Notes: a model not told the origin generated them from the letters alone. 64,000 nucleotides of DNA from a virus (IMGVR_UViG_3300042922_001062:1-64000); one strand, 5' to 3'. Shown: positions 1 through 64,000, counted from the first letter of the stretch. Program-made: numbers and translations.

Positions 1-2
1 AG

Positions 3-1013
3 ATCGCCATCATCGCCACCGCCATCATCGCCCTCGCCGCGGCCATGTTCGTCGCCCGCGCGGTGCTGATACCGATCGTCGCGGCGGTGATCATCGGCAG
101 CGTCATCGGCCCCGCCATCGAGGGGCTGGCGAAGCGCGGCGTGCCTATCGCGCTCGGCTCGCTATTGATCGTGGCGGGCCTTATCGCCGGGCTCTACGGC
201 GCGGCCGTGGCGCTGGCGGGGCCGGTCGCCGACTGGATGGGCAGGGCGCCCGAGGTCGGCGCCATTCTCCAGGAGCGCTTCGCCGCGCTCAAGCCGAGCC
301 TGCAGACCGTCATCTCGCTGATCGAATCGATCCAGTCCATCGGCCGCGTCGCCGAGCCCCCCATGGCGGTGGAGATCGCCAATTCGCGCATGCTGGAGAG
401 CATGGTGACGCTGGTGACCCCGGTGATCGGCGAGTTCATCCTGTTCATCGGCTCGCTGCTGTTCTTCCTGGCGGGGCGGGTGCAGATCAAGCGGCGCGTC
501 GTGCAGGTGATGGGGCCGCGCTCGGCGCGGCTGACGGCGCTGCGCGTGTTCCGCGAGATCGAGGACCGCCTCGGCGCCTATCTCGTCACCGCGACCTTCA
601 TCAATATCGGCCTCGGCCTCGCCACCGCGCTGATGACCTGGGCGCTCGGCCTGCCCAACCCGCCGCTCTGGGGCGCGGCGGCCGGCGTGCTGAACTACGT
701 CCCCTATGTCGGCCCGGCGGTGATGACGCTGATCCTGGCGGTCGCCGGCATCGTCACCTTTCCCGGCATCCTCGAGGCGATGCTGCCGGCGGCGTTCTTC
801 CTCATGATCACCAGCATAGAGGGCCAGTTCCTCACCCCGCTGATCATCGGCCGGCGGGTGGCGCTCAATCCCTTCGCCGTGTTCCTGTCCATGGCGTTCT
901 GGACCTGGCTGTGGGGACCGGCGGGCACCTTCCTCTCCGTGCCGCTGCTGATCGCGGTGATGGCGCTGGCCGACGCGCTGCTCGTCAAGCGGCGTCCACA
1001 GCTCCCCGGTTGA
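3..1013 (+). CDS. AI-2E family transporter, 5'-truncated by window edge
   Basis: Polytopic inner-membrane protein of the AI-2E/PerM/YdiK family. The frame is already open at base 3, in a hydrophobic I/A-rich helix that runs into the ATG at 45, so the true start lies before the window. Several membrane segments follow, and the C-terminal half has the family pattern: a glycine-rich hairpin near NYVPYVGP, then a segment ending EGQFLTPLIIGRRVALNP. Members export small molecules or act as ion antiporters; the substrate cannot be read here. It is the last chromosomal gene before the tRNA used as attachment site. Confidence 0.85.
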   Translation: MAIIATAIIALAAAMFVARAVLIPIVAAVIIGSVIGPAIEGLAKRGVPIALGSLLIVAGLIAGLYGAAVALAGPVADWMGRAPEVGAILQERFAALKPSLQTVISLIESIQSIGRVAEPPMAVEIANSRMLESMVTLVTPVIGEFILFIGSLLFFLAGRVQIKRRVVQVMGPRSARLTALRVFREIEDRLGAYLVTATFINIGLGLATALMTWALGLPNPPLWGAAAGVLNYVPYVGPAVMTLILAVAGIVTFPGILEAMLPAAFFLMITSIEGQFLTPLIIGRRVALNPFAVFLSMAFWTWLWGPAGTFLSVPLLIAVMALADALLVKRRPQLPG

Positions 1014-1126
1014 GGTCGAGGCTTGGTGAGTATGCCTTGGAAAGCCGGCCGGACATGCTTGACACCCGGCGGGGGCTGCCTTAACACCCGCCGCACTCGA
1101 CGCGCGGCCCACTGAGGCCCGTCGTT

Positions 1127-2460
<1,334 letters not shown>

Positions 2461-2483
<23 letters not shown>

Positions 2484-2733
2484 GCGCTACCTCCCTAGCG
2501 TCGCGTGCGCCGGCGGCCGTGGTCAAGCCTGAGCGGCGATCCATCCAGCTATCTATGGCCTTGAGGTCGAACATCCCCGTCGTCGGGTCCGCCGCGGGAA
2601 ACCCACGACGTTGCAGCTCTGGCAGTTTGGCGACGAATTCCGCCGGCGTGAGGTGGAGCCGACGTGCCGCCTTAGCGGGAGGCACGTCGCGCGGCTCAAC
2701 CGGAAACCTGACGGATGGCGCGCGGCCGATCAT
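2461..2733 (-). CDS. Small HTH protein, possible excisionase
   Basis: 90 residues. The central segment ARRLHLTPAEFVAKLPEL followed by GFPAADPTTGMFDLKAIDSWMDR has the shape of an AlpA/Xis-type winged helix: helix, turn, then a small sheet reading a target. It lies directly upstream of and overlaps the integrase gene, the usual place for a recombination directionality factor. ATG 2733 overlaps the upstream stop (ATGA). Function inferred from shape and position. Confidence 0.55.
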
Positions 2734-3215
2734 CGCTGTTCTCCGGCCGCGAGCGGCATCGACTGGTGGTAGGCCGATAATACGATCTTGCCGAGCGCCT
2801 GGACGATCTCCGGTTCGGCCATCCGGGCATCGCGCATGGTCACCGATGCGGCATAGAGCTTCGACGCGACGAACAGCGGATCGATGTTCCGCTGCTCCCA
2901 CCACCATTCTTCACCGAAGCGATGCTGCGCTTCCGAGCTGATGGTGTGGAACCAGGCGCAGAGCGGCACCGCCCATTTGTCGTCAGGCTTGATGCCGATG
3001 CCGGTGACCGGCTTGCCGTACATGGCGCTCGCATAGCGGATATGAGCGGCCTCGCCGGCCGGCATCTTGCCGCTGACCAGGCACGGCAGCTGCCGGATGA
3101 TTTTGAGGTGCTCGGGATCCTCGAGCCGGGTGCGCGGCGGCTTAGGACGGCGTCCGGATTTCGGGCGGGCGGTCTTCAGCTTGGGGCGGATGCCGGAATC
3201 GATGCGGGCAGCCAT
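2730..3215 (-). CDS. Putative HNH-type nuclease (DUF968/Ref-like)
   Basis: 161 residues. Conserved pieces in order: HLKIIRQLPCLVSG, AAHIRY, a linker ending KPDDKWAVPLCAWFH, then AQHRFGEEWWWEQ. This Cys/His layout matches phage proteins related to the DUF968 and Ref nuclease group, which cut DNA at recombination intermediates. The second Cys of a usual zinc pair is less clear, so activity is uncertain. ATG at 3215 follows a purine-rich stretch; a longer reading to 3260 looks less likely. It is the second member of the int-proximal leftward operon. Confidence 0.6.
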   Translation of the reverse strand: MAARIDSGIRPKLKTARPKSGRRPKPPRTRLEDPEHLKIIRQLPCLVSGKMPAGEAAHIRYASAMYGKPVTGIGIKPDDKWAVPLCAWFHTISSEAQHRFGEEWWWEQRNIDPLFVASKLYAASVTMRDARMAEPEIVQALGKIVLSAYHQSMPLAAGEQR

Positions 3216-3217
3216 GG

Positions 3218-3727
3218 TCACCACCCGACCTTGCCGATCGAATATTCCCGATCGCGCCACCGGTTCGCCCGGGAGAGGGAACTGTTGTCGGGCTTGAAGC
3301 CGTCCGAGGCTGTTGCATACAGCGATCCATCACGACCGCGGTTTGCGACGGCGAGGAGCACATCGCCTATGCAGGGCTGGCCGAGTGCAGGCCAATCCGC
3401 GAGCGTCTTGCCGCGCAGGCTGCGTTCGACCTCCAGCAGAGACGGAGGGGCGGGCAATTGGGCGAGCACCTCCTTGGAGAGGAAACACCACAGCGGTTCG
3501 ACGATGGTCAGGCCCATCAGCCACGCATAATGCAGCCGCGTGACCATAAGCATCCGGCTGCCTCTGGTGTCTGCATCAAGGGAGAGCCGGGCATGGGTGA
3601 GGACATAGGGCTGGTCGATCCAGAACGGTGACCGCCATGGCGTAGCCCGATCGACACGCACGGCTCCGCGCGGCACGAAGGTGCGGCCGTTCACCTTGGT
3701 GAGGCGGACCCGCTGCGGTTCAGGCAT
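3218..3727 (-). CDS. DUF4326 domain protein
   Basis: 169 residues. The N-terminus (VRLTKVNGRTFVPRGAVRVDRATPWRSPF) matches the DUF4326 pattern of a short beta-rich domain found in phages and alphaproteobacteria. The remainder contains PALGQPCIGDVLL, also typical. Biochemical role unknown. ATG 3727 was chosen because the family begins just before this motif; the frame extends upstream without resemblance. First gene of this leftward block, divergent from 3927. Confidence 0.6.
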   Translation of the reverse strand: MPEPQRVRLTKVNGRTFVPRGAVRVDRATPWRSPFWIDQPYVLTHARLSLDADTRGSRMLMVTRLHYAWLMGLTIVEPLWCFLSKEVLAQLPAPPSLLEVERSLRGKTLADWPALGQPCIGDVLLAVANRGRDGSLYATASDGFKPDNSSLSRANRWRDREYSIGKVGW

Positions 3728-3926
3728 GGGTGACCTCGCGCAAGGATGCAACGCGCTTGGGACGAGGTCCGAATACTTGTGCGTTGCAAAGGTGGAGACA
3801 GATAATTGTCTGTCCATACCGCGAAACCGTCGAACTTGCACAAGTAGACAGAGGGTCGTTTCGCGGAACTATGCAGTGGCAAGACAGTTCTTTTTGGGCG
3901 GCATCATCCGCACAGGGAGAACTACA
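3728..3926. promoter_or_regulatory. Divergent intergenic region
   Basis: About 200 bases between two divergent genes, less GC-rich than its neighbours. It must hold promoters for both directions, but I see no operator repeat like those of the immunity region. A purine-rich GGGAG box at 3916-3920 serves the rightward gene. Confidence 0.4.
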
Positions 3927-4109
3927 ATGGCCAACAATCCGGATCACAAGCAGGGCATGGGCGATCGGGACCAGCACAAGCAGGACCCGAACCAGAAGCC
4001 CGGCCAGGAGAAGCCCGGCCAGCAGCACACCCAGAACCCGGGTGGTCAGAAGCAGCACGGCGAGGAACGCCGTGATCAGAATGAACAGCACAAGGGCGGT
4101 CAGCGCTAA
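3927..4109 (+). CDS. Small Gln/Lys-rich hydrophilic protein
   Basis: 60 residues beginning MANNPDHKQG, very rich in Q, K, G, H, D and N, with no hydrophobic core and presumably disordered. Similar hydrophilic stress-type peptides occur in Hyphomicrobiales. It has its own ribosome site and its own terminator (4124-4166) inside a leftward region, so it is an independently expressed accessory gene. Function unknown. Confidence 0.6.
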   Translation: MANNPDHKQGMGDRDQHKQDPNQKPGQEKPGQQHTQNPGGQKQHGEERRDQNEQHKGGQR

Positions 4110-4123
4110 GACGTAGCACGACC

Positions 4124-4166
4124 ACCGCCCGCCCGTTCCGGCTGACTGCCGGGGCGGGCGGTTTTT
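4124..4166 (+). terminator. Rho-independent terminator
   Basis: ACCGCCCGCCC at 4124-4134 pairs with GGGCGGGCGGT ending at 4162, followed by TTTT. It closes the 60-residue gene. Confidence 0.85.
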
Positions 4167-4198
4167 CGTCGCGGCTCTCGTTGGACGGCGTTCGGCTG

Positions 4199-5041
4199 TC
4201 ATTCCGCCGCCTCTGGATCATTGGCCACACCGGCGCCGCGCCGCCGACGAGCCTGATGCTCCAGCTTCGCGACAGCCATGATGATGGGCTTCAGTTCGGC
4301 CGGGGCCTCGTCGTAGTTCCGAGCCGACTTTCCGTTCAGGCGGGGCAGCAACCCGATCGGCACCGCCTCCCAGTTTGAAGGATCGGTGTTCGACCGGTTG
4401 CCATCGAGGCACTTGAGCACGTGGCCCTCAGGAATCGGGCCGTTCTTCCGGCTCCAAAGCCATTTGTGCTTCTGCACGCGCCGCGTCGCTGCGCCGGTGT
4501 AGGGGTTCGTCTCGTCGACGATCAGCCACACATATCCGTGCGCGTCGATCGATTCATGGCCGGCGCCCCTGTAGGTGTGAGAACGCTGGCCCTTCTTGAA
4601 CTGAGTGCGTGCCGAGTTGGCGTTGAAGGGCATTTGCTTGCCCTTGTTCGCCGGCACTGCGCCCCGGCTGAAGCGCCCGTCGCGGCCGGTTTTCCAACCC
4701 TTCCGCTTCCGCAGTGCATGCAACTGCGCGGCCGTGACGTCGCCCCGGCCGAACTCAGCGCAGAACGCCTTATGGAACTCGGCGATCGGCAGCGCTCGGT
4801 TGTCGTGCAACCAACCGATCTCGACGGTGCTGAAGCGCCGGTGGCGCCCTGCGGTGCGTCCGGGAGCCCTTCCGACCTTCCAGCCCTTTCGCTTGCGCAG
4901 ACCATGGAGGTGAGCCGCCGACACGTCCGTGCGCCCGAACCGTTGAATGAACGCCCGGTGATAGTCGCTGATCACCAGCGTGCGGTTCTCTTCCAGCCAC
5001 GCCATCTCCGCGGCACTGTAGGCGATCCTACCGCCCCTCAT
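4199..5041 (-). CDS. HNH homing-type endonuclease with duplicated DNA-binding repeat
   Basis: 280 residues. The N-terminal half is a tandem duplication: residues ~8-57 and ~69-116 both run as W-L-x-x-N-R, F-x-x-F-G-R-x-D-V, A-x-x-L-H-x-L-R-K-R-K-G-W-K, read as two small DNA-binding helices. The C-terminal half is an HNH_3-like nuclease: KHKWLWSRKNGPIPEGHVLKCLDGNRSNTDPSNWE contains the conserved H, the N pair and the loop. It is probably a free-standing homing endonuclease. It overlaps the downstream stop by four bases (ATGA) with 5038-5298. Confidence 0.85.
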   Translation of the reverse strand: MRGGRIAYSAAEMAWLEENRTLVISDYHRAFIQRFGRTDVSAAHLHGLRKRKGWKVGRAPGRTAGRHRRFSTVEIGWLHDNRALPIAEFHKAFCAEFGRGDVTAAQLHALRKRKGWKTGRDGRFSRGAVPANKGKQMPFNANSARTQFKKGQRSHTYRGAGHESIDAHGYVWLIVDETNPYTGAATRRVQKHKWLWSRKNGPIPEGHVLKCLDGNRSNTDPSNWEAVPIGLLPRLNGKSARNYDEAPAELKPIIMAVAKLEHQARRRRGAGVANDPEAAE

Positions 5042-5298
5042 TCCGATTGCCCCTTGATCACCGGGGCTGGGATTGCCGGTGCCGGCAGATAGGGGACGGG
5101 ATTGGCGCCGGCATCATAGGCGATCTTCGCCGCCTGGATCTGGAGCGCGGCATTGCGGATGATTTGATCCGCGACGGCCACCATCGCCTCGCCCCGCTTC
5201 GCCTCCGTCTCGATCTGTTCGGCCGTGAGATCCTCGTCAGAGAGGCGCTCAAGCTGCGCGAAGAGGTGATCGTTGAGATCGCTCAAGCGGTTCTTCAT
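5038..5298 (-). CDS. Hypothetical phage protein, helical N-terminus
   Basis: 86 residues: MKNRLSDLNDHLFAQLERL, an acidic stretch, then a helical run KRGEAMVAVADQIIRNAALQ and a Pro-rich tail. I recognise the style of a small phage early protein found next to HNH genes in rhizobial prophages, but know no function. ATG 5298 was chosen over longer readings that carry no recognisable sequence. Confidence 0.6.
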   Translation of the reverse strand: MKNRLSDLNDHLFAQLERLSDEDLTAEQIETEAKRGEAMVAVADQIIRNAALQIQAAKIAYDAGANPVPYLPAPAIPAPVIKGQSE

Positions 5299-5443
5299 GG
5301 GATTCTGCCTTCCAATGAGGTCCGTCCGGTGTCGCAAAGCAGATCGGCAACGAGGATCTTGCGCGTCATGCCGCGACCCTCTCGACAGCATCTGCGCCCC
5401 GTTCAATTGTGGTCGGCACTGCCTTCCAGCTGGAATCCCCGCC

Positions 5444-5920
5444 GTGGTTTCGACGCGACCCTTGTTCCACTCGGCACCGATCCTTTTGGCGCCCGGCAGC
5501 GTCGTGATGCCCGGGAACTGGGGCCGCCTTTTGCGCGACCGAGCCGATCAGCACCCGCACTGGAACCGAGAGATGGCACTTGAAGAATGGAGATCCGCCC
5601 ACGCGCCAGATAAGCCGAGCAGGCTGTTCGCCTGTTTCGCGTGTGAGTGTCTTGCCGTGGCGGAGTTCTATGTGCAGCACGCTGTAAGAACGGGCAGCCC
5701 GCGCGCAGTGATCTACGAGGCAACGAAGGAAGACGCATCGGCGGGCGAGCACCGCGGCGACTTCAATTGCGTGCAGCCCGTAGCTGGTCTTTCCATGACC
5801 GAGGTCGCTCGGCACTATTGGTCCGGCGCGCAGCCGTTCCGGATCGAGGCGGATGAGCATCTCGATTGTTGGGAGATTGTCACCCCAAGCCCTCTGCGCA
5901 TTCTGCGCCGAGTTGGGTGA
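5444..5920 (+). CDS. DUF2441-like protein (start uncertain)
   Basis: The rightward frame has the DUF2441 hallmarks: LAPGSVVMPGNWGR, LEEWRSAHAPDKPSRLFACFACE, then GEHRGDFNCVQP, MTEVARHYW and a C-terminal EIVTPSPLRIL. Homologues carry an N-terminal aromatic-rich strand just before LAPGS, so GTG 5444 or TTG 5462 is the likely start; neither has a clear ribosome site. The role of the family is unknown. It lies opposite to its neighbours, as an independent insertion. Confidence 0.6.
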   Translation: MVSTRPLFHSAPILLAPGSVVMPGNWGRLLRDRADQHPHWNREMALEEWRSAHAPDKPSRLFACFACECLAVAEFYVQHAVRTGSPRAVIYEATKEDASAGEHRGDFNCVQPVAGLSMTEVARHYWSGAQPFRIEADEHLDCWEIVTPSPLRILRRVG

Positions 5921-6073
5921 GGCGTCGCGGTGCTTGCGGTAAGGCGCGGATGCGTTCGCCTCGCCTCCCGTGAAACGGATGCTTAACCGCGTTTCTCGAA
6001 GAGCTTCACCCTGTCGGAACGTGGCCCGGCAGCCCCCGTTGGTCCGTAGAACTGTCGGAGCATGGGGGAGAAC

Positions 6074-6352
6074 ATGTCGACGACCGTCATTTCCGGCCAC
6101 GGCTGGCTTCGCACAGCTGGTCTCGGGGCCTCTACGGCCTGCTATCACCTGAACCGTACTGCCAGCGGCATCGACGGAGAGGTTTGCGCAGAGATGGCGA
6201 CCATGATCGAAGCTGCGGGGGCTCGGCGCGCGACGCTCGTGCTGGAATCCGGCAGGTCGGTGCGCGTGGATGTGCTGCGCCGCTCCGCCGAGGGGCTCAC
6301 GGTGCATGTTGTCGAGGGCGAGCAAGACGACCTGAGCGGTCCGCTGAGCTGA
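6074..6352 (+). CDS. Hypothetical protein, beta-rich C-terminus
   Basis: 92 residues. The N-terminal third is Thr/Ala-rich; from residue ~47 it reads GARRATLVLESGRSVRVDVLRRSAEGLTVHVVEG, an alternating beta pattern resembling a small PilZ/SH3-like barrel. A GGGGGAG ribosome site at 6064-6070 sets ATG 6074 as start. It converges on the ASCH-like gene. No function assigned. Confidence 0.5.
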   Translation: MSTTVISGHGWLRTAGLGASTACYHLNRTASGIDGEVCAEMATMIEAAGARRATLVLESGRSVRVDVLRRSAEGLTVHVVEGEQDDLSGPLS

Positions 6353-6357
6353 TCGCG

Positions 6358-7059
6358 TCATCGCCGATCACTCGCGGGCATTGCGTCGATGTTCTGCTGG
6401 TGGACTGTGAAGGTGTAGGCGGCGATCCACGGGTTCGCGGCCCAGGAGCCGTCGCCGTTAATCCGGTCCCAGAGGTCGGCGTACCAGCCGCGCGCTGATG
6501 CGAACCACACGCCGCCGATGGCCATGGTGACGTAGTCGTCAGCCACGCGACCGCTGCGCGGGGCCACGTAGGCACCCTCCGCCCGCGCGTCGTCCTCGCT
6601 GATGTCATGCAGCCGCTGCACGCGGACGTCCCGCACGACGAGCGTCAGGCGGGATGCCCAGCGGGGCATGTGCATAGAGGCGCGGAGGCGGCCGATCCTA
6701 GAGATGCCCGGATAGCCCCACGTCTGATGTGCTCCGTCAGCCTCGTACCGGATCGGCTCCTCGCCGCCCATTTCGCAGGGCGCCAGATCGTCGTAGTTGG
6801 CAAGGCTCCGCCACGCCTCGCGGACCCAGAGCCGGTCGCCGGGCTGGATGCGATTCCAGTCTCTGGCGCTTTCTGGAAAGCCCTCGTCGACATGAGTGCC
6901 AGCAGCGCCGACGAAACCACCGTTGCGCCCCTCCCAAGACCACGCACCGTTGGGGTGTACGGTCGGCTGCGGCTTGATCGCCCGCCGCGTCTGCGTCTTC
7001 GTGCCGGCGAGCAGAGCGCGTATCATCGGTGGAGAGAAGAGGATGGGGAGGTCAGCCAT
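6358..7059 (-). CDS. ASCH/PUA-fold phage protein
   Basis: 233 residues. Opens with LFSPPMIRALLAGTKTQTRRAIKPQP, then GDRLWVREAWR, a tryptophan-rich middle, RLTLVVRDVRVQRLHDISEDDARAEG and ends AANPWIAAYTFTV. This is the widespread phage ASCH-like layout (short N-terminal kTQTRR motif, RLWVRE strand, L-x-D-I-S-x-x-D-A). The fold binds RNA or modified nucleotides in relatives; no enzyme activity can be stated. Its start codon overlaps that of the rightward gene at 7058 in the palindrome CCATGG. Confidence 0.75.
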   Translation of the reverse strand: MADLPILFSPPMIRALLAGTKTQTRRAIKPQPTVHPNGAWSWEGRNGGFVGAAGTHVDEGFPESARDWNRIQPGDRLWVREAWRSLANYDDLAPCEMGGEEPIRYEADGAHQTWGYPGISRIGRLRASMHMPRWASRLTLVVRDVRVQRLHDISEDDARAEGAYVAPRSGRVADDYVTMAIGGVWFASARGWYADLWDRINGDGSWAANPWIAAYTFTVHQQNIDAMPASDRR

Positions 7060-7357
7060 GGTATTGCGTCATTGCGGAGAGCGAGAACCGGTCGAGCTGT
7101 TGGAACGCCAGGCCATCAAGTTCGTGATGGTCAATGACCCCACCCGCGCGCGAATTGACTGCCTCGCGAGCTTCGCGGCCTTGCATGACATCGAGGGAGG
7201 TGAGGCTCCCGACAGGGAGGAGCGGATGAGGCGCTTCGAACGCAACCGCTTGGCTTTCGAGACGATCGCCGCATCCAAGTATGACGAGGGGCTTGCCGAG
7301 CCGAACGGTACGGTGATCGTGAAGACAGAGGACGTTCGCCGGCCTGAATTCCGATAG
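7058..7357 (+). CDS. DUF1488-like protein
   Basis: 99 residues. RARIDCLASFAALHDIEG near the N-terminus and NRLAFETIAASKYDEGLAEPNGTVIVKTEDV at the C-terminus match DUF1488 proteins of alphaproteobacteria. Function unknown. ATG 7058 is preceded by GGGGAGG; an in-frame ATG at 7043 is an alternative. It is transcribed against the surrounding leftward operon. Confidence 0.6.
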   Translation: MVLRHCGEREPVELLERQAIKFVMVNDPTRARIDCLASFAALHDIEGGEAPDREERMRRFERNRLAFETIAASKYDEGLAEPNGTVIVKTEDVRRPEFR

Positions 7358-7376
7358 GGGATTCACCATCATCCGA

Positions 7377-7826
7377 TCAACCATGCGAGCCTAGCTTGGT
7401 CGCGCGCCGTTCGATCACCGACCAGATCTTCTGGGCGGTGTCGTCATCGGCGCGGATGAAGAACCGGTAGGGATCGAGCCGGAAGGATTCCCACGCGTTC
7501 CGGTCGCTCGCCGCGATGGCTCCGGCTTCGACGAGCTCGTGCATGTCGATGCCAACCATGATCCGAAGGCGGTTGTGGAAGTCGTCGAGCGCGGCGGTGG
7601 TGGCCGTATCGTGCAGGCGCAGGATCTCGACGGAGCGGGCGCGCTGCGGAATCCGACGGACGAAGCCCCGTTCCTCAAGGGCGTCGAGCATGCGAACGAT
7701 GCCCGCCTTGGACTTGAGGTGCATCGCCTCTGCCATCTCGCCGAAGTTCGGGGAGGACCCTCGCTGCTTGACGTAGCCGTCGATGAACTGGAGGAGCTCG
7801 TGCTGGCGCGGGGTGAGCATGCTCAC
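7377..7826 (-). CDS. LexA-type DNA-binding domain protein without protease
   Basis: 149 residues. Residues ~3-70 match the LexA winged helix: LTPRQHELLQFIDGYVKQRG, SPNFGEMAEAMHLKSKAGI, RMLDALEERGFVRRIPQRARSVEIL. The remaining ~75 residues have no S24 Ser/Lys dyad and instead form a short alpha/beta segment with SFRLDPYRFFIRADDDTA. It could bind SOS-type boxes constitutively and not be cleaved by RecA. GTG 7826 overlaps the upstream TGA by four bases. Confidence 0.8.
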   Translation of the reverse strand: MSMLTPRQHELLQFIDGYVKQRGSSPNFGEMAEAMHLKSKAGIVRMLDALEERGFVRRIPQRARSVEILRLHDTATTAALDDFHNRLRIMVGIDMHELVEAGAIAASDRNAWESFRLDPYRFFIRADDDTAQKIWSVIERRATKLGSHG

Positions 7827-8044
7827 AGCCCCGCGCCGATGTGCACGCCGGCGACGAGCAGTTCGGCGATCTCGGTCGCTTCCGCATCAGAGAGGCCGTT
7901 ATTGACGTCGACCGTGAAGACGTCGCGACCCTCGGCGTCGAGAACGACGCCGACGTCTTCTTCACTGAGCCGGAGCGGGAGCTTGATGCCCAGGCGATCA
8001 AGCGCGGCGACGAACTCTTCATCGCTGGCAGGATAATCACCCAT
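7823..8044 (-). CDS. Hypothetical small acidic protein
   Basis: 73 residues, from MGDYPASDEEFVAALDRLG to a C-terminal amphipathic helix DAEATEIAELLVAGVH. The middle GVVLDAEGRDVFTVD looks like a beta hairpin. No family recognised. Coupled by overlap at both ends (8-base overlap upstream, GTGA downstream), which supports it as a translated operon member. Confidence 0.6.
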   Translation of the reverse strand: MGDYPASDEEFVAALDRLGIKLPLRLSEEDVGVVLDAEGRDVFTVDVNNGLSDAEATEIAELLVAGVHIGAGL

Positions 8045-8246
8045 GGGCGACCTCCATGCCGGCACAGATGGCGTTCACATGCCGGCGGTGGCGCGCCTCG
8101 CGGACGGCGAGGTGCCGAACGTCCGTGATCTCATGTTCGTCGTAGCCCGCCTCCAACAGGAGGATGGCGGTATCGGCCTCGTTCGAGAGGTCGACGGTCG
8201 ATTGGGCGAGCGTGATCGCCATGGCGTCGAGGATCGAGCGTTCCAT
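8037..8246 (-). CDS. Hypothetical small helical protein
   Basis: 69 residues, predicted all-helical: MERSILDAMAITLAQSTVDLSNEADTAILLLEAG, then EITDVRHLAVREARHRRHVN. It overlaps the downstream start by eight bases. No known family; kept because of the operon overlaps and good codon use. Confidence 0.55.
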   Translation of the reverse strand: MERSILDAMAITLAQSTVDLSNEADTAILLLEAGYDEHEITDVRHLAVREARHRRHVNAICAGMEVAHG

Positions 8247-8247
8247 G

Positions 8248-8775
8248 TCAGACCACCGTCGCCGGGTCAGCGCGCTCGAGCCATTGTTCGCGGCTGTCGC
8301 CGAGCCTCCAGTCCATCTGCTCCTCGGTCTCAGGCCAGAGGTGCATGTCATGGACGAGGCGCTGGTACGCCTCGTTGAACCACGTGCGGATATCGGGATC
8401 GGGGTGCTTGTAGCCGACGATCTCGAAGGAATGCAGAAGGTGAAGCTGGAAATGGTGCGGGATGCCGTCGAGATCCTTCAGGTAGTCGCCGAGGATCGAC
8501 CACATCTTACGAGACCATGTTTCGGGCAGGTCTCGGTACGCGGTCTCGTAGCTCGGCCCCATGAAGCTGCCGCCGCGGCTGTCCCACGGGTTGTCCAGTA
8601 CACAGCCGTCGAGCGATGAAACCAAGATGCAGCGCCGATACCAGCGCAACAGCATCTTGGTGGCGCCGTACTTCGGGATGCCGTCGGGACCGCGCACAGC
8701 GGTCAGCAACACGGTCTGCTGCATGAACGAAATGCCGTGGGTCCACGGCTGCGTCACGGGGCCTTTTTCAGCCAT
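8248..8775 (-). CDS. Hypothetical phage protein with aromatic-rich helical region
   Basis: 175 residues. Contains RWYRRCILVSSLDGCVLDNPWD, then PSYETAYRDLPETWSRKMWSIL and HHFQLHLLHSFEIVGYKHPDPDIRTWFNEAYQRLVHDMHLWPET. The H and W density is unusual and recalls phage early proteins of unknown role seen in rhizobial siphophages. No catalytic motif recognised. It overlaps the upstream membrane gene by eight bases. Confidence 0.6.
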   Translation of the reverse strand: MAEKGPVTQPWTHGISFMQQTVLLTAVRGPDGIPKYGATKMLLRWYRRCILVSSLDGCVLDNPWDSRGGSFMGPSYETAYRDLPETWSRKMWSILGDYLKDLDGIPHHFQLHLLHSFEIVGYKHPDPDIRTWFNEAYQRLVHDMHLWPETEEQMDWRLGDSREQWLERADPATVV

Positions 8776-8968
8776 GCGGCACCTGTCCGGGATCATCGCC
8801 ATAAGGTTGGGCGTGCGGGTCGGGGAAATCGTCCTGATCGGCGCACCGAAGGCCGAGGACGAAGGCGAGCACGACGAAGGGGAACATGAGCGTGGCGCCC
8901 ATCGTCAGGGCGTACCAGAACTGCCGGTTCGCGCTGGCCACCTCGGAGGCGAGGGCGATGGTTTCCAT
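8768..8968 (-). CDS. Small single-pass membrane protein
   Basis: 66 residues with one strong membrane helix at residues ~20-42 (FWYALTMGATLMFPFVVLAF) and a short acidic, Pro-rich tail. TGATG coupling with the upstream gene at 8968 supports ATG there; GTG 8971 is possible. Probably a phage inner-membrane accessory protein. Confidence 0.6.
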   Translation of the reverse strand: METIALASEVASANRQFWYALTMGATLMFPFVVLAFVLGLRCADQDDFPDPHAQPYGDDPGQVPHG

Positions 8969-9255
8969 CACGCGAGCCTCCCGACGAACGGGGAGCCGAG
9001 AGCGCGCTCGAGATGGATAAGCGCCTCGTCTCGGCGACCGACGTAGATCTCGTGCCGCGCGAGCGCGAGCTCGTCAGCGATGAGACCGTAAGTCGGCGCT
9101 ATGGCGTCTCCCTCTCGGGAGAGGACCCGTTCCGCCTCGGCTTCGGTGATCAGGCGGCGGTCGATCAGCGCTTGCAGCAGCTGATCGGTGTCGAAGTCGT
9201 TGAGGTCGGCTTCGACCTCGACGCGGTTGAATGTGCTGCAGCGTCTCCAGGCCAT
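8968..9255 (-). CDS. Hypothetical protein
   Basis: 95 residues: an acidic segment DLNDFDTDQLLQALIDRRLITEAEAERVL suggesting a small helical bundle, then RHEIYVGRRDEALIHLERALGSPF, reminiscent of one TPR-like helical hairpin. Coupled (TGATG) to the 33-residue membrane peptide upstream. Unknown role. Confidence 0.55.
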   Translation of the reverse strand: MAWRRCSTFNRVEVEADLNDFDTDQLLQALIDRRLITEAEAERVLSREGDAIAPTYGLIADELALARHEIYVGRRDEALIHLERALGSPFVGRLA

Positions 9256-9356
9256 CAGACCGCTCCCGTCAGAATGCCGGCCCAAAGGCCGACGGCCATG
9301 ACGAAGAGCCCGAGCGCGGCCAAGGCCGCCGCTTCATGCGGCAGGGCGTGCAGCAT
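9255..9356 (-). CDS. 33-residue membrane peptide
   Basis: Starts at ATG 9356 and ends at TGA 9255-9257, whose last base begins the next ATG (TGATG). The product is essentially one hydrophobic helix (ALGLFVMAVGLWAG) after a short HALPHEAA lead. It begins inside the 3' end of the ProQ-like gene. The double coupling argues that it is translated; it could be a holin-like or regulatory peptide, but nothing proves that. Confidence 0.5.
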   Translation of the reverse strand: MLHALPHEAAALAALGLFVMAVGLWAGILTGAV

Positions 9357-9720
9357 GGTTCTGCTCCTTGCGAGAATTGGGAATGTCGAGTTTGCCAAGC
9401 CTGATGCGGGCATCGCGCGCATGCGCCTCGGTGACCTCGCCGGACGGCCAGCCGTCGAGATCGACGCGAGGCGCGCCGGCGATCAGCGCCTCGAGGTAGG
9501 TGCGGCCGGCCGTGTAGTCGAAGAGGGTGTTGCGCAGGACGACGGATGCCAGTTCGGGCGCGACCAACCGGATGTCGTGATAGATGCCGAGCTTCAGCGG
9601 GAGCTTCTTCTCGCCCTTGGCCATGAAGGCGCGCGGGAAGCGCTCAACCAGCGCCCGGCGCATGGCCGCAATTGCCGAGCGTCGGCTTCGGCGAGCGGCC
9701 CGAGCTTGGACCTCATCCAT
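9334..9720 (-). CDS. ProQ/FinO-domain RNA chaperone
   Basis: 128 residues. Residues ~20-105 form a FinO/ProQ domain: FPRAFMAKGEKKLPLKLGIYHDI, then LRNTLFDYTAGRTYLEALIAGAPRVDLDG and GEVTEAHARDAR. The K-x-PLK-x-G-I motif and TxxxYL helix are characteristic. The family binds structured small RNAs and 3' hairpins. A basic N-terminus (RRSRRSAI) precedes the domain and there is no C-terminal Tudor-like domain. Placed in the leftward early operon, it may act on phage or host sRNAs. Confidence 0.85.
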   Translation of the reverse strand: MDEVQARAARRSRRSAIAAMRRALVERFPRAFMAKGEKKLPLKLGIYHDIRLVAPELASVVLRNTLFDYTAGRTYLEALIAGAPRVDLDGWPSGEVTEAHARDARIRLGKLDIPNSRKEQNHAARPAA

Positions 9721-9922
9721 GGCGCACCTGCTCGAACGGGAGGGCGCGCATGTCCCGGGACTTCGCCCTGAGAGCACGGATGCGGTCGTCGAGCTCAGCG
9801 ACCCGGTCGACCAACTGCAGCTTCAGCGCCTCCAGTTCGCCGGCAGTGATGTCGAGGACGCGCGCCGCCTGGTACTCGGGCGTCTGCTGCAGTTCGCTCG
9901 GAGTGGAGGAGGGTGCGATCAC
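9713..9922 (-). CDS. Hypothetical coiled-coil peptide
   Basis: 69 residues. Thr/Ser/Pro-rich start, then a long amphipathic helix AARVLDITAGELEALKLQLVDRVAELDDRIRALRAKSRD, a likely dimeric coiled coil. Overlaps both neighbours by 4-8 bases. No family recognised. Confidence 0.55.
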   Translation of the reverse strand: MIAPSSTPSELQQTPEYQAARVLDITAGELEALKLQLVDRVAELDDRIRALRAKSRDMRALPFEQVRHG

Positions 9923-10167
9923 TGCGGCCTCCCGTTCCGGTAGTAGGCCAGCACGTGGAGACGGACCGCCGACGAGAGATTGCCGTTGGAGCGGCTCGCA
10001 TCGATCTCGGCCACGATGTCCGAAAGGGTCCGCCTCGTTGCCGAGGCGATGTCACGAAGGGCCGACCAGAAGGCGTCTTCCATGGAGATGCTGGTCTTGT
10101 GACCGGCGATGACGATGGAGCGCTTGCGAACGGCCGATGGCGCGGTGACGACAGATGAGGCGATCAC
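9919..10167 (-). CDS. Ribbon-helix-helix regulator (RHH_4)
   Basis: 82 residues. The core KRSIVIAGHKTSISMEDAFWSALRDIA followed by LSDIVAEIDASRSNGNLSSAVRLHVLAYY is the RHH_4 pattern: a DNA-contacting strand (KTSIS), two helices, and the conserved DAsR-x-x-GNLSSAvR. It is a dimeric transcription factor type common in alphaproteobacteria and their phages. GTG 10167 overlaps the upstream stop (GTGA). Confidence 0.8.
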   Translation of the reverse strand: MIASSVVTAPSAVRKRSIVIAGHKTSISMEDAFWSALRDIASATRRTLSDIVAEIDASRSNGNLSSAVRLHVLAYYRNGRPQ

Positions 10168-10397
10168 GGCTGGTCTCTCCGCTGAGAGGTTGCTGCACGC
10201 CGGCGCTCGACGTGACGGAAGGCGCCGTCGGCGGACTTGATGGCGCGGCGGATGGACTGGACGAGCTTGGGGCAGTCGGCTTCCTTGGCGTCGTCCAGCG
10301 CGGCGCGCAGGCGGTACTGCGCCGCCCGGACTGCCGACCGATGCTTGGAGGTCGCGGGGCGAAGCCTCGACGCTTCCTTGGTCTCGCTGCTCGACAT
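10164..10397 (-). CDS. Hypothetical basic helical protein
   Basis: 77 residues, rich in R, K and A: KHRSAVRAAQYRLRAALDDAKEADCPKLVQSIRRAIKSADGAFRHVERRRA. Predicted helical bundle with net positive charge, so nucleic-acid contact is plausible. No family recognised. Coupled to the RHH gene. Confidence 0.5.
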   Translation of the reverse strand: MSSSETKEASRLRPATSKHRSAVRAAQYRLRAALDDAKEADCPKLVQSIRRAIKSADGAFRHVERRRAATSQRRDQP

Positions 10398-10487
10398 GTT
10401 CGACGTCCTTGGAGGGAAGGGCGGCCGGATCGACTTGGGTTTTGGGAGGAGCGATCCGGCCGGGCGGTGCTTGGCACCCGCCAGAGT

Positions 10488-10790
10488 TCACGAGGCCTTG
10501 GCAGGCTTGCTGGCGAAGCGAGGCAGGAAGAACCCTGTGAGCTTGCCCGTGCGCCGGTCGATGTGGCGCTCAATGCCGAACACGTCGTGGGCGACGTTAA
10601 AGTCATCGGCAGCAGCCAGACGATCGAAGTCCATCGGGCAGCAGTTGGCGTGCGTGGCGCACAGATCCATTTCGCAGGACAATCTGTCGAACTTGATGCC
10701 GTGCTTGCGGCGAATGCTTCCCGCGCGCTTCACGATCCGCTGGATGTGCGGCAGAGCGTCTTCGGGGACATCGAAACTGACCTGAGCCAT
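10488..10790 (-). CDS. Conserved-looking phage early protein
   Basis: 100 residues. CEMDLCATHANCCPMDFDRLAAADDFNVAHDVFGIERHIDRRTGKLTGFFLPRFA is compact and looks strongly conserved (Cys and His near MDFDRLL-type motif). I have seen similar short phage proteins whose role is unknown. It is the promoter-proximal gene of the leftward operon, directly below the operators at 10889-10943, so it would be expressed first on induction. Confidence 0.65.
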   Translation of the reverse strand: MAQVSFDVPEDALPHIQRIVKRAGSIRRKHGIKFDRLSCEMDLCATHANCCPMDFDRLAAADDFNVAHDVFGIERHIDRRTGKLTGFFLPRFASKPAKAS

Positions 10791-10888
10791 CGAGCTAATC
10801 CCATCAGCGGTTGACGTGCCCGGCGGCTAACCGGGGGGCGGTGGCTCAACCGCCGGGCACGCATCAGCAGGAGCGCTGAACGGGATAA

Positions 10889-10943
10889 CTATGAGATTAT
10901 CGCATAATCAGTGTCAAGCGTGTTTGTGAGATAAACTCATAAC
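10889..10943. promoter_or_regulatory. Left operator pair (OL) for the S24 repressor
   Basis: Two related sites: CTATGAGATTATCGCATAATC at 10889-10909 and GTGAGATAAACTCATAAC at 10926-10943 (opposite orientation). Both fit the shared pattern TATGAG-x-x-x-ATC-x-CA found again at 13707-13725 and 13740-13759 beside the repressor gene. They sit ~100 bases above the start of the leftward operon and in front of the rightward gene at 11039. Confidence 0.75.
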
Positions 10944-11038
10944 GTTTCGCATGCGGAAGGGTGCGTCGCGAGACTCGACTCCGGCAGGTATGGTTAGCAA
11001 AATGAGAACATAGAGGGAACACACAGAGGGCCAGCCGC

Positions 11039-11272
11039 ATGCCAGCCGACGGAATCGCAGCCCGCTTCCGACTGAAAATTCGGTGCGACAATTGCAAGGT
11101 AGATACGGCACACCGTCTCGACGTGCCGGCCGTCGAGGATGCCCCGACCTGTCTCGACGAACTGTTGGAGAGCCAGTTCCTCGCGGAGCAGAAGTTCGCC
11201 TGCAAGGCGTGCGAAATGCCGATCGGCATCATCGTCGGCGCCGCGGACATCACGGAGCCGTCCTATGCATGA
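11039..11272 (+). CDS. Zinc-ribbon-like small protein
   Basis: 77 residues with two Cys pairs, CDNC at ~18 and CKAC at ~58, separated by an acidic helix (DAPTCLDELLESQFLAEQKF). A small zinc ribbon is the simplest reading. Its promoter lies at the left operators, divergent to the 10790 gene. Overlaps the next start by eight bases. Confidence 0.55.
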   Translation: MPADGIAARFRLKIRCDNCKVDTAHRLDVPAVEDAPTCLDELLESQFLAEQKFACKACEMPIGIIVGAADITEPSYA

Positions 11273-11600
11273 CGCTCCACCAGTGAACCGTGACCGAGCA
11301 GAATGGATCGCGATCGCTGTGCTCGGGACAATCGCAAAGCAGCAGGACAGGCTGACCCAGTTCCTGACGTTGACCGGGATCGAGCCGAAGGCGATCCGGG
11401 CGCTTGCGGAGGATCCTCGTTTCCTCGCCGGCGTGGTCGATTACGTTGCCGAGGATCCATCCCTAGCGGCGATCATCATCTCCGAGCTGGCGTTGCATCC
11501 CGCCGATCTCAGCATGGCGCAATACGCTCTGCGCAATCCCAAGCCCCGGCGCGAAGAGTGGCCGGATCGGCTCCCCATGCCTCCCAGGAGGGTTCAATGA
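11265..11600 (+). CDS. DUF3572-like protein
   Basis: 111 residues. Matches the alphaproteobacterial DUF3572 pattern: AIAVLGTIAKQQDRLTQFLTLTGIEPKAIRALAEDPRFLAGVVDYVAEDPSLAAIII. All-helical; function unknown. ATG 11265 overlaps the upstream stop and the downstream ATG overlaps its own stop, so the three genes 11039-11845 form a tight unit. Confidence 0.7.
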   Translation: MHDAPPVNRDRAEWIAIAVLGTIAKQQDRLTQFLTLTGIEPKAIRALAEDPRFLAGVVDYVAEDPSLAAIIISELALHPADLSMAQYALRNPKPRREEWPDRLPMPPRRVQ

Positions 11601-11845
11601 CCAAGAAGACGTTCTATGTCGTGCAGCCGTTCGAGGTGCGGAAGCGGGGGCGGATCAAAGCCGGCATCCCTACGGAAGCGCGCGACGCCGAGGATGCCGA
11701 CCGCAAGGCCAAGCGATTCAGTCTGGTGAAGGCCGGCGCGATCGCCTTTTCGACTGAAGTGGAGACCGAGAGCGGTGACGCTGAACCGCCGGTGCTTATC
11801 GCCAGCTATGGTGAGGTGCCGGAAGGGGTTTTGGAGGCGAGCTAG
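11597..11845 (+). CDS. Hypothetical phage protein
   Basis: 82 residues: KKTFYVVQPFEVRKRGRIKAG, then EARDAEDADRKAKRFSLVKAGAIAFSTEVETESGD. The pattern (beta start, helix with ADRKAKR, strand GAIAFS) is common in small phage proteins of rhizobial prophages. No function known. AGGAGG ribosome site directly upstream. Confidence 0.6.
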   Translation: MTKKTFYVVQPFEVRKRGRIKAGIPTEARDAEDADRKAKRFSLVKAGAIAFSTEVETESGDAEPPVLIASYGEVPEGVLEAS

Positions 11846-11876
11846 GGCGTCGCCCCTGTGCCTTTTTCGATGTTGA

Positions 11877-12623
11877 TTATCGACCAGGCTCGGCTGGGCG
11901 ATCGAGCGGGGCCTGACGCGCCAACGCATTCAGCACGGCATCAATGCGTCCCGTGAGCATCTCGATCTGTTGTGCGTTCTGCTTGCTGATGTTGAGGGCG
12001 TCGGTCGCCGCTTGAACGCTGGCAGAGGTAACCTGTACGCCGCCGTCGAAGCGATCTCCCCCGTAACTCAGGATAAGGCCGACTACGCCAATCACCGCAA
12101 CGGCGCCGCCCGCGACGGCCCAGATGATCTGTCCCAGCTTGGGAAGAGCGCCGACATTGGCCGTCAGGTTCGAAACGTTCGCCTCTAAGACACGTAGGCT
12201 TGCGGTCGCCTCCGTAATGCGCGCATCGATCCTATGCTCGGTGGCCTCCATTCGGGCCTCGGTCGCGGCCTGTTTGGCATCTATCTCTTCGCGGGTCATG
12301 GCTGCTGATTTCGCACTCTGATGTCCGCTTGACAAGGTCTTCGCTTCGCGAGGCTTCTGGCCAGAAGCGGGGGCTTGGTCCATTGGATCCGCGCCCTTGA
12401 GATCGGATCCTCCTGCAGTCAATTTGGCAAGAGTCGAAGCGCCGACATCGGCCCGCGTTTCTAGTGACCCCTTGAAAATAGAAAATCTTCGGTAAAGGTT
12501 TTCAGCCGGTTGAATTGTCGATGTAATGTTGTCCCGTTCCGTAGCCAGATTGTCGAGAAATGATATGGCTTGCTCTCTAGTGTATTGTCCCGACGGTAAA
12601 TTTATCCAATCGTTGCGCGACAT
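11877..12623 (-). CDS. Membrane-anchored coiled-coil protein
   Basis: 248 residues. N-terminal ~100 residues soluble, then a long heptad-like helix (residues ~110-165, REEIDAKQAATEARMEATEHR) running into one membrane helix at ~172-195 (IIWAVAGGAVAVIGVVGLIL) and a second amphipathic helix ending in a Pro-rich tail. The layout recalls haemolysin-XhlA-like or superinfection membrane proteins, but no family is certain. It lies next to the repressor and could be a lysogenic (superinfection) gene expressed from the prophage. Confidence 0.6.
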   Translation of the reverse strand: MSRNDWINLPSGQYTREQAISFLDNLATERDNITSTIQPAENLYRRFSIFKGSLETRADVGASTLAKLTAGGSDLKGADPMDQAPASGQKPREAKTLSSGHQSAKSAAMTREEIDAKQAATEARMEATEHRIDARITEATASLRVLEANVSNLTANVGALPKLGQIIWAVAGGAVAVIGVVGLILSYGGDRFDGGVQVTSASVQAATDALNISKQNAQQIEMLTGRIDAVLNALARQAPLDRPAEPGR

Positions 12624-12624
12624 G

Positions 12625-12927
12625 TTACGCTTCCGCGGCAGCTCGATCTGCCGAGAGTCTATCTATAATTTCGTTTAATTCGGGGTCCTTTCTAAGATTT
12701 TTTTCGACAAAGTCGTTTATAAATAAATACATATCTATGAACTGTGAAGTGTCCATTATGATTTCGACCGGTATTTCAGGTACTCTGCTGGTGACGCTAT
12801 CCGATATGCTAAGAGATAAGAATGCAAGCCGGGTAACCCCGCCTGTTCTATTTAGGTTTATAAGCGCATCGGCAAATATTTGCTGTGTTCTGTCGACGCG
12901 ATATGACGCCTTTGCTTCCTCGCTCAT
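12625..12927 (-). CDS. Hypothetical protein of low GC content
   Basis: 100 residues: TQQIFADALINLNRTGGVTRLAFLSLSI, VEIIMDTSQFIDMYLFINDFVEKNLRKDPELNEIIDRLS. Predicted helical. The gene is clearly more AT-rich than its neighbours, which suggests recent acquisition. One base separates it from the membrane-coiled-coil gene, so the two form a pair expressed with the lysogenic block. Confidence 0.6.
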   Translation of the reverse strand: MSEEAKASYRVDRTQQIFADALINLNRTGGVTRLAFLSLSISDSVTSRVPEIPVEIIMDTSQFIDMYLFINDFVEKNLRKDPELNEIIDRLSADRAAAEA

Positions 12928-12982
12928 TCTCTCCCCTCCCCCCTTTGCCAATAGCCGCGATGAAGTTCTTGTCTTGCCTATC

Positions 12983-13672
12983 TCACAATCTTACCGGTCG
13001 GGTTACGTCCGTCACCAGCGCGATGATCTCGACCTTCTTGCCATCGTCGGCGTTGAGGTCCGTATCGACCACAATCGGCTTGTAGCGAGGATCCGTCGAG
13101 CGAGGGTGGAAGGTGTAGCCGTCGTCCCGGACCTCGATCTCTTTGACCGACCACTCGAGCATCTGCCCATCAGCGGTTGACCGCTGGATCACCACGGCCA
13201 TGCCGTTTCGAGGAACCTCCCGGATGTCCTCAAAGACTGGGCCGCTGACCCGAGAGCCATCCGGGATGGGCGGGTCGAAGGCATTCATGGAGTTGCCGCC
13301 CACATCGAATACGACCATTCGCGCCTGCGGATACCGCGGGTTGCGCGCAACGAGCACCTCTTCGGCATCTTGGTTTTCGACGCCGTCGACCTCTTGGAAA
13401 AGGCCGGCGCTCACCTGGCCGGAAACTGGCGTAGGGATGAGCGTCGTTCTGACCGGGCGAGCCTGGTCGAGAGGTGGATTGTCAGAGCTGAGCGAGGCGA
13501 AGAACGCCTCTGCCTTCTCAAGCTCTTCGGGCTGAACGCGTCGCAGGCCCTTCACGATCCTGTTGACCTTCGACGGGTCGTCCAATCCGATCTGTCGCGC
13601 AAGCTCGGACTGGGACACGCCCGTGGCGGCGAGCTGATCCGCGATCCATTGTTGATGCTTGCTTAGAGCCAT
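12983..13672 (-). CDS. S24-family phage repressor (CI/LexA-like)
   Basis: 229 residues. N-terminal HTH: IADQLAATGVSQSELARQIGLDDPSKVNRIVKGLR. C-terminal S24 protease/dimerisation domain from ~75: catalytic Ser in GNSMNAFDP, then PDGSRVSG, GMAVVIQRSTADGQMLEWSVKEI with the presumed catalytic Lys, ending in a strand-rich segment. It keeps the lysogen silent by binding the TATGAG-type operators on both sides, and RecA-stimulated self-cleavage would induce the phage. Divergent to the Cro-like gene at 13765. Confidence 0.9.
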   Translation of the reverse strand: MALSKHQQWIADQLAATGVSQSELARQIGLDDPSKVNRIVKGLRRVQPEELEKAEAFFASLSSDNPPLDQARPVRTTLIPTPVSGQVSAGLFQEVDGVENQDAEEVLVARNPRYPQARMVVFDVGGNSMNAFDPPIPDGSRVSGPVFEDIREVPRNGMAVVIQRSTADGQMLEWSVKEIEVRDDGYTFHPRSTDPRYKPIVVDTDLNADDGKKVEIIALVTDVTRPVRL

Positions 13673-13673
13673 A

Positions 13674-13759
13674 TGCGATTTTCGCACTAAAGCTGGCTCG
13701 ACGTCCTGTGCGATTGTCTCATAGCGACCTTGACGCGACTGTGCGATTATCTCATAGTC
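13674..13759. promoter_or_regulatory. Right operators (OR) between repressor and Cro-like gene
   Basis: Two near-identical sites TGTGCGATTGTCTCATAGC (13707-13725) and TGTGCGATTATCTCATAGT (13740-13758) are the reverse complement of the left operators. A perfect palindrome TGCGATTTTCGCA lies at 13674-13686, next to the repressor start, as a third site of altered half-spacing. The spacing of 33 bases places both strong sites over the two divergent promoters. Confidence 0.8.
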
Positions 13760-13764
13760 ACGCA

Positions 13765-14094
13765 ATGCATTGTGAACCCGCCGCATCCGTCATTGCCCGC
13801 TTAGGCGGCCTTTCGAGGGTCGCCGTTGTCTGTGACTTGCACATTTCGACGGTCCAGCGTTGGCGGATGGCCAAGGCCAAGGGCGGCACCGGCGGCGTCA
13901 TTCCCGCGAAGTACATGCCCGTCCTTCTGCGCGAAGCGGAGCACGCCCGCATCGACGTTACCGCCAAGGACATGATCCCGATCGAGCACGAAGTTCCTCC
14001 GTCTGCTCACGCAAGTCAGTCATCGCACATTTCCCACCAAGATGCCGCCGCGAATGGCGCGGCCGAATTCTCAGGGGAGGGTCACCTTGGCTGA
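13765..14094 (+). CDS. Cro-like HTH protein
   Basis: 109 residues. Residues ~5-50: AASVIARLGGLSRVAVVCDLHISTVQRWRMAKAKGGTGGVIPAKYMPVLL, a YdaS/Cro-type HTH in which HISTVQRWR is the recognition helix. The remaining half is low-complexity Ala/Ser/His. It is the first gene rightward of the operators, so it would repress the repressor promoter on induction. Confidence 0.75.
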   Translation: MHCEPAASVIARLGGLSRVAVVCDLHISTVQRWRMAKAKGGTGGVIPAKYMPVLLREAEHARIDVTAKDMIPIEHEVPPSAHASQSSHISHQDAAANGAAEFSGEGHLG

Positions 14095-14596
14095 GCACCC
14101 ACTCCCGCGCGCCTGGCGCCTGCGGATCGTCGCCGCGACCCGCGACCTGATCACCGAATGCGGCGGCGCCGAACGAAGCGCCGAGCTCCTCGGAGTCCAC
14201 CCCGGCAGCGTCTACCGCTACCAGCAGGACAAGGACCTGATCCCGCTTCTCTCCGCCATGGTGTTGGAGGCCGATTGCGGCCGCCCGTACGTCACCAAGG
14301 TGATGGCCGACTATAGCGGCCATGAGCTGACGCGGTCGGGTGACGATGACGGCGGCAAGCGGATCGACATCGACGCCCGGCACACCGCCGTCATGCGCGA
14401 GTTCGCCGACGTCACCCATGCCGTGGCCGACGCCCGGGCGGACGGACGTTTCTCGGCAACCGACGCCGAGCGGATCGACCGCGAAGCCGCCGACCTGGCG
14501 CGCGCTGTCGACGAGCTCCGGGAAGAGTGCGCGGAGATCAAGGCCGCGGGCGCGAGCAATGTGAGCCGGCTTCCCAAACAGGGAGGCGGCCGATGA
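14087..14596 (+). CDS. CII-like phage regulator
   Basis: 169 residues. HTH near the N-terminus, TRDLITECGGAERSAELLGVHPGSVYRYQ, followed by a mixed region and a long C-terminal helix ATDAERIDREAADLARAVDELREECAEIKA that would multimerise. Layout (HTH plus helical oligomer tail, second rightward gene after Cro) is that of CII-type activators. TTG 14087 is preceded by AGGGGAGGG, and overlaps the upstream stop. Confidence 0.65.
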   Translation: MAEHPLPRAWRLRIVAATRDLITECGGAERSAELLGVHPGSVYRYQQDKDLIPLLSAMVLEADCGRPYVTKVMADYSGHELTRSGDDDGGKRIDIDARHTAVMREFADVTHAVADARADGRFSATDAERIDREAADLARAVDELREECAEIKAAGASNVSRLPKQGGGR

Positions 14597-14748
14597 CCAA
14601 GAGCGCAGTGTTCAAGGTCAACCGGCCACGCGGCAAGCGTCGCGGCTTCGAGCGGTCGGCAGCCCGCCGCCGGCGCGAGCGGCAGCACTTCACGAAAGAC
14701 ATCATCGACATGGCGGCGAACCTGCTCGCCGCGCTCTTCGCCAGGTGA
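14593..14748 (+). CDS. Small Arg-rich peptide
   Basis: 51 residues, N-terminal half extremely basic (RPRGKRRGFERSAARRRRERQ), C-terminal half a short helix DIIDMAANLLAALFAR. The composition suggests nucleic-acid binding, for instance antitermination of the N type, but there is no other proof. ATGA overlap with the upstream gene. Confidence 0.5.
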   Translation: MTKSAVFKVNRPRGKRRGFERSAARRRRERQHFTKDIIDMAANLLAALFAR

Positions 14749-14763
14749 CGAGGGGCAACCGCC

Positions 14764-15012
14764 ATGCCGCGCACCTACCTCAAGACGGCCGACCCGAAGC
14801 CGACACCGACGGAGATGCGTCGGCGCAAGCTGGCCGCCGCCCGCGCTGACAAGATCGCTGAATACAAGCGGCTGAAGCAGGCGCACGACCGCCGCGCCCA
14901 AACCAGCAAAGAGCTCGTCGAGATCACCTCGGCGCTCATCGCTACCGAACTCAAGCAGCCCAAGCCCGCCGCGCGGCCGCCCGCGCCGGTGGCGGACCTT
15001 TTCGCGCGCTGA
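14764..15012 (+). CDS. Hypothetical basic helical protein
   Basis: 82 residues: helical middle [47 protein letters not shown], Pro-rich C-terminus. No family recognised. Lies in the early rightward operon between the Arg-rich peptide and the GapR-like gene. Confidence 0.5.
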
Positions 15013-15044
15013 TCCCCAGCCCGCCTAAACACCGAGGCCTTGCC

Positions 15045-15314
15045 ATGTCCGAAATACCGAATGACGAGCCGTCCGCCGCCGACTTCGCGAAGGAGCAGCT
15101 GATCTCCTTTATCGAGCGCATCGAGCGGCTCGAGGAAGAGAAGAAGACCATCTCGGACGACATCAAGGACGTCTTCGCCGAGGCCAAGGGCACCGGCTTC
15201 GACGTCAAGGCGCTGAAGGAGATCCTGAAGATCCGGCGCCAGGACGCCGACCAGCGCGCCGAGCACGAGGCGATCGTCGACCTCTATCTGCAATCGCTCG
15301 GCATGGTGGGCTGA
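15045..15314 (+). CDS. GapR-like DUF2312 protein
   Basis: 89 residues and essentially a complete DUF2312 domain: [69 protein letters not shown]. Chromosomal GapR forms tetramers that clamp over-twisted DNA ahead of forks in alphaproteobacteria. A phage copy beside beta-clamp and DnaA genes fits a replication role. One base separates it from the clamp gene. Confidence 0.9.
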
Positions 15315-15315
15315 C

Positions 15316-16521
15316 ATGGAAACGGTCGACATCCGAGCGGGTGACCTCAAGGACACCCTCCTGCCGTTGAAGCCGATCACGGATCAGTGGTCCGAGATCC
15401 CGATCCTCAACACCGTGAAGTTCGAGTTCGAAGACGGCGCGGCGCAGGTTTCCGCGACTAACCTCGATCTCGAAATGATCCGCCGGTGCGCCACGGTCGG
15501 GCAACTCGGCGCTCCCTTCTGCATCGAACTCCGCTCGCTCCTGCGCGTCGTCCAGGGCTATCCGCGCGGCGATGTGCTCTCGCTGTCGATCGTGAAGGTC
15601 GGTGATCTGGAGCGGCTGAAGATCACCTCCGGCGGTGACGAATGGCTCCTGCCGACGTTCCCGAATGGTCCCGCCGACTGGCCCGACAGCTTTCCAGACA
15701 TTGCCGACACGGCTAAGGCGACACTCTCGCTGGACGCGGGGTTCCGCTCCGATGTCCTGATCCGCGTTCGGCACGCCGTCTCCCGTGAGGAGACGCGCTA
15801 CTACCTGAACGGCATCAATATCTCGGCGGAGGGCGACGAGCTCATTACCACGGCGACGGACGGCCATCGGCTGGTCTCGGTCCGCAGGCCCTACGCTGGG
15901 GCCGCCGACAAACTCGCCATCGTCAAGAAGTCCATCACTGTACCGAATGACTTCGTGAGGGCGATCGTCGAGGGGACGAGTGGTGCCCTCGAACTCGACT
16001 TCTACGAGGATCGACTGATCGCCACTGTTCGCGCCGACGGCGTCGTCATCCATGGCAAGCTGATCGACGGCTCTTATCCCGATTGGCGTCGCATTGTTCC
16101 GAACGCCGGCACCTGCGGCTACGAGGTTGACCGGCTCTCCCTCGTCGCGGGGCTAACGAAGCTCGCGGCAACCGATCGAGACGGCGGCCTTGCGGTGGCG
16201 ATGGCGCGTCGCGGGGGCCGTGTCGTTCTGGAGGCGAGGCACCCCGACGGCATCTCCAGCGTGCTGGCCGTAACCGCCTCGACCTTCGCGACTTGGCCGG
16301 AGCATCCCGTTTCCTTCAATCGAAAGCTGCTGCGCGGTCTCGTTCTGCTCGGGCGCGGGGGGGCACTGCGGCTGACGATGGGCGGCCCAATGGATTCGGT
16401 TCGGATCGAGGACAGCGCGTCCAGCGAACTCACCGTCGTGCTCGCGCCCATGCGTGGCAACGACGGGGTCGTTCACGAGCCGCCGAGCTCTCCCGCGTCC
16501 GAAACGCAATCGGCAGCGTGA
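15316..16521 (+). CDS. dnaN: Phage DNA polymerase III beta sliding clamp
   Basis: 401 residues, close to the usual ~370-390. Three clamp domains are visible: 1-120, 125-250 with RYYLNGINISAEGDELITTATDGHRLV (signature of domain 2), and 250-380 with IDGSYPDWRRIVP. The C-terminal VVLAPMR replaces the host VLMPMR-type hydrophobic-pocket end and is followed by a ~20-residue Ser/Pro tail absent from host clamps. It would form the ring that tethers the polymerase on phage DNA. Followed two genes later by a DnaA homologue. Confidence 0.9.
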   Translation: METVDIRAGDLKDTLLPLKPITDQWSEIPILNTVKFEFEDGAAQVSATNLDLEMIRRCATVGQLGAPFCIELRSLLRVVQGYPRGDVLSLSIVKVGDLERLKITSGGDEWLLPTFPNGPADWPDSFPDIADTAKATLSLDAGFRSDVLIRVRHAVSREETRYYLNGINISAEGDELITTATDGHRLVSVRRPYAGAADKLAIVKKSITVPNDFVRAIVEGTSGALELDFYEDRLIATVRADGVVIHGKLIDGSYPDWRRIVPNAGTCGYEVDRLSLVAGLTKLAATDRDGGLAVAMARRGGRVVLEARHPDGISSVLAVTASTFATWPEHPVSFNRKLLRGLVLLGRGGALRLTMGGPMDSVRIEDSASSELTVVLAPMRGNDGVVHEPPSSPASETQSAA

Positions 16522-16525
16522 CGTC

Positions 16526-16840
16526 GTGACCTGGCAAACACAAGCTCGCGCGCTTCACGCGAAGGGGGCTCGGCCGGCCACTATCGCTCGAGATCTCTGT
16601 GTCTCGAAGGAGCTGGTCTACCGCCTGCTGATCGCCGGATACGCCGAACGTCGGGCCGAAAAGGCGAGGGCGTGGCGAGCCAGAAATCCCGAGCGCAACC
16701 AGCGCTATCGCGGCTCCTCCGCGCCGGAAATCCTCCCGACTGAAACGACCGTCGTGAAAGAGCGATGCGACGGCACGCGCATCTCGCTGCCGCGGGTCAT
16801 GTGGCTGGAACGCCCGGATCCCCGCATCGCTCACCCCTGA
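16526..16840 (+). CDS. HTH protein between clamp and DnaA genes
   Basis: 104 residues. GARPATIARDLCVSKELVYRLLIAGYAERRAEKARAWRARN is a Hin/homeodomain-like HTH with a basic arm. GTG 16526 lies just past the clamp stop. Function unknown; a regulator or loader accessory is possible. Confidence 0.5.
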   Translation: MTWQTQARALHAKGARPATIARDLCVSKELVYRLLIAGYAERRAEKARAWRARNPERNQRYRGSSAPEILPTETTVVKERCDGTRISLPRVMWLERPDPRIAHP

Positions 16841-16857
16841 CTTATCGAGGCGCCGTC

Positions 16858-18246
16858 ATGGATCAATCCACATGGACCCGGCTCCGCACCGTGCTCAAGG
16901 CGCGTGTTGGCGATGAGATCTACGCCAGCTGGTTCTCTCGGCTGGAATACGAGGGATGCGCCGACCGCGTTGTCGTGTTGTCGGTCCCGACCCGATTCCT
17001 GAAGGTATGGATCGCGCAGCATTATGAGCCGCTGCTGACGGAACTTTGGCGCATGGTCGAGCCTGAGGCTCGCCTTGTCATCAATGTCCGGCAGATCACG
17101 CTGAACCGGCCGCAAGCGGTCGAGGCGCCGCCGGTGAACATCACCGCGCCGCCTCTGGAACCGGCTGCGCCGCCGGTTCACGCCGTCGACACGCCGCACG
17201 GATCGCCCCTCGATCCTCGGCTGACCTTCGACACCCTCAAGATCGGCGATTCCAACCGCCTCGCCCATGCCGCTGCGAAGAGGGTCGCGGACGTGCCATT
17301 CGCCGGCGATCCGGTGTTCAACCCGCTCTTCATCCATGGGGGTGTCGGCGTCGGCAAGACACACCTGCTTCAGGCCATCGCCGCCACCAGCGAGGCGGGC
17401 GGCCGCCGCGTCCTCTACCTGACGGCCGAGCGCTTCATGTTCGGCTTCGTCGCTGCCCTGAAGGGCCAATCGGCGGCGGCATTCCAGGATGCCCTGCGCA
17501 CAGCCGACACGCTCATCATCGACGACGTGCAGTTCCTGCAGGGCAAGAGCGTCCTTAAGGAGTTCGCCTACACGCTCAACGCAGTGATCGCCTGCCGGCG
17601 CCAGGTTGTGCTTGCCGCCGATCGCTCGCCCGCCGAGCTCGATGCCATGGACGAGCGCGTGCGGTCCCGCATAGCGGGAGGTCTTGTCGTCGAGATCGCC
17701 TCGTTGGAGGACGAGCTCAAGCTCGAAATCCTCACGGCCCGCCTTGCCGTGCTCGCCCGGCAATATCCGAACTTCAGCATCGAGCCGGACATTTTCCGCT
17801 ATGTCGCCCGCCGGTGCGGGAAGACGGGGAGGGACCTCGACCGGGCGCTGAATCGACTGCTGGCCCACAACCAGCTGACCGGCCGCGGGATCACGCCCGA
17901 CGAAGCGGAGATGGCATTGCGCGACCTCATCCGCTCCGAGGAGCCGAAGAGGGTGCGCATCGACGACATCCTGCGCATCGTCGCCAAGCACTACAACGTC
18001 AGCCGCACCGACATCCTCTCGCAGCGTCGCACCGCGAACGTGGTGAAGCCGCGCCAGATTGCGATGTACCTCGCCAAGACGCTGACCCTGCGATCGCTGC
18101 CGGAGATCGGCCGACGTTTCGGCGGTCGCGACCACAAGACCGTGCACCACGCAGTTCACAAAATCGACGGGCTGGTGACTTCCGGCACTGAGGTCGCAGC
18201 CGAGGTGAAGTCGCTCGAGGCCATGCTGCAGGAGGATGCGGCGTGA
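16858..18246 (+). CDS. dnaA: Phage-encoded DnaA replication initiator
   Basis: 462 residues with all four DnaA domains. Domain I 1-80 (WTRLRTVLKARVGDEIYASWF), a short Pro-rich domain II, AAA+ domain III with Walker A GGVGVGKTH, Walker B TLIIDDVQFLQG and sensor RSRIAGGL, and domain IV with the DnaA signature ending GRRFGGRDHKTVHHAVHKI. It should bind DnaA boxes and open an origin. Its overlap with the methyltransferase gene and closeness to the clamp gene mark a phage replication operon. Codon use matches the surrounding phage genes. Confidence 0.95.
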   Translation: MDQSTWTRLRTVLKARVGDEIYASWFSRLEYEGCADRVVVLSVPTRFLKVWIAQHYEPLLTELWRMVEPEARLVINVRQITLNRPQAVEAPPVNITAPPLEPAAPPVHAVDTPHGSPLDPRLTFDTLKIGDSNRLAHAAAKRVADVPFAGDPVFNPLFIHGGVGVGKTHLLQAIAATSEAGGRRVLYLTAERFMFGFVAALKGQSAAAFQDALRTADTLIIDDVQFLQGKSVLKEFAYTLNAVIACRRQVVLAADRSPAELDAMDERVRSRIAGGLVVEIASLEDELKLEILTARLAVLARQYPNFSIEPDIFRYVARRCGKTGRDLDRALNRLLAHNQLTGRGITPDEAEMALRDLIRSEEPKRVRIDDILRIVAKHYNVSRTDILSQRRTANVVKPRQIAMYLAKTLTLRSLPEIGRRFGGRDHKTVHHAVHKIDGLVTSGTEVAAEVKSLEAMLQEDAA

Positions 18247-18851
18247 CCGGCTGGCCGTTCTCTCCCCTGTCGATGTTCGCCTACGACGTCGCCGAGATCG
18301 ATCCTGCGTGGACCTTCGTCCTTCGCTCGGCCAAGGGAGAGAAGAAGTCCGCCCAAGCGCAGTACCAGACGATGTCACTGGACGACATTAAGGCGCTGCC
18401 AGTGGGCAACCTGCTCGCGCCCGGCGGGGTGTGCATCATGTGGTGCACCTGGCCTCTGGTGGCGATCGGCGCCCATGTCGAGGTGATCCGCGGTTGGGGG
18501 CTGTTGCCGGTGACCGGCGGCGGATGGACCAAGCGGACACCAAGCGGAAAGATGCGGTGGGGTACGGGCTATGTCGCCCGCTCGCTCCACGAGCCGTACA
18601 TCATCGCGCGACTGCCCGGTTCGCCATGGAAAGGCGCCGGCTTCCCGAATCTGGTCGAGACGCTGGAAGCGGAAGCTATCGACGGCATTGCCCGCGAGCA
18701 TTCCCGCAAGCCCGACGAGTTCTATGCGGTCGTGGAGAAGGCATGGCCGGAGGCGCGACGCGTGTCCGTTTTCTCGCGGCAGTCGCGCGCCGGTTGGGAG
18801 ACGTGGGGCAACGAAGCGACGAAGTATGATCAGGCGGGATGCGGGCTGTGA
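18243..18851 (+). CDS. MT-A70 family adenine methyltransferase
   Basis: 202 residues. AEIDPAWTF is the catalytic motif (DPPW-type, here DPAW), LLAPGGVCIMWCTWPL is the SAM-side strand, SLHEPYIIARLP and REHSRKPDEFYAVVEKAWPEAR are the downstream family motifs. It methylates adenine N6 in DNA and would protect phage DNA from host restriction or modulate DnaA binding. GTG 18243 overlaps the DnaA stop. Confidence 0.9.
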   Translation: MTGWPFSPLSMFAYDVAEIDPAWTFVLRSAKGEKKSAQAQYQTMSLDDIKALPVGNLLAPGGVCIMWCTWPLVAIGAHVEVIRGWGLLPVTGGGWTKRTPSGKMRWGTGYVARSLHEPYIIARLPGSPWKGAGFPNLVETLEAEAIDGIAREHSRKPDEFYAVVEKAWPEARRVSVFSRQSRAGWETWGNEATKYDQAGCGL

Positions 18852-18865
18852 GGAGGCTTCGGATC

Positions 18866-19384
18866 TCACAAGCTGGCGTCGGTGCCCGCATGCGAGAGCT
18901 TGACGTAGCGCGCCGTTACGTCTTCGACGTGCTGCTCGATCCAGCGCGACATGGCGACTTCTTCATCCAGCGACTGCTGCAACAGCGGCACGGCGAATGC
19001 CGACCCGTTGATCTCCGCCATCTTCAACAGGGATTTGTAGGCGGCCGTCTCGAAATTCTCGAAGGCGAAGTTGGCGAAGGTGGCCTTGAGGATCGCGTCG
19101 TCGGCCATGCTGGCGGCCATGGAGTTGGCGCTGCCCATGAAACCCATGACCACGTCCTTGAAGGTCGAGGTGTCCTCGCCGAGCTCCCCGAGGATTCGCT
19201 CAAGGCGTTCGTCCTGACCACGGGTCTCCTCGAGGTGCTGCTGCAGCTTTGTCTTCACTTCCGGATAGGTCTCGATCGACGAAATCTGACTTTCCATCAT
19301 CGAGATCGCTTCGCGCTCCATGGCGTGAGCGTTGCGAAGGCCTACGACAAAAAGAGAGCGCGGGGTTTCATCGGCAGAGGACAT
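18866..19384 (-). CDS. Ferritin-like DUF892 (YciF-type) protein
   Basis: 172 residues, four-helix bundle of the DUF892 family: LFVVGLRNAHAMEREAISMMESQ, HLEETRGQDERLERIL, SANSMAASMADDAILKATFANFAFENFETAAYKSLL, QQSLDEEVAMSRWIEQHVEDVTARY. The E-x-x-x-E and E-x-x-H-x-x metal-site pattern is partly present. Stress-associated in bacteria. It faces the rightward operon and is a lysogenic-conversion (moron) gene. Confidence 0.85.
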   Translation of the reverse strand: MSSADETPRSLFVVGLRNAHAMEREAISMMESQISSIETYPEVKTKLQQHLEETRGQDERLERILGELGEDTSTFKDVVMGFMGSANSMAASMADDAILKATFANFAFENFETAAYKSLLKMAEINGSAFAVPLLQQSLDEEVAMSRWIEQHVEDVTARYVKLSHAGTDASL

Positions 19385-19456
19385 CAGGGTGCTCCGGACG
19401 CTGGCGAGGGACTGTCAATCCAACCTTCTGAAGGGAGGAAGGTTCCTGACGCGCCG

Positions 19457-19702
19457 TCACAACTGCCCGCGCTGGCGCAGCAACTGCACGAGCCGCTCTG
19501 TAACGTCCTCCACAGCGGAGGGCTCTCCGCTCTGTCCGGCGGCTATGAGCTGATCGATGGTCGCTTCAACCTCGGGGGAGCGCTGCCCCTCGCTCGAGGC
19601 CAGAAACTCAACAGCTGCCAAGAAAGTGTCGATGGTGCGGGGCGGATCGCCCTGCAACACGATCGGCCTCGCAAGTGGTTGCTGCAGCCTATGGGGCATC
19701 AC
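19457..19702 (-). CDS. Hypothetical protein
   Basis: 81 residues: DTFLAAVEFLASSEGQRSPEVEATIDQLIAAGQSGEPSAVEDVTERLVQLLRQRG, amphipathic helices with acidic linkers. No family recognised. It is leftward like its neighbours 18866 and 19772, so the three may form one accessory unit. Confidence 0.45.
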   Translation of the reverse strand: MMPHRLQQPLARPIVLQGDPPRTIDTFLAAVEFLASSEGQRSPEVEATIDQLIAAGQSGEPSAVEDVTERLVQLLRQRGQL

Positions 19703-19771
19703 TGCAAACTCCTCGACAAGGATTATACCCCAACCGGCGCGGGCCCGGTCTCAAATGTGCAGAAGTGGGCA

Positions 19772-20077
19772 TTAGTCCAGCAGGCCGTTGAAGGGAGGCA
19801 GAACGCGGAACTCGGCCGTTGTGGTGGTGAGCGGGTGCAGTTCCACTTCGTAGACCGCGCCGGTTTCCAGCGTCAGCCAGGCGCGACCGTCGCGAGCGCC
19901 GAGAAGCGCGGCCATATCGGTCGCAACCTGCCCACTGATTATCACCTCGCCGGCCTTTGGGCCGGTCTTTCGACGCCTCACCGAAAGCCAGTAGTCAGCT
20001 TTGGCGGCCGCCATTCCGGGCGGGCGCAGCATGCCTTTGCCCGTCAGTCTGCGGAGAAATTCCACTGCCGTCCCCAC
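19772..20077 (-). CDS. Hypothetical protein
   Basis: 101 residues, beta-rich: YWLSVRRRKTGPKAGEVIISGQVATDMAALLGARDGRAWLTLETGAVYEVELHPLTTTTAEFRVLPPF. GTG 20077 is the predicted start. No family recognised. It lies opposite the rightward operon; its upstream 100 bases (20078-20178) would hold the divergent promoters. Confidence 0.45.
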   Translation of the reverse strand: MGTAVEFLRRLTGKGMLRPPGMAAAKADYWLSVRRRKTGPKAGEVIISGQVATDMAALLGARDGRAWLTLETGAVYEVELHPLTTTTAEFRVLPPFNGLLD

Positions 20078-20178
20078 GCTTTAGGCGTCACCCCTGATGC
20101 AGCGGCGAACGCCCCGAGTGCCGTAAGGTTCCGCGAAAATCGAAGCAAATTCGTCTGTTCCCGGCCGGGGGAGCGTTT

Positions 20179-20496
20179 ATGACACGCGAACTGCTCCCCG
20201 ATCGCCGCGCCGCCGAGAGCTTCGAGATCGAAGTGAAGGGCATCAGCTACACGGCCACCTTCGGCTATTACGACGACGGGCGCCTAGGCGAGATCTTCCT
20301 CTGTGGTCCCAAGGCCGGCACTGATGTCGAGGTGAATGCCCGCGATGCCGCGGTGGTCACTTCTATCGCCCTGCAGCACGGCGCCAGCCCGGACATGCTC
20401 CGGCACGGCCTGTCGCGCGATGAAGAGGGCAGGGCGCTCTCTCCGATCGGCACGGTGCTGGACATGCTGGCCTCCGCCACGGGGGACAGCGAATGA
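20179..20496 (+). CDS. TSCPD-like phage protein
   Basis: 105 residues. FEIEVKGISYTATFGYYDDGRLGEIFLCGPKAGTDVEVNARDAAVVTSIALQHGASPDMLRHGL resembles the TSCPD zinc-associated domain at the C-terminus of B12-dependent ribonucleotide reductases, with the Cys in FLCGPK. No ribonucleotide reductase is present nearby, so it is a free-standing relative of unknown role. Overlaps the next gene by four bases. Confidence 0.55.
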   Translation: MTRELLPDRRAAESFEIEVKGISYTATFGYYDDGRLGEIFLCGPKAGTDVEVNARDAAVVTSIALQHGASPDMLRHGLSRDEEGRALSPIGTVLDMLASATGDSE

Positions 20497-20840
20497 CGCC
20501 GTTCGAGGTCCGCCACCTCCTATCCGCCGTGCGCCTGCCGCTCGACAGCGAGAAAGCGTTGCAGGCCGCCATAGAGGCTCACCTGACTGCGTCGGGCACG
20601 GCGTTCAAGCGCGAGGTCACTCTGGCGCCGGGCGACATCGTCGACTTCATGGTCGGTGCCGTTGCCGTCGAGGTGAAGATCAAGGGCCAGCGGCGCGCCA
20701 TCTACCGCCAGTGCGAGCGCTACGCTGCGCATGACAGCGTTGAGGCCATCCTACTCGTCACAAACGTCGCCATGGGCTTTCCGCCCGAGATAGGCGGCAA
20801 GCCGACGGCCGTCCTGCATCTCGGGAGGGCCTGGCTGTGA
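20493..20840 (+). CDS. VRR-NUC-like PD-(D/E)XK nuclease
   Basis: 115 residues. SEKALQAAIEAHLTASGTAFKREVTLAPGDIVDFMVGAVAVEVKIKG supplies the E (helix), D (IVDF) and E-x-K (VEVK) of a PD-(D/E)XK core, followed by RRAIYRQCERYAAHDSVEAILLVTN. This small nuclease commonly sits before SNF2 helicases in phages, as here, and may act on branched DNA in recombination. Confidence 0.8.
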   Translation: MTPFEVRHLLSAVRLPLDSEKALQAAIEAHLTASGTAFKREVTLAPGDIVDFMVGAVAVEVKIKGQRRAIYRQCERYAAHDSVEAILLVTNVAMGFPPEIGGKPTAVLHLGRAWL

Positions 20841-22486
20841 AGACCTATGGCTCGCTGCATTACGAAGGTTCGCGCTGGGTGATGAGCGGCATCGACCCGC
20901 ATGTCGCCATCAAGCTCAAGGCGATGTTCCCGGCCGTGCCGAAATGGGCCACGGCACCCTTCACCTTTCCCGACACGGTGAGCATCGCCTCCGATCTCGA
21001 ATGGTTCCTGCATCGCTACCCGATGGATATGGCGGAGGCGGACCGCTCCCGCATGGTAGCCGGCCGTGTGGCCCTCACCGATCAGCGGAACGACGTCGAG
21101 CGCATCTTCGTGCCCGAATGGTCGCCGCCTGCCACGCTGGGCTTCAGGCCGGGCAGGGAGCTCTATCGCTATCAGGCCGAAGCGGCCGAAGTGATCCGCA
21201 AGCTGGGCCGCCTGCTGCTCCTGGACGATGTCGGGCTCGGCAAGACGGTGACGGCTCTCGGCGCCCTTTCGGATGGAAAGCACCTGCCGGCGGCGATCGT
21301 CGTGCAGCCGCACCTCCGCACCCAATGGGTGAAGGAGTACATCGCGAAGTTCACCACGCTGCGGGCGCACATCATTAAGGGCACCGTGCCCTATGAGCTC
21401 CCGCCCGCAGACCTCTACGTCTTCGCCTATTCGAACATCGCCGGCTGGGTCGACATCGCCGCCGAAGGGAAGTTCAAGGCGGTCGTCTACGACGAGGTCC
21501 AGGAGCTGCGCACCGGGCCGGACACCGCCAAGGGTGCGGCGGCCAAGGTCTTCACGGCCAATGCTCGCGTGCGCATCGGCCTGACCGCCACGCCGGTCTA
21601 CAACTACGGCACCGAGATGTTCCATGTTGTCGAGGCGATCGAGCCCGGCGCCCTCGGAGGATATTGGGACTTCGACCGCGAGTGGTGCAGCCACAATGGG
21701 TCGAAGGCCATCGTGAAGGATCCCGAGGCCCTCGGCACGTACCTGCGCGAGTTGCAGCTGGTGCTGCGCCGCGAGCGCGCCGGCGGCAACGTGAACACCG
21801 TGCCGATCGAGGTCGAATACGACCAGCAGGTCGAGGCCGATTCCGTCGATCTCATGCGCATCCTGGCGACCACCGTCGTCAGCGGCTCGTTCTCCGAGCG
21901 GGGACAGGCGGCGCGCGAACTCGACATCATGGCGCGCATGGTCACCGGCCTCGCCAAGGCCAAGGCGGTTGCCGCCTATGTCCGCTTGCTGCTGGAGGCC
22001 GGGCTGCCAGTCCTGCTCGCGGGGTGGCATCGCGAGGTCTACGATATCTGGGGCCGCGAGCTCGGCGAGTTCAAGCCGGTGCTCTACACCGGCTCCGAAA
22101 GCCCGGGGCAGAAGGACCGGGCCAAAGAGGCCTTCATCAGCGGCGACACCAACCTGATGATGATCTCTCTGCGGTCCGGCGCGGGGCTGGACGGGTTGCA
22201 GAAGCGATGCAACCACGTCGTCTTCGGCGAACTCGACTGGTCACCGAAGGTGCATGAGCAGGTCATCGGCCGGCTCGACCGACCGGGTCAGCAGGAGCAG
22301 GTGACGGCGATCTACCTGCATGCCAATGGCGGATCGGATCCTCTGATCCTCAGCATGCTCGGCCTCAAGGCCAGCCAAGCGCAGGGCATCGTCGATCCGG
22401 GCAAGGGCATTGTTCCCGTAACGTCCGACGGCAGCCGCATCCGTGCGCTCGCCGAGCGCTTCCTGCAGGGGAGCGCTGCGGCATGA
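20837..22486 (+). CDS. SNF2-family DNA helicase/translocase
   Basis: 549 residues. Motif I LLLLDDVGLGKTVTALGAL, Ia VVQPHLRTQW, II VYDEVQEL (DEVQ box), III GLTATPVYN, V/VI GLDGLQKRCNHVVFGELDWSPKVHEQVIGRLDRPGQ. It is a double-stranded DNA translocase with an N-terminal ~75-residue extension. With the VRR-NUC gene just upstream it forms a phage recombination/replication pair. GTG start overlaps the upstream stop. Confidence 0.9.
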   Translation: MKTYGSLHYEGSRWVMSGIDPHVAIKLKAMFPAVPKWATAPFTFPDTVSIASDLEWFLHRYPMDMAEADRSRMVAGRVALTDQRNDVERIFVPEWSPPATLGFRPGRELYRYQAEAAEVIRKLGRLLLLDDVGLGKTVTALGALSDGKHLPAAIVVQPHLRTQWVKEYIAKFTTLRAHIIKGTVPYELPPADLYVFAYSNIAGWVDIAAEGKFKAVVYDEVQELRTGPDTAKGAAAKVFTANARVRIGLTATPVYNYGTEMFHVVEAIEPGALGGYWDFDREWCSHNGSKAIVKDPEALGTYLRELQLVLRRERAGGNVNTVPIEVEYDQQVEADSVDLMRILATTVVSGSFSERGQAARELDIMARMVTGLAKAKAVAAYVRLLLEAGLPVLLAGWHREVYDIWGRELGEFKPVLYTGSESPGQKDRAKEAFISGDTNLMMISLRSGAGLDGLQKRCNHVVFGELDWSPKVHEQVIGRLDRPGQQEQVTAIYLHANGGSDPLILSMLGLKASQAQGIVDPGKGIVPVTSDGSRIRALAERFLQGSAAA

Positions 22487-22815
22487 GCGGGAGCGTCTTC
22501 CTCCGCCGCGGTTACAGCCTCGATGATGCCGGCCGCATCCATTATGACGATGTGTCCGCTACATGGGAGCAAGCTGATGCGCTCGCCGGCAGGCGCGTGG
22601 ATCGTCGGCGAGCCTACGCGATCATCAATGGCGATCTTTGCGAACTCGTTCGCTGGTCACAGCCGTGCACCGGGTGCTTCGAAGCGCCGGAATGCACCAT
22701 GTACGACATGGAAACCACGCGCGGCCATGGCTGCTGCGAGTGCGGCTACACAGGTCGCGTGCGGCAAGGTTCGTATGTCGAGCATTCGATCGCTGAGGCG
22801 GGGAGGGACGATTGA
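22483..22815 (+). CDS. Cys-rich zinc-binding phage protein
   Basis: 110 residues. Two Cys clusters in the C-terminal half: CTGCFEAPEC and GHGCCECGYTG, likely a treble-clef or zinc ribbon. The N-terminus has HYDDVSATWEQADALAGRRVD. Overlaps neighbours on both sides. Role unknown, possibly accessory to the helicase. Confidence 0.6.
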   Translation: MSGSVFLRRGYSLDDAGRIHYDDVSATWEQADALAGRRVDRRRAYAIINGDLCELVRWSQPCTGCFEAPECTMYDMETTRGHGCCECGYTGRVRQGSYVEHSIAEAGRDD

Positions 22816-23831
22816 TCATCCGCCGCCGCTACAACCGCAACTTCACGGTCCTACCCAACTCGGTGCTCGATGATGATCGGCTGTCCGCCGAGGCCATGGG
22901 CGTGCTCTGCTATCTGCGCTCACGTCCGGCCGACTGGAACGTCGAACTTGCCCACCTTTCCGAACGCTTCAAGATCGGCCGGGATAAGACGCAGCGCGTG
23001 GTCGCGGAGCTTGTCGATGCCGGCTGGATAAAGCGTGAACGCACGCGGGATCCGGTCACCCGCGCCTTCAACGGCATCGACTATGTTGTGTACGACGAGC
23101 CGGCCGACACCATAGATAGCGGCTCCGACGATGTTGAAGGCGGCGAGCCACAGCCTGAAAATCCGGTTGTGGCTCCCGACACACCTAAACACCATCCACA
23201 ACCGGCTTTGCCGCGCGCGGCTTTTCAGGCTGTGCATATAGAAGAACCAAATACGGAAAAGGGAACAAACACCCCCATAGCCCCCAAGGGGGCGGTGGGC
23301 GAGGGGACTTCGTCAGGGCAGGAGGATGAGCTCTACGCCGAGTTCATCCGTCGGTACGCCGCGCCGCCGACGGCATCGACCGTCACCCCGCGCCGGCATT
23401 GGAACAAACTCTCGGATGCCGAGAGGCGGAAGGCCGTCGACGCCATCGCGCCGTACCGAGCGGCCTGCGCAGCCGAGAAACCCAAGCCGCGGAAGATGCT
23501 CGACCCGAGCGCCTATCTGGCCCGGCACATCTTCGCGAACTTCGCGACGTCGCTGGCACCGAGGCCGCCGGATAGCCCGGCCGTGGCGGCGCTGCGGCAG
23601 GCGCTGGGGCCGAACTTCGCGCACGGCGTCATCGTCGAGGTCGACACTCCCGAATGGCGGGAATGGCAGGCGGTCGCCGACGAGGCGGGGTTCCCGCTGC
23701 GGGCCATCGCATACCCGGCACGTCCGTTCGCTGGCCGACCTAGGGCGATCACCGGCCGGTTACTGCCGAGCGCATGGCCACCGAGCCGTGACGGGCCGGA
23801 TAGGCGTCAGCAGGCGGCGGGCGAACGGTAG
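22812..23831 (+). CDS. Replication-initiator-like protein with winged helix
   Basis: 339 residues. N-terminal winged helix (FTVLPNSVLDDDRLSAEAMGVLCYLRSRPADWNVELAHLSERFKIGRDKTQRVVAELVDAGWIKRER), a disordered middle with CCCCC/GGGGG palindrome in the DNA at 23281-23295, and a C-terminal helical domain. The layout resembles lambda-O/DnaD-type initiators. TTG 22812 overlaps the upstream stop. In lambdoid phages the origin lies inside such a gene. Confidence 0.65.
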   Translation: MIIRRRYNRNFTVLPNSVLDDDRLSAEAMGVLCYLRSRPADWNVELAHLSERFKIGRDKTQRVVAELVDAGWIKRERTRDPVTRAFNGIDYVVYDEPADTIDSGSDDVEGGEPQPENPVVAPDTPKHHPQPALPRAAFQAVHIEEPNTEKGTNTPIAPKGAVGEGTSSGQEDELYAEFIRRYAAPPTASTVTPRRHWNKLSDAERRKAVDAIAPYRAACAAEKPKPRKMLDPSAYLARHIFANFATSLAPRPPDSPAVAALRQALGPNFAHGVIVEVDTPEWREWQAVADEAGFPLRAIAYPARPFAGRPRAITGRLLPSAWPPSRDGPDRRQQAAGER

Positions 23832-23846
23832 CGGCGGAGAGGGACG

Positions 23847-24101
23847 ATGACGGACATACGGAAGCAGGCGGTGATCGAGATCGCCGAAATCATCGATCCG
23901 ATGGCGTGGATCAGGATGCGCCATCACATCGACACCCCGCGCTTCGGAAGGCGTCGGCAACGCTCCATCGAGAAAGCGAGGTCGATCTTGATCGAGCTGG
24001 CCCGCAGAGAGCCCGGATGGCGTTCGGGTCTGACGGTGATGCTTCGGCGGAAGGACGGTGGTCGGGTGAAGCAGGAGGTTCGCGATGGCGCGCAAAGGTA
24101 G
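23847..24101 (+). CDS. Hypothetical basic protein
   Basis: 84 residues: IRKQAVIEIAEIIDPMAWIRMRHHIDTPRFGRRRQRSIEKARSILIELARREPGW. Highly basic C-terminus overlapping the next start by 17 bases. No family recognised, although similar small helical proteins follow O-like genes in rhizobial phages. Confidence 0.5.
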   Translation: MTDIRKQAVIEIAEIIDPMAWIRMRHHIDTPRFGRRRQRSIEKARSILIELARREPGWRSGLTVMLRRKDGGRVKQEVRDGAQR

Positions 24102-24780
24102 GAAGAGGAAGGAAGGCGGGCGCACGCGCAGCGGCAAGCTCTCCGAGGCAAACACCGAGCGCGCCGCCCGCGGCCTGCGGGGCGTGATGGACGTGGCGCT
24201 CTCGCAGCCGCATCGGGCCTGGCTCGGCAAGGGGCGCCGCAGCGACCAACTGGCAGAGAATGCCCTGGGTCGCCTGCTGCTCGGCGGCAAGATCACGGAA
24301 TCGGAGTATTGGGCCGGCGACCGCTGGCGAAAGCTCGTCGGCGAGTTCCACCAAGTGCTGGCTGCGCCCGTCATGCCCGGTTCAGCTATGGGGCAGATGG
24401 TGGCCGATGAAGTCGACAGCGACAGCCGCAATCGTTCGGAGAGGTCGGGGACGGCGGCTGAGCGCGAGACGGACGAGGAACGCCGGGAGCGCGTGCTCGT
24501 GCAGCACAGCGCGGCCATGAATGCCATACGGCGCCTGTCAGACAAGAGGCAAGTGTTCGCGGTGATGGAGAGCGTCGTGCTTCGCGATGCCGAGATCGAC
24601 TTCGCACTTCTCCAGGTGCTGAAGGCGGGTCTGGGTCAACTTGCCCGCCTGTGGCGAATGGAGCGGCCGCACGATCCCATGGAGGAGAAGCACGGGCCGA
24701 AGCCGAGAGTGCGAGCACGGCGGGCGGATAGGCCATTGTGGGGCCACGAGGAAAGGGAGCTCGACATCACGTACAAATAG
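24085..24780 (+). CDS. Hypothetical protein ending the early rightward operon
   Basis: 231 residues. Basic N-terminus (ARKGRKRKEGGRTRSGKL), a helical middle containing ENALGRLLLGGKITESEYWAGDRWRKL, then acidic (ERETDEERRERV) and a helical end with a leucine-rich segment VVLRDAEIDFALLQVLKAGLGQLARLW. It is the last gene before a strong terminator, the position of late regulators in lambdoid phages, but no such family is recognised. Confidence 0.5.
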   Translation: MARKGRKRKEGGRTRSGKLSEANTERAARGLRGVMDVALSQPHRAWLGKGRRSDQLAENALGRLLLGGKITESEYWAGDRWRKLVGEFHQVLAAPVMPGSAMGQMVADEVDSDSRNRSERSGTAAERETDEERRERVLVQHSAAMNAIRRLSDKRQVFAVMESVVLRDAEIDFALLQVLKAGLGQLARLWRMERPHDPMEEKHGPKPRVRARRADRPLWGHEERELDITYK

Positions 24781-24863
24781 GTGCGCAAGCGACGCTCGCC
24801 CTCTTGCGTTGATCGAGCAAATCAGTCCTAATTGCCGACGAAATTCATGATCGGAACGAAATG

Positions 24864-24893
24864 CGCCCGCTGCTCCCGCCGCGGGCGTTTTTT
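24864..24893 (+). terminator. Rho-independent terminator ending the early operon
   Basis: CGCCCGC (24864-24870) pairs with GCGGGCG (24881-24887) and is followed by TTTTTT. It separates the replication operon from the accessory genes. Confidence 0.85.
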
Positions 24894-25044
24894 GTGCCCG
24901 GAACGCGTACTCGCCCAAGGAACCTTCGTAACCATCCTCCTGTTATCAGGCGCGGTCCTTCACGAGCCGTGAAACCGCCGGCACGACGGCGATCCTGGGC
25001 CCCTCCATGACACGCTCTCGCGCTGTTCAGTCAGGAGGAAATCC

Positions 25045-25959
25045 ATGGTCGAGACATATTCAGCGACGACGACCGCAGCGACGGTTGAATCGTCTTCATC
25101 CGCTGTAAGTTGGGGACCTGTCATTGCGGGCGCCGTTGCCGCTTCGGCTCTGACATTCGTGTTGATGCTGGTCGGCTCCGGCATCGGGCTCACCATGGTT
25201 TCTCCGTGGGTCAACGAGAGCGCAAGCGTTACGACTTTCGCGGTCTCCACGGCCATCTGGCTTGTCGTGGTGCAGTGGCTTTCGTCCGGGCTAGGAGGCT
25301 ATCTCACCGGGCGCCTACGGACGAAGTGGACGGGACCCAAGACAGGCGAGGCGATGTTTCGCGATACCGCCCACGGCTTTCTGGCCTGGGCCCTCGCCAC
25401 TCTGCTTGTCGTGTCGGTTCTAGGCTCCGCTATTTCGTCGACCGTCAACACCGGCGTGCAGGCTGTATCGACGGTCGCCTCGGGCGCTGCTCTAGGCGCT
25501 TCGGCTGGCGCGACGTCGAATGCTGGAGCCGAGGAGAGTTCAGGCGCCACCGCCTATTTCGTGGATGCGTTGTTCCGCCCAAGTGATCCTGCTCAACAAG
25601 CGGCACCCGGACCCGAGGGTGACGCTGCCGCGGCTGCGCAAGCCTCCCGGATCCTCATGGCCAGCGCGGCCGCGGGAGAGGTTTCGCCCGGCGACAAGGC
25701 CTATCTTGGCCAACTGGTCGCCGCTCGCACGGGTCTATCGGAGGCTGACGCCACGGCGCGGGTCGATGCCGTGCTGAAGCAGGTGAACGACGCGAAGGTG
25801 AAGGCGCAGCAGGCGGCGGATACTGCTCGCAAGGCGAGCGCGACATTCGCCCTCCTTGCCGCACTCTCGATGATGGTCGGGGCATTCATCGCTGCCGTCG
25901 CCGCTGCCATCGGCGGCTATCAGCGCGATGACGACAATCTGTATGTCAGAGCGCGCTAA
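25045..25959 (+). CDS. PhnA-like multi-pass membrane protein
   Basis: 304 residues. Four hydrophobic segments: ~24-48 (GPVIAGAVAASALTFVLMLV), ~65-83, ~113-137 and a final one ~278-296 (LLAALSMMVGAFIAAVAA). Between the second and third is a Gly/Arg loop SSGLGGYLTGRLRTKW typical of the alphaproteobacterial PhnA-like membrane family. Long Ala-rich periplasmic region. AGGAGG box upstream of ATG 25045. Independent accessory gene. Confidence 0.75.
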   Translation: MVETYSATTTAATVESSSSAVSWGPVIAGAVAASALTFVLMLVGSGIGLTMVSPWVNESASVTTFAVSTAIWLVVVQWLSSGLGGYLTGRLRTKWTGPKTGEAMFRDTAHGFLAWALATLLVVSVLGSAISSTVNTGVQAVSTVASGAALGASAGATSNAGAEESSGATAYFVDALFRPSDPAQQAAPGPEGDAAAAAQASRILMASAAAGEVSPGDKAYLGQLVAARTGLSEADATARVDAVLKQVNDAKVKAQQAADTARKASATFALLAALSMMVGAFIAAVAAAIGGYQRDDDNLYVRAR

Positions 25960-26104
25960 AGGCGCGAGTAGAGCGGGCGGAACTCATACCCTCCGTCGGA
26001 GCCCGACGTACCGTAATGGCTCGCTCCCTCTGGTCATGCTATGCATCGAGATGCATGTCACGCGAGGCGGACAGCATTAGTTTGACGATCTAAGGAATAG
26101 GCGA

Positions 26105-26314
26105 GTGGCTACAGGTACTGTGAAGTGGTTTAACGGCCAGAAGGGTTACGGCTTCATTCAGCCAGACCAAGGTGGGCCGGATGTCTTCGTGCACATTTCC
26201 GCCGTAGAGCGTGCCGGCCTCTCGGGCCTCGCCGACGGTCAGAAGGTCAGCTACGAGATCGAAAATGATCGCCGCTCCGGGAAGGCTTCTGCGGTCAACC
26301 TTCGGGCGCAGTGA
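26105..26314 (+). CDS. Cold-shock protein
   Basis: 69 residues, complete CSD barrel: GTVKWFNGQKGYGFIQPDQGGPDVFVHISAVERAG with RNP1 (KGYGFI) and RNP2 (VFVHI), ending KASAVNL. Single-stranded nucleic-acid binding, RNA chaperone. GTG start at 26105. Own terminator follows. A prophage-carried csp could also modulate host stress. Confidence 0.95.
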   Translation: MATGTVKWFNGQKGYGFIQPDQGGPDVFVHISAVERAGLSGLADGQKVSYEIENDRRSGKASAVNLRAQ

Positions 26315-26338
26315 CTTTCCAGTCTGTGCAACCATTAG

Positions 26339-26361
26339 ACCCGCCGCACGCGGCGGGTTTT
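26339..26361 (+). terminator. Terminator after the cold-shock gene
   Basis: ACCCGCCG (26339-26346) pairs with CGGCGGGT (26351-26358) with a CACG loop, then TTT. Confidence 0.75.
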
Positions 26362-26364
26362 AGA

Positions 26365-26808
26365 TCATCCGGCTCCATCCGACACGCTAAGCTCCCCGCT
26401 CCGGCGCACAGACGTGTGAACGGTAACGCCTCGCTGAATTGAGTTGCTCACCGTTGAGCTCTCGATCGCCGTGCGGATCACCTTATCAATGTCAGCGCCT
26501 TGTTCGCAGGCGGTCGCATCAACGGTGACCGATGCAGAGGTAGCGAGGGCGGGAGAGCCTTCGAAGGTCACCTCAACATCGACGGCGATGGACGCTAGTT
26601 TCACGCTCATCTCGTGAGCGACATACTGCAGGTCGTTGCAGAGGCACCCGCCGATTGCGAGGGCGAGCAACTCACCCCCATTGAAGCCGAGACCCTGGCC
26701 GCCGGCCTTGCCCGCTGGCCTGTCCACCACGATCGTGTGGGCGCCTGATCGCCCTACCACCGCTTGGGTTTCGGGTAGGGTTCTCAGGTGGACAGACATC
26801 GTCGCCAT
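26365..26808 (-). CDS. OsmC-family peroxide-stress protein
   Basis: 147 residues. LGFNGGELLALAIGGCLCNDLQYVAHEM contains the catalytic Cys (GGCLC), ALATSASVTVDATACEQGADIDKVIRTA the second active-site Cys. Family reduces organic hydroperoxides. ATG at 26808 follows a good ribosome site (AGGGA on the leftward strand). Convergent with the cold-shock gene; an accessory lysogenic gene. Confidence 0.9.
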   Translation of the reverse strand: MATMSVHLRTLPETQAVVGRSGAHTIVVDRPAGKAGGQGLGFNGGELLALAIGGCLCNDLQYVAHEMSVKLASIAVDVEVTFEGSPALATSASVTVDATACEQGADIDKVIRTAIESSTVSNSIQRGVTVHTSVRRSGELSVSDGAG

Positions 26809-26891
26809 GAATCCCTCCGCTCTTGAAAGCCTGAGCTTAGCAAGGTCACGGGCCGCATGAACACGCCTGCGATCTCGCGCCGGGGCCGTCA

Positions 26892-27020
26892 ATGAAGAAC
26901 CGGTGCAGTGAGGCCAGCCGTGTTGGAGAGACCCTTGGGAAGGGTGTCGCCGCCGCGCTCAATGCCGCGGTGAGGGTCGCCGTCATTGCCGCCTGCGGCC
27001 GCTATCTCGGATGGTGGTGA
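26892..27020 (+). CDS. Small membrane peptide (42 residues)
   Basis: MKNRCSEASRVGETLG, then a hydrophobic stretch GVAAALNAAVRVAVIAACG and RYLGWW. The frame is short but its TGA (27018-27020) overlaps the next ATG (TGATG), which supports translation. Possible small phage membrane or holin-like accessory; unproven. Confidence 0.45.
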   Translation: MKNRCSEASRVGETLGKGVAAALNAAVRVAVIAACGRYLGWW

Positions 27021-27229
27021 TGGCGTGCGGTCCCTGCGGACGGGCGCGGCATGCGTCCAAGCTGGCGCTACGCGCCGCCATGAAGGGCGACCTACGAGAG
27101 GGCGCCATTCGCGCCAAGGAAGCCGCCGCTCACATCGGGGTGAAGATCAGGGGCCACGATGCAGAAGCGACGTCTCAGGAACCTTCGGCCACGACTGGCA
27201 GCGGCGAAGCCTCGCCTCGGCTACGTTGA
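27020..27229 (+). CDS. Hypothetical small protein before HNH
   Basis: 69 residues: MACGPCGRARHASKLALRAAMKGDLREGAIRAKEAAAHIGVKIRGHD. CGPCGR suggests a metal-binding pair at the N-terminus. It overlaps the HNH gene by 71 bases, so the C-terminal part may be artefactual. ATG 27011 is an alternative start. Function unknown. Confidence 0.45.
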   Translation: MACGPCGRARHASKLALRAAMKGDLREGAIRAKEAAAHIGVKIRGHDAEATSQEPSATTGSGEASPRLR

Positions 27230-27536
27230 AGGTGACGCCAAGGCGCAAGACCGCCACCGCAACGCGCTGTCACCATGGCGCGCCTGGTACCACACCGAGC
27301 GCTGGCAGCGGCTGCGCCTGAAGATATTCGAGAGGGATGCCTACACCTGCCAGCGCACCGGAGAGGTCTGTGCCGGGCGGCACCCCGCCGCAAACAGCCC
27401 CGTGGCGAACCACATCCGCCCGCACAAGGGCGACCCGGCGCTGTTCTGGGATGAGGACAACCTCGAGACCGTGACCAAGGCGGTGCATGACGGCATCGTG
27501 CAGGCGGAGGAGCGGCGCGATGATACTCGCCCTTGA
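27159..27536 (+). CDS. HNH endonuclease of the packaging module
   Basis: 125 residues. WYHTERWQRLRLKIFERDAYTCQRTGEVC, then NSPVANHIRPHKGDPALFWDEDNLETVTKAVHDG: the A-N-H-I-x-P-H-K-G, D-P-x-L-F-W-D-x-x-N-L pattern of HNH enzymes found next to terminases in HK97-type cos phages. Known work shows such HNH proteins cooperate with terminase in cos cleavage. The second half of a zinc pair is partly replaced by CQRT. The 17-base overlap with 27520 indicates coupling. Confidence 0.85.
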   Translation: MQKRRLRNLRPRLAAAKPRLGYVEGDAKAQDRHRNALSPWRAWYHTERWQRLRLKIFERDAYTCQRTGEVCAGRHPAANSPVANHIRPHKGDPALFWDEDNLETVTKAVHDGIVQAEERRDDTRP

Positions 27537-27873
27537 CCACCTCATCTTCGGCAATGGCTACGGCATGGCTTCGCCGTTCTGTGATGCCCGCTATTACTGG
27601 CTCGTCGACACCCACCATCAGAAGCGGAGCGGTCGGAACGGAGAGCTCTATCAGTACGGCGCCGGCTTCGGGGCGCAGCTGAGGAGCCGGCAGTGGACGC
27701 ACCCCCGGGCCGGCGAACGCCGTAGACTTGCCGGCCGCGAGTTCGTGGTGTTCCACAGCACCCGGCGATGGTTCCGTGTCGAGGTGGCGTGGTCGATGGT
27801 CGGGCTGCCCCGGGCGATCGACGAGGCCAACGCCGCGCTCCGCGAGCTGGAACGGGACCTCGGGCGTGTCTAA
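27520..27873 (+). CDS. Hypothetical protein between HNH and cos
   Basis: 117 residues: DHLIFGNGYGMASPFCDARYYWLVDTHHQKRSGRNGELYQYGAGFGAQLRSRQWTHPRAGERRRLAGREFVVFHSTRRWFRVEVAWSMVGLPRAIDEANAALRELERDLG. Mixed alpha/beta. No family recognised. Ends about 90 bases before the cos-like segment. Confidence 0.5.
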   Translation: MILALDHLIFGNGYGMASPFCDARYYWLVDTHHQKRSGRNGELYQYGAGFGAQLRSRQWTHPRAGERRRLAGREFVVFHSTRRWFRVEVAWSMVGLPRAIDEANAALRELERDLGRV

Positions 27874-27960
27874 TCCCAACCCCACAAGGTGAAAACAACA
27901 GGTCACTTGTTGTTCCGCCGGTTCGTGGGCGACCTCGACCCGGAATTTTCCCTCCATGGG

Positions 27961-28078
27961 CAGGGGGGAGGGTCAAAAATCGACCATGGGTCAACCTACG
28001 GACCGGCGCCCCCTACATGCAGAGATTTTTTCCTCCCTGGACAAATTTCGGGGTGCGTACCAGCACTGCGTACTGCCG
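27961..28078 (+). other. cos-like packaging site of the helper
   Basis: Non-coding stretch directly before TerS. It contains a G-run (CAGGGGGGAGGGTCAAAA at 27961-27978), a 48-base core 28000-28047 with a CCGGCGCCCCC and ATTTTTTCC stretch, and a GGTGCGTACC element at 28052-28061 with a CTGCGTACT echo at 28066-28074. The core and the flanking elements recur in the satellite at 33186-33297. Position (between HNH and TerS), duplication and TerS-proximal repeats make cos the best reading; cleavage has not been shown. Confidence 0.65.
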
Positions 28079-28648
28079 ATGAGCGATCAGAACTCCACCA
28101 TCGACTGGCCGGCGATCGAGCGTGATTTTCGTGCTGGATCAATGTCTAACCGCCAACTCGCTGATTGGTACTCGATCTCGGAAGGCGCGATCCGCAAGCG
28201 GGCGAAGAAGGAAGGTTGGACGAAGTCCGGTACGCAGCCGAAAGTGCGTACCGAGAGCGCGCACCGCGCTCCTCTCGCTCCGACGCCCACAACACCGGAG
28301 ACCACTGCGCCGGAGGCCATTGTCAGCCGGGGCCGCAATCTCACGCTCCGGCTTCTCGACGAACTCGAGGCCACCACCAGCCGCATCGGCGAGCTGGAGA
28401 TGATGATTGACGCTGTAGCCGACGGTGAAGACGCAGAAGAGCAACGCAAGGTCTTGAAGCAGATCATCTCGCTCAAGCAGCGCGCTGAAATCCTGAAGTC
28501 GCTCGCGCTGTCGGCAAAGACCCTTTCCGAAACGACAACCGCCGCTCCGGCCGGCAAGAAGGCCGAGAAGCAAGCCGCTGCGGAGAGGGTGGCAAGCAAG
28601 TTCGGTGTCCGTACCCCGCCTAAGCTGGTGGTCGACAACAAGCCATGA
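28079..28648 (+). CDS. Terminase small subunit (TerS)
   Basis: 189 residues. N-terminal [44 protein letters not shown], a linker, then a long central coiled coil (residues ~90-150, [22 protein letters not shown] ... [13 protein letters not shown]) for ring assembly, and a Lys/Ala-rich tail. It would recognise cos and pass DNA to TerL. Two more GTACGCA-type elements lie inside the gene (28229-28252). TerL start overlaps by four bases. Confidence 0.85.
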
Positions 28649-30324
28649 AGCCGTGGTCCACTGCCTGTCCTGATTGGGAACGACGGATCGTTGCCAAGCA
28701 GTCGCTGATCCCGTTCGCGCCGCTCTTCCCGTCGGAAGCAGAAGCCGCCCTGGAGGTCTTCAAGGCGCTGAAGATCGTCGACGCTCCTGGCAGTCCAACA
28801 TTCGGAGAAGCCTGCGAGCAGTGGGTGTTCGACTTCGTCGCCGCCATCTTCGGCGCGGCGGATCCGGAGACGGGCTCCCGGCTGATCCGAGAGTTCTTCC
28901 TGCTGATCAGCAAGAAGAACAGCAAATCGACGATCGCGGCCGGCATCATGCTCACTGCCCTGATCGTCAATTGGCGCCTCTCGGCGGAGTTGCTCATCCT
29001 GGCTCCGACGATCGAAGTCGCCGACAATTCGTTCAAGCCGGCGGCCGATATGGTCCGCCACGATGAGGAACTCTCAGATCTCCTGCATGTGCAGGACCAT
29101 ATCCGAACCATCACGCACCGCGTCACCAAGGCCTTCCTGAAGGTGGTCGCTGCGGACGCTGACACAGTGTCCGGCAAGAAGGCCGCCTTCGTTCTCATGG
29201 ACGAGCTCTGGGGTTTCGGAAAGAAGCCGCGCGCTGCTGCGATGCTGCGAGAGGCGACGGGTGGTCTCGTCTCGCGGCCGGAAGGCTTCGTGATCTATCT
29301 CTCAACCCAGTCCGACGAGGAACCCGCTGGCGTCTTCAAGGCCAAGCTGGACTATTTCCGGGGCGTTCGCGAAGGCACGATTGTCGATCCGACTAGTCTG
29401 CCGGTGTTGTATGAATTTCCGGAGCCAATGGTCGAAGCGACGTCGTATCTCGACCCGGCGAACTTCTACATCACGAACCCCAACATCGGACGGTCAGTCG
29501 ATCGGGGCTGGCTGGAAGATGAATATCGCAAGATCAAGGATGCGACCGGCGGCGAGCTGCAGGTCTTCTTGGCGAAGCATCTGAATGTCGAGATCGGTCT
29601 CCGCCTCGCACAGGATCGTTGGTCAGGAGCCGGCTATTGGCCTCGCTGTGCCCACCCGGCGCTGCGCGACCTCGATGTGTTCCTGGGCCGCTGCGACGTT
29701 GTCGTCGCGGGTGGTGACGGTGGAGGTCTCGACGATCTCTTCGGGCTCGTTTTGATCGGCCGTGACCGCGATACGCGAAAGTGGCTCCTTTGGGCGCACG
29801 CGTGGGCGCATCCTGACGTGCTTGAGCGCCGACAGGAAATCGCTCCGCGGCTGCGAGATTTCGAAGCCGAAGGCTCGCTCACCATCTGCAAGCACCCGAC
29901 ACAGGATCACGAAGAGATCGCTGCCATTCTTCAGCGGGTTCATCGCGCGGGGCTTTTGCCGGAAGAAGCTGCGATTGGACTTGATCCCTTCGGCGTGACC
30001 GCTCTCATCGACGTGCTGATCGAGGCGGGCATCAGCGAAGACCAGATCATCGGTATCGCTCAGGGCTACAAGCTGAACGGCGCCGTGCTTGGCCTGGAGC
30101 GCAAGCTGGCCGACGGCACCGTCGAACATGACGGCTCGACCATGATGAACTGGGTGGTCGGCAACGCGAAGGTGCAGAAGCGCGGCAATGCCGTGCTGGT
30201 GACCAAGGAAATCGCTGGCAAGGCCAAGATCGATCCACTCATGGCGGCCTTCAACGCAACGATGCTGATGGCGCGTAATCCCGAGCCGAAGCAAACCCCT
30301 TCCTATCAGATGATCATCATCTGA
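28645..30324 (+). CDS. Terminase large subunit (TerL)
   Basis: 559 residues, usual for the HK97 class. ATPase: adenine motif region and a variant Walker [10 protein letters not shown], Walker [11 protein letters not shown], coupling motif [10 protein letters not shown]. Nuclease domain in the C-terminal half: [22 protein letters not shown] with metal-binding Asp, and [14 protein letters not shown] containing a second Asp. It pumps and cuts DNA at cos and would be needed by the satellite, which has no TerL. Confidence 0.95.
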
Positions 30325-30353
30325 GGCGGCTGCGACCGCCTGGAGATCCCGAC

Positions 30354-31481
30354 ATGAACCGGATGTATTCGGTCCTCACCGTCAAGGCGGTGGAGGATGA
30401 CCAGCGCATTATCCGCGGCACCGCCACCACGCCGTCGCCGGACCGCATGGGCGATATCGTCGAGCCGCTCGGCGTGACCTTCCAGAACCCGCTGGTGCTG
30501 CTTCACCAGCACGACAGCGACCGGCCGGTCGGCACGGTCACCTTCGACAGGCCGACGGCGAAGGGCATCACCTTCGAGGCGAGGCTCCCGACGATCGAAG
30601 AGCCCGGGCCGCTGAAAGACCGCGTCGACACCGCCTGGGGCGAGATCAAGGCCGGCTTGGTCCGTGCCGTCTCCATCGGTTTCCGAGCGCTCGAATACTC
30701 GTGGATGGATGATGGCGGCATCCGCTTCATCTCCACCGAGGTGCTCGAGCTCTCTCTCGTCTCCGTTCCGGCCAACGCCGAGGCGGTGATCTCCACCATC
30801 AAGTCGATCGACGCCCCTGTGCTCGCCGCGACCGGCAAGGGGCCGAAGGCGTCCGATCGGCCTGCACCTCCCGGCGTCTCGGGGAAATCCGTCAAACCAG
30901 TGAACCTGAGGCCGAAGGAGGCCAGGACCATGAAGACCATCGCTGAGCAGATTGCTGCTCTCGAAGCGTCGCGGCAGACCAAGGCCGCGCGCATGGCTGA
31001 AGTCATGCAGAAGAGCATCGACGAGGGCCGCTCGACCGACGCCGCGGAGCAGGAGGAGTTCGACACCCTTGAGCAGGAAGTGTCCGCGCTCGACGGCGAC
31101 CTCAAGCGCCTCCGCGCGCTGGAGAAGGCGCAGGCCGCCACCGGGAAGCCGGTGATCGCCAATCAGATCCGGACGGCCGAGCAGGGCACCACCGCGCGTT
31201 CGGGTGTCACCCTGAAGTCCGCGGCGCCGGATAAGGGCATCCGCTTCGCGCGGTACGCCAAGTGCCTCGCCATCTCCACCAAGACCCATCAGTCCGTGGT
31301 GTCGGTGGCCGAGGCCATGTACGGCGGCAAGGATGACGACTTCATCGACATCGTGAAGGCCGCTGTCTCGGCGATGACCACCGGCAACACCGATGCGCTC
31401 ATCGGCAACGAGGGCGGTTTCGCCGACTTCGTGGAATTCCTCCGCCCGATGACGAGTGTCAACCAAGCGGTCGCGATTTAG
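30354..31481 (+). pseudogene. Prohead protease fused to major capsid protein, 5' part (split by satellite)
   Basis: Residues 1-~160 form an HK97-type S78 prohead protease: LVLLHQHDSDRPVG gives the His, ELSLVSVPANAEA the Ser. After a Pro-rich linker, MKTIAEQIAALEASRQTKAARMAEVMQKS begins the delta (scaffold) coiled coil and N-arm of the HK97 capsid. An internal ATG at 30930 preceded by AAGGAGG (30915-30921) could start the capsid alone. The capsid frame runs to FLRPMT at the 18-bp repeat and then into ~9 foreign codons and a stop. The protease part is intact and could still be made. The 3' part is at 47211-48089; joined across one repeat it gives 657 residues in one frame. Confidence 0.95.
31436..31453. 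repeat. Satellite attL core
   Basis: ATTCCTCCGCCCGATGAC, identical to 47198-47215. It encodes part of the F-L-R-P-M-T motif of the helper MCP. Flanks differ immediately outside the 18 bases on both sides (A-x before versus T-x; G versus C after), which defines the core. Confidence 0.95.
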
Positions 31482-31501
31482 CGAACACTTTCAATATGTT
31501 G

Positions 31502-31526
31502 AGCCCGGCCGTGCGCCGGGCTTTTT
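31502..31526 (+). terminator. Strong terminator just inside the satellite left end
   Basis: AGCCCGGC (31502-31509) pairs with GCCGGGCT (31515-31522) with a 5-base loop, followed by TTTT. It is the first satellite structure met by transcription coming from the helper terminase/protease genes and would cut late transcription before the rest of the helper structural operon. Confidence 0.9.
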
Positions 31527-31629
31527 CGTTTCCGTAGTGTCCACAGCGTTCAAGAAAATCAATGGCTTACACGGGCACCCGGTGCCTCCATGCGACAAAT
31601 GAGCGACAACGTAATCGAGGGAACTGGCT

Positions 31630-31902
31630 GTGAACGCGACAAAAAAAGCCGAAGGTGAAATCCTCTACGGGGTAAAGGCCATCGCGAAGTTTCTCGGGGT
31701 GACGCGCCGGCAAGCGCAACACCTCGTCGACTCCAAGGCGGTGCCAAGCTTCAAGATGGGGCGGACGGTGTGCGCCCGGCCCGAGCGGGTGCGAAGCGTG
31801 ATTGAAGCAGCGGAGAACGGCAGGGCCGCGCCAAGCGATCAGGTGGACCAACCGCAGGACGGCGGGCAGCTTAACCTTCTCGGCGGCGGCGAACATGGCT
31901 AG
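31630..31902 (+). CDS. Excisionase/AlpA-type HTH protein, left copy
   Basis: 90 residues from GTG 31630. [49 protein letters not shown] is an AlpA/Xis-type winged helix: first-helix G-V-x-x-I, recognition helix T-R-R-Q-A-Q, wing [10 protein letters not shown]. It is paralogous to 44695-45090 at the other end (shared VCAR wing). Overlaps the antirepressor gene by eight bases. First gene of the satellite rightward operon, so probably a regulator. Confidence 0.75.
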
Positions 31903-32959
31903 CGCCAGTATGCTCCCGATCGTCACGGTGTCGAATGGCATCGTGATTGCCTCCAGCCGCGACGTGGCGGCCTATTTCGACGCAGACCATCGCGTGGTGC
32001 TGCTGGCGATCGATACGCTCATGGTTGAGGCCCCCGACGTAGCCGAGGCACACTTCCGCGAGCACCACGGCGAGGCCAGGCACTACGACATGACGCGCGG
32101 TGGCCTAGCGCTGCTGGCGCGCTCGCTGAGCGGTCCGCAGGTCGGGCGGTGGCGTGAGCGCTATCTCGAAGCCTTCGACCGCCAGCAGCGCGCGCTGGGG
32201 CAGGGCAGCGCGCTCTCGGTGCGTCAGCATCAGCCGAGTCCGTCGCCGGCGTTGGTGCCTGCCCTGCCGGACAACCTTGCCGATGGTGAGCCTCTCACGA
32301 TGTCGAGCCGGGAGATCGCCGACCTCACCGGCAAGGAGCACGACAACGTCCGCCGGGACATCAAGAACCTCGCGGATGGGCTTTCCCTCAGCTTTGAGGA
32401 AAAGTCCGAACCGTCGGCAGGCGGGCGCCCCTCGAAGGTGTTTCTCCTTCCGAAGCGTGAGTGCCTGATCCTCGTCTCGGGGTACAGCATCGAGCTGCGT
32501 GCCCGTATCATCGATCGCTGGATGGAACTTGAGGTGCGGCAGGCGGACCCGGTGGCGATGTTCAACCCGTCCGATCCGCGCATCGTGTCGGCCGTGCTGT
32601 CCCATTGGCATCAGGAGGCCACGACGGCACACGCAGCGCTTGCCAAGGCCGAGGGCACGCTGGCGCGGATCGAGACCACTGCCGGCTCTCTCTGCATCAC
32701 GGACGCTGCGAAGGCGCTCTCGCACCCGCCCAAGGCGCTGTTCGCCAAGCTCTACCGCAACCATTGGACCTATCGGCGCGGTGGCAAGGGCGATTGGCTG
32801 GGCCATGCCGACAAGTGCCGTGCCGGCCTGCTGGATCACCAGCCTACGACTTATCAGCGTGACGGCGAGACGGTGATCGGCACGCAGGTCGTCGTGACAC
32901 CCAAGGGATTGCGGAAGCTGGCCGAGCTGCTCGCTCACGATCCGGATTGGAGGGACTGA
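31895..32959 (+). CDS. Phage antirepressor (Rha-like plus KilA-C)
   Basis: 354 residues. Residues 1-~85 look like a Rha-type domain ([33 protein letters not shown]), residues ~130-205 a second Rha-like domain ([24 protein letters not shown]), and the C-terminus a KilA-C/ANT domain ([31 protein letters not shown] ... [15 protein letters not shown]). Such proteins neutralise CI-type repressors. In a satellite it could induce the resident helper; which repressor it targets is unknown. Starts at ATG 31895 overlapping the upstream HTH stop. Confidence 0.85.
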
Positions 32960-33186
32960 TGCCCGACATCATCGACGTCGACTGGGAATGCTGTGACGCC
33001 GAGGGTGAATCCTTTGAGCACCACGCCGAGCCGGACAAGGTGGCGGAAGGCCTGCTGATCGACGAGCCAGTGCTGGTGCGCTACCCCAACGGCCGTATAG
33101 CTGATGGCAACCGCATCGTGGTGACGGAGCGTGGCCTGGAGGCGCTGAAGTCCTTCGTCATCGAGGAATCGAAGGGCAGCCACTGA
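32959..33186 (+). CDS. Hypothetical acidic protein
   Basis: 75 residues from ATG 32959, coupled TGATG to the antirepressor stop. VDWECCDAEGESFEHHAEPDKVAEGLLIDEPVLVRYPNGRIADGNRIVVTERGLEALKSFVIEES; the C-terminal half resembles the winged end of KilA-C proteins (VTERGLEALKSF). Could modulate the antirepressor. It stops just before the cos-like region. Confidence 0.55.
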   Translation: MPDIIDVDWECCDAEGESFEHHAEPDKVAEGLLIDEPVLVRYPNGRIADGNRIVVTERGLEALKSFVIEESKGSH

Positions 33187-33482
33187 GGGGGGGAGGTCAA
33201 AAGGTCAGACGGCGTCCGTCTCTGGACCGGCGCCCCCTACATGCAGAGATTTTTTCCTCCCTGGACAAATTCGGGGTGCGTACCAGCGCCGCGTACTACG
33301 TAATATCCATATGATATCAGGCAGATAGCCTCGGTACGCACCCTGCGTACCGCGCGTACTAAGTGCGCACTGCGTACCACTGATAGCAGAGGCCCCGGGG
33401 GGGTATGCGGAACGTCAGGGACGCCCTTCTCTGCACCGGCGGCCTCACCAAAACTCTCGCAAAGCCAGATTGAGGTCCCGGA
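33187..33482 (+). other. Non-coding region carrying the satellite cos-like site
   Basis: About 300 bases without a gene. Starts with a G-run (GGGGGGGAGGTCAAAA at 33186-33201) like the helper site, then a short hairpin GACGGCGTCCGTC (33209-33221), then the 48-base core 33224-33271 identical to helper 28000-28047, then GGTGCGTACC (33275-33284). Unlike the helper it continues with further GCGTAC-type elements at 33290-33297, 33333-33342 (inverted), 33343-33351, 33354-33360 and 33370-33378. The downstream gene is a TerS-like candidate. Read as the packaging signal of the satellite. Confidence 0.7.
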
Positions 33483-33854
33483 ATGTCTAATCTGGCTTCC
33501 GAGATGAGCTTCGCGGCGCGCGTCGATGAGCGCGAGCGGATGATGCTGCAGGCGATCAGCCATGCGGGATGGTGGATGTCGCCCGACGGCCGGATCGGCG
33601 AACGGGATGCCGCGGCGCTCCTGGGGTACGGACACCCGGATTCATTCCGGAACGCGAGACGTCGCGCGGATCCTGGTGGGTGGCCACGTGTATTTCGCCT
33701 CGGCGGGAACGGAAACAAGCTGACCTATCAGGTCCGAGATCTGGCGGAGTTCGTCGAGCGCAAAGCAAATCCGCCGGCCGAAACCTACGATATTTTCCGC
33801 AAAGTCAATCGCGCGGGATCGGCGCTCTCCGACGCCCGTCGTAAGCTTGCTTGA
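33483..33854 (+). CDS. gpNu1-like small terminase candidate
   Basis: 123 residues. Residues ~35-95 form a winged helix: GRIGERDAAALLGYGHPDSFRNARRRADPGGWPRVFRLGGNGNKLTYQVRDLAEFVERK. The combination of helix-turn-helix, GGNGN wing and Y-x-x-x-x-L-x-x-F-x-E-R matches the DNA-binding domain of lambda gpNu1-type TerS. The short C-terminus lacks the long coiled coil of the helper TerS. It follows a cos-like region and precedes the MCP, exactly where TerS belongs. A MerR/excisionase-like regulator is the alternative. Confidence 0.5.
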   Translation: MSNLASEMSFAARVDERERMMLQAISHAGWWMSPDGRIGERDAAALLGYGHPDSFRNARRRADPGGWPRVFRLGGNGNKLTYQVRDLAEFVERKANPPAETYDIFRKVNRAGSALSDARRKLA

Positions 33855-33874
33855 CCTTGATAAGGAGCGAGCTG

Positions 33875-34903
33875 ATGCGCATCAATTCCGCCGGACACCT
33901 GCCCGCGATCATGGGCTTTCTCGCCCGGGCGCACCTTGCCGGTGTTTCGCCCTTGGAGATCGCGGCGAAGGATGGTGCTCCGCCCGACCTTCAGCTCCTC
34001 GTCAGGGCTGCGACCGGTGCCGTCATGCTCGGCGACGTCGCTGCTGCTGGCGCGCTGCGCGCGGCGGTCGAAACCTTCATCGGGACGCTGCGCGGGCGCT
34101 CCATATTCTACACGCTCCTCGCTGATGGCGCGTTCGTCCGCGCGCCGATCCGCACACGGCTCACAGCAGTCGAGAACGGCGTGGTCGCCTACGTCGTGAG
34201 CGAGGGGCGTGCGAAGCCGGTTTCGAGGATCGGGCTCGACGCCGCGGGACTGGAACGCGCCAAGGCCACTTCGCTCATCGTGCTGACGCGCGAGGCTGTG
34301 TACGCATCCTCGCCGGCGCTGCTCGACTTCCTGACCTCTGAGCTGCAGGGCGCGGTCTCGGCGGCCGTCGACGCGGCCTTCATCGCAAGGATCATCGACG
34401 ACGGCTCGCCGAGCCTCACGCCGACCTTCAGCGCGTCGGGAGCGGGCATCGACGACATCAGGTTTGACCTCCGGCGACTGCTCGACGCCGTGAACGTCAC
34501 GGGCAGCGGCCATCTGGCATGGCTGATGTCGGCAGACGTCGCGAACCGCCTCGCCGTGCTCGTGGAGCACTTTCCCGGTATGGCGCCGAACGGTGGGACA
34601 TTGCTCGAGCAGCCGGCCTTCGTTTCCGAGGCCATCGACCCGGGCTCGCTGCACTGCCTCAACGCCGCGTCGATCGCGGCGGACAGCGAGGCCATCATCG
34701 TGCGGTCCAGCGACGTCGCCAGCGTCGTTATGGATACCGCCCCAGCGCAGGACAGCTCCACGCCGGCGGCGACGCAGAACGTGTCGATGTTTCAAACCAA
34801 CTCGACCGCCGTGCTCGCGGAGGCGTTTTTCGGAGCGCAACGGGTGCGGCCGAACGCGCTGGCGACGCTGACGGACATCGCCTGGGGCGACGTGGCCTCA
34901 TGA
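33875..34903 (+). CDS. Satellite HK97-fold major capsid protein
   Basis: 342 residues. Aligned by eye to the 3' part of the helper MCP: AYVVSEGRAKPVSRIGLDAAGLERAKATSLIVLTREAVYASSPALLDFL parallels helper DAQWVGEGKGKPLTKFGVGR, and SMFQTNSTAVLAEAFFGAQRVRPNALATLTDIAWGD parallels helper SMFQTNSVAFRAERTLNWARRR. N-terminal delta coiled coil and protease are absent; a ~80-residue helical start replaces them. ATG 33875 has AAGGAG upstream. ATGA overlap with the decoration-type gene. Confidence 0.85.
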   Translation: MRINSAGHLPAIMGFLARAHLAGVSPLEIAAKDGAPPDLQLLVRAATGAVMLGDVAAAGALRAAVETFIGTLRGRSIFYTLLADGAFVRAPIRTRLTAVENGVVAYVVSEGRAKPVSRIGLDAAGLERAKATSLIVLTREAVYASSPALLDFLTSELQGAVSAAVDAAFIARIIDDGSPSLTPTFSASGAGIDDIRFDLRRLLDAVNVTGSGHLAWLMSADVANRLAVLVEHFPGMAPNGGTLLEQPAFVSEAIDPGSLHCLNAASIAADSEAIIVRSSDVASVVMDTAPAQDSSTPAATQNVSMFQTNSTAVLAEAFFGAQRVRPNALATLTDIAWGDVAS

Positions 34904-35727
34904 GCAGGGTCGATCCCGCTACCGCAGCAGCGCTGAATAAAATTGACGTCCGCGTCGCGGAGATCGACGCCGCGCTCAAACGCCTCGACGCTGATGACTA
35001 CAAGCACTTCAAAGATTTGCACCGCGCCGGTGCAAACGAGAAGGTGCGGCAGCAGCTCAACGCGGAACGCGCGGTGCAGATGCACAACCGGGCGCGGGTG
35101 CTCGCAGGCGAGCCGGTTGAACAGCCAGCACCCACGGAGCAGGCCAAGGCACTGCGGCTGCCGCCGGTGGAGCTCTATGGCAAGGCCGAGCGACCCTGCA
35201 GAATCGAGCCAGCCATTACCCGCAGAGACGACTTGGTCGGCGTTGGCGATAGAACCGCCGATGAGATTCTCGATGTCGCCGAAGTTGAAGAGCGCGTGTC
35301 AGCGGACATCGCGCAGGCGATCGAGGTCGCCCACGCCAAGATGCGGGAGGCAATGACGCGCAATCCCACGTACGCGTTCGACTTGTCGACGCTGATCATG
35401 CTGAAGACCACCATCATCCAGGCGATGGCGCAGGCGACAATCATCGAAGCCGTCGGCGGTGTGCTGCGGCGCGAGCTCGAGGTGAAGCTCACCGATCGGA
35501 TCGCAGTGCTGGAAAAGCGGATCGAGGAGTTTGAGCGCGGCGGCTTCGAGTATCGCGGCATCTATCAGCGCGCCCAAGCCTACAGACGAGGTCAGGTCGT
35601 CACCCATGACGGAAGCATGTGGGTGGCCGCCAAGGACACCGTGCTGCCGCCGGGCGCGCCGGAAGGCATGAACGAGTGGACTTTGGCCGTTAAGCGTGGC
35701 CGGGACGGGAAGGACGCCACCCGATGA
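34900..35727 (+). CDS. Head-associated protein sharing the helper's C-terminal module
   Basis: 275 residues. N-terminal helical region (VDPATAAALNKIDVRVAEIDAALKRLDADDYKHF), middle helices VEERVSADIAQAIEVAHAK and IIEAVGGVLRRELEVKLTDRIAVLEKRI, and a C-terminal ~55-residue module YRGIYQRAQAYRRGQVVTHDGSMWVAAKDTVLPPG ... WTLAVKRGRDGKDATR that matches the end of the helper's collagen-like protein (49860-51146). This module is a small aromatic beta domain of CBM5/12 style. Placed directly after the MCP, it is probably a head-surface or head-fibre protein. Confidence 0.6.
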   Translation: MSRVDPATAAALNKIDVRVAEIDAALKRLDADDYKHFKDLHRAGANEKVRQQLNAERAVQMHNRARVLAGEPVEQPAPTEQAKALRLPPVELYGKAERPCRIEPAITRRDDLVGVGDRTADEILDVAEVEERVSADIAQAIEVAHAKMREAMTRNPTYAFDLSTLIMLKTTIIQAMAQATIIEAVGGVLRRELEVKLTDRIAVLEKRIEEFERGGFEYRGIYQRAQAYRRGQVVTHDGSMWVAAKDTVLPPGAPEGMNEWTLAVKRGRDGKDATR

Positions 35728-35909
35728 AAGAGCAAGCCGTCGCCCTAACGAAGCGGTGCGTTGCGGCCTTCGTCGAGAAGATGGGCAGGCAGCCGGATGC
35801 GCACGAGCTCGATCTGCTCGCTGCGGCCGCGTGCCGGCATCTCCAAGACCGCGAGCACATGCGCCGATGGCCCGCCGCGACGGCGTCCGGATCTTCCACG
35901 GTGAACTAG
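35724..35909 (+). CDS. Hypothetical small protein
   Basis: 61 residues: MKEQAVALTKRCVAAFVEKMGRQPDAHELDLLAAAACRHLQDREHMRRW. One helical hairpin followed by a Ser/Ala tail. ATGA coupled to the preceding gene. No family recognised. Confidence 0.55.
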   Translation: MKEQAVALTKRCVAAFVEKMGRQPDAHELDLLAAAACRHLQDREHMRRWPAATASGSSTVN

Positions 35910-35943
35910 CTCAAGCCTAGACCTCATAGCCTTAGGTGAGGCG

Positions 35944-36234
35944 ATGCCAAACTCAGAGATGCTCACAACTTACTCCCATGGTACCGTTTCAGTGACCAAG
36001 GGATCAAAGACCGTCCGGGGCAAAGGCGTTTTCTGGCTGGACGTGCGGTCGTGCGACAGCCTCGAAGCCGGGGACCGCTGCCTCACCACCATCGCCTCAG
36101 TAGACGCGACCGATTTCACCACATTGGAGCTTGCTGTGCCTTGGTGCGGCGAGACAGCGGAGGACGTCCCTTACGTGATCCGCTTCGACGCTCCGCAGCG
36201 ATTTCCCGGCTACAGGGGGCGCGCCGATGGCTGA
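35944..36234 (+). CDS. Beta-rich fibre N-terminal-like protein
   Basis: 96 residues: SHGTVSVTKGSKTVRGKGVFWLDVRSCDSLEAGDRCLTTIASVDATDFTTLELAVPWCGETAEDVPYVIRFDAPQRF. Same order of strands as residues 1-80 of the next gene (STGTVSVPSGGTTVTLTGG ... VPYVLRFDAPSRF), so the two arose by tandem duplication of a fibre attachment domain. The overlap of eight bases with the fibre gene indicates co-translation. Confidence 0.7.
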   Translation: MPNSEMLTTYSHGTVSVTKGSKTVRGKGVFWLDVRSCDSLEAGDRCLTTIASVDATDFTTLELAVPWCGETAEDVPYVIRFDAPQRFPGYRGRADG

Positions 36235-37324
36235 CCTCTACAGCACCGGCACCGTCTCGGTGCCCAGCGGTGGCACGACTGTTACGCTGACCGGGGGGCT
36301 CTTTAGCGGTGTTCTCGCCGGCGATACGATCGAGATCGGCGAGCTTCCCGCGAAGACGATCGCATCGCCGACCGACGCCAGTCATCTGGAACTGGCCGTC
36401 GCGGTGACGTCCGATCAGGTGGATGTCCCCTATGTGCTTCGCTTCGACGCCCCGTCGCGCTTCACCTCCGGCTATCTCGCGGAGCAGGTGCGGGCGCTGA
36501 TCGCGCAGGCGGGCATCATCAAGGCCGCCCGGCCAAACTACGAGGTGCAGAGCCTCGGCGGCAACGCACCGCCTGGCTCTCCTGTGACGGGAGACATGTA
36601 CGTCGTCGGCACCGCGCCGACCGGCGCATGGGCTGGGCGGGCGAATAATTTGGCGCAGTGGACCGGCTCGGCGTGGCTGTTCACAGCGCCGGATCGAGGA
36701 ACGACGGTCGTTAGCGTGGCGACGGGTATTGTGTCGATCTGGGGCGGCGCGGCGTGGCTACCTTACATAGGCCCTGGCGCTTTCATGCAGACGCTGATGC
36801 CGGCGGCGACGCAGGCCGCGGCGCAGACTACGCTTGGGCTCGATAGGGCCGCCCGCACGCTCTGGACGGCGGATATCTCCACTCCTGTCGCGGCGATTAA
36901 CGTCCCGCTCGCGGCGGCGTATCGGGCGTTCAAGCTGACCATCGGCTGCCTCACCGGCTCGGATGCGACAGCCAACTTGATACACCGCATCAGCCGCGAC
37001 GGGTCCACGGTCGACACGGGTGCATCGGACTATCAGGGGTCTGCGCTTGTTGTCGTGGGTAGCGGAGTTTCCGCGGCGGCGCGGACGGCGTCGGATGCGT
37101 TTCTCGGCACGTTGACGGCCACGATGGTAGCAATGGACATCACGCCTGGCGCGGCCGGTCTGCCGTACATGTGCACTTCCCAGTCTATGGAGTTCGCCTC
37201 TGGATATCGTCTTGATTTCCGCGGTACCCGTGCCGCGAATGTCGGGCGCGCTCAGTTCATCCAGATCTACCCGTCAGCCGGCAATCTGACTGCTGGGACG
37301 CTGACGCTGGCCGGGTATCCGTGA
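36227..37324 (+). CDS. Fibre/spike protein with DUF2793
   Basis: 365 residues. N-terminal beta domain 1-85 as in the preceding gene; SGYLAEQVRALIAQAGI linker helix; DUF2793 at ~110-165 (PVTGDMYVVGTAPTGAWAGRANNLAQWTGSAWLFTAPDRG); an Ala-rich shaft; C-terminal beta region ending RLDFRGTRAANVGRAQFIQIYPSAGN. Such proteins are tail or capsid fibres that contact the host surface. The helper distal genes in this window do not include this type, so the satellite may bring its own adhesin. Confidence 0.8.
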   Translation: MADLYSTGTVSVPSGGTTVTLTGGLFSGVLAGDTIEIGELPAKTIASPTDASHLELAVAVTSDQVDVPYVLRFDAPSRFTSGYLAEQVRALIAQAGIIKAARPNYEVQSLGGNAPPGSPVTGDMYVVGTAPTGAWAGRANNLAQWTGSAWLFTAPDRGTTVVSVATGIVSIWGGAAWLPYIGPGAFMQTLMPAATQAAAQTTLGLDRAARTLWTADISTPVAAINVPLAAAYRAFKLTIGCLTGSDATANLIHRISRDGSTVDTGASDYQGSALVVVGSGVSAAARTASDAFLGTLTATMVAMDITPGAAGLPYMCTSQSMEFASGYRLDFRGTRAANVGRAQFIQIYPSAGNLTAGTLTLAGYP

Positions 37325-37373
37325 CGCCCGCCGCCGGGCTTCGAGGTGGTGGCTCGGCGGTCAGATATGAAAA

Positions 37374-37395
37374 AGGCCGCCCCGAAGGGCGGCCT
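37374..37395 (-). terminator. Terminator for the leftward secreted-protein gene
   Basis: AGGCCGCCC (37374-37382) pairs with GGGCGGCCT (37387-37395) around a CGAA loop; read leftward the stem is followed by TTTT (37371-37374). It lies between the convergent fibre gene and the 105-residue gene. Confidence 0.8.
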
Positions 37396-37409
37396 CTCTC
37401 ACCGTCCGG

Positions 37410-37727
37410 CTAGCACGGTGTCTGCTTATTGGTGCAATCGCGACGGCCGTCATCCGAATTGCCGCTGCCGGCGGCCTTGGCCTCGCCGGGGTTCATGGAG
37501 TTGTTGCGCCCCTCGCTGGGCATGGTCGATTTCGGCACACCGGAGCCAACGGCCGGGGACTGGTCCTTGTAGCGGCTCTCGGTGGTGCCCGAGCTATTGT
37601 CGGAGCCGGTTGTAGCTCCCGCCGTGGAACCCGAGTTCCCTTGGCCGCTGCTCTGGGCCATCACAGGTGTGCCGAGCGCCAGTAATGCTGCCAGCGTGGC
37701 GATGGAAGTCGTCTTGGCATAGTTCAT
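37410..37727 (-). CDS. Secreted low-complexity protein
   Basis: 105 residues. Clear signal peptide: MNYAKTTSIATLAALLALGTPVMAQSS with cleavage after VMA. The mature part is disordered (Ser/Gly/Thr/Asn-rich) with two Cys near the end (CTNKQTPC). Similar exported peptides occur as free-standing genes in Hyphomicrobiales. Leftward, with its own terminator: a cargo (moron) gene on the satellite. Confidence 0.75.
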   Translation of the reverse strand: MNYAKTTSIATLAALLALGTPVMAQSSGQGNSGSTAGATTGSDNSSGTTESRYKDQSPAVGSGVPKSTMPSEGRNNSMNPGEAKAAGSGNSDDGRRDCTNKQTPC

Positions 37728-37943
37728 GAGTTCCTCCTTCGATATGAGGCGAACCCACAGCTCTAGATGACGTTCCGACCAAATTGGCCGCTGAGGTACA
37801 CGGCTAATGCACCTCGCGCCAACGTGAGCACTTTCCTGCCAGGCGGCTATGTCGATTTATTCCTTCCGCGAATCGTCAATCATCGCCTCGATGGCCCCGA
37901 TCATCACTTCGAGGTCGGCGATCAGATGCAGTAACGATTTGCT

Positions 37944-38055
37944 CGACTTCCGCGGCACCCGCATCGCCAATCCAGGCCGTGCGCAGTTCATCCAGATATA
38001 CCCGTTCGCCGGTAATCTGGCAGCCGGCCCTCTCACGCTGAAGGACATTCTGTAG
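37944..38055 (+). pseudogene. Remnant of a second fibre C-terminus
   Basis: About 110 bases whose translation LLDFRGTRIANPGRAQFIQIYPFAGNLAAGPLTL nearly repeats the end of the fibre at 37204-37310. The rest of the copy is missing; upstream sequence (37849-37943) is unrelated. The remnant shows that the fibre region underwent duplication and replacement, with the secreted-protein gene inserted between copies. Confidence 0.8.
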
Positions 38056-38066
38056 GAGCATCTCAC

Positions 38067-38504
38067 ATGAACATTCTGGACGTCGACGGCGTGATCAAGC
38101 CGGCCGACCCCGCCTGGATCGCCCAGCGCGCGCTTGACGCCCTCCCGGTGGCTCCGACGCCAGCGGACGTCATCGCCGAGCGCGAGCGGCGCCTGGCCCT
38201 CGGATTCGCCTACGACTTCGAAGACGAACGCGGCGTGCACCACATCGCGACCACCCCGGAAGACATGAAGGGCTGGGACGAGGTGACCATGCTCGCCAAC
38301 GCCGCCATCAATGCCGGCGTGGCGGCGACCGAGATCCTCATCCTCACCAGCACCGGCCCGGTCACCGTGACGGCCGCCGAGTGGCAGCAGGTGCTCCTCG
38401 CCTCGGCGAACTTCCGCCAGCCGATCTGGCAGACCAGCTTCGCGCTGCAGGCGATGGACCCGATCCCGGCTGACGTCACCGACGACGTGCACTGGCCGGA
38501 TTGA
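38067..38504 (+). CDS. DUF4376 phage protein
   Basis: 145 residues. N-terminal acidic arm (VDGVIKPADPAWIAQR), then DUF4376: RERRLALGFAYDFEDERGVHHIATTPEDMKGWDEVTMLANAAINAG and TSTGPVTVTAAEWQQVLLASANFRQPIWQTSFALQAM. The domain occurs in phage tail-fibre assembly-type proteins, next to fibre genes. Fits a fibre accessory. Confidence 0.8.
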   Translation: MNILDVDGVIKPADPAWIAQRALDALPVAPTPADVIAERERRLALGFAYDFEDERGVHHIATTPEDMKGWDEVTMLANAAINAGVAATEILILTSTGPVTVTAAEWQQVLLASANFRQPIWQTSFALQAMDPIPADVTDDVHWPD

Positions 38505-38684
38505 CCTCCCAAGCGCCGCACGGTCATGACCGCTCGAGTTGATGGGCCGCGCTTGGTCTATTCGGGCACGAGGAAAGCCCAGCAGAATCCTGATTATCCA
38601 CCACTGGCCGGAAGAGATCGGAAAGGCCGCTGGCCACGGCAGTAGCGGCTTGAACAAGTCTCGCCCGGCGCGCCACAATTGCGG

Positions 38685-39356
38685 ATGGGCATCCGAATCT
38701 GTACCGACATGCAATGCGTCGTCGACTGGCTCTACACGTGGCAGACGCTCATCTCGGGCGTGTTGGCACTGGGGGCGGCGGCGATGACTGTGGGGCTTCT
38801 GCGGATCCAGATCGAGGACGAGCGCGCCCGACACCGTTCCCAGCGGATAGCTAAGACATTGGCGGCCCGAGCGACGTTGCCAGATGCCCTGAGCGACATC
38901 GCGCGATACACCCGGGAGTGCATGGCTTATCTCGTCGGCAAGCGAGCCGAGCCACCGTTGGCGCCGGCCGACGGGATAGCCGCGATCAAGGGCGCAATTG
39001 AATTCTGCGATGGCGACCCGGCCACCGCTCTCTTCGCTCTCGCCAGCTATTATCAAGTCCAACGAGCCCGGCTGGCGGAACATCGAGTTCGCCGAGGTCC
39101 AGAAAATCTGGACCGAATGCGAGATTGTGCGCACCTCAGAGCGCTGAGCGATCGGCTATTCGATTACGCTCGAGGAGAAGGCCTCGATGTTCGGACGGGT
39201 CGGCCGGATCCTGAAGAAGTTGTGAGGGCACTTGGCCAGATCGTCGGGCCTGGACCCATGATGACTCGTCCGAACGAACGTGCTCGGCTCGAGGCCTGGA
39301 TAAGAGGCACTCCCTTACGCCCCGACGACGAAGATGAGGCCGAGGAAGACGAGTAG
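38685..39356 (+). CDS. Membrane-anchored protein of unknown function
   Basis: 223 residues from ATG 38685 (TTG 38679 possible). One membrane helix at ~20-42 (LISGVLALGAAAMTVGLLRI), a basic helix RARHRSQRIAKTLAARATLPDALSDIARYTRECMAYL, and a cytosolic helical domain, ending in an acidic tail (PDDEDEAEEDE). N-out/C-in single-pass architecture recalls small phage exclusion or sensor proteins, but no family is recognised. Confidence 0.6.
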   Translation: MGIRICTDMQCVVDWLYTWQTLISGVLALGAAAMTVGLLRIQIEDERARHRSQRIAKTLAARATLPDALSDIARYTRECMAYLVGKRAEPPLAPADGIAAIKGAIEFCDGDPATALFALASYYQVQRARLAEHRVRRGPENLDRMRDCAHLRALSDRLFDYARGEGLDVRTGRPDPEEVVRALGQIVGPGPMMTRPNERARLEAWIRGTPLRPDDEDEAEEDE

Positions 39357-39647
39357 ACGTCGGCTTGGCGGGTGCTCGCCTCCACGGTCTCTCTCGATCC
39401 CCGATGCCGCCGAATTGACACTGCTGCCGATCATGATGAACGTGTAGTGGCGGCGTAGGCGCCATGCCGGGCGAGAGCCTCGGCCTGGCCCTGCAGATCC
39501 TGACGGCTTTCCTATTCGGAGCGGAACAGGAGTAGGGACTGCCTCAGAGAATCTTGATTTACGTCCCTATAGTCCGGCCGCCTTGCGGAGCGCGGCATTG
39601 ATGCGATCCTGCCAGCCTGGCCCGTCCGAAGACGAACCTTAGTTCGT
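39357..39647. other. Intergenic region between convergent genes
   Basis: About 290 bases. A 23-codon frame at 39464-39535 (MPGESLGLALQILTAFLFGA) looks like a short hydrophobic peptide but has no ribosome site or coupling. I see no other structure. Confidence 0.4.
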
Positions 39648-42077
39648 TCAGGCAGCCGCAGGCTTTTGCCGAGCCACGTACATTGCCATAGGCACGCACG
39701 GCAAATGGTGATTCGAGCTCGACATGAGGAGCAATCGGTTCACGTTGTTGTCCTGGAACCCGCCGATCCGTATCACCGATTGCAGCCATCCGATGGAATG
39801 CGGCACTCTGGCCTTCTTGATAAGGCGTTGGATGGCTGTCCTACTTCGGGAATGTCGCGCCGCCAATTGCGCTTCGAAGTTTGGCTTCACTTCTTCCGCC
39901 TTCAGAGACTTTAGGTAGTTGAACGTGCGACGGATCACCGATCGGAACTCGACGAATTCAGGTGCTTCTCTCAAGCTAAGGATATCGTCGCACTGGGTCG
40001 GAAACTCCAGTGGGGCTGACCGGATGTCTGCCGCAAGCGAATGTAGCGTCGATGAAGTTCCCAAATAGCGGCGGTTCAAAGCTGCGTTCAGCTCCAGCCA
40101 ACGATGCTTGCTGTCAGTGAGGATCTGCGCCCCCGTGGCTTGCGCCAAATACATGGCGATTTCGAAGTTGGGTGCCAACTTCATGAGCTGGATCTGTCCA
40201 CCTGTTTCGGGAGCCAAGCTCTCCGGTTGGAGCACGGCAAGCGGGTCGGCCTCTCGGAGCTGGCCGATTTGCGGCATCAGTTCGTCGAGATCGACTGTTT
40301 CGCCCTGCGGCATTGCTCGAGCGATCTGATTGCGTAGCCCCTCTTCGGACAAAGCGAGGAGTGTGCGCTTGAAGTCGTCGCGCATCAGTTCCTCCATCCG
40401 AGGGTCGTTTGAAATCTCGAACTCAAGGCCGGATGCCCGCGCCCTGGCCATCGCCATCATTTGATCGCGCAGGTGGATGTCGAAGTCACAAGGATCGGGG
40501 ATCAGGTTGACCAGACCCGCCTCGACCAACGGCATCATGCTCACGAAGAAATGGATCGTCTTCAACAGTTCGCCCCGGTACTGACCCGGGTGCTCGGTCG
40601 GACGGAATTTCTTATTCAGGGTGCCGGGGTGGACGAAAGGGTGCTGAATCAGCATTTCACCGAAATACAGCGGCGAACCAATCGCGAATTCGTTGATGTG
40701 CTGGGGATGGAGGGAGCCGGTATAGACCGATCGAAGCTGCCCGTCCGGCTTTGGGAGTAAGTCGAGCAGGTCGGTTTCCAGTGGCCATAGGCCTTCGTAA
40801 AGGCTATAGGCACTTGCAATCTTTTCGTCGGTCATCTCGCGCCGAACTTGGGTCCAGTCCTTTCTGTCCAGTTCAAGGAGGTTCGACAAGCCGCGGAGAA
40901 GCATAAGGTTTCGCTCGCGGATGCTCCTAGCCGTCCAGCTCGGCCTTAGCTCGGATGGCTTCGGCTCGCAGCATCTGGCGAAGAGGTCGCCGGACCCACA
41001 ACCACAAGAGTCCTTCGGTTTCAGCGGTGACACCGGCAGATCCTTTTGAAGGAACGCGCGCGGCTTTTCTGACCGGCCAAACTCATCCTGATAGTGAACA
41101 TGTCCGCTGTCGAATTTGGCAAACATTTCACCGCCAAAAAGGTGGAGTTCGGTCTCTGGTGGTCGTAGTGTCTCCCGCAACTCCTTCCAAGATTTCTTCA
41201 CCGTTTTCTCTGGATAAAGCCATGCCTCGCGTCCAGCAGCGATGTATCTTTCGGAGCGAGCCTTGAGGATGAAGTTGATCTCCGAGACTTGTTGATCATC
41301 GAGTTCGCGAGACCGGATGAAATCGATCGTCGATACCATCGTCGGATGAAAGTTCCGAGCGAAGGTCCGGTTCTCAAGCGGATTCACGTCCGGGTTCTTT
41401 GCATACTCAAGATTTGTCAGGATCAGGCAGTGGTCTGGTCCCAGAGGGAAGATGGTCTGCGAACCTTTCCATGCAATTGCCGGATCGTCGGTTTGGTCGC
41501 AACCAAGGTCTGCGGGAGGAGCAGCATAGTTATAAATCGTTACCGGATGGTCGGTAATGATGAACTTGACAGAGGCATTTCCCGCCGAGACAATCTCCCG
41601 GACGCCAGTGGTCCAAATGGTACAATTGAGAAAACGAATACCCTGCATCTCAAGCATAAGCTCATTCTGGGAAAGCTCAGGGTACTGTCGCTTTAGCCAC
41701 TCTAGGCCCTTTGGAGTGCGAAGCTTTTGGATGTCGATATACTCGAAAAAGGTCTTGAAGTGGGAGTGCCATGCGGCCTTGTCCAAGCCAGAGAGGGCGC
41801 GGACCGCGTCCGCGCCGCGGGTGTCAATGTCGCCGAATAGTTGTCGCTCGATTTCATCGTTTACCGCCGTTCCAAAGAATGTTGAATAAAGATCCCTTTG
41901 AACGAACGCACGGGATGTTGGAGAGTCAAACAATGACCGCCCTGTGTTTTTTCCTCCATCCCTCCGTGTGAAAATCGGCGGTGACAAGTCGAGATAGAAT
42001 AAGGTTCTGCCTCCGTCGGTGAGGAAGCGTTCTTGATACCATTGGGGAACGTAGTGATTATTTCTTCTTACTGACAT
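39648..42077 (-). CDS. DUF4238 plus SEC-C cargo protein
   Basis: 809 residues. N-terminal DUF4238: RRNNHYVPQWYQERFLTDGGRTLFYLDL, the middle part FIITDHPVTIYNY and WKGSQTIFPLGPDHCLILTNL (its core strands). A SEC-C zinc motif follows at ~350 (DSCGCGSGDLFARCC). The C-terminal half is large and unknown. DUF4238 occurs in isolated genes of mobile elements; an anti-phage role has been suggested by position in such regions but is not shown. Leftward, with the next two genes, as cargo of the satellite. Confidence 0.75.
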   Translation of the reverse strand: MSVRRNNHYVPQWYQERFLTDGGRTLFYLDLSPPIFTRRDGGKNTGRSLFDSPTSRAFVQRDLYSTFFGTAVNDEIERQLFGDIDTRGADAVRALSGLDKAAWHSHFKTFFEYIDIQKLRTPKGLEWLKRQYPELSQNELMLEMQGIRFLNCTIWTTGVREIVSAGNASVKFIITDHPVTIYNYAAPPADLGCDQTDDPAIAWKGSQTIFPLGPDHCLILTNLEYAKNPDVNPLENRTFARNFHPTMVSTIDFIRSRELDDQQVSEINFILKARSERYIAAGREAWLYPEKTVKKSWKELRETLRPPETELHLFGGEMFAKFDSGHVHYQDEFGRSEKPRAFLQKDLPVSPLKPKDSCGCGSGDLFARCCEPKPSELRPSWTARSIRERNLMLLRGLSNLLELDRKDWTQVRREMTDEKIASAYSLYEGLWPLETDLLDLLPKPDGQLRSVYTGSLHPQHINEFAIGSPLYFGEMLIQHPFVHPGTLNKKFRPTEHPGQYRGELLKTIHFFVSMMPLVEAGLVNLIPDPCDFDIHLRDQMMAMARARASGLEFEISNDPRMEELMRDDFKRTLLALSEEGLRNQIARAMPQGETVDLDELMPQIGQLREADPLAVLQPESLAPETGGQIQLMKLAPNFEIAMYLAQATGAQILTDSKHRWLELNAALNRRYLGTSSTLHSLAADIRSAPLEFPTQCDDILSLREAPEFVEFRSVIRRTFNYLKSLKAEEVKPNFEAQLAARHSRSRTAIQRLIKKARVPHSIGWLQSVIRIGGFQDNNVNRLLLMSSSNHHLPCVPMAMYVARQKPAAA

Positions 42078-42134
42078 TGCCCTTTAGCATCGCTCCCGCC
42101 GCTAGTTGCTGCAATTCTTACCGGCTTGGGCGAA

Positions 42135-43397
42135 TTAAGGATGGCCTCGCAGCGCGATCATCTTGTTCGCGACACGGGCGGCCAAGTCGGAATGAAACTC
42201 CTCAAGGCTCTCCGCGGCTTCGATGAGGGCTTCGTCGGCACCGTCATCGTCCATCGCTTCGACCAGCTGCTCGACCTGTTGCGCAAGCTCTTCGAGCGCC
42301 TGATAGAGCCGGGTGCATTGGTCCAGAGTGAGCGACGGGTCGGCGAGGGCAGCGGGGACATCCTTGGCGAGATGCTTCGCCCTCTCGCCGCGCTCGCGCA
42401 GCAAAGTCATCCAGTCCGTCGCCATGTCGACGCGCTCCAGCAAAGCCGTCAGCTCCGCCCGTTTCAGGGTCGCCTCGATAGTGGTCTCCTTCAACGCAGG
42501 TCCGCCGGGGCGGTGGGGGGACGTGACGGCCGCCCGAACGGCCAGTGCGCTCGATGGTGGCGCAGCGCCGATCGTGGCCATGAAATCCCCTTCGGGCACG
42601 ATGCGCACGATATGGCCGGCGGCGAGCATGGCTTCGGCCTTGAGGTGCTTCGCGCTCTTGGGCGTGCCGAAATGCACGTCTCGATCGCCGAGCACGAGCA
42701 TGGTGGTGTGGCGGGTGACGCCCGGATGAACGTCGGCGCCAGCGGCCGCGGCAAGATCGGCCGCGGCGCTCTTGCCGAGCTCCAGCTTGCCGGTGAACAC
42801 CACGACCTGGCCCGACAACGGCCCGTCGCCGACAGCCTCTCGGCGGATCGGAGCCGCCTTCTCGCCGGAGACCGGCAGTTCAACGCGGCGGAACCAGCCG
42901 TCCAGGTCCAGGCCGGTTTCTTCCATGGCGCGGTGCAGGATCACGCCGGCGGCGCGCGCGTCCTCAAGAGCGTCGTGGTGACGGAAGGCGATGCCGAACT
43001 CGGCGGCAATGATCGGCAGGCTGTAGCTCGCCCTGTCGGGCCATGCCCGCCGGGCGACGCGGATTGTGTCGAGCCAGCGGTTGCCGACGGATGCCAAGCC
43101 ATGGCGATCGCAGGCCCGCATCAGCGACGTCCGGTCGAAGGGTCCATGGCTGATAACGGGCCGGTCACCGAGAGCATTGAGAAGCCAGTCGTGCCGGTGG
43201 CGGAAGGGCAGGCACCCCGCGACGGCTTCCTCGTCGATGCCATGAATGCCGACGTTAAAGGCGTCGAAATAGTCCTCCGGGTCGATGAGGTGACATTCGG
43301 CGTGGATCTCTCTGCCGCCATCGAACACGACGACGCCAAGCTGGCAGATGCTGCTGTAGTTCGCGTTCGCGGTTTCTACATCGATCGCGACGAACAT
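42135..43397 (-). CDS. DnaQ-like exonuclease fused to BRCT
   Basis: 420 residues. 3'-5' exonuclease 1-165: FVAIDVETANANYSSICQLGVVVF (Exo I, DxE), PVISHGPFDRTSL (Exo II) and FRHHDALEDARAAGVIL (Exo III, H-x-x-x-x-D). BRCT domain ~200-290: SGQVVVFTGKLELGKSAAADLAAAAGADVHPGVTRHTTMLVLG. C-terminal ~120 residues helical. Related enzymes repair or degrade DNA; on mobile elements they can act against invading DNA. Confidence 0.9.
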   Translation of the reverse strand: MFVAIDVETANANYSSICQLGVVVFDGGREIHAECHLIDPEDYFDAFNVGIHGIDEEAVAGCLPFRHRHDWLLNALGDRPVISHGPFDRTSLMRACDRHGLASVGNRWLDTIRVARRAWPDRASYSLPIIAAEFGIAFRHHDALEDARAAGVILHRAMEETGLDLDGWFRRVELPVSGEKAAPIRREAVGDGPLSGQVVVFTGKLELGKSAAADLAAAAGADVHPGVTRHTTMLVLGDRDVHFGTPKSAKHLKAEAMLAAGHIVRIVPEGDFMATIGAAPPSSALAVRAAVTSPHRPGGPALKETTIEATLKRAELTALLERVDMATDWMTLLRERGERAKHLAKDVPAALADPSLTLDQCTRLYQALEELAQQVEQLVEAMDDDGADEALIEAAESLEEFHSDLAARVANKMIALRGHP

Positions 43398-43468
43398 GGC
43401 TCCCTCCCATACCTTCCGGAAGGTTGCACATCGGCTCCGTTCACGGCAAGCGCGCCTGTTCTGCGACG

Positions 43469-44317
43469 CTACTCGGTGAGCAGCCCCGCCAAACGCCCCT
43501 TTGCGATAAGATAGCTAACAAAGGAAGCGCACGCTCCCAGCATGAACAACGCGTCAGCCTCGTCGACGTTCGCGGCGTCTTGGTCGAGCAGCGAGTGCCG
43601 TATGCCTTTCTCGTCGCTGGCATAGCCATAAAGGGCCGAGAATCCTTTCTTCATTGCCTCGTGGATGGCGCCAGCCTTTTCCAGTTTGACCAGAGCGGGG
43701 CCAAGTGTAGTCGATCCCGGCGCTAGCTGTACTGCGACCGCTTCAACAGCATGGATAGCTTCGCGCACGCAGTCCGGATACTTTCCTGCAGTGGCAGCTT
43801 CTATCGAGGACCTCAAATGGGCATAGGCGCCGGTGATGCCGACAGCGCGTGCGGACTTGAGTGCTGCTTCGAGAGCTGCAGCCTCCGTCGGATCGGTTAT
43901 GGGGGCAATAGTATCCCCGTCGACCACGCGATAAGCTGCGTGACAATTAACTAAAACGTCGGCAATATGCTTGCGGAATGCGGCTGGCGTATAATTGAAT
44001 CTTAGTATCCATTCAATAAATCCAAAAACTTCTACGTAGTCGCCGTTCTCTATAATTGTCTGAATTCGTCGTATTTGTTGAAAGTGCAAAGAAATGTATT
44101 CACTAGAGAATCTATTTTGATGAAATACAAACTCCGCCTTGAGAATTGCATTCCATGGCTCGGCAACGGTGTGGTCGCCGCGCCTTGGAAGAACATGCAT
44201 GTCGAACACGAAGAACAATTGAGCCCTCAGTTGAGGGGAAAGTTTTTTCAAGGCGAGTTGCGTTGGTAACGGTGCGCGACCTTCGGCTTGCTCAAAGGAG
44301 ACTAATTTCCTGTCCAT
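43469..44317 (-). CDS. AbiJ-NTD4-type abortive-infection protein
   Basis: 282 residues. C-terminal signature typical of AbiJ-NTD4 proteins: CVREAIHAVEAVAVQLAPGSTTLGPALVKLEKAGAIHEAMKKGFSALYGYASDEKGIRHSLL, then ANVDEADALFMLGACASFVSYLIAKG. The N-terminal half (LFFVFDMHVLPRRG, YVEVFGFIEWILRFNY) is the sensor part. GC content falls in the 5' half of the gene (43900-44130), a sign of transfer. Predicted abortive-infection role, hence protection of the lysogen against other phages. Confidence 0.75.
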   Translation of the reverse strand: MDRKLVSFEQAEGRAPLPTQLALKKLSPQLRAQLFFVFDMHVLPRRGDHTVAEPWNAILKAEFVFHQNRFSSEYISLHFQQIRRIQTIIENGDYVEVFGFIEWILRFNYTPAAFRKHIADVLVNCHAAYRVVDGDTIAPITDPTEAAALEAALKSARAVGITGAYAHLRSSIEAATAGKYPDCVREAIHAVEAVAVQLAPGSTTLGPALVKLEKAGAIHEAMKKGFSALYGYASDEKGIRHSLLDQDAANVDEADALFMLGACASFVSYLIAKGRLAGLLTE

Positions 44318-44694
44318 GATCCGCCCCACTTCCAATGCGTGGCAACCTGCCATTGGAGTACCGGCAGCGCAATGAGCGCCTTCGCGATCCCCTCTTGGCG
44401 GAGGGGGCGAAGCAGCGCATAAATGGGATTGGGCTTGAACACCCGGACGAAAGTTATAGCGCGACGCCCTTGGCGGGGCTTGGCGCCGAAGCACAGCGCC
44501 CTTGGCGGGGCGGTGTGCAAGGTCGCACCTTGGCGGGTGCGCCGGACCTGGCCATCATGGCCGGGAGCGGTGCGCTATGTCCAGAGGGTACGCCCTTAAA
44601 AGCGCGTCGGCCTGTAACTTTCGCAGGTGTTCAACTCCCGGCTGCCGGTCTGCTACCGGCGACGGCCTTGAACAGCCGAACGAAAGTACATCCC
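44318..44694. repeat. Regulatory region with three CCTTGGCGGG repeats
   Basis: CCCTTGGCGGGG at 44467-44478 and 44499-44510 and CCTTGGCGGG at 44528-44537, evenly spaced by about 30 bases (three helical turns), each followed or preceded by short inverted segments (GGCTTGGCGCC, GGTGCGCC). They lie between the divergent AbiJ-type gene and the integrase-proximal HTH gene, and could bind the HTH proteins or an initiator. Confidence 0.55.
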
Positions 44695-45090
44695 ATGAAC
44701 ATGAACGCCAGCCGGCCGAGACCGGCCAGCATCCCACCGACCGAGGTCGCGCGGAAGCTTCTCGACATCCGTCACGACCTCCAGCGCGAGCTTCAGCGCG
44801 TGGACACCCTGCTTGCAATGCTCGGCGCCCCGGTGGCGGCGGCAGGGTGTCAGCCGGACACTCCGGCGGGACGTGGCCCCAATTTCGGGGAGACGTCGGC
44901 GAGTGATCTCCTCTATGGAGCGCCAGCCATTGCGGGCTATCTTGGCCTTACCGAGAAGCAGGCCCGGCACCGTATCGAGGCGGGGAATATTCCGGCCTTC
45001 AAGATCGGCGGCACGGTGTGCGCCCGCCAATCCTCCCTGTCCACATGGCTCGCGAACCTCGAAGCCGCAGCCGCGCATGCGGAGGACTGA
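44695..45090 (+). CDS. Excisionase/AlpA-type HTH protein, right copy
   Basis: 131 residues. N-terminal helix (EVARKLLDIRHDLQRELQRVDTLLAML), then the winged helix LLYGAPAIAGYLGLTEKQARHRIEAGNIPAFKIGGTVCARQSSLSTWLANLE, paralogous to the left copy at 31630. The position three genes before the integrase makes it the better candidate for directionality factor. ATG 44695. Confidence 0.7.
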   Translation: MNMNASRPRPASIPPTEVARKLLDIRHDLQRELQRVDTLLAMLGAPVAAAGCQPDTPAGRGPNFGETSASDLLYGAPAIAGYLGLTEKQARHRIEAGNIPAFKIGGTVCARQSSLSTWLANLEAAAAHAED

Positions 45091-45092
45091 TC

Positions 45093-45344
45093 ATGCTGGT
45101 GGATCATGATTTCGGCGGACTGCTTCCGCCGGCAAGCGTCGATCGCATCGCCACGCGCCGCGCGCTCGCGTCGATCATCGAGCGGGCGCTCGCGCTGCGG
45201 GATGCCCTCGATGATGACGCCGATCTTGAGGAGTGCGGCGACGCCGAGCCCAGCCTCGGTGCATCGGAGGCAGGCGCGCACTTCTGGTCTCAGATCGGAT
45301 GGGCGAGGGGAGGCGACGGCGACCTTGAATGGGGGGGGTCATGA
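45093..45344 (+). CDS. Small acidic phage protein
   Basis: 83 residues: VDRIATRRALASIIERALALRDALDDDADLEECGDAEPSLGASEAGAHFWSQIGWARGGDGDLEWGGS. The D-x-E-P-S-L-G-A motif with a following W-rich tail is common in small proteins of rhizobial phages and islands. Function unknown. Tightly packed between HTH and next gene. Confidence 0.65.
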   Translation: MLVDHDFGGLLPPASVDRIATRRALASIIERALALRDALDDDADLEECGDAEPSLGASEAGAHFWSQIGWARGGDGDLEWGGS

Positions 45345-45760
45345 CCGTGCGCTCTATGCTCTCGGTGGTCGGGGGAACTGACCTCGCGGAGGGTATGCCC
45401 AAATTTGGGGGTACCCCCTTCCGCTCCTCCAAGGTGTTCATCAACCCCGACTGGTCGGCCATCTGCCACGCACTGGAAGGTATCGACCCTGAGCACCTCC
45501 AGACGGCGCCCATAGCGTCGCTGGTGGCCGGTATGGAGGCGCGCCTGCGGTTCTGCTGCCAGACGCTCTCCCTGCCGTCCTACGCGTGGCAGGAGGGCCA
45601 TACGGCCATAGCGAAGTGCCTCGACGATGCGTCGGCGCTCTCCGACTTCGCGGCGCAGTGGGGAATCTCCACAGACTGGATACTACTAGGGGACGCCCGC
45701 TCCTATGTTCGGGTGCGCACCTTCGGCGCCGCCGGTAGCATCCGCTGGGCCGCTGACTGA
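45341..45760 (+). CDS. Hypothetical HTH-like protein
   Basis: 139 residues, start overlaps the upstream stop. The second half PSYAWQEGHTAIAKCLDDASALSDFAAQWGISTDWILLGDARSYVRVRTFGAAG contains a helix pair SDFAAQWGISTDWILLGD typical of XRE-type phage regulators. No other family hint. Located just before the integrase gene. Confidence 0.5.
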   Translation: MTVRSMLSVVGGTDLAEGMPKFGGTPFRSSKVFINPDWSAICHALEGIDPEHLQTAPIASLVAGMEARLRFCCQTLSLPSYAWQEGHTAIAKCLDDASALSDFAAQWGISTDWILLGDARSYVRVRTFGAAGSIRWAAD

Positions 45761-45891
45761 CTATCCGCCCGGCGCCGCCTCGCGCTGGCGCCGGGCATTT
45801 CGATACGACATGAGAATTTCATCAAGGCATTGAGCATGCTGGGCTTTCCCGGGCTTCCTAAAGCTGCATGCGACAACCGAGGCAAATCACC

Positions 45892-47190
45892 ATGGCGAGT
45901 GTTCGCAAGCGCAAGTGGATCCACAACGGCAAAGAGGGTGAAGCGTGGGTCGTCAACTATACCGACCAGGGGGGCAAGCGCCGGCAGAAGGCTTTCGACC
46001 GGAAGAAGGAAGCCGACGCTTATCGGACGGAGATCGAAGCGGAGATCAAGCAGGGAGTGCATACTGCTCTCAACGAGAGCGTGAAGGTCTCTGAGGCCGT
46101 GCGGGCGTTCTGCGTCGACTGCCAGAAGCGCGTGACGGCAGGAACGATGACGAATGGAGGATTCAAGAGCTACCGATGGAAGCTCGAAAAGTACGCAGTG
46201 CAGAAGTTCGGCACCCGCAAGGTTTCCACGATCACGGCTGAGGAGGTGCAAGATTGGGTGGACGAGTTGCTGCGGACGCTGTCGCCGACCTCTGTCACGG
46301 GCATCTACGTGGCCTTCGGCGTACTGCTATCGTTCGCGGTCCGGCGCCGTTGGGTGCGTAGGAACATCCTGCGGGACATGCCGTGCAAGCTACCGGCAAG
46401 GCCAAAGCGCAAGGCGGTGCCGACCAAGGCAGATATTTTGGCCCTGATGCACGCCGCATCTACGATGGAGCGCGGCGAGAACCTCCTGACGTTCGTCAAT
46501 CGGCTGGTCGTTGTGGCCTGCGGCGTGTTCGGCGGCTTCCGCCCTGGAGAAACGTTCGGCCTTCAATGGGAGGACGTCGACTGGCAGAAGGGCGTCATCC
46601 ACGTCCGCCACAGCCACACTAAAATGGACGGGCTGAAGGCGCCCAAGACCGAGGCGGGATATCGCGATGTTCCAATAACCGCCCCCATTGATCGGGCCTT
46701 GCGGCAGTGCGCGCGCTACTGGACGATCCGCCGGCTTGCTGAAGGGCCGGGTTTCGGCAGCGATCACCCGAAGGCGATCTTCTCGCGGATCGCGCGCATG
46801 TGGGAGGGCGAGTTTATCGCGGTGCGGCCGGAGGACCTGAAGGGGTTCGTAATCCTGACCAAGGTGGGCAAGCCGATGACGGCGACGGCGAGCGCAACGA
46901 CGTTCTGGTCCCGGCTGATGAAGGCGGCGGGCCTGCAAACGGAGGACGGGAAGAACCGCTTCACGCCGCACGCGCTGCGCCACGCCGCGGCGAGCCTGCT
47001 TATTGAGGCGGGTCTCGACGACATGAACCTGAAGCGCTTCATCGGGCACGCCTCGATCCAGACGACGAAGGATATCTACGGGCACCTTTTCCCGACAGAC
47101 GAACGGATGGTTGCAACAACGGCAGCGATTGCGCGCGATCTGGACGCAACAACAGAGCGACAAACATCTGTAAGGCACCCGCTGCAATAG
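45892..47190 (+). CDS. Tyrosine integrase of the satellite
   Basis: 432 residues. N-terminal Arm-DNA-binding domain (RKRKWIHNGKEGEAWVVNYTDQGGKRRQKAFDRKKEADAY), core-binding helices ~65-170, catalytic domain with Arg I in VFGGFRPGETFGLQW, H-x-x-R in PHALRHAAASLLIEAG, His in GHASIQTTKDIYGHL with the nucleophile Tyr (DIYGHL). Ends seven bases before the right att core. ATG 45892 fits the family start better than 45868. It recombines the 18-bp core with the helper MCP gene. Confidence 0.95.
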   Translation: MASVRKRKWIHNGKEGEAWVVNYTDQGGKRRQKAFDRKKEADAYRTEIEAEIKQGVHTALNESVKVSEAVRAFCVDCQKRVTAGTMTNGGFKSYRWKLEKYAVQKFGTRKVSTITAEEVQDWVDELLRTLSPTSVTGIYVAFGVLLSFAVRRRWVRRNILRDMPCKLPARPKRKAVPTKADILALMHAASTMERGENLLTFVNRLVVVACGVFGGFRPGETFGLQWEDVDWQKGVIHVRHSHTKMDGLKAPKTEAGYRDVPITAPIDRALRQCARYWTIRRLAEGPGFGSDHPKAIFSRIARMWEGEFIAVRPEDLKGFVILTKVGKPMTATASATTFWSRLMKAAGLQTEDGKNRFTPHALRHAAASLLIEAGLDDMNLKRFIGHASIQTTKDIYGHLFPTDERMVATTAAIARDLDATTERQTSVRHPLQ

Positions 47191-47197
47191 GAAAAAT

Positions 47198-47215
47198 ATT
47201 CCTCCGCCCGATGAC
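47198..47215. repeat. Satellite attR core
   Basis: Second exact copy of the 18-bp core. Reading frame on the helper side is preserved: base 47198 and base 31436 are both the third base of the same helper codon. Confidence 0.95.
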
Positions 47216-48089
47216 CATCGTCGGCCGCTTCGGCACCGGCAACATCCCGGCGCTGACCCGCATCCCCTTCCGGGTGCCGCTGATCTCGGAGACCTCCGAG
47301 AGCGACGCCCAGTGGGTCGGTGAGGGCAAGGGCAAGCCGCTGACCAAGTTCGGTGTCGGTCGCACCGAGCTCACTCCCCTGAAGATCGCCACCATCGCTG
47401 TCCAGACGATGGAACTCATCCGCGACAGCTCGCCGTCTTCGGACGTGCTGGTGCGGAACTCGCTGGCGAAGGCCATCGCGAAGCGCACCGACCTCTCGTT
47501 CATCGATCCGTCCTCGGCGGCTTCCGCCGGCGTCCGCCCGGGTTCGGTTCTGAATGGTGTCGCCGCCACGGCGAACAGCACGGCCACGGGCGCCGACGGT
47601 GTCCGCGAGGATGTCCAGGCGATCATTGGCGCCTTCGTGGCGGCGAACAACCCGCTGCAATCCGGCGTCTGGGTGATGTCGGCGACCTACGCGCTTCGGC
47701 TCATGATGATGCTGAACCCGCTGGGCCAGCGCGAATTCCCCGGCATCACGATGCAGGGCGGCACCTTCTTCGAGCTGCCGGTCATCGTGTCGAACTACCT
47801 CGGCGACTACGTAGCCCTGGTCAATGCCGAGGACATCTGGTTCGCCGATGAAGGCGGGGTCGACGTCGCCATGTCGACTGAAGCGTCGCTGGAGATGGTG
47901 GACAACCCGACGCAGGACAGCGGCGCCGAAACTCCGGTCGATTCCGAGATGGTGTCGATGTTCCAGACCAACTCGGTCGCCTTCCGCGCCGAGCGCACGC
48001 TGAACTGGGCGCGCCGCCGCTCCAGCGCGGTAGCGTGGATGGACAACATCACCTGGAGTGATCCGGCCGAAGAGAGCGCCGGCGTCTGA
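47211..48089 (+). pseudogene. Helper major capsid protein, 3' part (split by satellite)
   Basis: Continues the capsid frame from FLRPMT: IVGRFGTGNIPALTRIPFRVPLI (E-loop/N-arm), ESDAQWVGEGKGKPLTKFGVGRTELTP, the spine helix and P-domain, and the end SMFQTNSVAFRAERTLNWARRRSSAVAWMDNITWSDP. The total joined gene is 30354-31453 plus 47216-48089, 1974 bases or 658 codons with stop. Alone it has only an internal ATG at 47211 without ribosome site, so in the integrated state the helper makes no complete capsid subunit. Confidence 0.95.
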
Positions 48090-48106
48090 TCGCCGCCGCG
48101 CGAATG

Positions 48107-48132
48107 AGCCGGCCGCGATCATGCGGCCGGCT
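48107..48132 (+). terminator. Hairpin after the MCP
   Basis: AGCCGGCCGC (48107-48116) pairs with GCGGCCGGCT (48123-48132), loop GATCAT. Only short T stretches follow. Such hairpins after MCP genes tune the amount of downstream message, which keeps capsid protein in excess. Confidence 0.55.
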
Positions 48133-48154
48133 TCCTCTTGATGGGGAGGCTTCC

Positions 48155-48511
48155 ATGAAGAGCCAGTCCTACATGACGCGGGCGCTACGCGCTCGTGACC
48201 CCCGCTTCGCACGGATACTGGGGCGGCTCGGTTACGCCGCGCCGGAAATGACCCTCGAAGCTGCCCCCTCCGCAGTTCCCCTGCAGGCCAGTGAACCGCC
48301 AGCCGCTGGCGCTGATCGGTCGGCCTCCGCAAGCTCCGCCGATCCGCTCGACCACGACGGCGACGGCACGAAGGGCGGCAGCAAGCCGGCCGAGCAGAGC
48401 GAAGAACTCAGCGCGCTGCGTGCCGAATATCAGGCTGTACTCAACAAGCGCCCCTTCCACGGCTGGGACGCCGAGACCCTGAAGGCGAAGATCGCGGAAG
48501 CGAAGGCCTGA
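48155..48511 (+). CDS. Small head-region protein
   Basis: 118 residues: basic start RALRARDPRFARILGRLGY, disordered Ala/Ser/Pro/Asp middle, and a C-terminal helix SALRAEYQAVLNKRPFHGWDAETLKAKIAEAKA that looks like an HeH/LEM-type motif (L-x-x-x-A-I-x-x-x-x-G-W-D-x-x-x-L). Possibly a head-decorating or head-tail connector accessory. Good ribosome site GGGGAGG. Confidence 0.6.
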   Translation: MKSQSYMTRALRARDPRFARILGRLGYAAPEMTLEAAPSAVPLQASEPPAAGADRSASASSADPLDHDGDGTKGGSKPAEQSEELSALRAEYQAVLNKRPFHGWDAETLKAKIAEAKA

Positions 48512-48514
48512 CCG

Positions 48515-49873
48515 ATGCGCATCCTCGGCCTCACCATCACTCGCGAGAAGGCGATGGCCCCTGTCGCCCCGCGTAGTGGCGGCTGGTGGCCGATCATCCG
48601 CGAGAGCTTCGCCGGCGCCTGGCAGCAGAACGTCGAGGTCAAGTTCGACGCCGTATTATCGAACCATGCCGACTTCTCCTGCCGCACGCTGATCGCCTCC
48701 GACATCGGTAAGCTGCGCATCAAGCTGGTGCTGAAGCAGGGAGAGATCTGGCAGGAGACGACGAACCCGGCTTATTCGCCGGTGCTGCGGAAGCCGAACC
48801 ATTTCCAAACCCGGCAGCAGTTCATGGAATGCTGGGTGTTCTCCAAGCTCCAGCGCGGCAACACCTATGTGCTGAAGCAGCGCGATGGCCGCGGCGTCGT
48901 CACTCGGCTCTATGTGCTCGATCCCAACTTGGTGACGCCCCTCATCGCTGAGGACGGCAGCGTCTTCTACCAGCTGAGCGCGGACCCGCTGGCGTCGATC
49001 GAAGAGAGCATCGTTGTTCCGGCACGGGAGATCATCCACGACCGCTTCAACTGCTTCTTCCATCCGCTCGTCGGGCTGTCACCGATCTACGCCGGCGGCC
49101 TCGCTGCAATGCACGGGCTGGCGATCCAGAACATGTCGGCCAGCTTCTTCCAGAACGGCGCGCAGCCCGGTGGCATCCTGACGGCACCCGGCGCGATCTC
49201 CGACGAGACCGCCGCACGGCTGAAGGCCACCTGGGAGGCGAACTACGGCGGCAAAAACCGCGGCAGGGTGGCGGTGGTCGGCGACAACCTCAAATATGAG
49301 GCTTTGACCGCCAAGGCCGTCGATTCCCAGCTGTTGGAGCAGCTGAAGTGGACCGCCGAAGTGGTCTGCTCGACCTATCATGTCCCGCCGTACAAGGCCG
49401 GCGTCGGCGCCGCCCCGACCTACAACAACATTCAGGCGCTCAACGTCGAGTATTACTCGCAGTGCCTGCAGGCGCTCATCGAGGCGATCGAGGCCTGCCT
49501 TGATGAGGGGCTCGGGATGGACGGTGTCACCATGGGCACCGAGCTCGATCTCGACGGGCTGCTACGCATGGATTCCGTCACGCAGATGGAAGTGCTCGAC
49601 AAGGGAAAGTCGATCATGACCCCTGATGAGCAGCGCAAGAAACTGGACCTCCCACCGGTCGACGGTGGCGACGTCGTTTATCGGCAGCAGCAGGACTACT
49701 CGCTGGCGGCGCTGGCCAAGCGCGATGCCAAAGACGATCCGTTTGCCAAAGCCGGAGAGGCGCAGTCGTCGGCTCCACCTGCGAACGACAACGGCGAACT
49801 TGAAGCGGCCCGTGCGGGGTCTTCCTTCAAGGAGACCCTTGCCAAGCGGAGGCAGGCTTATGTTCGATGGTAA
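48515..49873 (+). CDS. Portal protein (HK97 family)
   Basis: 452 residues. Family pieces in order: SCRTLIASDIGKLRIKLV, LRKPNHFQTRQQFMECWVFSKLQRGNTYVLK, REIIHDRFNCFFHPLVGLSPIYAGGLAAMHGLAI, QPGGILTAPGAISDETAARLKATWEANYGGKNRGRVAVVG, STYHVPPYKAGV and YSQCLQALIEAIEACLDEGL. Forms the dodecameric DNA channel. Needed by the satellite for packaging. Unusually it lies downstream of the MCP. Confidence 0.95.
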   Translation: MRILGLTITREKAMAPVAPRSGGWWPIIRESFAGAWQQNVEVKFDAVLSNHADFSCRTLIASDIGKLRIKLVLKQGEIWQETTNPAYSPVLRKPNHFQTRQQFMECWVFSKLQRGNTYVLKQRDGRGVVTRLYVLDPNLVTPLIAEDGSVFYQLSADPLASIEESIVVPAREIIHDRFNCFFHPLVGLSPIYAGGLAAMHGLAIQNMSASFFQNGAQPGGILTAPGAISDETAARLKATWEANYGGKNRGRVAVVGDNLKYEALTAKAVDSQLLEQLKWTAEVVCSTYHVPPYKAGVGAAPTYNNIQALNVEYYSQCLQALIEAIEACLDEGLGMDGVTMGTELDLDGLLRMDSVTQMEVLDKGKSIMTPDEQRKKLDLPPVDGGDVVYRQQQDYSLAALAKRDAKDDPFAKAGEAQSSAPPANDNGELEAARAGSSFKETLAKRRQAYVRW

Positions 49874-51146
49874 GGCTTTCGGCGAAGGACTGGCCTCGTC
49901 TGTAGCTGACCATATCGACGCTATTGTCCAGCCTCTGCTGAAGCGTATCGAGGAACTGGAAGCTCGCCAGCCCCAGCGCGGCGAAAAGGGTGCCGATGGC
50001 CGCGATGGCACCAGCGTGACCTTGGCTGACGTCGAGCCGGTCATTGTGCAGGCCATTCGGCTCGCGATGTCTGGGCTGCAGCCGGCGCGCGATGGTGCCG
50101 ATGGAAAGGATGGCCGCAGCATCACGGTCGAGGATGTGGCGCCCCTCATCGCCCAAGAGGTCGCCAAGGCCGTGGACGCCCTTCCGGTGCCCGTTGACGG
50201 CAAGGACGGCCGTGACGGTGAAACGCCCGGCGACGAGCAGATCGCCGCCGCTGTCGCCCGTCACTTCGAAGCGAACCCGCCTGCCGCCGGCCGTGACGGC
50301 GTCGATGGCGCTCCGGGTCGGGATGGCGCCGACGGCAAGGATGCCGCGCCTATCACCGATGCAGCGCTCCACGATGCCGTTGCGCGCTATCTCGCCGCCA
50401 ATCCGCCGCCGGCGGGTCGTGACGGCCGGGACGGTGTTGACGGCAGCCCTGGCAAGGATGGCGCCGATGGAGCGCCGGGACGGGACGGTGTCAACGGCAA
50501 GGACGCTGCGCCTATCACCGACGAAGACATCAACCTCGCTGTCACGCGCCATCTGCAGACCAATCCGCCAGCCGCCGGCCGGGACGGGCGTGACGGTATC
50601 GACGGCGCGCCCGGCCGGGATGGGATCGACGGCAAGGATGGCGCGCCTGGGAAGGATGGGTCTGATGGCCGTGACGGCGTCGGTCTCGCCGGCGCGCTCA
50701 TTGACCGGGTCGGCCAACTTGTCGTGACACTCACGGACGGCAGCACGCGCGAGCTCGGACCCGTCATCGGTCGCGACGGCCGTGACGGCGCCAACGGGCG
50801 GGATGGAGTGCCTGGTCGCGACGGGTTCTCGCTCAAGGATTTCGACGCCGAACTGAAGTCGGACGGCCGGACGCTGGTCCTGAAGTTCGACGACGGGTCG
50901 GACATCGCCTTCGCCGTCGAGCTTTCCTTCCCGGTCATGATCTATCGGGGTGTCTTCAAGGAAGGGCAGCCCTACGAGTGCGGTGACACCGTGACGTGGG
51001 CGGGCTCGCTGTGGCACTGCGATGCCGCCACCTCGGAGCGCCCCGGCGAAGGTTCGAAGGCGTGGACCTTGGCGGCGAAGCGCGGCCGCGACGGCAAGGA
51101 AGCCGTCTCGCTCCCGCGCGACCGCAACGAACCGGTGAAGCTGTGA
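49860..51146 (+). CDS. Collagen-like head protein
   Basis: 428 residues. N-terminal helix (DHIDAIVQPLLKRIEELEAR), then collagen-type G-x-y runs (GADGKDGRS, GRDGVDGAPGRDGADGKD and similar) alternating with three repeats of a helix of form D-x-x-x-x-A-V-x-R-x-x-x-x-N-P-P-x-A-G. The C-terminal module YRGVFKEGQPYECGDTVTWAGSLWHCDAAT ... WTLAAKRGRDGKE is a CBM5/12-like beta domain also found at the end of the satellite protein 34900-35727. Probably a trimeric head fibre. Confidence 0.75.
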   Translation: MFDGKAFGEGLASSVADHIDAIVQPLLKRIEELEARQPQRGEKGADGRDGTSVTLADVEPVIVQAIRLAMSGLQPARDGADGKDGRSITVEDVAPLIAQEVAKAVDALPVPVDGKDGRDGETPGDEQIAAAVARHFEANPPAAGRDGVDGAPGRDGADGKDAAPITDAALHDAVARYLAANPPPAGRDGRDGVDGSPGKDGADGAPGRDGVNGKDAAPITDEDINLAVTRHLQTNPPAAGRDGRDGIDGAPGRDGIDGKDGAPGKDGSDGRDGVGLAGALIDRVGQLVVTLTDGSTRELGPVIGRDGRDGANGRDGVPGRDGFSLKDFDAELKSDGRTLVLKFDDGSDIAFAVELSFPVMIYRGVFKEGQPYECGDTVTWAGSLWHCDAATSERPGEGSKAWTLAAKRGRDGKEAVSLPRDRNEPVKL

Positions 51147-51442
51147 TGACCCTGATCTCTCTGGAAGAGGCGAAGCAGCACCTCAAGGTGGATGACGCCG
51201 CCGAGGATACCGAGATCGGAAATTTGGTCGCGTCCGCGTCGGACATGATCATGGATTACCTGAAGCGGACGGAGACCGGCTGGGATGAAGCTACCACGCC
51301 TCCGCTGGTGAAGGCGGCGACCAAGATCATCCTGTCCGGGCTCTATGACGATCGTGAGGGCACCGGCGCCGGCGACTTCTTCGCGCCGAATGGAGCCGTA
51401 GCCCGGATCTTGGCCCGCTACCGTGATCCCGCGATCGCCTGA
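51146..51442 (+). CDS. Head-tail connector (gp6-like)
   Basis: 98 residues: LISLEEAKQHLKVDDAAEDTEIGNLVASASDMIMDYLKR, LVKAATKIILSGLYDDREG. All-helical DUF of HK97 gp6 type, which forms the ring under the portal. Start overlaps the upstream stop (GTGATG). Confidence 0.85.
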   Translation: MTLISLEEAKQHLKVDDAAEDTEIGNLVASASDMIMDYLKRTETGWDEATTPPLVKAATKIILSGLYDDREGTGAGDFFAPNGAVARILARYRDPAIA

Positions 51443-52055
51443 GGCCGCCTGGCCGGATTGGAGCGGCCGAACCTGTGTCGTGGTGGCCTCGGGGCCGAGT
51501 GCCGGCAACATTGACGTCGGCCTCGCGCGCGGAGCGTCGCCGGTAATCGTGATCAACGAAAGCTGGCGGCGCGCACCGTGGGCCGACGTCCTCTATGCCT
51601 GCGACCATGCATGGTGGCGGCACCGCGCCGGTGTCCCCGAATTCCGCGGAGTGAAGATCGCCGGCGACAGGCGTGCCTCCAACGAAGGCTGGGGCGTGCT
51701 GGCCGTAAGGGTGCGCCGCGTCGATACGATGGTGTTCGGGGAACCTGATGTGGTCGGGCGCGGCGGCGGCGCCAGCGGCTTTCAAGCCGTGAACCTCGCC
51801 GTGAACCGGGGTGCCCACCGGATCCTGCTTGTCGGCTTCGACATGCTGCCGGGCCGCCGGCACTGGCATCCCGATCACAGCGGGCGCCTGAGGAATCCGA
51901 CAGACCATCTCTTGCGGCTTTGGGCGAGCGCGCTCGATCGTGCGGCCGAGCCGCTTCGGGCGCGAGGCGTCGAGGTCGTGAACTGCAGCCCAACATCGGC
52001 GCTGACGGCATACCCCCAGATCGAATTCAAGGAGGCGGTGAGATGCGCGAACTGA
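51423..52055 (+). CDS. MptE/DUF115-like protein in the head operon
   Basis: 210 residues. TCVVVASGPSAGNIDVGLARGASPVIVINESWRRAPWADVLYACDHAWWRH and INLAVNRGAHRILLVGFDMLPGRRHWHPDH match the DUF115/MptE-like fold (glycan- or nucleotide-linked pyrophosphokinase superfamily) used in flagellin and surface glycosylation. It overlaps the connector gene and precedes a methyltransferase and a glycosyltransferase-type gene. Confidence 0.7.
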   Translation: MIPRSPEAAWPDWSGRTCVVVASGPSAGNIDVGLARGASPVIVINESWRRAPWADVLYACDHAWWRHRAGVPEFRGVKIAGDRRASNEGWGVLAVRVRRVDTMVFGEPDVVGRGGGASGFQAVNLAVNRGAHRILLVGFDMLPGRRHWHPDHSGRLRNPTDHLLRLWASALDRAAEPLRARGVEVVNCSPTSALTAYPQIEFKEAVRCAN

Positions 52056-52618
52056 CCACCCGCAGCGGCCGCCGGCCGTCTCAACTCCCGGAAGAGCTCT
52101 TCGCCTTCACCGACCTCCTACGCGCTCGCGGGGTGACGTCGTACCTTGAGGTCGGTGCGCGACACGGCGACACCTTCAATACCGTGATGCGCTCGCTCCC
52201 TACGGGCGCTCGCGGTGTTGCCGTCGATCTCGGCGGCGGCCCTTGGGGCACGCTGAAGAGTGTTCGGGCGCTGGAGGATACGGTCCGCGCGCTTCGTCTC
52301 GACGGCTACGATGCCGATGTCGTCTTCGGCGACAGCACATCGGAGGAGGTCACCTCCGCGGTAGCCGCTACGGCGCCGTTCGATGCCATCTTCATCGATG
52401 GTGATCACCGCTACGACGGCGTAGCTGCGGACTGGAACAACTACGCCCGCATGGGCAAGATCATCGCATTCCATGACATCGCCGGCGACGGCATGACGGA
52501 TCGCGCTGGCAATCCCGTCGAGGTGCCGCGGCTCTGGGCAGAGATTCGAGCCGTCTGCAACACCGTCGAGTTCATCGCGCCCGGCTCCGCAATGGGTATC
52601 GGCGTCGTTCTGCCGTGA
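52043..52618 (+). CDS. Class I SAM-dependent methyltransferase
   Basis: 191 residues. Motif [15 protein letters not shown], then VAVDLGGGPWG, DADVVFGDST and FDAIFIDGDHRYDGVAADWNNYARMGKIIAFHDI: the Methyltransf_24 layout used on sugars and natural-product scaffolds. Overlaps both neighbours. Confidence 0.85.
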   Translation: MRELTTRSGRRPSQLPEELFAFTDLLRARGVTSYLEVGARHGDTFNTVMRSLPTGARGVAVDLGGGPWGTLKSVRALEDTVRALRLDGYDADVVFGDSTSEEVTSAVAATAPFDAIFIDGDHRYDGVAADWNNYARMGKIIAFHDIAGDGMTDRAGNPVEVPRLWAEIRAVCNTVEFIAPGSAMGIGVVLP

Positions 52619-53403
52619 GGGCGATCATCGTGGCGGCGCCGCGCGCCGCTCATCAGCAAGGCTTCGGCGGCGCTTTCGCCGCAGGCCTGCGCCGCCATGG
52701 CGTCACGGTGGAGATCCTGCCGGCGCCTGCGCCGTGTGACCTTCTCGTGCTCTGGGGCGTCCGCCAGCGCGGGGCGATCGAACGGCAGAAGGCGGCCGAG
52801 GGCGAGGTCTGCATCCTCGAGCGCGGTTACGTCGGCGACCGCTTCACATGGACATCGGTGTCATTCGGCGGCGGCTTGAACGGACGGGGCGAGTTCCGCG
52901 GTCCTGTCGATGATCGCAGCCGCTGGGATCGGCATTTCGCTGGCCTCATGCGGCCGTGGCGGCGACAGGCGGGCTACGCGCTCATCATGGGTCAGGTGCC
53001 CACGGATGCCGCGCTGCGCGGCATCAACCCGATGCGGCTATGGAACGATGCCGCCGCGCGCCTGAGAGAGCAGGGCGGGGAGGTTCGCTTCCGCCCGCAC
53101 CCGAAGGCACCCGGCGTCAGGCTCCGCGGTGTCCCGCTGGCGTGTGGCGGCCTCGACGAGGCCTTGGCCGGGGCATCGGTCGTCGCCACGATCAACAGCA
53201 ACAGCGGCGTCGATGCCGTCCTAGCCGGTGTTCCGACTGTGGCGCTCGATGCCGGCTCTATGGCCAGGCCCGTGGCCGCGCACGATGTGGGCGAGATCCT
53301 GACGCCGGATCGTGAGGCATGGGCCGCCCGGCTGGCGTGGTGTCAATGGACCATCGATGAACTCGGGTCCGGCCTCTGCTGGGAGATGGTCGGCCATGGC
53401 TAA
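52615..53403 (+). CDS. Glycosyltransferase-type protein
   Basis: 262 residues. MRAIIVAAPRAAHQQGFGGAFAAGLRRHG, CDLLVLWGVRQRGAIERQKAAEGEVCILERGYVGDRF, and a C-terminal half VRFRPHPKAPGVRLRGVPLACGGLDEALAGASVVATINSNSGVDAVLAGVPTVALDAGS, which is the GT-B acceptor of capsule-type transferases (H-P-K-x, S-N-S-G-V-D). GTG start overlaps the upstream stop. Likely adds sugar to a virion or cell-surface component. Confidence 0.7.
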   Translation: MRAIIVAAPRAAHQQGFGGAFAAGLRRHGVTVEILPAPAPCDLLVLWGVRQRGAIERQKAAEGEVCILERGYVGDRFTWTSVSFGGGLNGRGEFRGPVDDRSRWDRHFAGLMRPWRRQAGYALIMGQVPTDAALRGINPMRLWNDAAARLREQGGEVRFRPHPKAPGVRLRGVPLACGGLDEALAGASVVATINSNSGVDAVLAGVPTVALDAGSMARPVAAHDVGEILTPDREAWAARLAWCQWTIDELGSGLCWEMVGHG

Positions 53404-53743
53404 CACCCCGCGTGTCGGCGAGCTTCGGCATCGTCTCGCTTTCGACAAGCGCGGCCAAGGCAATGATGGTTTCGGCAACACGGTGACATCCTGGCAGGAG
53501 CAGTTCGTTGTTTCCGCCGCCATGCGCCCTCGCGGCGGCTCGGAGGCCGTCATTGCCGCCCGCCTCGAAGGGCGCAACCTTGTCGGCGTCTATGTGCGGT
53601 CATCGACGCAGACCCGCCAGATCACGACTGACTGGCGTTCGCGCGACGTCCGTCGAGGCACCGAATACGCCATCGTCCACGTCGATGCCGTCACCGATCC
53701 GGCGTGGGTCTATCTCGATATCCGCAGCGGGACGGCGGCCTGA
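53396..53743 (+). CDS. Head closure protein (SPP1 gp16-like)
   Basis: 115 residues: GELRHRLAFDKRGQGNDGFGNTVTSWQEQFVVSAAMRPRGGSEAVIAARLEGRNLVGVYVRSSTQTRQITTDWRSRDVRRGTEYAIVHVD, the standard head-tail adaptor beta barrel. ATG 53396 overlaps the preceding gene. Confidence 0.9.
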   Translation: MANTPRVGELRHRLAFDKRGQGNDGFGNTVTSWQEQFVVSAAMRPRGGSEAVIAARLEGRNLVGVYVRSSTQTRQITTDWRSRDVRRGTEYAIVHVDAVTDPAWVYLDIRSGTAA

Positions 53744-54246
53744 TGGCCCGTCGCGGCGGGATCATCGGGCTGGCGAAGCTCGATCGAAAGTTGAAGCGGC
53801 TTCCACAAGTCGCTCTCATCGAAATCCGCTCGGCGATGGAAGCCACCGCCGGGCAGATCGTCGCTCTCGCGAAGTCGCTGGCGCCGAAGGAAAGCCACGC
53901 GCTGGAGAGGTCAATCGGCTGGACGTGGGGCCAGCCGCCTCGGGGCTCGATCACATTGGGCAAGGTGGCCCGCTCCGCTCTCGGGAAGCAACTCACCATC
54001 ACAATCTACGCCGGGGACGACGAGGCGTTCTATGCCCGATGGGTGGAGTTCGGCACGGCGCCGCATAGCCTTGCCAGCGGTGCGGATGTCGGCCGGAGCA
54101 AGAGGCAGGACGGCGGTGCCCAGCATCCCGGCGCGGCGGCGCATCCGTTCTTCTTCCCGGCCTACAGGGCAAACCGCAAGGAAGCGAAACGCAAGGTCCG
54201 CGCGGCGACCCGCCGAGCGGCCAAGCGCGTAGCTGCTGGAGGCTGA
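53743..54246 (+). CDS. HK97 gp10-like tail completion protein
   Basis: 167 residues: LAKLDRKLKRLPQVALIEIRSAMEATAGQIVALAKSLAP, ARWVEFGTAPHSL, AAAHPFFFPAYRANRKEAKRKVRAATRR. The V-E-F-G-T-x-P-H ... H-P-F-F-F-P-A pattern is diagnostic. Tail terminator side of the connector. Confidence 0.9.
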   Translation: MARRGGIIGLAKLDRKLKRLPQVALIEIRSAMEATAGQIVALAKSLAPKESHALERSIGWTWGQPPRGSITLGKVARSALGKQLTITIYAGDDEAFYARWVEFGTAPHSLASGADVGRSKRQDGGAQHPGAAAHPFFFPAYRANRKEAKRKVRAATRRAAKRVAAGG

Positions 54247-54247
54247 T

Positions 54248-54637
54248 ATGGACGCCTCGCTGGAACTGCAGGGCAAGCTGTTCGCCGCCCTCACCGCGGC
54301 GGGAATCGCCGGCGGCCGTGTCTACGATCACGTCCCGCCCGATGTCGCTTTCCCGTATGTCAGCTTCGGGCCGTGGACGTCGACGAGCGATGATGCCGAC
54401 TGCATCAGCGCCGACGAGATCACCGGGCAGATCGACGTCTGGTCCCGCCAGCCCGGCTTCGTCGAAGCGAAGCAGATCGCTCGCGCTGTCCGCGACGTCT
54501 TGCGGGATGCCGACCTGACATTGGCAAGCAATGCGCTGGTGCTTCTTGAGCACCGCATCACTCGCAACATGCGCGAGGCCGACGGCCTGACATCGCGCTC
54601 GGCGATCACCTTCACGGCTCTGATCGAAGAGCCCTGA
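54248..54637 (+). CDS. DUF3168 tail terminator-like protein
   Basis: 129 residues: LQGKLFAALTAAGIAGGRVYDHVPPDVAFPYVSFGPWTSTSDDADCISADEITGQIDVWSRQPGFVEAKQIARAVRDVL, typical of DUF3168 phage proteins that cap the tail tube. Follows gp10-like gene by one base. Confidence 0.9.
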   Translation: MDASLELQGKLFAALTAAGIAGGRVYDHVPPDVAFPYVSFGPWTSTSDDADCISADEITGQIDVWSRQPGFVEAKQIARAVRDVLRDADLTLASNALVLLEHRITRNMREADGLTSRSAITFTALIEEP

Positions 54638-54662
54638 TCCCTCGGCACCGCCCGAGATACCC

Positions 54663-54680
54663 GCCCGCTCTGCGGGCTTT
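54663..54680 (+). terminator. Hairpin before the tail tube gene
   Basis: GCCCGC (54663-54668) pairs with GCGGGC (54672-54677), then TTT. Weak terminator or processing site between connector and tail-tube messages. Confidence 0.45.
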
Positions 54681-54703
54681 CTGTGCTGCGACAGGAGATT
54701 TCA

Positions 54704-55141
54704 ATGGCACAGCCCGAAACCATCAAGGGCGGCAAGGTCAAGGTCTTGCTCGGCTCCGGCTCGCCCATCGATTACGGCGCCCCGTGCGGCTTCACCTCGA
54801 AGTCGATCACGCTGACCAAGGGCCTCGAAGAGGTGAACATTCCGGACTGCGACAACCCCGATGCGGTATCGTGGGTCGGCCGGGATGCTTCCAGCCTCTC
54901 GATGGCCGTTTCCGGCGAAGGTGTCACCGCTGCGGAATCGGTCGAGGTCTGGCTCGATGCCTGGGAGAGCGTCGAGAGCGTTCCGGCTCAGGTCGTGTGG
55001 GAGTTCCCGAGCAAGACGATCACCTGGGAGGGCTTCATGCACGTCGAGACCATCGAGGCGACTGCTCCGAACGGGCAGCGCGTCACGCAGACGGTGAGCA
55101 TGCAGTCCGACGGCGAGATGGTGCGCGTGGTGACGCCGTGA
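54704..55141 (+). CDS. Major tail tube protein
   Basis: 145 residues, beta-sandwich: KVKVLLGSGSPIDYGAPCGFTSKSITLTKGLEEVNIPDCDNPDAVSWVGRDASSLSMAVSGEGV, WEFPSKTITWEGFMHVETIEATAPNGQRVTQTVSMQSDGE. Matches the GTA/lambda-type tail tube family of alphaproteobacteria. ATG 54704. Confidence 0.85.
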   Translation: MAQPETIKGGKVKVLLGSGSPIDYGAPCGFTSKSITLTKGLEEVNIPDCDNPDAVSWVGRDASSLSMAVSGEGVTAAESVEVWLDAWESVESVPAQVVWEFPSKTITWEGFMHVETIEATAPNGQRVTQTVSMQSDGEMVRVVTP

Positions 55142-55503
55142 GCCGAGACGCCAGGTTGGTCACCAAGGTCGCCGGCGTCGATGTCGAGTTTCGCCTCGGC
55201 TGGGGGCAATTGGTGACCCTCCAGGAAACGTGCGACGCCGGTCCCTTCGTTATCCTCAACCGGCTTGCCGACGGATCGTGGAAGACCGACGACATCGCCG
55301 CCACCTTAGTGCTCGGCCTTGTCGGTGCCGGGCGCACGCATATGGAGGCGCTCGGCATCGTCGAAGGCTGGCTCGACGAAAAGAACGGGCGGCTGCCGGT
55401 CGAGAACCTGACGCTCGCCCAGGCGGTGCTCGGCGCCAGTCTTGTCGGCGCGCCGGATGAACCGCTGGGAAAAGCGGCGGCGGCGGATCAGAAGATCGCC
55501 TAG
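55138..55503 (+). CDS. Tail assembly chaperone, zero-frame product (TAC_11/GTA-type)
   Basis: 121 residues from GTG 55138, overlapping the tail-tube stop. VAGVDVEFRLGWGQLVTLQETCDAGPFVILNRLADGSWKTDDIAATLVLGLVGAGRTHMEALGIVEGWLDE: the gene-transfer-agent family chaperone. A slippery heptamer near its end gives an extended form (see 55467-55709). Confidence 0.9.
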   Translation: MSRDARLVTKVAGVDVEFRLGWGQLVTLQETCDAGPFVILNRLADGSWKTDDIAATLVLGLVGAGRTHMEALGIVEGWLDEKNGRLPVENLTLAQAVLGASLVGAPDEPLGKAAAADQKIA

Positions 55504-55709
55504 ACGATCTCCCGAACGGCAAGTTCAGGTTCGCCGCCATTTACGGGGCCGGGGCGGTCCTCGGCTTCACCCCGCAGCAGGTCGACGCCATGTCGATGTG
55601 GCAGTTCATGGCCGCCGTCGAAGGCTATGCCGCCGCGCACGATCCGAAGGCCGGGCAGCGGCTTAGCGCCCAAGAAAAGGACAGCCTCGCCGACTGGCTC
55701 GGGATTTAA
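55467..55709 (+). CDS. -1 frameshift extension of the tail chaperone
   Basis: The heptamer G-GGA-AAA lies at 55467-55473 in the zero frame as x-xxy-yyz. After a -1 slip the frame AGC GGC GGC ... runs to TAA 55707-55709, encoding DDLPNGKFRFAAIYGAGAVLG, FTPQQVDAMSMWQFMAAVEGYAAAHD and a short end. This is the second chaperone domain (TAC_6/GTA gp10.1-like) and it has no good start of its own. Fusion product 190 residues. Same logic as lambda G and GT. Confidence 0.8.
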   Translation, partial: GKSGGGGSEDRLDDLPNGKFRFAAIYGAGAVLGFTPQQVDAMSMWQFMAAVEGYAAAHDPKAGQRLSAQEKDSLADWLGI

Positions 55710-55719
55710 CCGGCGCTGG

Positions 55720-56319
55720 TCACCTGTCGGTTATCTCCGGCGGGTGTTGGCCTCTGTCGTCGGTTACACAGCGGGCGCGCTGCGGCAGATCGAGGCCAAG
55801 GCCGTTCTTCGCTGAGAAGTCGAAGGTCACCGCGACGTTGCCCGTCGGCGCTCTGTAGACGTTCGTTGTGAACCATGACTTGTCGAACGACGACGGGAAG
55901 CGAAGCGTCCTCCTGACGGACGTCTCGCACCGGGCGACGAGCTCGGAATCCGGAATGGCGACCGTCTTCTGCTGGATGGATACCGGGGCCAATCCGGCAT
56001 CAAGGTCGGCGGCAGTGAAATAGAACCGCTGCAGGTTCGTGCAGTCCACAAAGATCACGATCTTATTGGGCGGGGCGCTCCGGGTATCGGAGAGCTCCGA
56101 GACTTCCACCTTGTCGCATGCCGGGTTCGAAGCGGCTCGCTCGGCGGCCACCTTTCGGTAGCCATCGATACGAGCGACGGCCTTCGCGCCCCATTTCGCG
56201 AATGTCGTCGGATAACCCTTCGGGGTGTACGGCGCGTAGGCGATGGGATCGACCACGCCAGCGGGCGCCGCCGTCGACACCCAGGCGCCCAACAATCCGA
56301 TCAGCAGGCTCTTGAGCAA
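55720..56319 (-). CDS. Exported accessory protein between tail genes
   Basis: 199 residues. Signal peptide MLKSLLIGLLGAWVSTAAPAG with cleavage after APA. The mature part has four Cys (NPACDKVEV, FVDCTNLQ, VARCETSV, RARCVTDD) for disulphides and no family that I recognise. It is transcribed leftward inside the tail operon, so it is a moron inserted between chaperone and tape measure. Confidence 0.7.
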   Translation of the reverse strand: MLKSLLIGLLGAWVSTAAPAGVVDPIAYAPYTPKGYPTTFAKWGAKAVARIDGYRKVAAERAASNPACDKVEVSELSDTRSAPPNKIVIFVDCTNLQRFYFTAADLDAGLAPVSIQQKTVAIPDSELVARCETSVRRTLRFPSSFDKSWFTTNVYRAPTGNVAVTFDFSAKNGLGLDLPQRARCVTDDRGQHPPEITDR

Positions 56320-56331
56320 GAGAACCCCCCT

Positions 56332-58767
56332 ATGGCCTCTGCAACCGACCTTGAGCGCCTCGTCGTCCAGCTATCGGCCGACGTCAAAGGCTTCGAAAAC
56401 TCGATGAACCGCGCGGCCGGTATCATGAACCGGCAGGCCCGCGAAATCGAGCGTCGTAGCTCCCAGATGGCCAGCCGCCTCAACGGCATCGGTCGTCAGG
56501 CGGCGCAGAGCCTTATTGTGCCCTTTTCGGGGATCGCATCGGCACTCAGTGTCCGGGAAGTCGCCGCCTACGCCGACACCTGGACCGAGGCCGGCAACAA
56601 GATCCGTGCCGCGGCGACGTCTGCCGGTGTCCAGGCCCGGAGCCTCAACGATCTCAAGGATGCTGCGAACGCCGCGCGCACCGACCTCGAAAGCTATGTC
56701 GACCTCTATGCCCGGCTGATCCGCTCGGCTTCCGGCGTGGCTGAGAGCGAGCAGGAGATCGCGGCGGCAACGCAGATCGTGGCGCAGGCCTTCAAGGCCG
56801 GCGGCGCCTCCGCCTCGGAACAGGCCGCCGGCATCCTGCAGCTGGGGCAGGCGTTGGGCTCCGGGGTGCTGCAGGGCGACGAGCTCCGGTCCCTGCGCGA
56901 AAACGCGCCGATCCTGGCACAAGCCATTGCCGACGAATTCGGCGTGACGATCGCCGGATTGAAAGAGCTCGGCGCCGAAGGCGCGCTGACCTCGGAACGG
57001 GTGTTCCGGGCGATCCTCAATGCGCAGTCGAAGGTCGCGGCTCAGTTCAAGGCGACCAACGCGACGATCCGTGACGGCGTCACGGCCGTGAACAATGAGT
57101 TCCTTGCCTACATCGGGAACGCGGACAGCTCGGCAGGCGCCAGCCGCGCGCTCGCCGGCGCGCTGCTGGATCTCGCCGCAAACTTCGGCCCGGTCGCTGA
57201 CGGTGTGTCCGCGCTTGCTCTCATCATTGCCGGGTCTCTGACCGGTCGCGCTCTTGCCGGCTTGATCGTCACGCTGCCGAACGCCGTCGCGGCTCTTGGT
57301 GCCCTCCTGACGGCGCTGCGCGCTGGAGCGCCGGTGGCGGCGACCTTCACCGCAGCGCTTGGCCCTATCGGGCTGCTGGTCGGTGCCGCCGCTGCGGCGA
57401 TGCTCCTCTTGTCGTCTCGGCAGGAGCAGGCCGACGAGGCCGCCCAGGCTCACCGCAAGGCGCTCGTCGACCTACAGGACGCCTATGCTGCGGTGAAGAC
57501 CGGGAGCGAGGGCGCCGAGAAGAAGCTCGCCGACCTGTCGGCTAAGCACCTCGAAGCCGCGAAGGCCGCGGTCACCAACGCCAAGGCGCAGTTGGAGGCA
57601 GCCCGCGCGGTACAGGCCGCCGGCGAATCCACGATGCCGGCTTTCGGCCCGGAAGGTCTGCTGGCTCCGGCCGCGCAGGCCGGCTTCGTGGAGCGGAACA
57701 CCGCTGCTGCCATCGAGATGCTGGAGAAGCGGCAGGCCGAGCTCGCCGATCTCGAAAAGAGGCTCGCCAATCCGGAAACCGGGCTTGCCGGCGATACTGC
57801 CGGCTTCGGAAATGCCCCGGCGGTGACCTCAAGTTCGAAAGTCGGTCGGCGTACCGCTGACGACCGCTTCCGAGAGGACATCCAGTCGGTGCGAGACCGC
57901 ACCGCCGCGCTCGCCGAAGAACAGTCGATGATCGGCCAGAGCCTCGCCGTGCAGGAATCCCGCCGCGTCGCCCTCGATCTGGAGCAGCGAGCTCTTGCTG
58001 ATCTCCGCGAGGAAGCCCGACGCAAGGGCGAGACCGACCTCGAAAGCATCCAATTGGCGCCCGAGCAGATCGCGGCGATCCATGAGGTGGCGGACGCCTA
58101 TGGCCAGCAGGCTGCGGCGCTTCAACAGGCGCAGCAGGCTTTCGCTGAAGGAAATGCCTTGGCGCGCGACTTCACTGGCGACTTAGTCGACGGCTTGAAG
58201 GACGGGAAGCTCGAGGCAGGAGAACTCGCCGACGCCCTTGCTGATGTCGGTGATCAACTTCTCGACCTCGCACTGAACGCCCTATTCGACACCAGCAGCG
58301 GCGGCGGAATCCTGGGGGCGCTTTTCGGCGGCCTCGCCAAGGGCGGGACGGTCTCCGGTTCGGGCGGTATCGGTCATGCCGCGACCGGCGGCAGCATCAG
58401 CGGACCTGGAAGCGGAACCAGCGACAGCATCCCCATGATGTTGTCCGACGGCGAGTATGTCGTCCGTGCCAGCCAGGCCAAGAAGTTCGGCGCCCTGCTT
58501 GAAGCGATCAATTCTGGAAGGATCGGGAGGATGGCAGCGGGCGGCCCTGTGTCGGCCCCCCGCTTGCCGCCGCTGACGACAATGGGCGGTGCCTCCGGCG
58601 GGACCATGCGGTTCTCGTATCAGGGGCCGTCGGTGTCCATCGGGGCCGGGGCCTCGGTGGAATCCGTGGCCGCGCTACGCAAGGTGCTGGAAGAAGATCG
58701 CCGCAGCTTCGCGCAGCGCACGGTGCGCGTCATCCGCGACGCGCAGCGCCGCAATGTGGGGATCTGA
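56332..58767 (+). CDS. Tape measure protein
   Basis: 811 residues. N-terminal tape-measure domain: DLERLVVQLSADVKGFENSMNRAAGIMNRQAREIERRSSQM, RSLNDLKDAANAARTDLESYVDLYARLIRSASG, GDELRSLRENAPILAQAIADEFGVTIAGLKELGAEG. Hydrophobic segments at ~290-365 for membrane insertion, coiled coils ~395-490 and ~520-610, Gly-rich C-terminal end (DSIPMMLSDGEYVVRASQAKKFG). Length predicts a tail of roughly 120 nm by the usual scaling. Confidence 0.9.
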   Translation: MASATDLERLVVQLSADVKGFENSMNRAAGIMNRQAREIERRSSQMASRLNGIGRQAAQSLIVPFSGIASALSVREVAAYADTWTEAGNKIRAAATSAGVQARSLNDLKDAANAARTDLESYVDLYARLIRSASGVAESEQEIAAATQIVAQAFKAGGASASEQAAGILQLGQALGSGVLQGDELRSLRENAPILAQAIADEFGVTIAGLKELGAEGALTSERVFRAILNAQSKVAAQFKATNATIRDGVTAVNNEFLAYIGNADSSAGASRALAGALLDLAANFGPVADGVSALALIIAGSLTGRALAGLIVTLPNAVAALGALLTALRAGAPVAATFTAALGPIGLLVGAAAAAMLLLSSRQEQADEAAQAHRKALVDLQDAYAAVKTGSEGAEKKLADLSAKHLEAAKAAVTNAKAQLEAARAVQAAGESTMPAFGPEGLLAPAAQAGFVERNTAAAIEMLEKRQAELADLEKRLANPETGLAGDTAGFGNAPAVTSSSKVGRRTADDRFREDIQSVRDRTAALAEEQSMIGQSLAVQESRRVALDLEQRALADLREEARRKGETDLESIQLAPEQIAAIHEVADAYGQQAAALQQAQQAFAEGNALARDFTGDLVDGLKDGKLEAGELADALADVGDQLLDLALNALFDTSSGGGILGALFGGLAKGGTVSGSGGIGHAATGGSISGPGSGTSDSIPMMLSDGEYVVRASQAKKFGALLEAINSGRIGRMAAGGPVSAPRLPPLTTMGGASGGTMRFSYQGPSVSIGAGASVESVAALRKVLEEDRRSFAQRTVRVIRDAQRRNVGI

Positions 58768-58769
58768 CG

Positions 58770-59420
58770 GTGGCCATCACCTATCCTCGCAACCTGCCGG
58801 CCTGCGGCGCCCGGCGGGTCGCTTTTGAACTGCTCGATCCGGTCGTCTCGTCGCCAAGCAAGCGCGGACTGGTGATCAATCGCACGCAGGTGGTTGACCC
58901 GATCTGGCACCTGCGCGCGGAAACGTACACCCTGCGCCAGCCGGCGGAATGGGCTGCCTGGGGCGCGAGCCTCGGCGGCGGGCTTCGCACCTTCCTCGCC
59001 TCGGATTCCCGCTATCGCCGGCCTCTGGCCTATCCGAATGCAGAAGCCCCCGGCGACATCTCGCCGGGATGGGCGGGCACCGCCGCCATCACCGCACTCG
59101 GCGCCGGTGGTGCTCTATCTCTGGTCAGCCTGCCGGCAGCCTACAAGATCAAGGCCGGCGACCGCATCGGCATCCAGCAAGGATCGCCGGAGCGGTATGG
59201 CTATTACCAGGCCCTGGAGGATGTGACGGCGACGGCCGGCGGCGCCGCGACCTTGACCGTCGCGCCCTTTCTCCACACCAGCATCTTCACGGCGCCGGGC
59301 ACGGCCCGGCTGTGGCGCCCCAGCGTTGAATTCGTGCTGGACGCATCGTCCTGGCGTGAGGAGCCCGGCGCCCGGCCGGGATGGTCCACCTTCAGCTTCG
59401 AGGCCTGGCAGAAGCTATGA
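58770..59420 (+). CDS. Distal tail protein
   Basis: 216 residues from GTG 58770. YTLRQPAEWAAWGASLGGGLRTFLASDSRYRRPLAYPNA, GDRIGIQQGSPERYGYYQALEDVTATAGGAATLTVAPFL, VEFVLDASSWREEPGARPGWSTFSFEAWQKL. Layout (beta, loop, W-x-x-x-F-x-F-E) resembles distal tail proteins of siphophages. Directly after the tape measure. Confidence 0.65.
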   Translation: MAITYPRNLPACGARRVAFELLDPVVSSPSKRGLVINRTQVVDPIWHLRAETYTLRQPAEWAAWGASLGGGLRTFLASDSRYRRPLAYPNAEAPGDISPGWAGTAAITALGAGGALSLVSLPAAYKIKAGDRIGIQQGSPERYGYYQALEDVTATAGGAATLTVAPFLHTSIFTAPGTARLWRPSVEFVLDASSWREEPGARPGWSTFSFEAWQKL

Positions 59421-59635
59421 TCACGCTTCCTCCCAATCTGCTCGCAGCTATTGACGCTCTACCTTCAAGGGCGGCGCCGCTTCTGCGCTTCTCATTCGAG
59501 GACGGAGGGCGGCACTTAGCTCGCGTGGCAGACGAAAGTGGTGAACCGATCCGCCCTCTAACGTTAGAGAAAGCACAATTGTCCCCGGCGTCTCGGTCGG
59601 CCCAGCGTCGACGGCCGAAACCTCAGTCATTCTGA
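59417..59635 (+). pseudogene. Truncated duplicate of the DUF2163 gene start
   Basis: ATGATCACGCTTCC (59417) opens a frame MITLPPNLLAAIDALPSR, resembling MITLPSDVLALLDAGR at 59927, but then diverges into meaningless sequence on the strand opposite a real leftward gene (59448-59855). The overlapping start (ATGA with the preceding stop) is the position where the DUF2163 gene should begin. Remnant left by insertion of the leftward gene. Confidence 0.6.
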
Positions 59636-59855
59636 CGAACCCCACCGTGCCGATGGGCGGTTGCATCACGCTCAGGTTCAAGAGCAGGCCGAGCTGGTAA
59701 TGCAGTTGTTCCGCTTTCTCTCGGCTGAGGCCCAAGTTCAGAACGCTATCTCCGGCTGCGATCGGCCAGGTTAAAACGACCGTATCCCCCTCTGGCGTCA
59801 TCGCCAGATCAACGCGGTCGCAATCATAGATTTTCTGGCTTGGTTCGTACTGCAT
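59448..59855 (-). CDS. Accessory protein inserted in the tail operon
   Basis: 135 residues: VDLAMTPEGDTVVLTWPIAAGDSVLNLGLSREKAEQLHYQLGLLLNL, GTVGFVRMTEVSAVDAGPTETPGTIVLSLTLEGGSVHHFRLPRELSAAL. Two copies of a beta hairpin plus L-S-x-E-x-A-E-x-L-x-x-x-L-x-x-L type helix, a layout common in small phage moron proteins. Leftward; no function known. Confidence 0.6.
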   Translation of the reverse strand: MQYEPSQKIYDCDRVDLAMTPEGDTVVLTWPIAAGDSVLNLGLSREKAEQLHYQLGLLLNLSVMQPPIGTVGFVRMTEVSAVDAGPTETPGTIVLSLTLEGGSVHHFRLPRELSAALRPRMRSAEAAPPLKVERQ

Positions 59856-59926
59856 AGCCCCCTCCCGTTGCGAAATACCATCAAACCATCCGCACGACGG
59901 ACGAGTCGAGCGGAGAACGGGGTTCC

Positions 59927-60553
59927 ATGATCACGCTCCCGTCCGACGTGCTGGCCCTGCTCGATGCCGGGCGGATTTCCATTCGCGGCCTGATCCGCTT
60001 CGACCTCGGGTCCGGCACATATGGCTTCGTGCGCTCGGTGCAGCCGCTCACCTGGTCCGGCGTGACCTACCAGCCGGGCGGTCTCATCTCCGTTTCCGAC
60101 CTCGATTCTTCGATGGACGGTTCGGCGCAGGCCTTCACGGTCAAGCTGGCGGCCTCGCCCGATGACGAGCTGACGCCCGAGGTGTTGCTGACGATCGAAG
60201 CCGAGGATTACCGGGACCGGCCGGTGACCATCTATGACGCCTATTTCCATCCCGACACCGGCGGCCTCCTGCATGTGCAGGCGCTGAAGCGCGGTTACAT
60301 CGACACGATCGACCACTTCGACGATCCGGAGGACGGCTACACTCTCGAGGCCAAGTGCGAGAGCCGGGCGCTCGATTACACCCGCACCAACGGGCGTCGC
60401 CGCACCGTCGTCGATCAGGCGCGCCGCGCGCCGGGCGATCTGTTCTTCGAGCACGCCGCCATGCGCGGTCGCGAAGTCATCTTCTGGGGGCGGGAAAAGG
60501 CGGCGGCGCCGCGACCCCAGGTGCCCCGATCGACGACGCCACGCCGGCGCTGA
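59927..60553 (+). CDS. DUF2163 tail protein (GTA-like)
   Basis: 208 residues. DVLALLDAGRISIRGLIRFDLGSGTYGFVRSVQPLTWSGVTYQPGGLISVSDLDSSMDGSAQAFTVKL, HPDTGGLLHVQALKRGYIDTIDHFD, SRALDYTRTNGRRRTVVDQARRAPGDLFFEH. This is the DUF2163/GTA gp13-like beta-barrel hub. Shorter than the usual ~280 residues, ending in Arg-rich sequence. Confidence 0.85.
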   Translation: MITLPSDVLALLDAGRISIRGLIRFDLGSGTYGFVRSVQPLTWSGVTYQPGGLISVSDLDSSMDGSAQAFTVKLAASPDDELTPEVLLTIEAEDYRDRPVTIYDAYFHPDTGGLLHVQALKRGYIDTIDHFDDPEDGYTLEAKCESRALDYTRTNGRRRTVVDQARRAPGDLFFEHAAMRGREVIFWGREKAAAPRPQVPRSTTPRRR

Positions 60554-60569
60554 AAGCGGACCACTCACC

Positions 60570-60974
60570 ATGCGGATCAAGGGATGGGAACGCGAGCTCC
60601 GGCTCGTGGTCGAGAAGCATATCGCCCTGCCGTCGGCCTATGGCATCTCGGATTGCTACATCATCGCCGACGACGCCGTCGAAGCCATCACCGGCAAGCG
60701 GATGTTCACCGGGGCGCGGGGCTATCGAACGGGGGCCGGCGCCGCGAAGAAGCTGCGGAAGCGCGGCTTCGCGACCGTCGCGGACGCCTTCGCGGCACGC
60801 TTCGCCGAGATCCCGGCGATGATGGCACAGCGCGGCGACATCGGCGTCATCCACCAGACCAATGGCGAGGTGACCGGGGGCGTGTTCACCGGGCTCGGCT
60901 TCTTTACCCGCGACGGTGATCGCGCCGTGTTCCTGCCCTGCACCGACGTCGCGCGCGCTTTCCGGGTCGACTGA
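60570..60974 (+). CDS. DUF6950/NlpC-like tail hydrolase
   Basis: 134 residues: WERELRLVVEKHIALPSAYGISDCYIIADDAVEAITGKRMFTGARGYRTGAGAAKKLRKRGFATVADAFAARFAEIPAMMAQRGDIGVIHQ. It has the Cys in SDCYI and RGDIGVI like NlpC/P60-type tail hydrolases, but the catalytic His is not obvious. Position after DUF2163 and before the J-like protein is the standard place for the tail peptidoglycan hydrolase. Confidence 0.7.
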   Translation: MRIKGWERELRLVVEKHIALPSAYGISDCYIIADDAVEAITGKRMFTGARGYRTGAGAAKKLRKRGFATVADAFAARFAEIPAMMAQRGDIGVIHQTNGEVTGGVFTGLGFFTRDGDRAVFLPCTDVARAFRVD

Positions 60975-60977
60975 CAG

Positions 60978-63494
60978 ATGCCGTTCATTGCACCGATAGT
61001 TGGAGCCGTTGGTGCCGCCATCGGCGCCGTCGGTTCGTTCGTCGGCAGCCTCGGCATCGTCGGCCAGGCGCTGCTCGGCATCGGCGCCAGCGTGCTCTCC
61101 AGCGTCATCCAGAAGGAGACGGCCGGAAAGCCGGAGAAGCAGCCCGGCGGCGTGCAGTTCGAACGCCAATATGGCGGGGACGTACCGCGACAGGTGGCCT
61201 GCGGCCTCGTCGGCATTGCCGGGCACGACACCTATGTGAACACCTTCGGGCCGAGCAACGGCATCCTTCAGCAGATCTACACGCTGTCGGACTTTCCCTG
61301 CCATGGCCTGTCGCGCGTGGCGATCGACGGCAAGTGGGTGACGCTCGGTCCCGTTGGCGAAGATGGGATGCAGAAGGTCACCAGCGGCGAGTACGCCGAC
61401 TTGATCCGCATCCAGTTCGTCGATGGCACGCAGACCGCCGCGGTGGCGGGGCTCGTTACCGCGGCGAACCCGGCCGACCGATGGACGGCCGATCACATCG
61501 GCGCCGGCGTCGCCTTCGTCTATGTGGCGCTCGCCTTCACCGAACCGCTCACCAGCTTCCCCGACTTCTTCTTCGAGTTCTACGGCGCCCGGCTCTACGA
61601 CTGGCGCAAGGATTCGACGGTCGGCGGCTCCGGCGGGCACCGCTGGGGCAACTACGCCACCTATGAGTTCACCGAGAACCCGGTGGTGATGGAATACAAC
61701 TACCGGCGCGGCATCGCCTGGAATGGCGATTTGTTCTGCGGCATGGGCATGCCGGCCAGCGACCTGCCGCTCGCCAAATGGACCGATGCGGCGAACATCT
61801 GCGACGAGTCGACGGATTACGGCACGCGCTATCGCTGCTCGATCATGCTCGACTGCACCGCCATGCATGGTGAAAACATCTCGTCGCTACAGCTGTCGTG
61901 CGGGGCGAAGAAGGTCGATGCGGTCGATGGGTCCTGGCCGCTGGTCGGCCACGATCAGGCGGTGGTCGCCACCATCGCCGACGACGACCTGATCGTGGGC
62001 GTGCGGGGGCGCTGGACGGCACGCCGTTCGATGAGCGATCTCGTCAACTCGGTCGCGGGCAACTTCCCCGATCCCGACCAGCTGTGGTCGATGATCGGCT
62101 ATGAGACGCAAACCAGCCCGGCGCTGGTGACGCTCGACCGCCGCAACCGCGATATCGCCGTCGACTTCCCGATGGTGCGGTCGAAGGACCAGGCCGCACA
62201 GCTTGCCGGCATCTATCTCGAGGAGAACCGCTACGAGGCGACCGGTGAAGAGGTCTGGCGTCCGCGGTTTCAGGTGCTGGAGCCTGGAGACTGGATCCGT
62301 CGCATCGGGCGCACGCACGGCGACCGCATCTACCAGATCACCGGCCTGTCGCTCGCCTCGCACGACGCCGACGGGCCGCGCAACGTCTCGGTGACGCTGC
62401 AGGAAGTCGATGGGGCGATCTATGACGGCATCACGGCTCCGCCGATCGTCGTGCCGATGCCGCCCGGCGCGCCAGTGCTGCTCAACGAGGTGCAGTCATT
62501 TTCGCTTATCGCGATTTCGCTGCAGGGCTCCAATGGACGACTTCTTCCGGGCATCCGCGCCGCTTGGGCAACGATCGACGACGTGACGATCACGGCGGTC
62601 GATATCCAGTACTACCCGACGGCGCAGCCGGCGGCGGTGATCACCAAGACCGTGCCCGCGAGCCAGACCGTCATTATTCTTGCGGAGGGGCTGGTCTCGA
62701 ATACCGAGTATACGGTGCGGACCCGCCTGCGCACCGATCCGCCCCGAGTGATCGCCTGGACGGCCGGCGAGACGGTGATGACGGACAGCATCACTGATGA
62801 GGCCGAGGAATTCGCGCGCTGGGTGGCCGAAGAGGTGGCGCGGCAGAGCGGTGCGGCCTTCGCCGCCATCGACGCGCTGCGCGAGGATTTCGGCCAGCTG
62901 ATCGCCGAGCAGGATGCTCAGAACTGGCGCGACAAGGAAGAATGGGGGTTTCAGCTCTCCGCCTCCGCCGAGCGGGTGACCGCCTCCTACACCGAGAAGA
63001 TCACCGTCGTCGCCAGCGACGTCGCCGGCATCGCATCTCAGGTCGTGCAGTTGCAGGCGGAACTCGACAATCTCGACGCCGGCGTGACCTTTCGTTCGGT
63101 GGCGGCGGTCTCGCTACCGGCCGGTGCGCTCGCCGCCTATGAGGCTGCCGCGGAGGTAAGCGACGGCGTGTACACGGCGCGCGCCGCCATGATGATCGCG
63201 GCTTACAGCAATGCCGGCGTCACGTATTCGACCTTCGAAGCCGAGGCCGATCTGTTCGTGCTGACCCGGCGCGTGAACGATATCCGCGTCTCGCCCTTTG
63301 TGTCGAATGCCTCCGGCATCTTTATTCAGGGCAACCTGATCGTCGACGGGTCGATCACCGCGCCGAAGCTGAACGTGGCGAGTATAGACGCCATCTCCGG
63401 CAATTTTGGCGAGATGTGGGCCGGTCGGATTCGTCCGCCTAGCGGCAAGATGGATATAAACCTCAACTCCGTCTACATCGACTTCTGGAGCTGA
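60978..63494 (+). CDS. Host-specificity (J-like) tail tip protein
   Basis: 838 residues. N-terminal Gly/Ala/Val-rich membrane-like segment (1-50), J-like/rcc01698 core 55-480 (FERQYGGDVPRQVACGLVGIAGHDTYVNTFGPSNGILQQIYTLSDFPCHGLSRVAIDGKWV, FFFEFYGARLYDWRKDST, NYRRGIAWNGDLFCGMGMP), FnIII-like region 500-610, helical stretch 615-700 and a C-terminal domain (PKLNVASIDAISGNFGEMWAGRIRPPSGKMDINLNSVYIDFW) typical of central fibre ends. Receptor-binding tail tip. Confidence 0.85.
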   Translation: MPFIAPIVGAVGAAIGAVGSFVGSLGIVGQALLGIGASVLSSVIQKETAGKPEKQPGGVQFERQYGGDVPRQVACGLVGIAGHDTYVNTFGPSNGILQQIYTLSDFPCHGLSRVAIDGKWVTLGPVGEDGMQKVTSGEYADLIRIQFVDGTQTAAVAGLVTAANPADRWTADHIGAGVAFVYVALAFTEPLTSFPDFFFEFYGARLYDWRKDSTVGGSGGHRWGNYATYEFTENPVVMEYNYRRGIAWNGDLFCGMGMPASDLPLAKWTDAANICDESTDYGTRYRCSIMLDCTAMHGENISSLQLSCGAKKVDAVDGSWPLVGHDQAVVATIADDDLIVGVRGRWTARRSMSDLVNSVAGNFPDPDQLWSMIGYETQTSPALVTLDRRNRDIAVDFPMVRSKDQAAQLAGIYLEENRYEATGEEVWRPRFQVLEPGDWIRRIGRTHGDRIYQITGLSLASHDADGPRNVSVTLQEVDGAIYDGITAPPIVVPMPPGAPVLLNEVQSFSLIAISLQGSNGRLLPGIRAAWATIDDVTITAVDIQYYPTAQPAAVITKTVPASQTVIILAEGLVSNTEYTVRTRLRTDPPRVIAWTAGETVMTDSITDEAEEFARWVAEEVARQSGAAFAAIDALREDFGQLIAEQDAQNWRDKEEWGFQLSASAERVTASYTEKITVVASDVAGIASQVVQLQAELDNLDAGVTFRSVAAVSLPAGALAAYEAAAEVSDGVYTARAAMMIAAYSNAGVTYSTFEAEADLFVLTRRVNDIRVSPFVSNASGIFIQGNLIVDGSITAPKLNVASIDAISGNFGEMWAGRIRPPSGKMDINLNSVYIDFWS

Positions 63495-63496
63495 TC

Positions 63497-64000
63497 GTGG
63501 CGGCGAGCAACTTCACCATCGCAAGCCTCGGCGGGATCGTCCGGATTCGGAGCTGCCTCGCTCCATACGACCCGAAGAACCTCTCTCTCGATCCGCGCGT
63601 GGTGACGTTCGACAGCGGGCGCCGAAACGTCATGCGCCTGCTCACCAGCGGCGTAGCGGGTGCCGGCTCGCTGCCGACGAAGAACATCAACTATCCTTCT
63701 ACCTTCGGTGGCATCGCTGGTACGCGTAATGTGCGCCGCCTGGCGCTTGCCGGGGCCAACGGTCCGACCCGCCCGACGCTGGCATGGATGAGGAATGGCG
63801 GCGGCACGCTGACGCGGTACCCTGCCGGCTCTCCTGTCTCGGGCAGCGGAATTTCGACGAGCTACGCCCGCGGCTACGGCACTTGCGCCGTGACGCTGGA
63901 GAATGACGAGATTTGCTTTTCGCCCAGCCGGGCGAACGTGGAATATGCCTACTTCGTCTTCGGGACGAACCCGACAGCGTTGGAAGGGGCGGGTGGCAAT
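63497..64000 (+). CDS. Tail fibre-type protein, 3'-truncated by window edge
   Basis: From GTG 63497 the frame is open to the end of the window (168 codons). FTIASLGGIVRIRSCLAPYDPKNLSLDPRVVTFDSGRRNVMRLLTSGVAGAGSL, AGTRNVRRLALAGANGPTRPTLAWMRNGGGTLTRYPAGSPVSGSGISTSYARGYGTCAVTLENDEICFSPSRANVEYAYFVFG. Beta-rich repeat style of a tail-fibre or receptor-binding accessory directly after the J-like gene. No family certain. Confidence 0.6.
   Translation, partial: MAASNFTIASLGGIVRIRSCLAPYDPKNLSLDPRVVTFDSGRRNVMRLLTSGVAGAGSLPTKNINYPSTFGGIAGTRNVRRLALAGANGPTRPTLAWMRNGGGTLTRYPAGSPVSGSGISTSYARGYGTCAVTLENDEICFSPSRANVEYAYFVFGTNPTALEGAGGN

Follow-up and report, generated by a model that had tools for sequence, protein, structure and literature searches.

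The 15.76-kb insert at positions 31436-47215 of the window, by which is meant the whole stretch of 64,000 nucleotides analysed, is very probably a helper-embedded phage satellite, that is, an element residing within the capsid gene of its own helper prophage, from which it would be excised and by whose machinery it would be packaged. As read from the DNA, the evidence comprises the nesting itself, a reading frame restored when the element is removed, repeated use of the same site, a circular relative bearing the predicted attP, arm-type sites, a capsid protein belonging to the element and a cos-like copy specific to the surrounding phage.

An 18-bp sequence, ATTCCTCCGCCCGATGAC, is present at 31436-31453 (attL core, + strand) and repeated exactly at 47198-47215 (attR core, + strand), with no further copy within the 64-kb window. 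Among other exact repeats of at least 18 bp, the window holds a single run near 28000/33224, the packaging-site copy described below. Joining 30354-31453 to 47216-48089 yields 1974 nt in a single open frame encoding 657 amino acids and a stop codon, the split gene being the HK97-type protease-capsid (MCP) gene of the helper. The 5’ part (30354-31453, + strand) comprises the protease, the scaffold and the start of the capsid domain and matches PHROG 80 (protease, 2e-28) as well as PHROG 617 (major head protein, 8e-75); after insertion its frame runs to a stop at 31481. The 3’ part (47198-48089, + strand) matches PHROG 617 at 2e-71 over profile positions 368-626. The stop codon of a tyrosine integrase gene ends at 47190, with the right copy of the repeat starting 7 bp on. 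Recomputation confirmed these three elements of the preliminary description, namely the 18-bp repeat, the frame restored on joining and the position of the integrase 7 bp before the right copy. The G+C content of the element is 62.3% vs 64-66% in its surroundings.

Both halves of the MCP gene align to the same intact relatives, at 77-83% and 85-88% identity. The preliminary description had proposed a search for relatives with and without an insert at this site; of 80 MCP relatives in IMG/VR, 79 were uninterrupted, the exception being the interrupted locus L004. The full 18 bp of the window pair were absent from the intact MCP relatives and 11 bp were present in four, the core shared across the family being only some 8-12 bp, TTCCTSCGSCC, which represents the FLRP codons.

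Relatives at the same site were found by integrase similarity search. Three further MCP-site insertions were recovered, L004 (the same as locus L010, from an isolate of Microvirga lupini), L005 and L043, with integrases 66-68% identical. In each, the integrase lies directly before the 3’ half of the MCP gene, the 5’ half lies at a distance of approximately 10 kb on the upstream side, with a capsid homologue of the element between the two halves; the inserts measure 9.9 kb, 10.5 kb and 9.6 kb, respectively, from core to core. An own capsid protein was present in all five MCP-type elements. A further relative, L022, is a circle without a known helper: the contig has identical 56-bp ends and closes to 10,700 bp, its attP, TATTCCTGCGTCCAAGAAC, is the product predicted from recombination of L005 attR with attL bar one core base, and the distances of its arm motifs from the core, -53 and +167, are those of the integrated copies. 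L022 could instead be a tandem or an assembly product. With three further insertions and a circle carrying the predicted attP, the window element is a member of a mobile element family; integration and the circular form are well supported and, together with the many empty sites, they uphold the earlier view of the MCP site as a true att site. In a class-wide integrase survey with a strict cut-off, the Microvirga genome was the sole match among 385. At 15.8 kb the window element exceeds its relatives (9.6-10.7 kb) in size and, given this extra length and apparent gene remnants near 37.3-38.1 kb, could be partly decayed. Within L043, a separate protease-like ORF (4224-5652) beside the capsid homologue resembles the helper protease domain. 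A homologous tape-measure-like protein of approximately 650-680 amino acids, which could set a shorter tail, is shared by L005, L022 and L027.

From left to right the insert comprises attL, an in-frame stop, a hairpin, an arm motif, an AlpA-like gene, an anti-repressor, the cos-like stretch, the capsid protein, fibre-like genes, cargo on the opposite strand, a second AlpA-like gene, the integrase, a second arm motif and attR. On the + strand, the left part encodes an AlpA/excisionase-like protein (31630-31902; PHROG 18541 at 2e-10, excisionase PHROG 12527 at 3e-4) with homologues at the left end of relatives, a Rha/KilAC anti-repressor of the Bro-network type (31892-32959; Pfam Phage_pRha 9e-28, ANT 1e-18) and a 123-amino acid protein (33483-33854) without a family match in PHROG and Pfam scans. 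These are followed by the element’s own HK97-fold capsid protein of 342 amino acids (33875-34903, + strand; Pfam Phage_capsid 1e-7), which is 30% identical to the helper MCP and is without the protease/scaffold part. Foldseek matched it to the HK97 prohead (E 6e-8), the AlphaFold model being of moderate confidence (pLDDT 58) and used for fold recognition only. As a query against IMG/VR this protein gave no matches.

Further along the + strand lie a protein (34900-35727) whose C-terminus resembles that of a helper gene located after portal (49626-51146), both matching PHROG 1289 (9e-13 over the last 56 amino acids of the longer ORF 34519-35727, and 5e-46 in the helper gene), a small tail/fibre-like protein (35944-36234; PHROG 24607 at 5e-6), a DUF2793 fibre-like protein (36227-37324; Pfam DUF2793 6e-17, PHROG 7049 tail fibre) and a DUF4376-like protein (38067-38504) that scored slightly below the Pfam cut-off. 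Near 37930-38055 a fragment repeats the C-terminal piece of the DUF2793 gene, which points to duplication and decay at this place. The - strand carries the cargo: a DUF4238 protein (39648-42077; Pfam 1e-14) and two candidate defence genes, encoding a DEDD exonuclease (42135-43397; Pfam RNase_T 2e-12, PADLOC PDC-S48 3e-23), the C-terminal part of which has weak similarity to DNA ligases (PHROG ligase matches), and an AbiJ_NTD4 protein (43469-44494; PADLOC PDC-S32 6e-54, Pfam 1e-9), of which the terL-type element L027 has a homologue. PADLOC returned no matches on the cargo of the other satellites. Back on the + strand, the second AlpA-like protein (44335-45090; PHROG 18541 at 4e-9 over residues 188-244, its C-terminal part) lies upstream of the tyrosine integrase (45868-47190; PHROG 1 integrase 5e-58), in which the motifs GFRPGE, HALRH, GH and IY are present. 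PHROG and Pfam scans of the insert gave no match to terminase, portal, tape-measure or lysis genes, nor was a primase, an SSB or another clear replication protein found among the insert proteins scanned, small proteins without a match remaining. The packaging and virion gene set is incomplete, the capsid protein alone being found out of terminase, portal and capsid. An integrase, two AlpA-like proteins and an anti-repressor, with terminase and portal not found in the insert, bear out the earlier designation of the element as satellite-like.

Arm-type sites were located at both ends of the element. The left site (31592-31608, + strand) is a doubled GCGACA motif and the right site (47146-47162, + strand), found by motif scan, a doubled GCRACA motif, each at 11-bp spacing and at a conserved position shared with relatives of the window element. 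The pattern GYRACA-N5-GYRACA occurs twice in the 64-kb window (31592 and 47146) vs 0.08 expected. Of 61 integrase relatives, 26 have this doubled motif no more than 120 bp from the end of the integrase, vs 1% of random windows from the same loci. As the users of tRNA genes are included, the doubled motif is, on this evidence, a property of the whole integrase family and not special to users of late genes. Just past the in-frame stop that closes the helper gene lies a terminator-like hairpin (31501-31523, + strand) folding at -19 kcal/mol, its position shared by four other MCP-type elements. Such a hairpin was present within 130 bp after the stop at 10 of 15 mapped left ends vs 3% of random windows, an enrichment whose significance is too favourable because the 15 ends were picked after the pattern had been noticed in several.

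In a tree of 79 integrases, the root of which is unsure, the window sequence belongs to a clade of five with 99% support, and a branch with 100% support has every late-gene user on one side, within a group of 29 rows, and on the other 49 integrases of conventional type, located at tRNA genes or the ends of prophages. L108, which flank reading places beside a chromosomal DUF305-like gene, is on the late-gene side of the tree. Targets were assigned by reading right and left flanks, or translations for L036, L052, L102 and L103, at loci that were all found through integrase similarity and are not an unbiased survey. The target is terL in twelve (L012, L024, L025, L026, L027, L029, L032, L033, L036, L037, L100 and L102), the MCP gene in the window, L004, L005, L043, L071 and L101, portal in L103, a ClpP-like protease in L030 and L052, and a tail gene in L082 and, tentatively, L023. 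Integrase and target gene are co-oriented in all target-assigned loci. L029 and L032 were not retained as portal insertions, since their left ends place both in the 3’ end of terL. In L030:1-13763 the left end is in a GpA-type terL fragment and the right end in the ClpP-like protease gene, a mismatch that may possibly reflect deletion or recombination between sites; L074 shares the terL left end of L030. The terL-type integrase at L102:11229-12412 is frameshifted into two frames, possibly as a dead copy or through sequencing error. Inserts of approximately 17 kb in tail or terL genes at L023, L029 and L082 (with L112, L115 and L111) encode homologues of terminase, portal and head genes themselves and are possibly helper-embedded capsid-forming satellites.

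The prophage surrounding the window element has, with the exception of the split MCP gene, a full late region. Its flanking genes include terS (28079-28648, + strand, with a predicted start codon; PHROG 1206 terminase small subunit 3e-30 on ORF 27956-28648), terL (28645-30324, + strand; PHROG 9 at 3e-123), portal (48515-49873, + strand; PHROG 2271 at 4e-133), tail completion, tail tube, tape measure, tail tip and endolysin genes. A putative cos site (28000-28074, + strand) ends 4 bp before terS. The element carries a copy of this putative packaging site at 33224-33297 (+ strand), 96% identical to 28000-28074 over a 75-bp alignment (E 1.7e-28); element and helper share no other significant DNA match. 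In five of six satellite and helper pairs (window, L004, L005, L027 and L037), the element matches its own helper best just upstream of terS, with 69-121 bits, whereas matches of elements to other helpers reach at most 40 bits. L043 is the exception, its own-helper cos match of 34 bits being no better than those of cross-pairs. No helper cos-like copy is seen in L023, L029 and L082, which encode terminase homologues themselves, and a search with an exact 21-mer of the cos copy returned no matches. Two copies of the helper-matching stretch are present in L005 (12319 and 14618, in a merged sequence). Because of their position before terS and the precedent of the Escherichia coli element 11capE, discussed below, the cos-like stretches are probably cos-type packaging sites through which the helper terminase would package the satellite. 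The specificity of the copy for this one phage substantiates the identification of the surrounding prophage as the presumed helper. No att sites of the helper itself were found, a tRNA-Asp gene at 1127 being without a repeat at the right end, and a motif scan of the window revealed no second tyrosine integrase for the helper. Host genes flanking the record encode an AI-2E transporter, tRNA-Asp and a histidine kinase (window 1-64000 and L003).

Remnant ORFs around 37.3-38.1 kb and a length above that of its relatives might suggest that the insert is now immobile, being a prophage remnant in decay or a scar of gene capture fixed in the MCP gene. This is improbable, however, as the integrase is open with all its motifs, both arm sites and the core are intact, both MCP halves are still good coding sequence and L022 provides a circular relative; the 96% identity of the cos-like copy also suggests recent matching to the window helper. 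A second alternative is a small prophage, or an element that forms capsids, which came to be nested by accident and packages itself in its own head, independently of the surrounding phage. The own capsid protein and fibre-like genes would suit such an element, as would the terminase, portal and head-gene homologues of the integrase relatives L023, L029 and L082, but terminase, portal, tape-measure and lysis genes went undetected in the window element by PHROG and Pfam scans, and its cos-like site is a copy of the one in the surrounding phage, whereas none is seen in elements possessing terL themselves, which makes self-packaging very improbable.

A switch of capsid or late genes that serves the host or the phage, either a domesticated insert that silences the prophage or a capsid-swapping cassette, rather than a parasite, would also be compatible with the interrupted capsid gene, the terminator and the MCP of the element. 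Related elements occupy varied targets (terL, portal, protease and tail genes) and occur patchily, and the possession of att machinery and a cos copy fits a selfish element better; this alternative is likewise very improbable. An intein, intron or transposon origin was set aside, the 15.8-kb insert having an integrase, Xis-like genes and att sites.

As a helper-embedded satellite, the element would enter by recombination between attP and the FLRP codons in the helper capsid gene, catalysed by its tyrosine integrase. In the integrated state the capsid gene is split and a stop codon and terminator-like hairpin stand behind its 5’ half; no full helper capsid protein would therefore be made and late transcription should stop there. 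Upon helper induction, the integrase and an AlpA-type excisionase would release the element as a circle and restore the capsid gene, and the helper terminase would package the circle via the element’s copy of the helper cos site. The HK97-fold protein of the element may alter or supplement the shell. It is conceivable, though unlikely, that the truncated 5’ product of the helper acts together with this protein, because it retains protease and scaffold, both missing from the element capsid protein. The helper capsid gene had been described as removed by the insertion; it is indeed interrupted, and the interruption is better read as reversible. Restriction of entry to cells already carrying a helper, also proposed in the preliminary description, need not hold, as off-target insertion of the circle, or its integration into the genome of a phage entering the cell, might also occur. 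Neither the capsid protein of the element nor the cos-like copy, the arm sites or the terminator figured in that description.

The use of a helper capsid gene as att site by an element of satellite gene content was at first thought to be new. Helper-embedded PICIs (HE-PICIs), including one with a capsid-gene site and its own capsid gene, had however been published in Enterobacteriaceae (Tommasini, Mageeney & Williams 2023, PMC10111431). The latter, 11capE of E. coli NRG857c, excises after induction and matches the cos region of its helper over 258 bp at 90% identity (PMC10111431). HE-PICIs are defined by a single integrase clade, a zone order of Integration-Bro-Replication-Late with int and alpA next to attL, a primase gene, AlpA and a Bro-network protein, and a doubled TGTATTGC arm motif at attP; on induction, helper excision and replication precede satellite excision (PMC10111431). 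The window element resembles them in its location inside a helper late gene, co-oriented with it, in its size (about 10-20 kb), AlpA, Bro-network regulator and own capsid gene, in an attP without replacement sequence and a cos sequence common to element and helper, and in a doubled arm-like motif at 11-bp spacing and related integrases that use several late genes.

The differences are nonetheless considerable. The 11capE and window integrases match at only 27 bits (22% over 268 columns), and the window integrase lies outside the HE-PICI clade, the outgroup branch in the tree being very long, at 5.5 changes per column. No protein of 11capE (L097) matched the window-family elements at 1e-5. In the window element int is at attR, with the first AlpA gene at attL and the second before int, whereas 11capE has int and alpA at attL; the arm motif of the window family is GCGACA and not TGTATTGC, primase and SSB were not found among the window element proteins scanned, the target is an HK97-type protease-MCP fusion, and the hosts of the family, where known, are Alphaproteobacteria. 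An HK97-type capsid protein is a point of likeness to cf-PICIs, from which the window element differs in having no terminase or portal of its own, genes that its distant integrase relatives L023, L029 and L082 possess. AlpA, a tyrosine integrase, size and a helper-like cos are shared with Gram-negative PICIs of the EcCICFT073 type and with P4, which are located in tRNA or chromosomal genes and whose interaction with the helper is confined to trans (PMC10111431).

Phage-gene surroundings of HE-PICI integrase matches were reported only among Enterobacterales (PMC10111431), and no account of the window integrase lineage was found in the open-access literature on helper-embedded, alphaproteobacterial and cf-PICI satellites. 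As far as could be found, the unrelated integrase family, the opposite gene order and the occurrence in Alphaproteobacteria are new. The data lean, by a modest degree, towards helper embedding having arisen at least twice, with an alphaproteobacterial integrase lineage unrelated to the HE-PICI clade repeatedly re-targeting conserved capsid, terminase, portal, protease and tail codons, each element locking the late operon by its stop codon and terminator until excision, and those without their own terminase copying the cos of their own helper. The loci offer about twenty new target sites in Alphaproteobacteria. Satellite and helper pairs become recognisable by sequence, each satellite copying the cos site of its own helper, and helper assignment, usually hard for satellites, becomes directly computable and testable; the Microvirga lupini isolate carries a relative of the window element and is usable for induction work. 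Taken together, the comparison suggests that life inside helper late genes is a repeatable strategy and not a peculiarity of one enterobacterial integrase clade, an unrelated recombinase family in soil-type Alphaproteobacteria appearing to have reached this lifestyle on its own.
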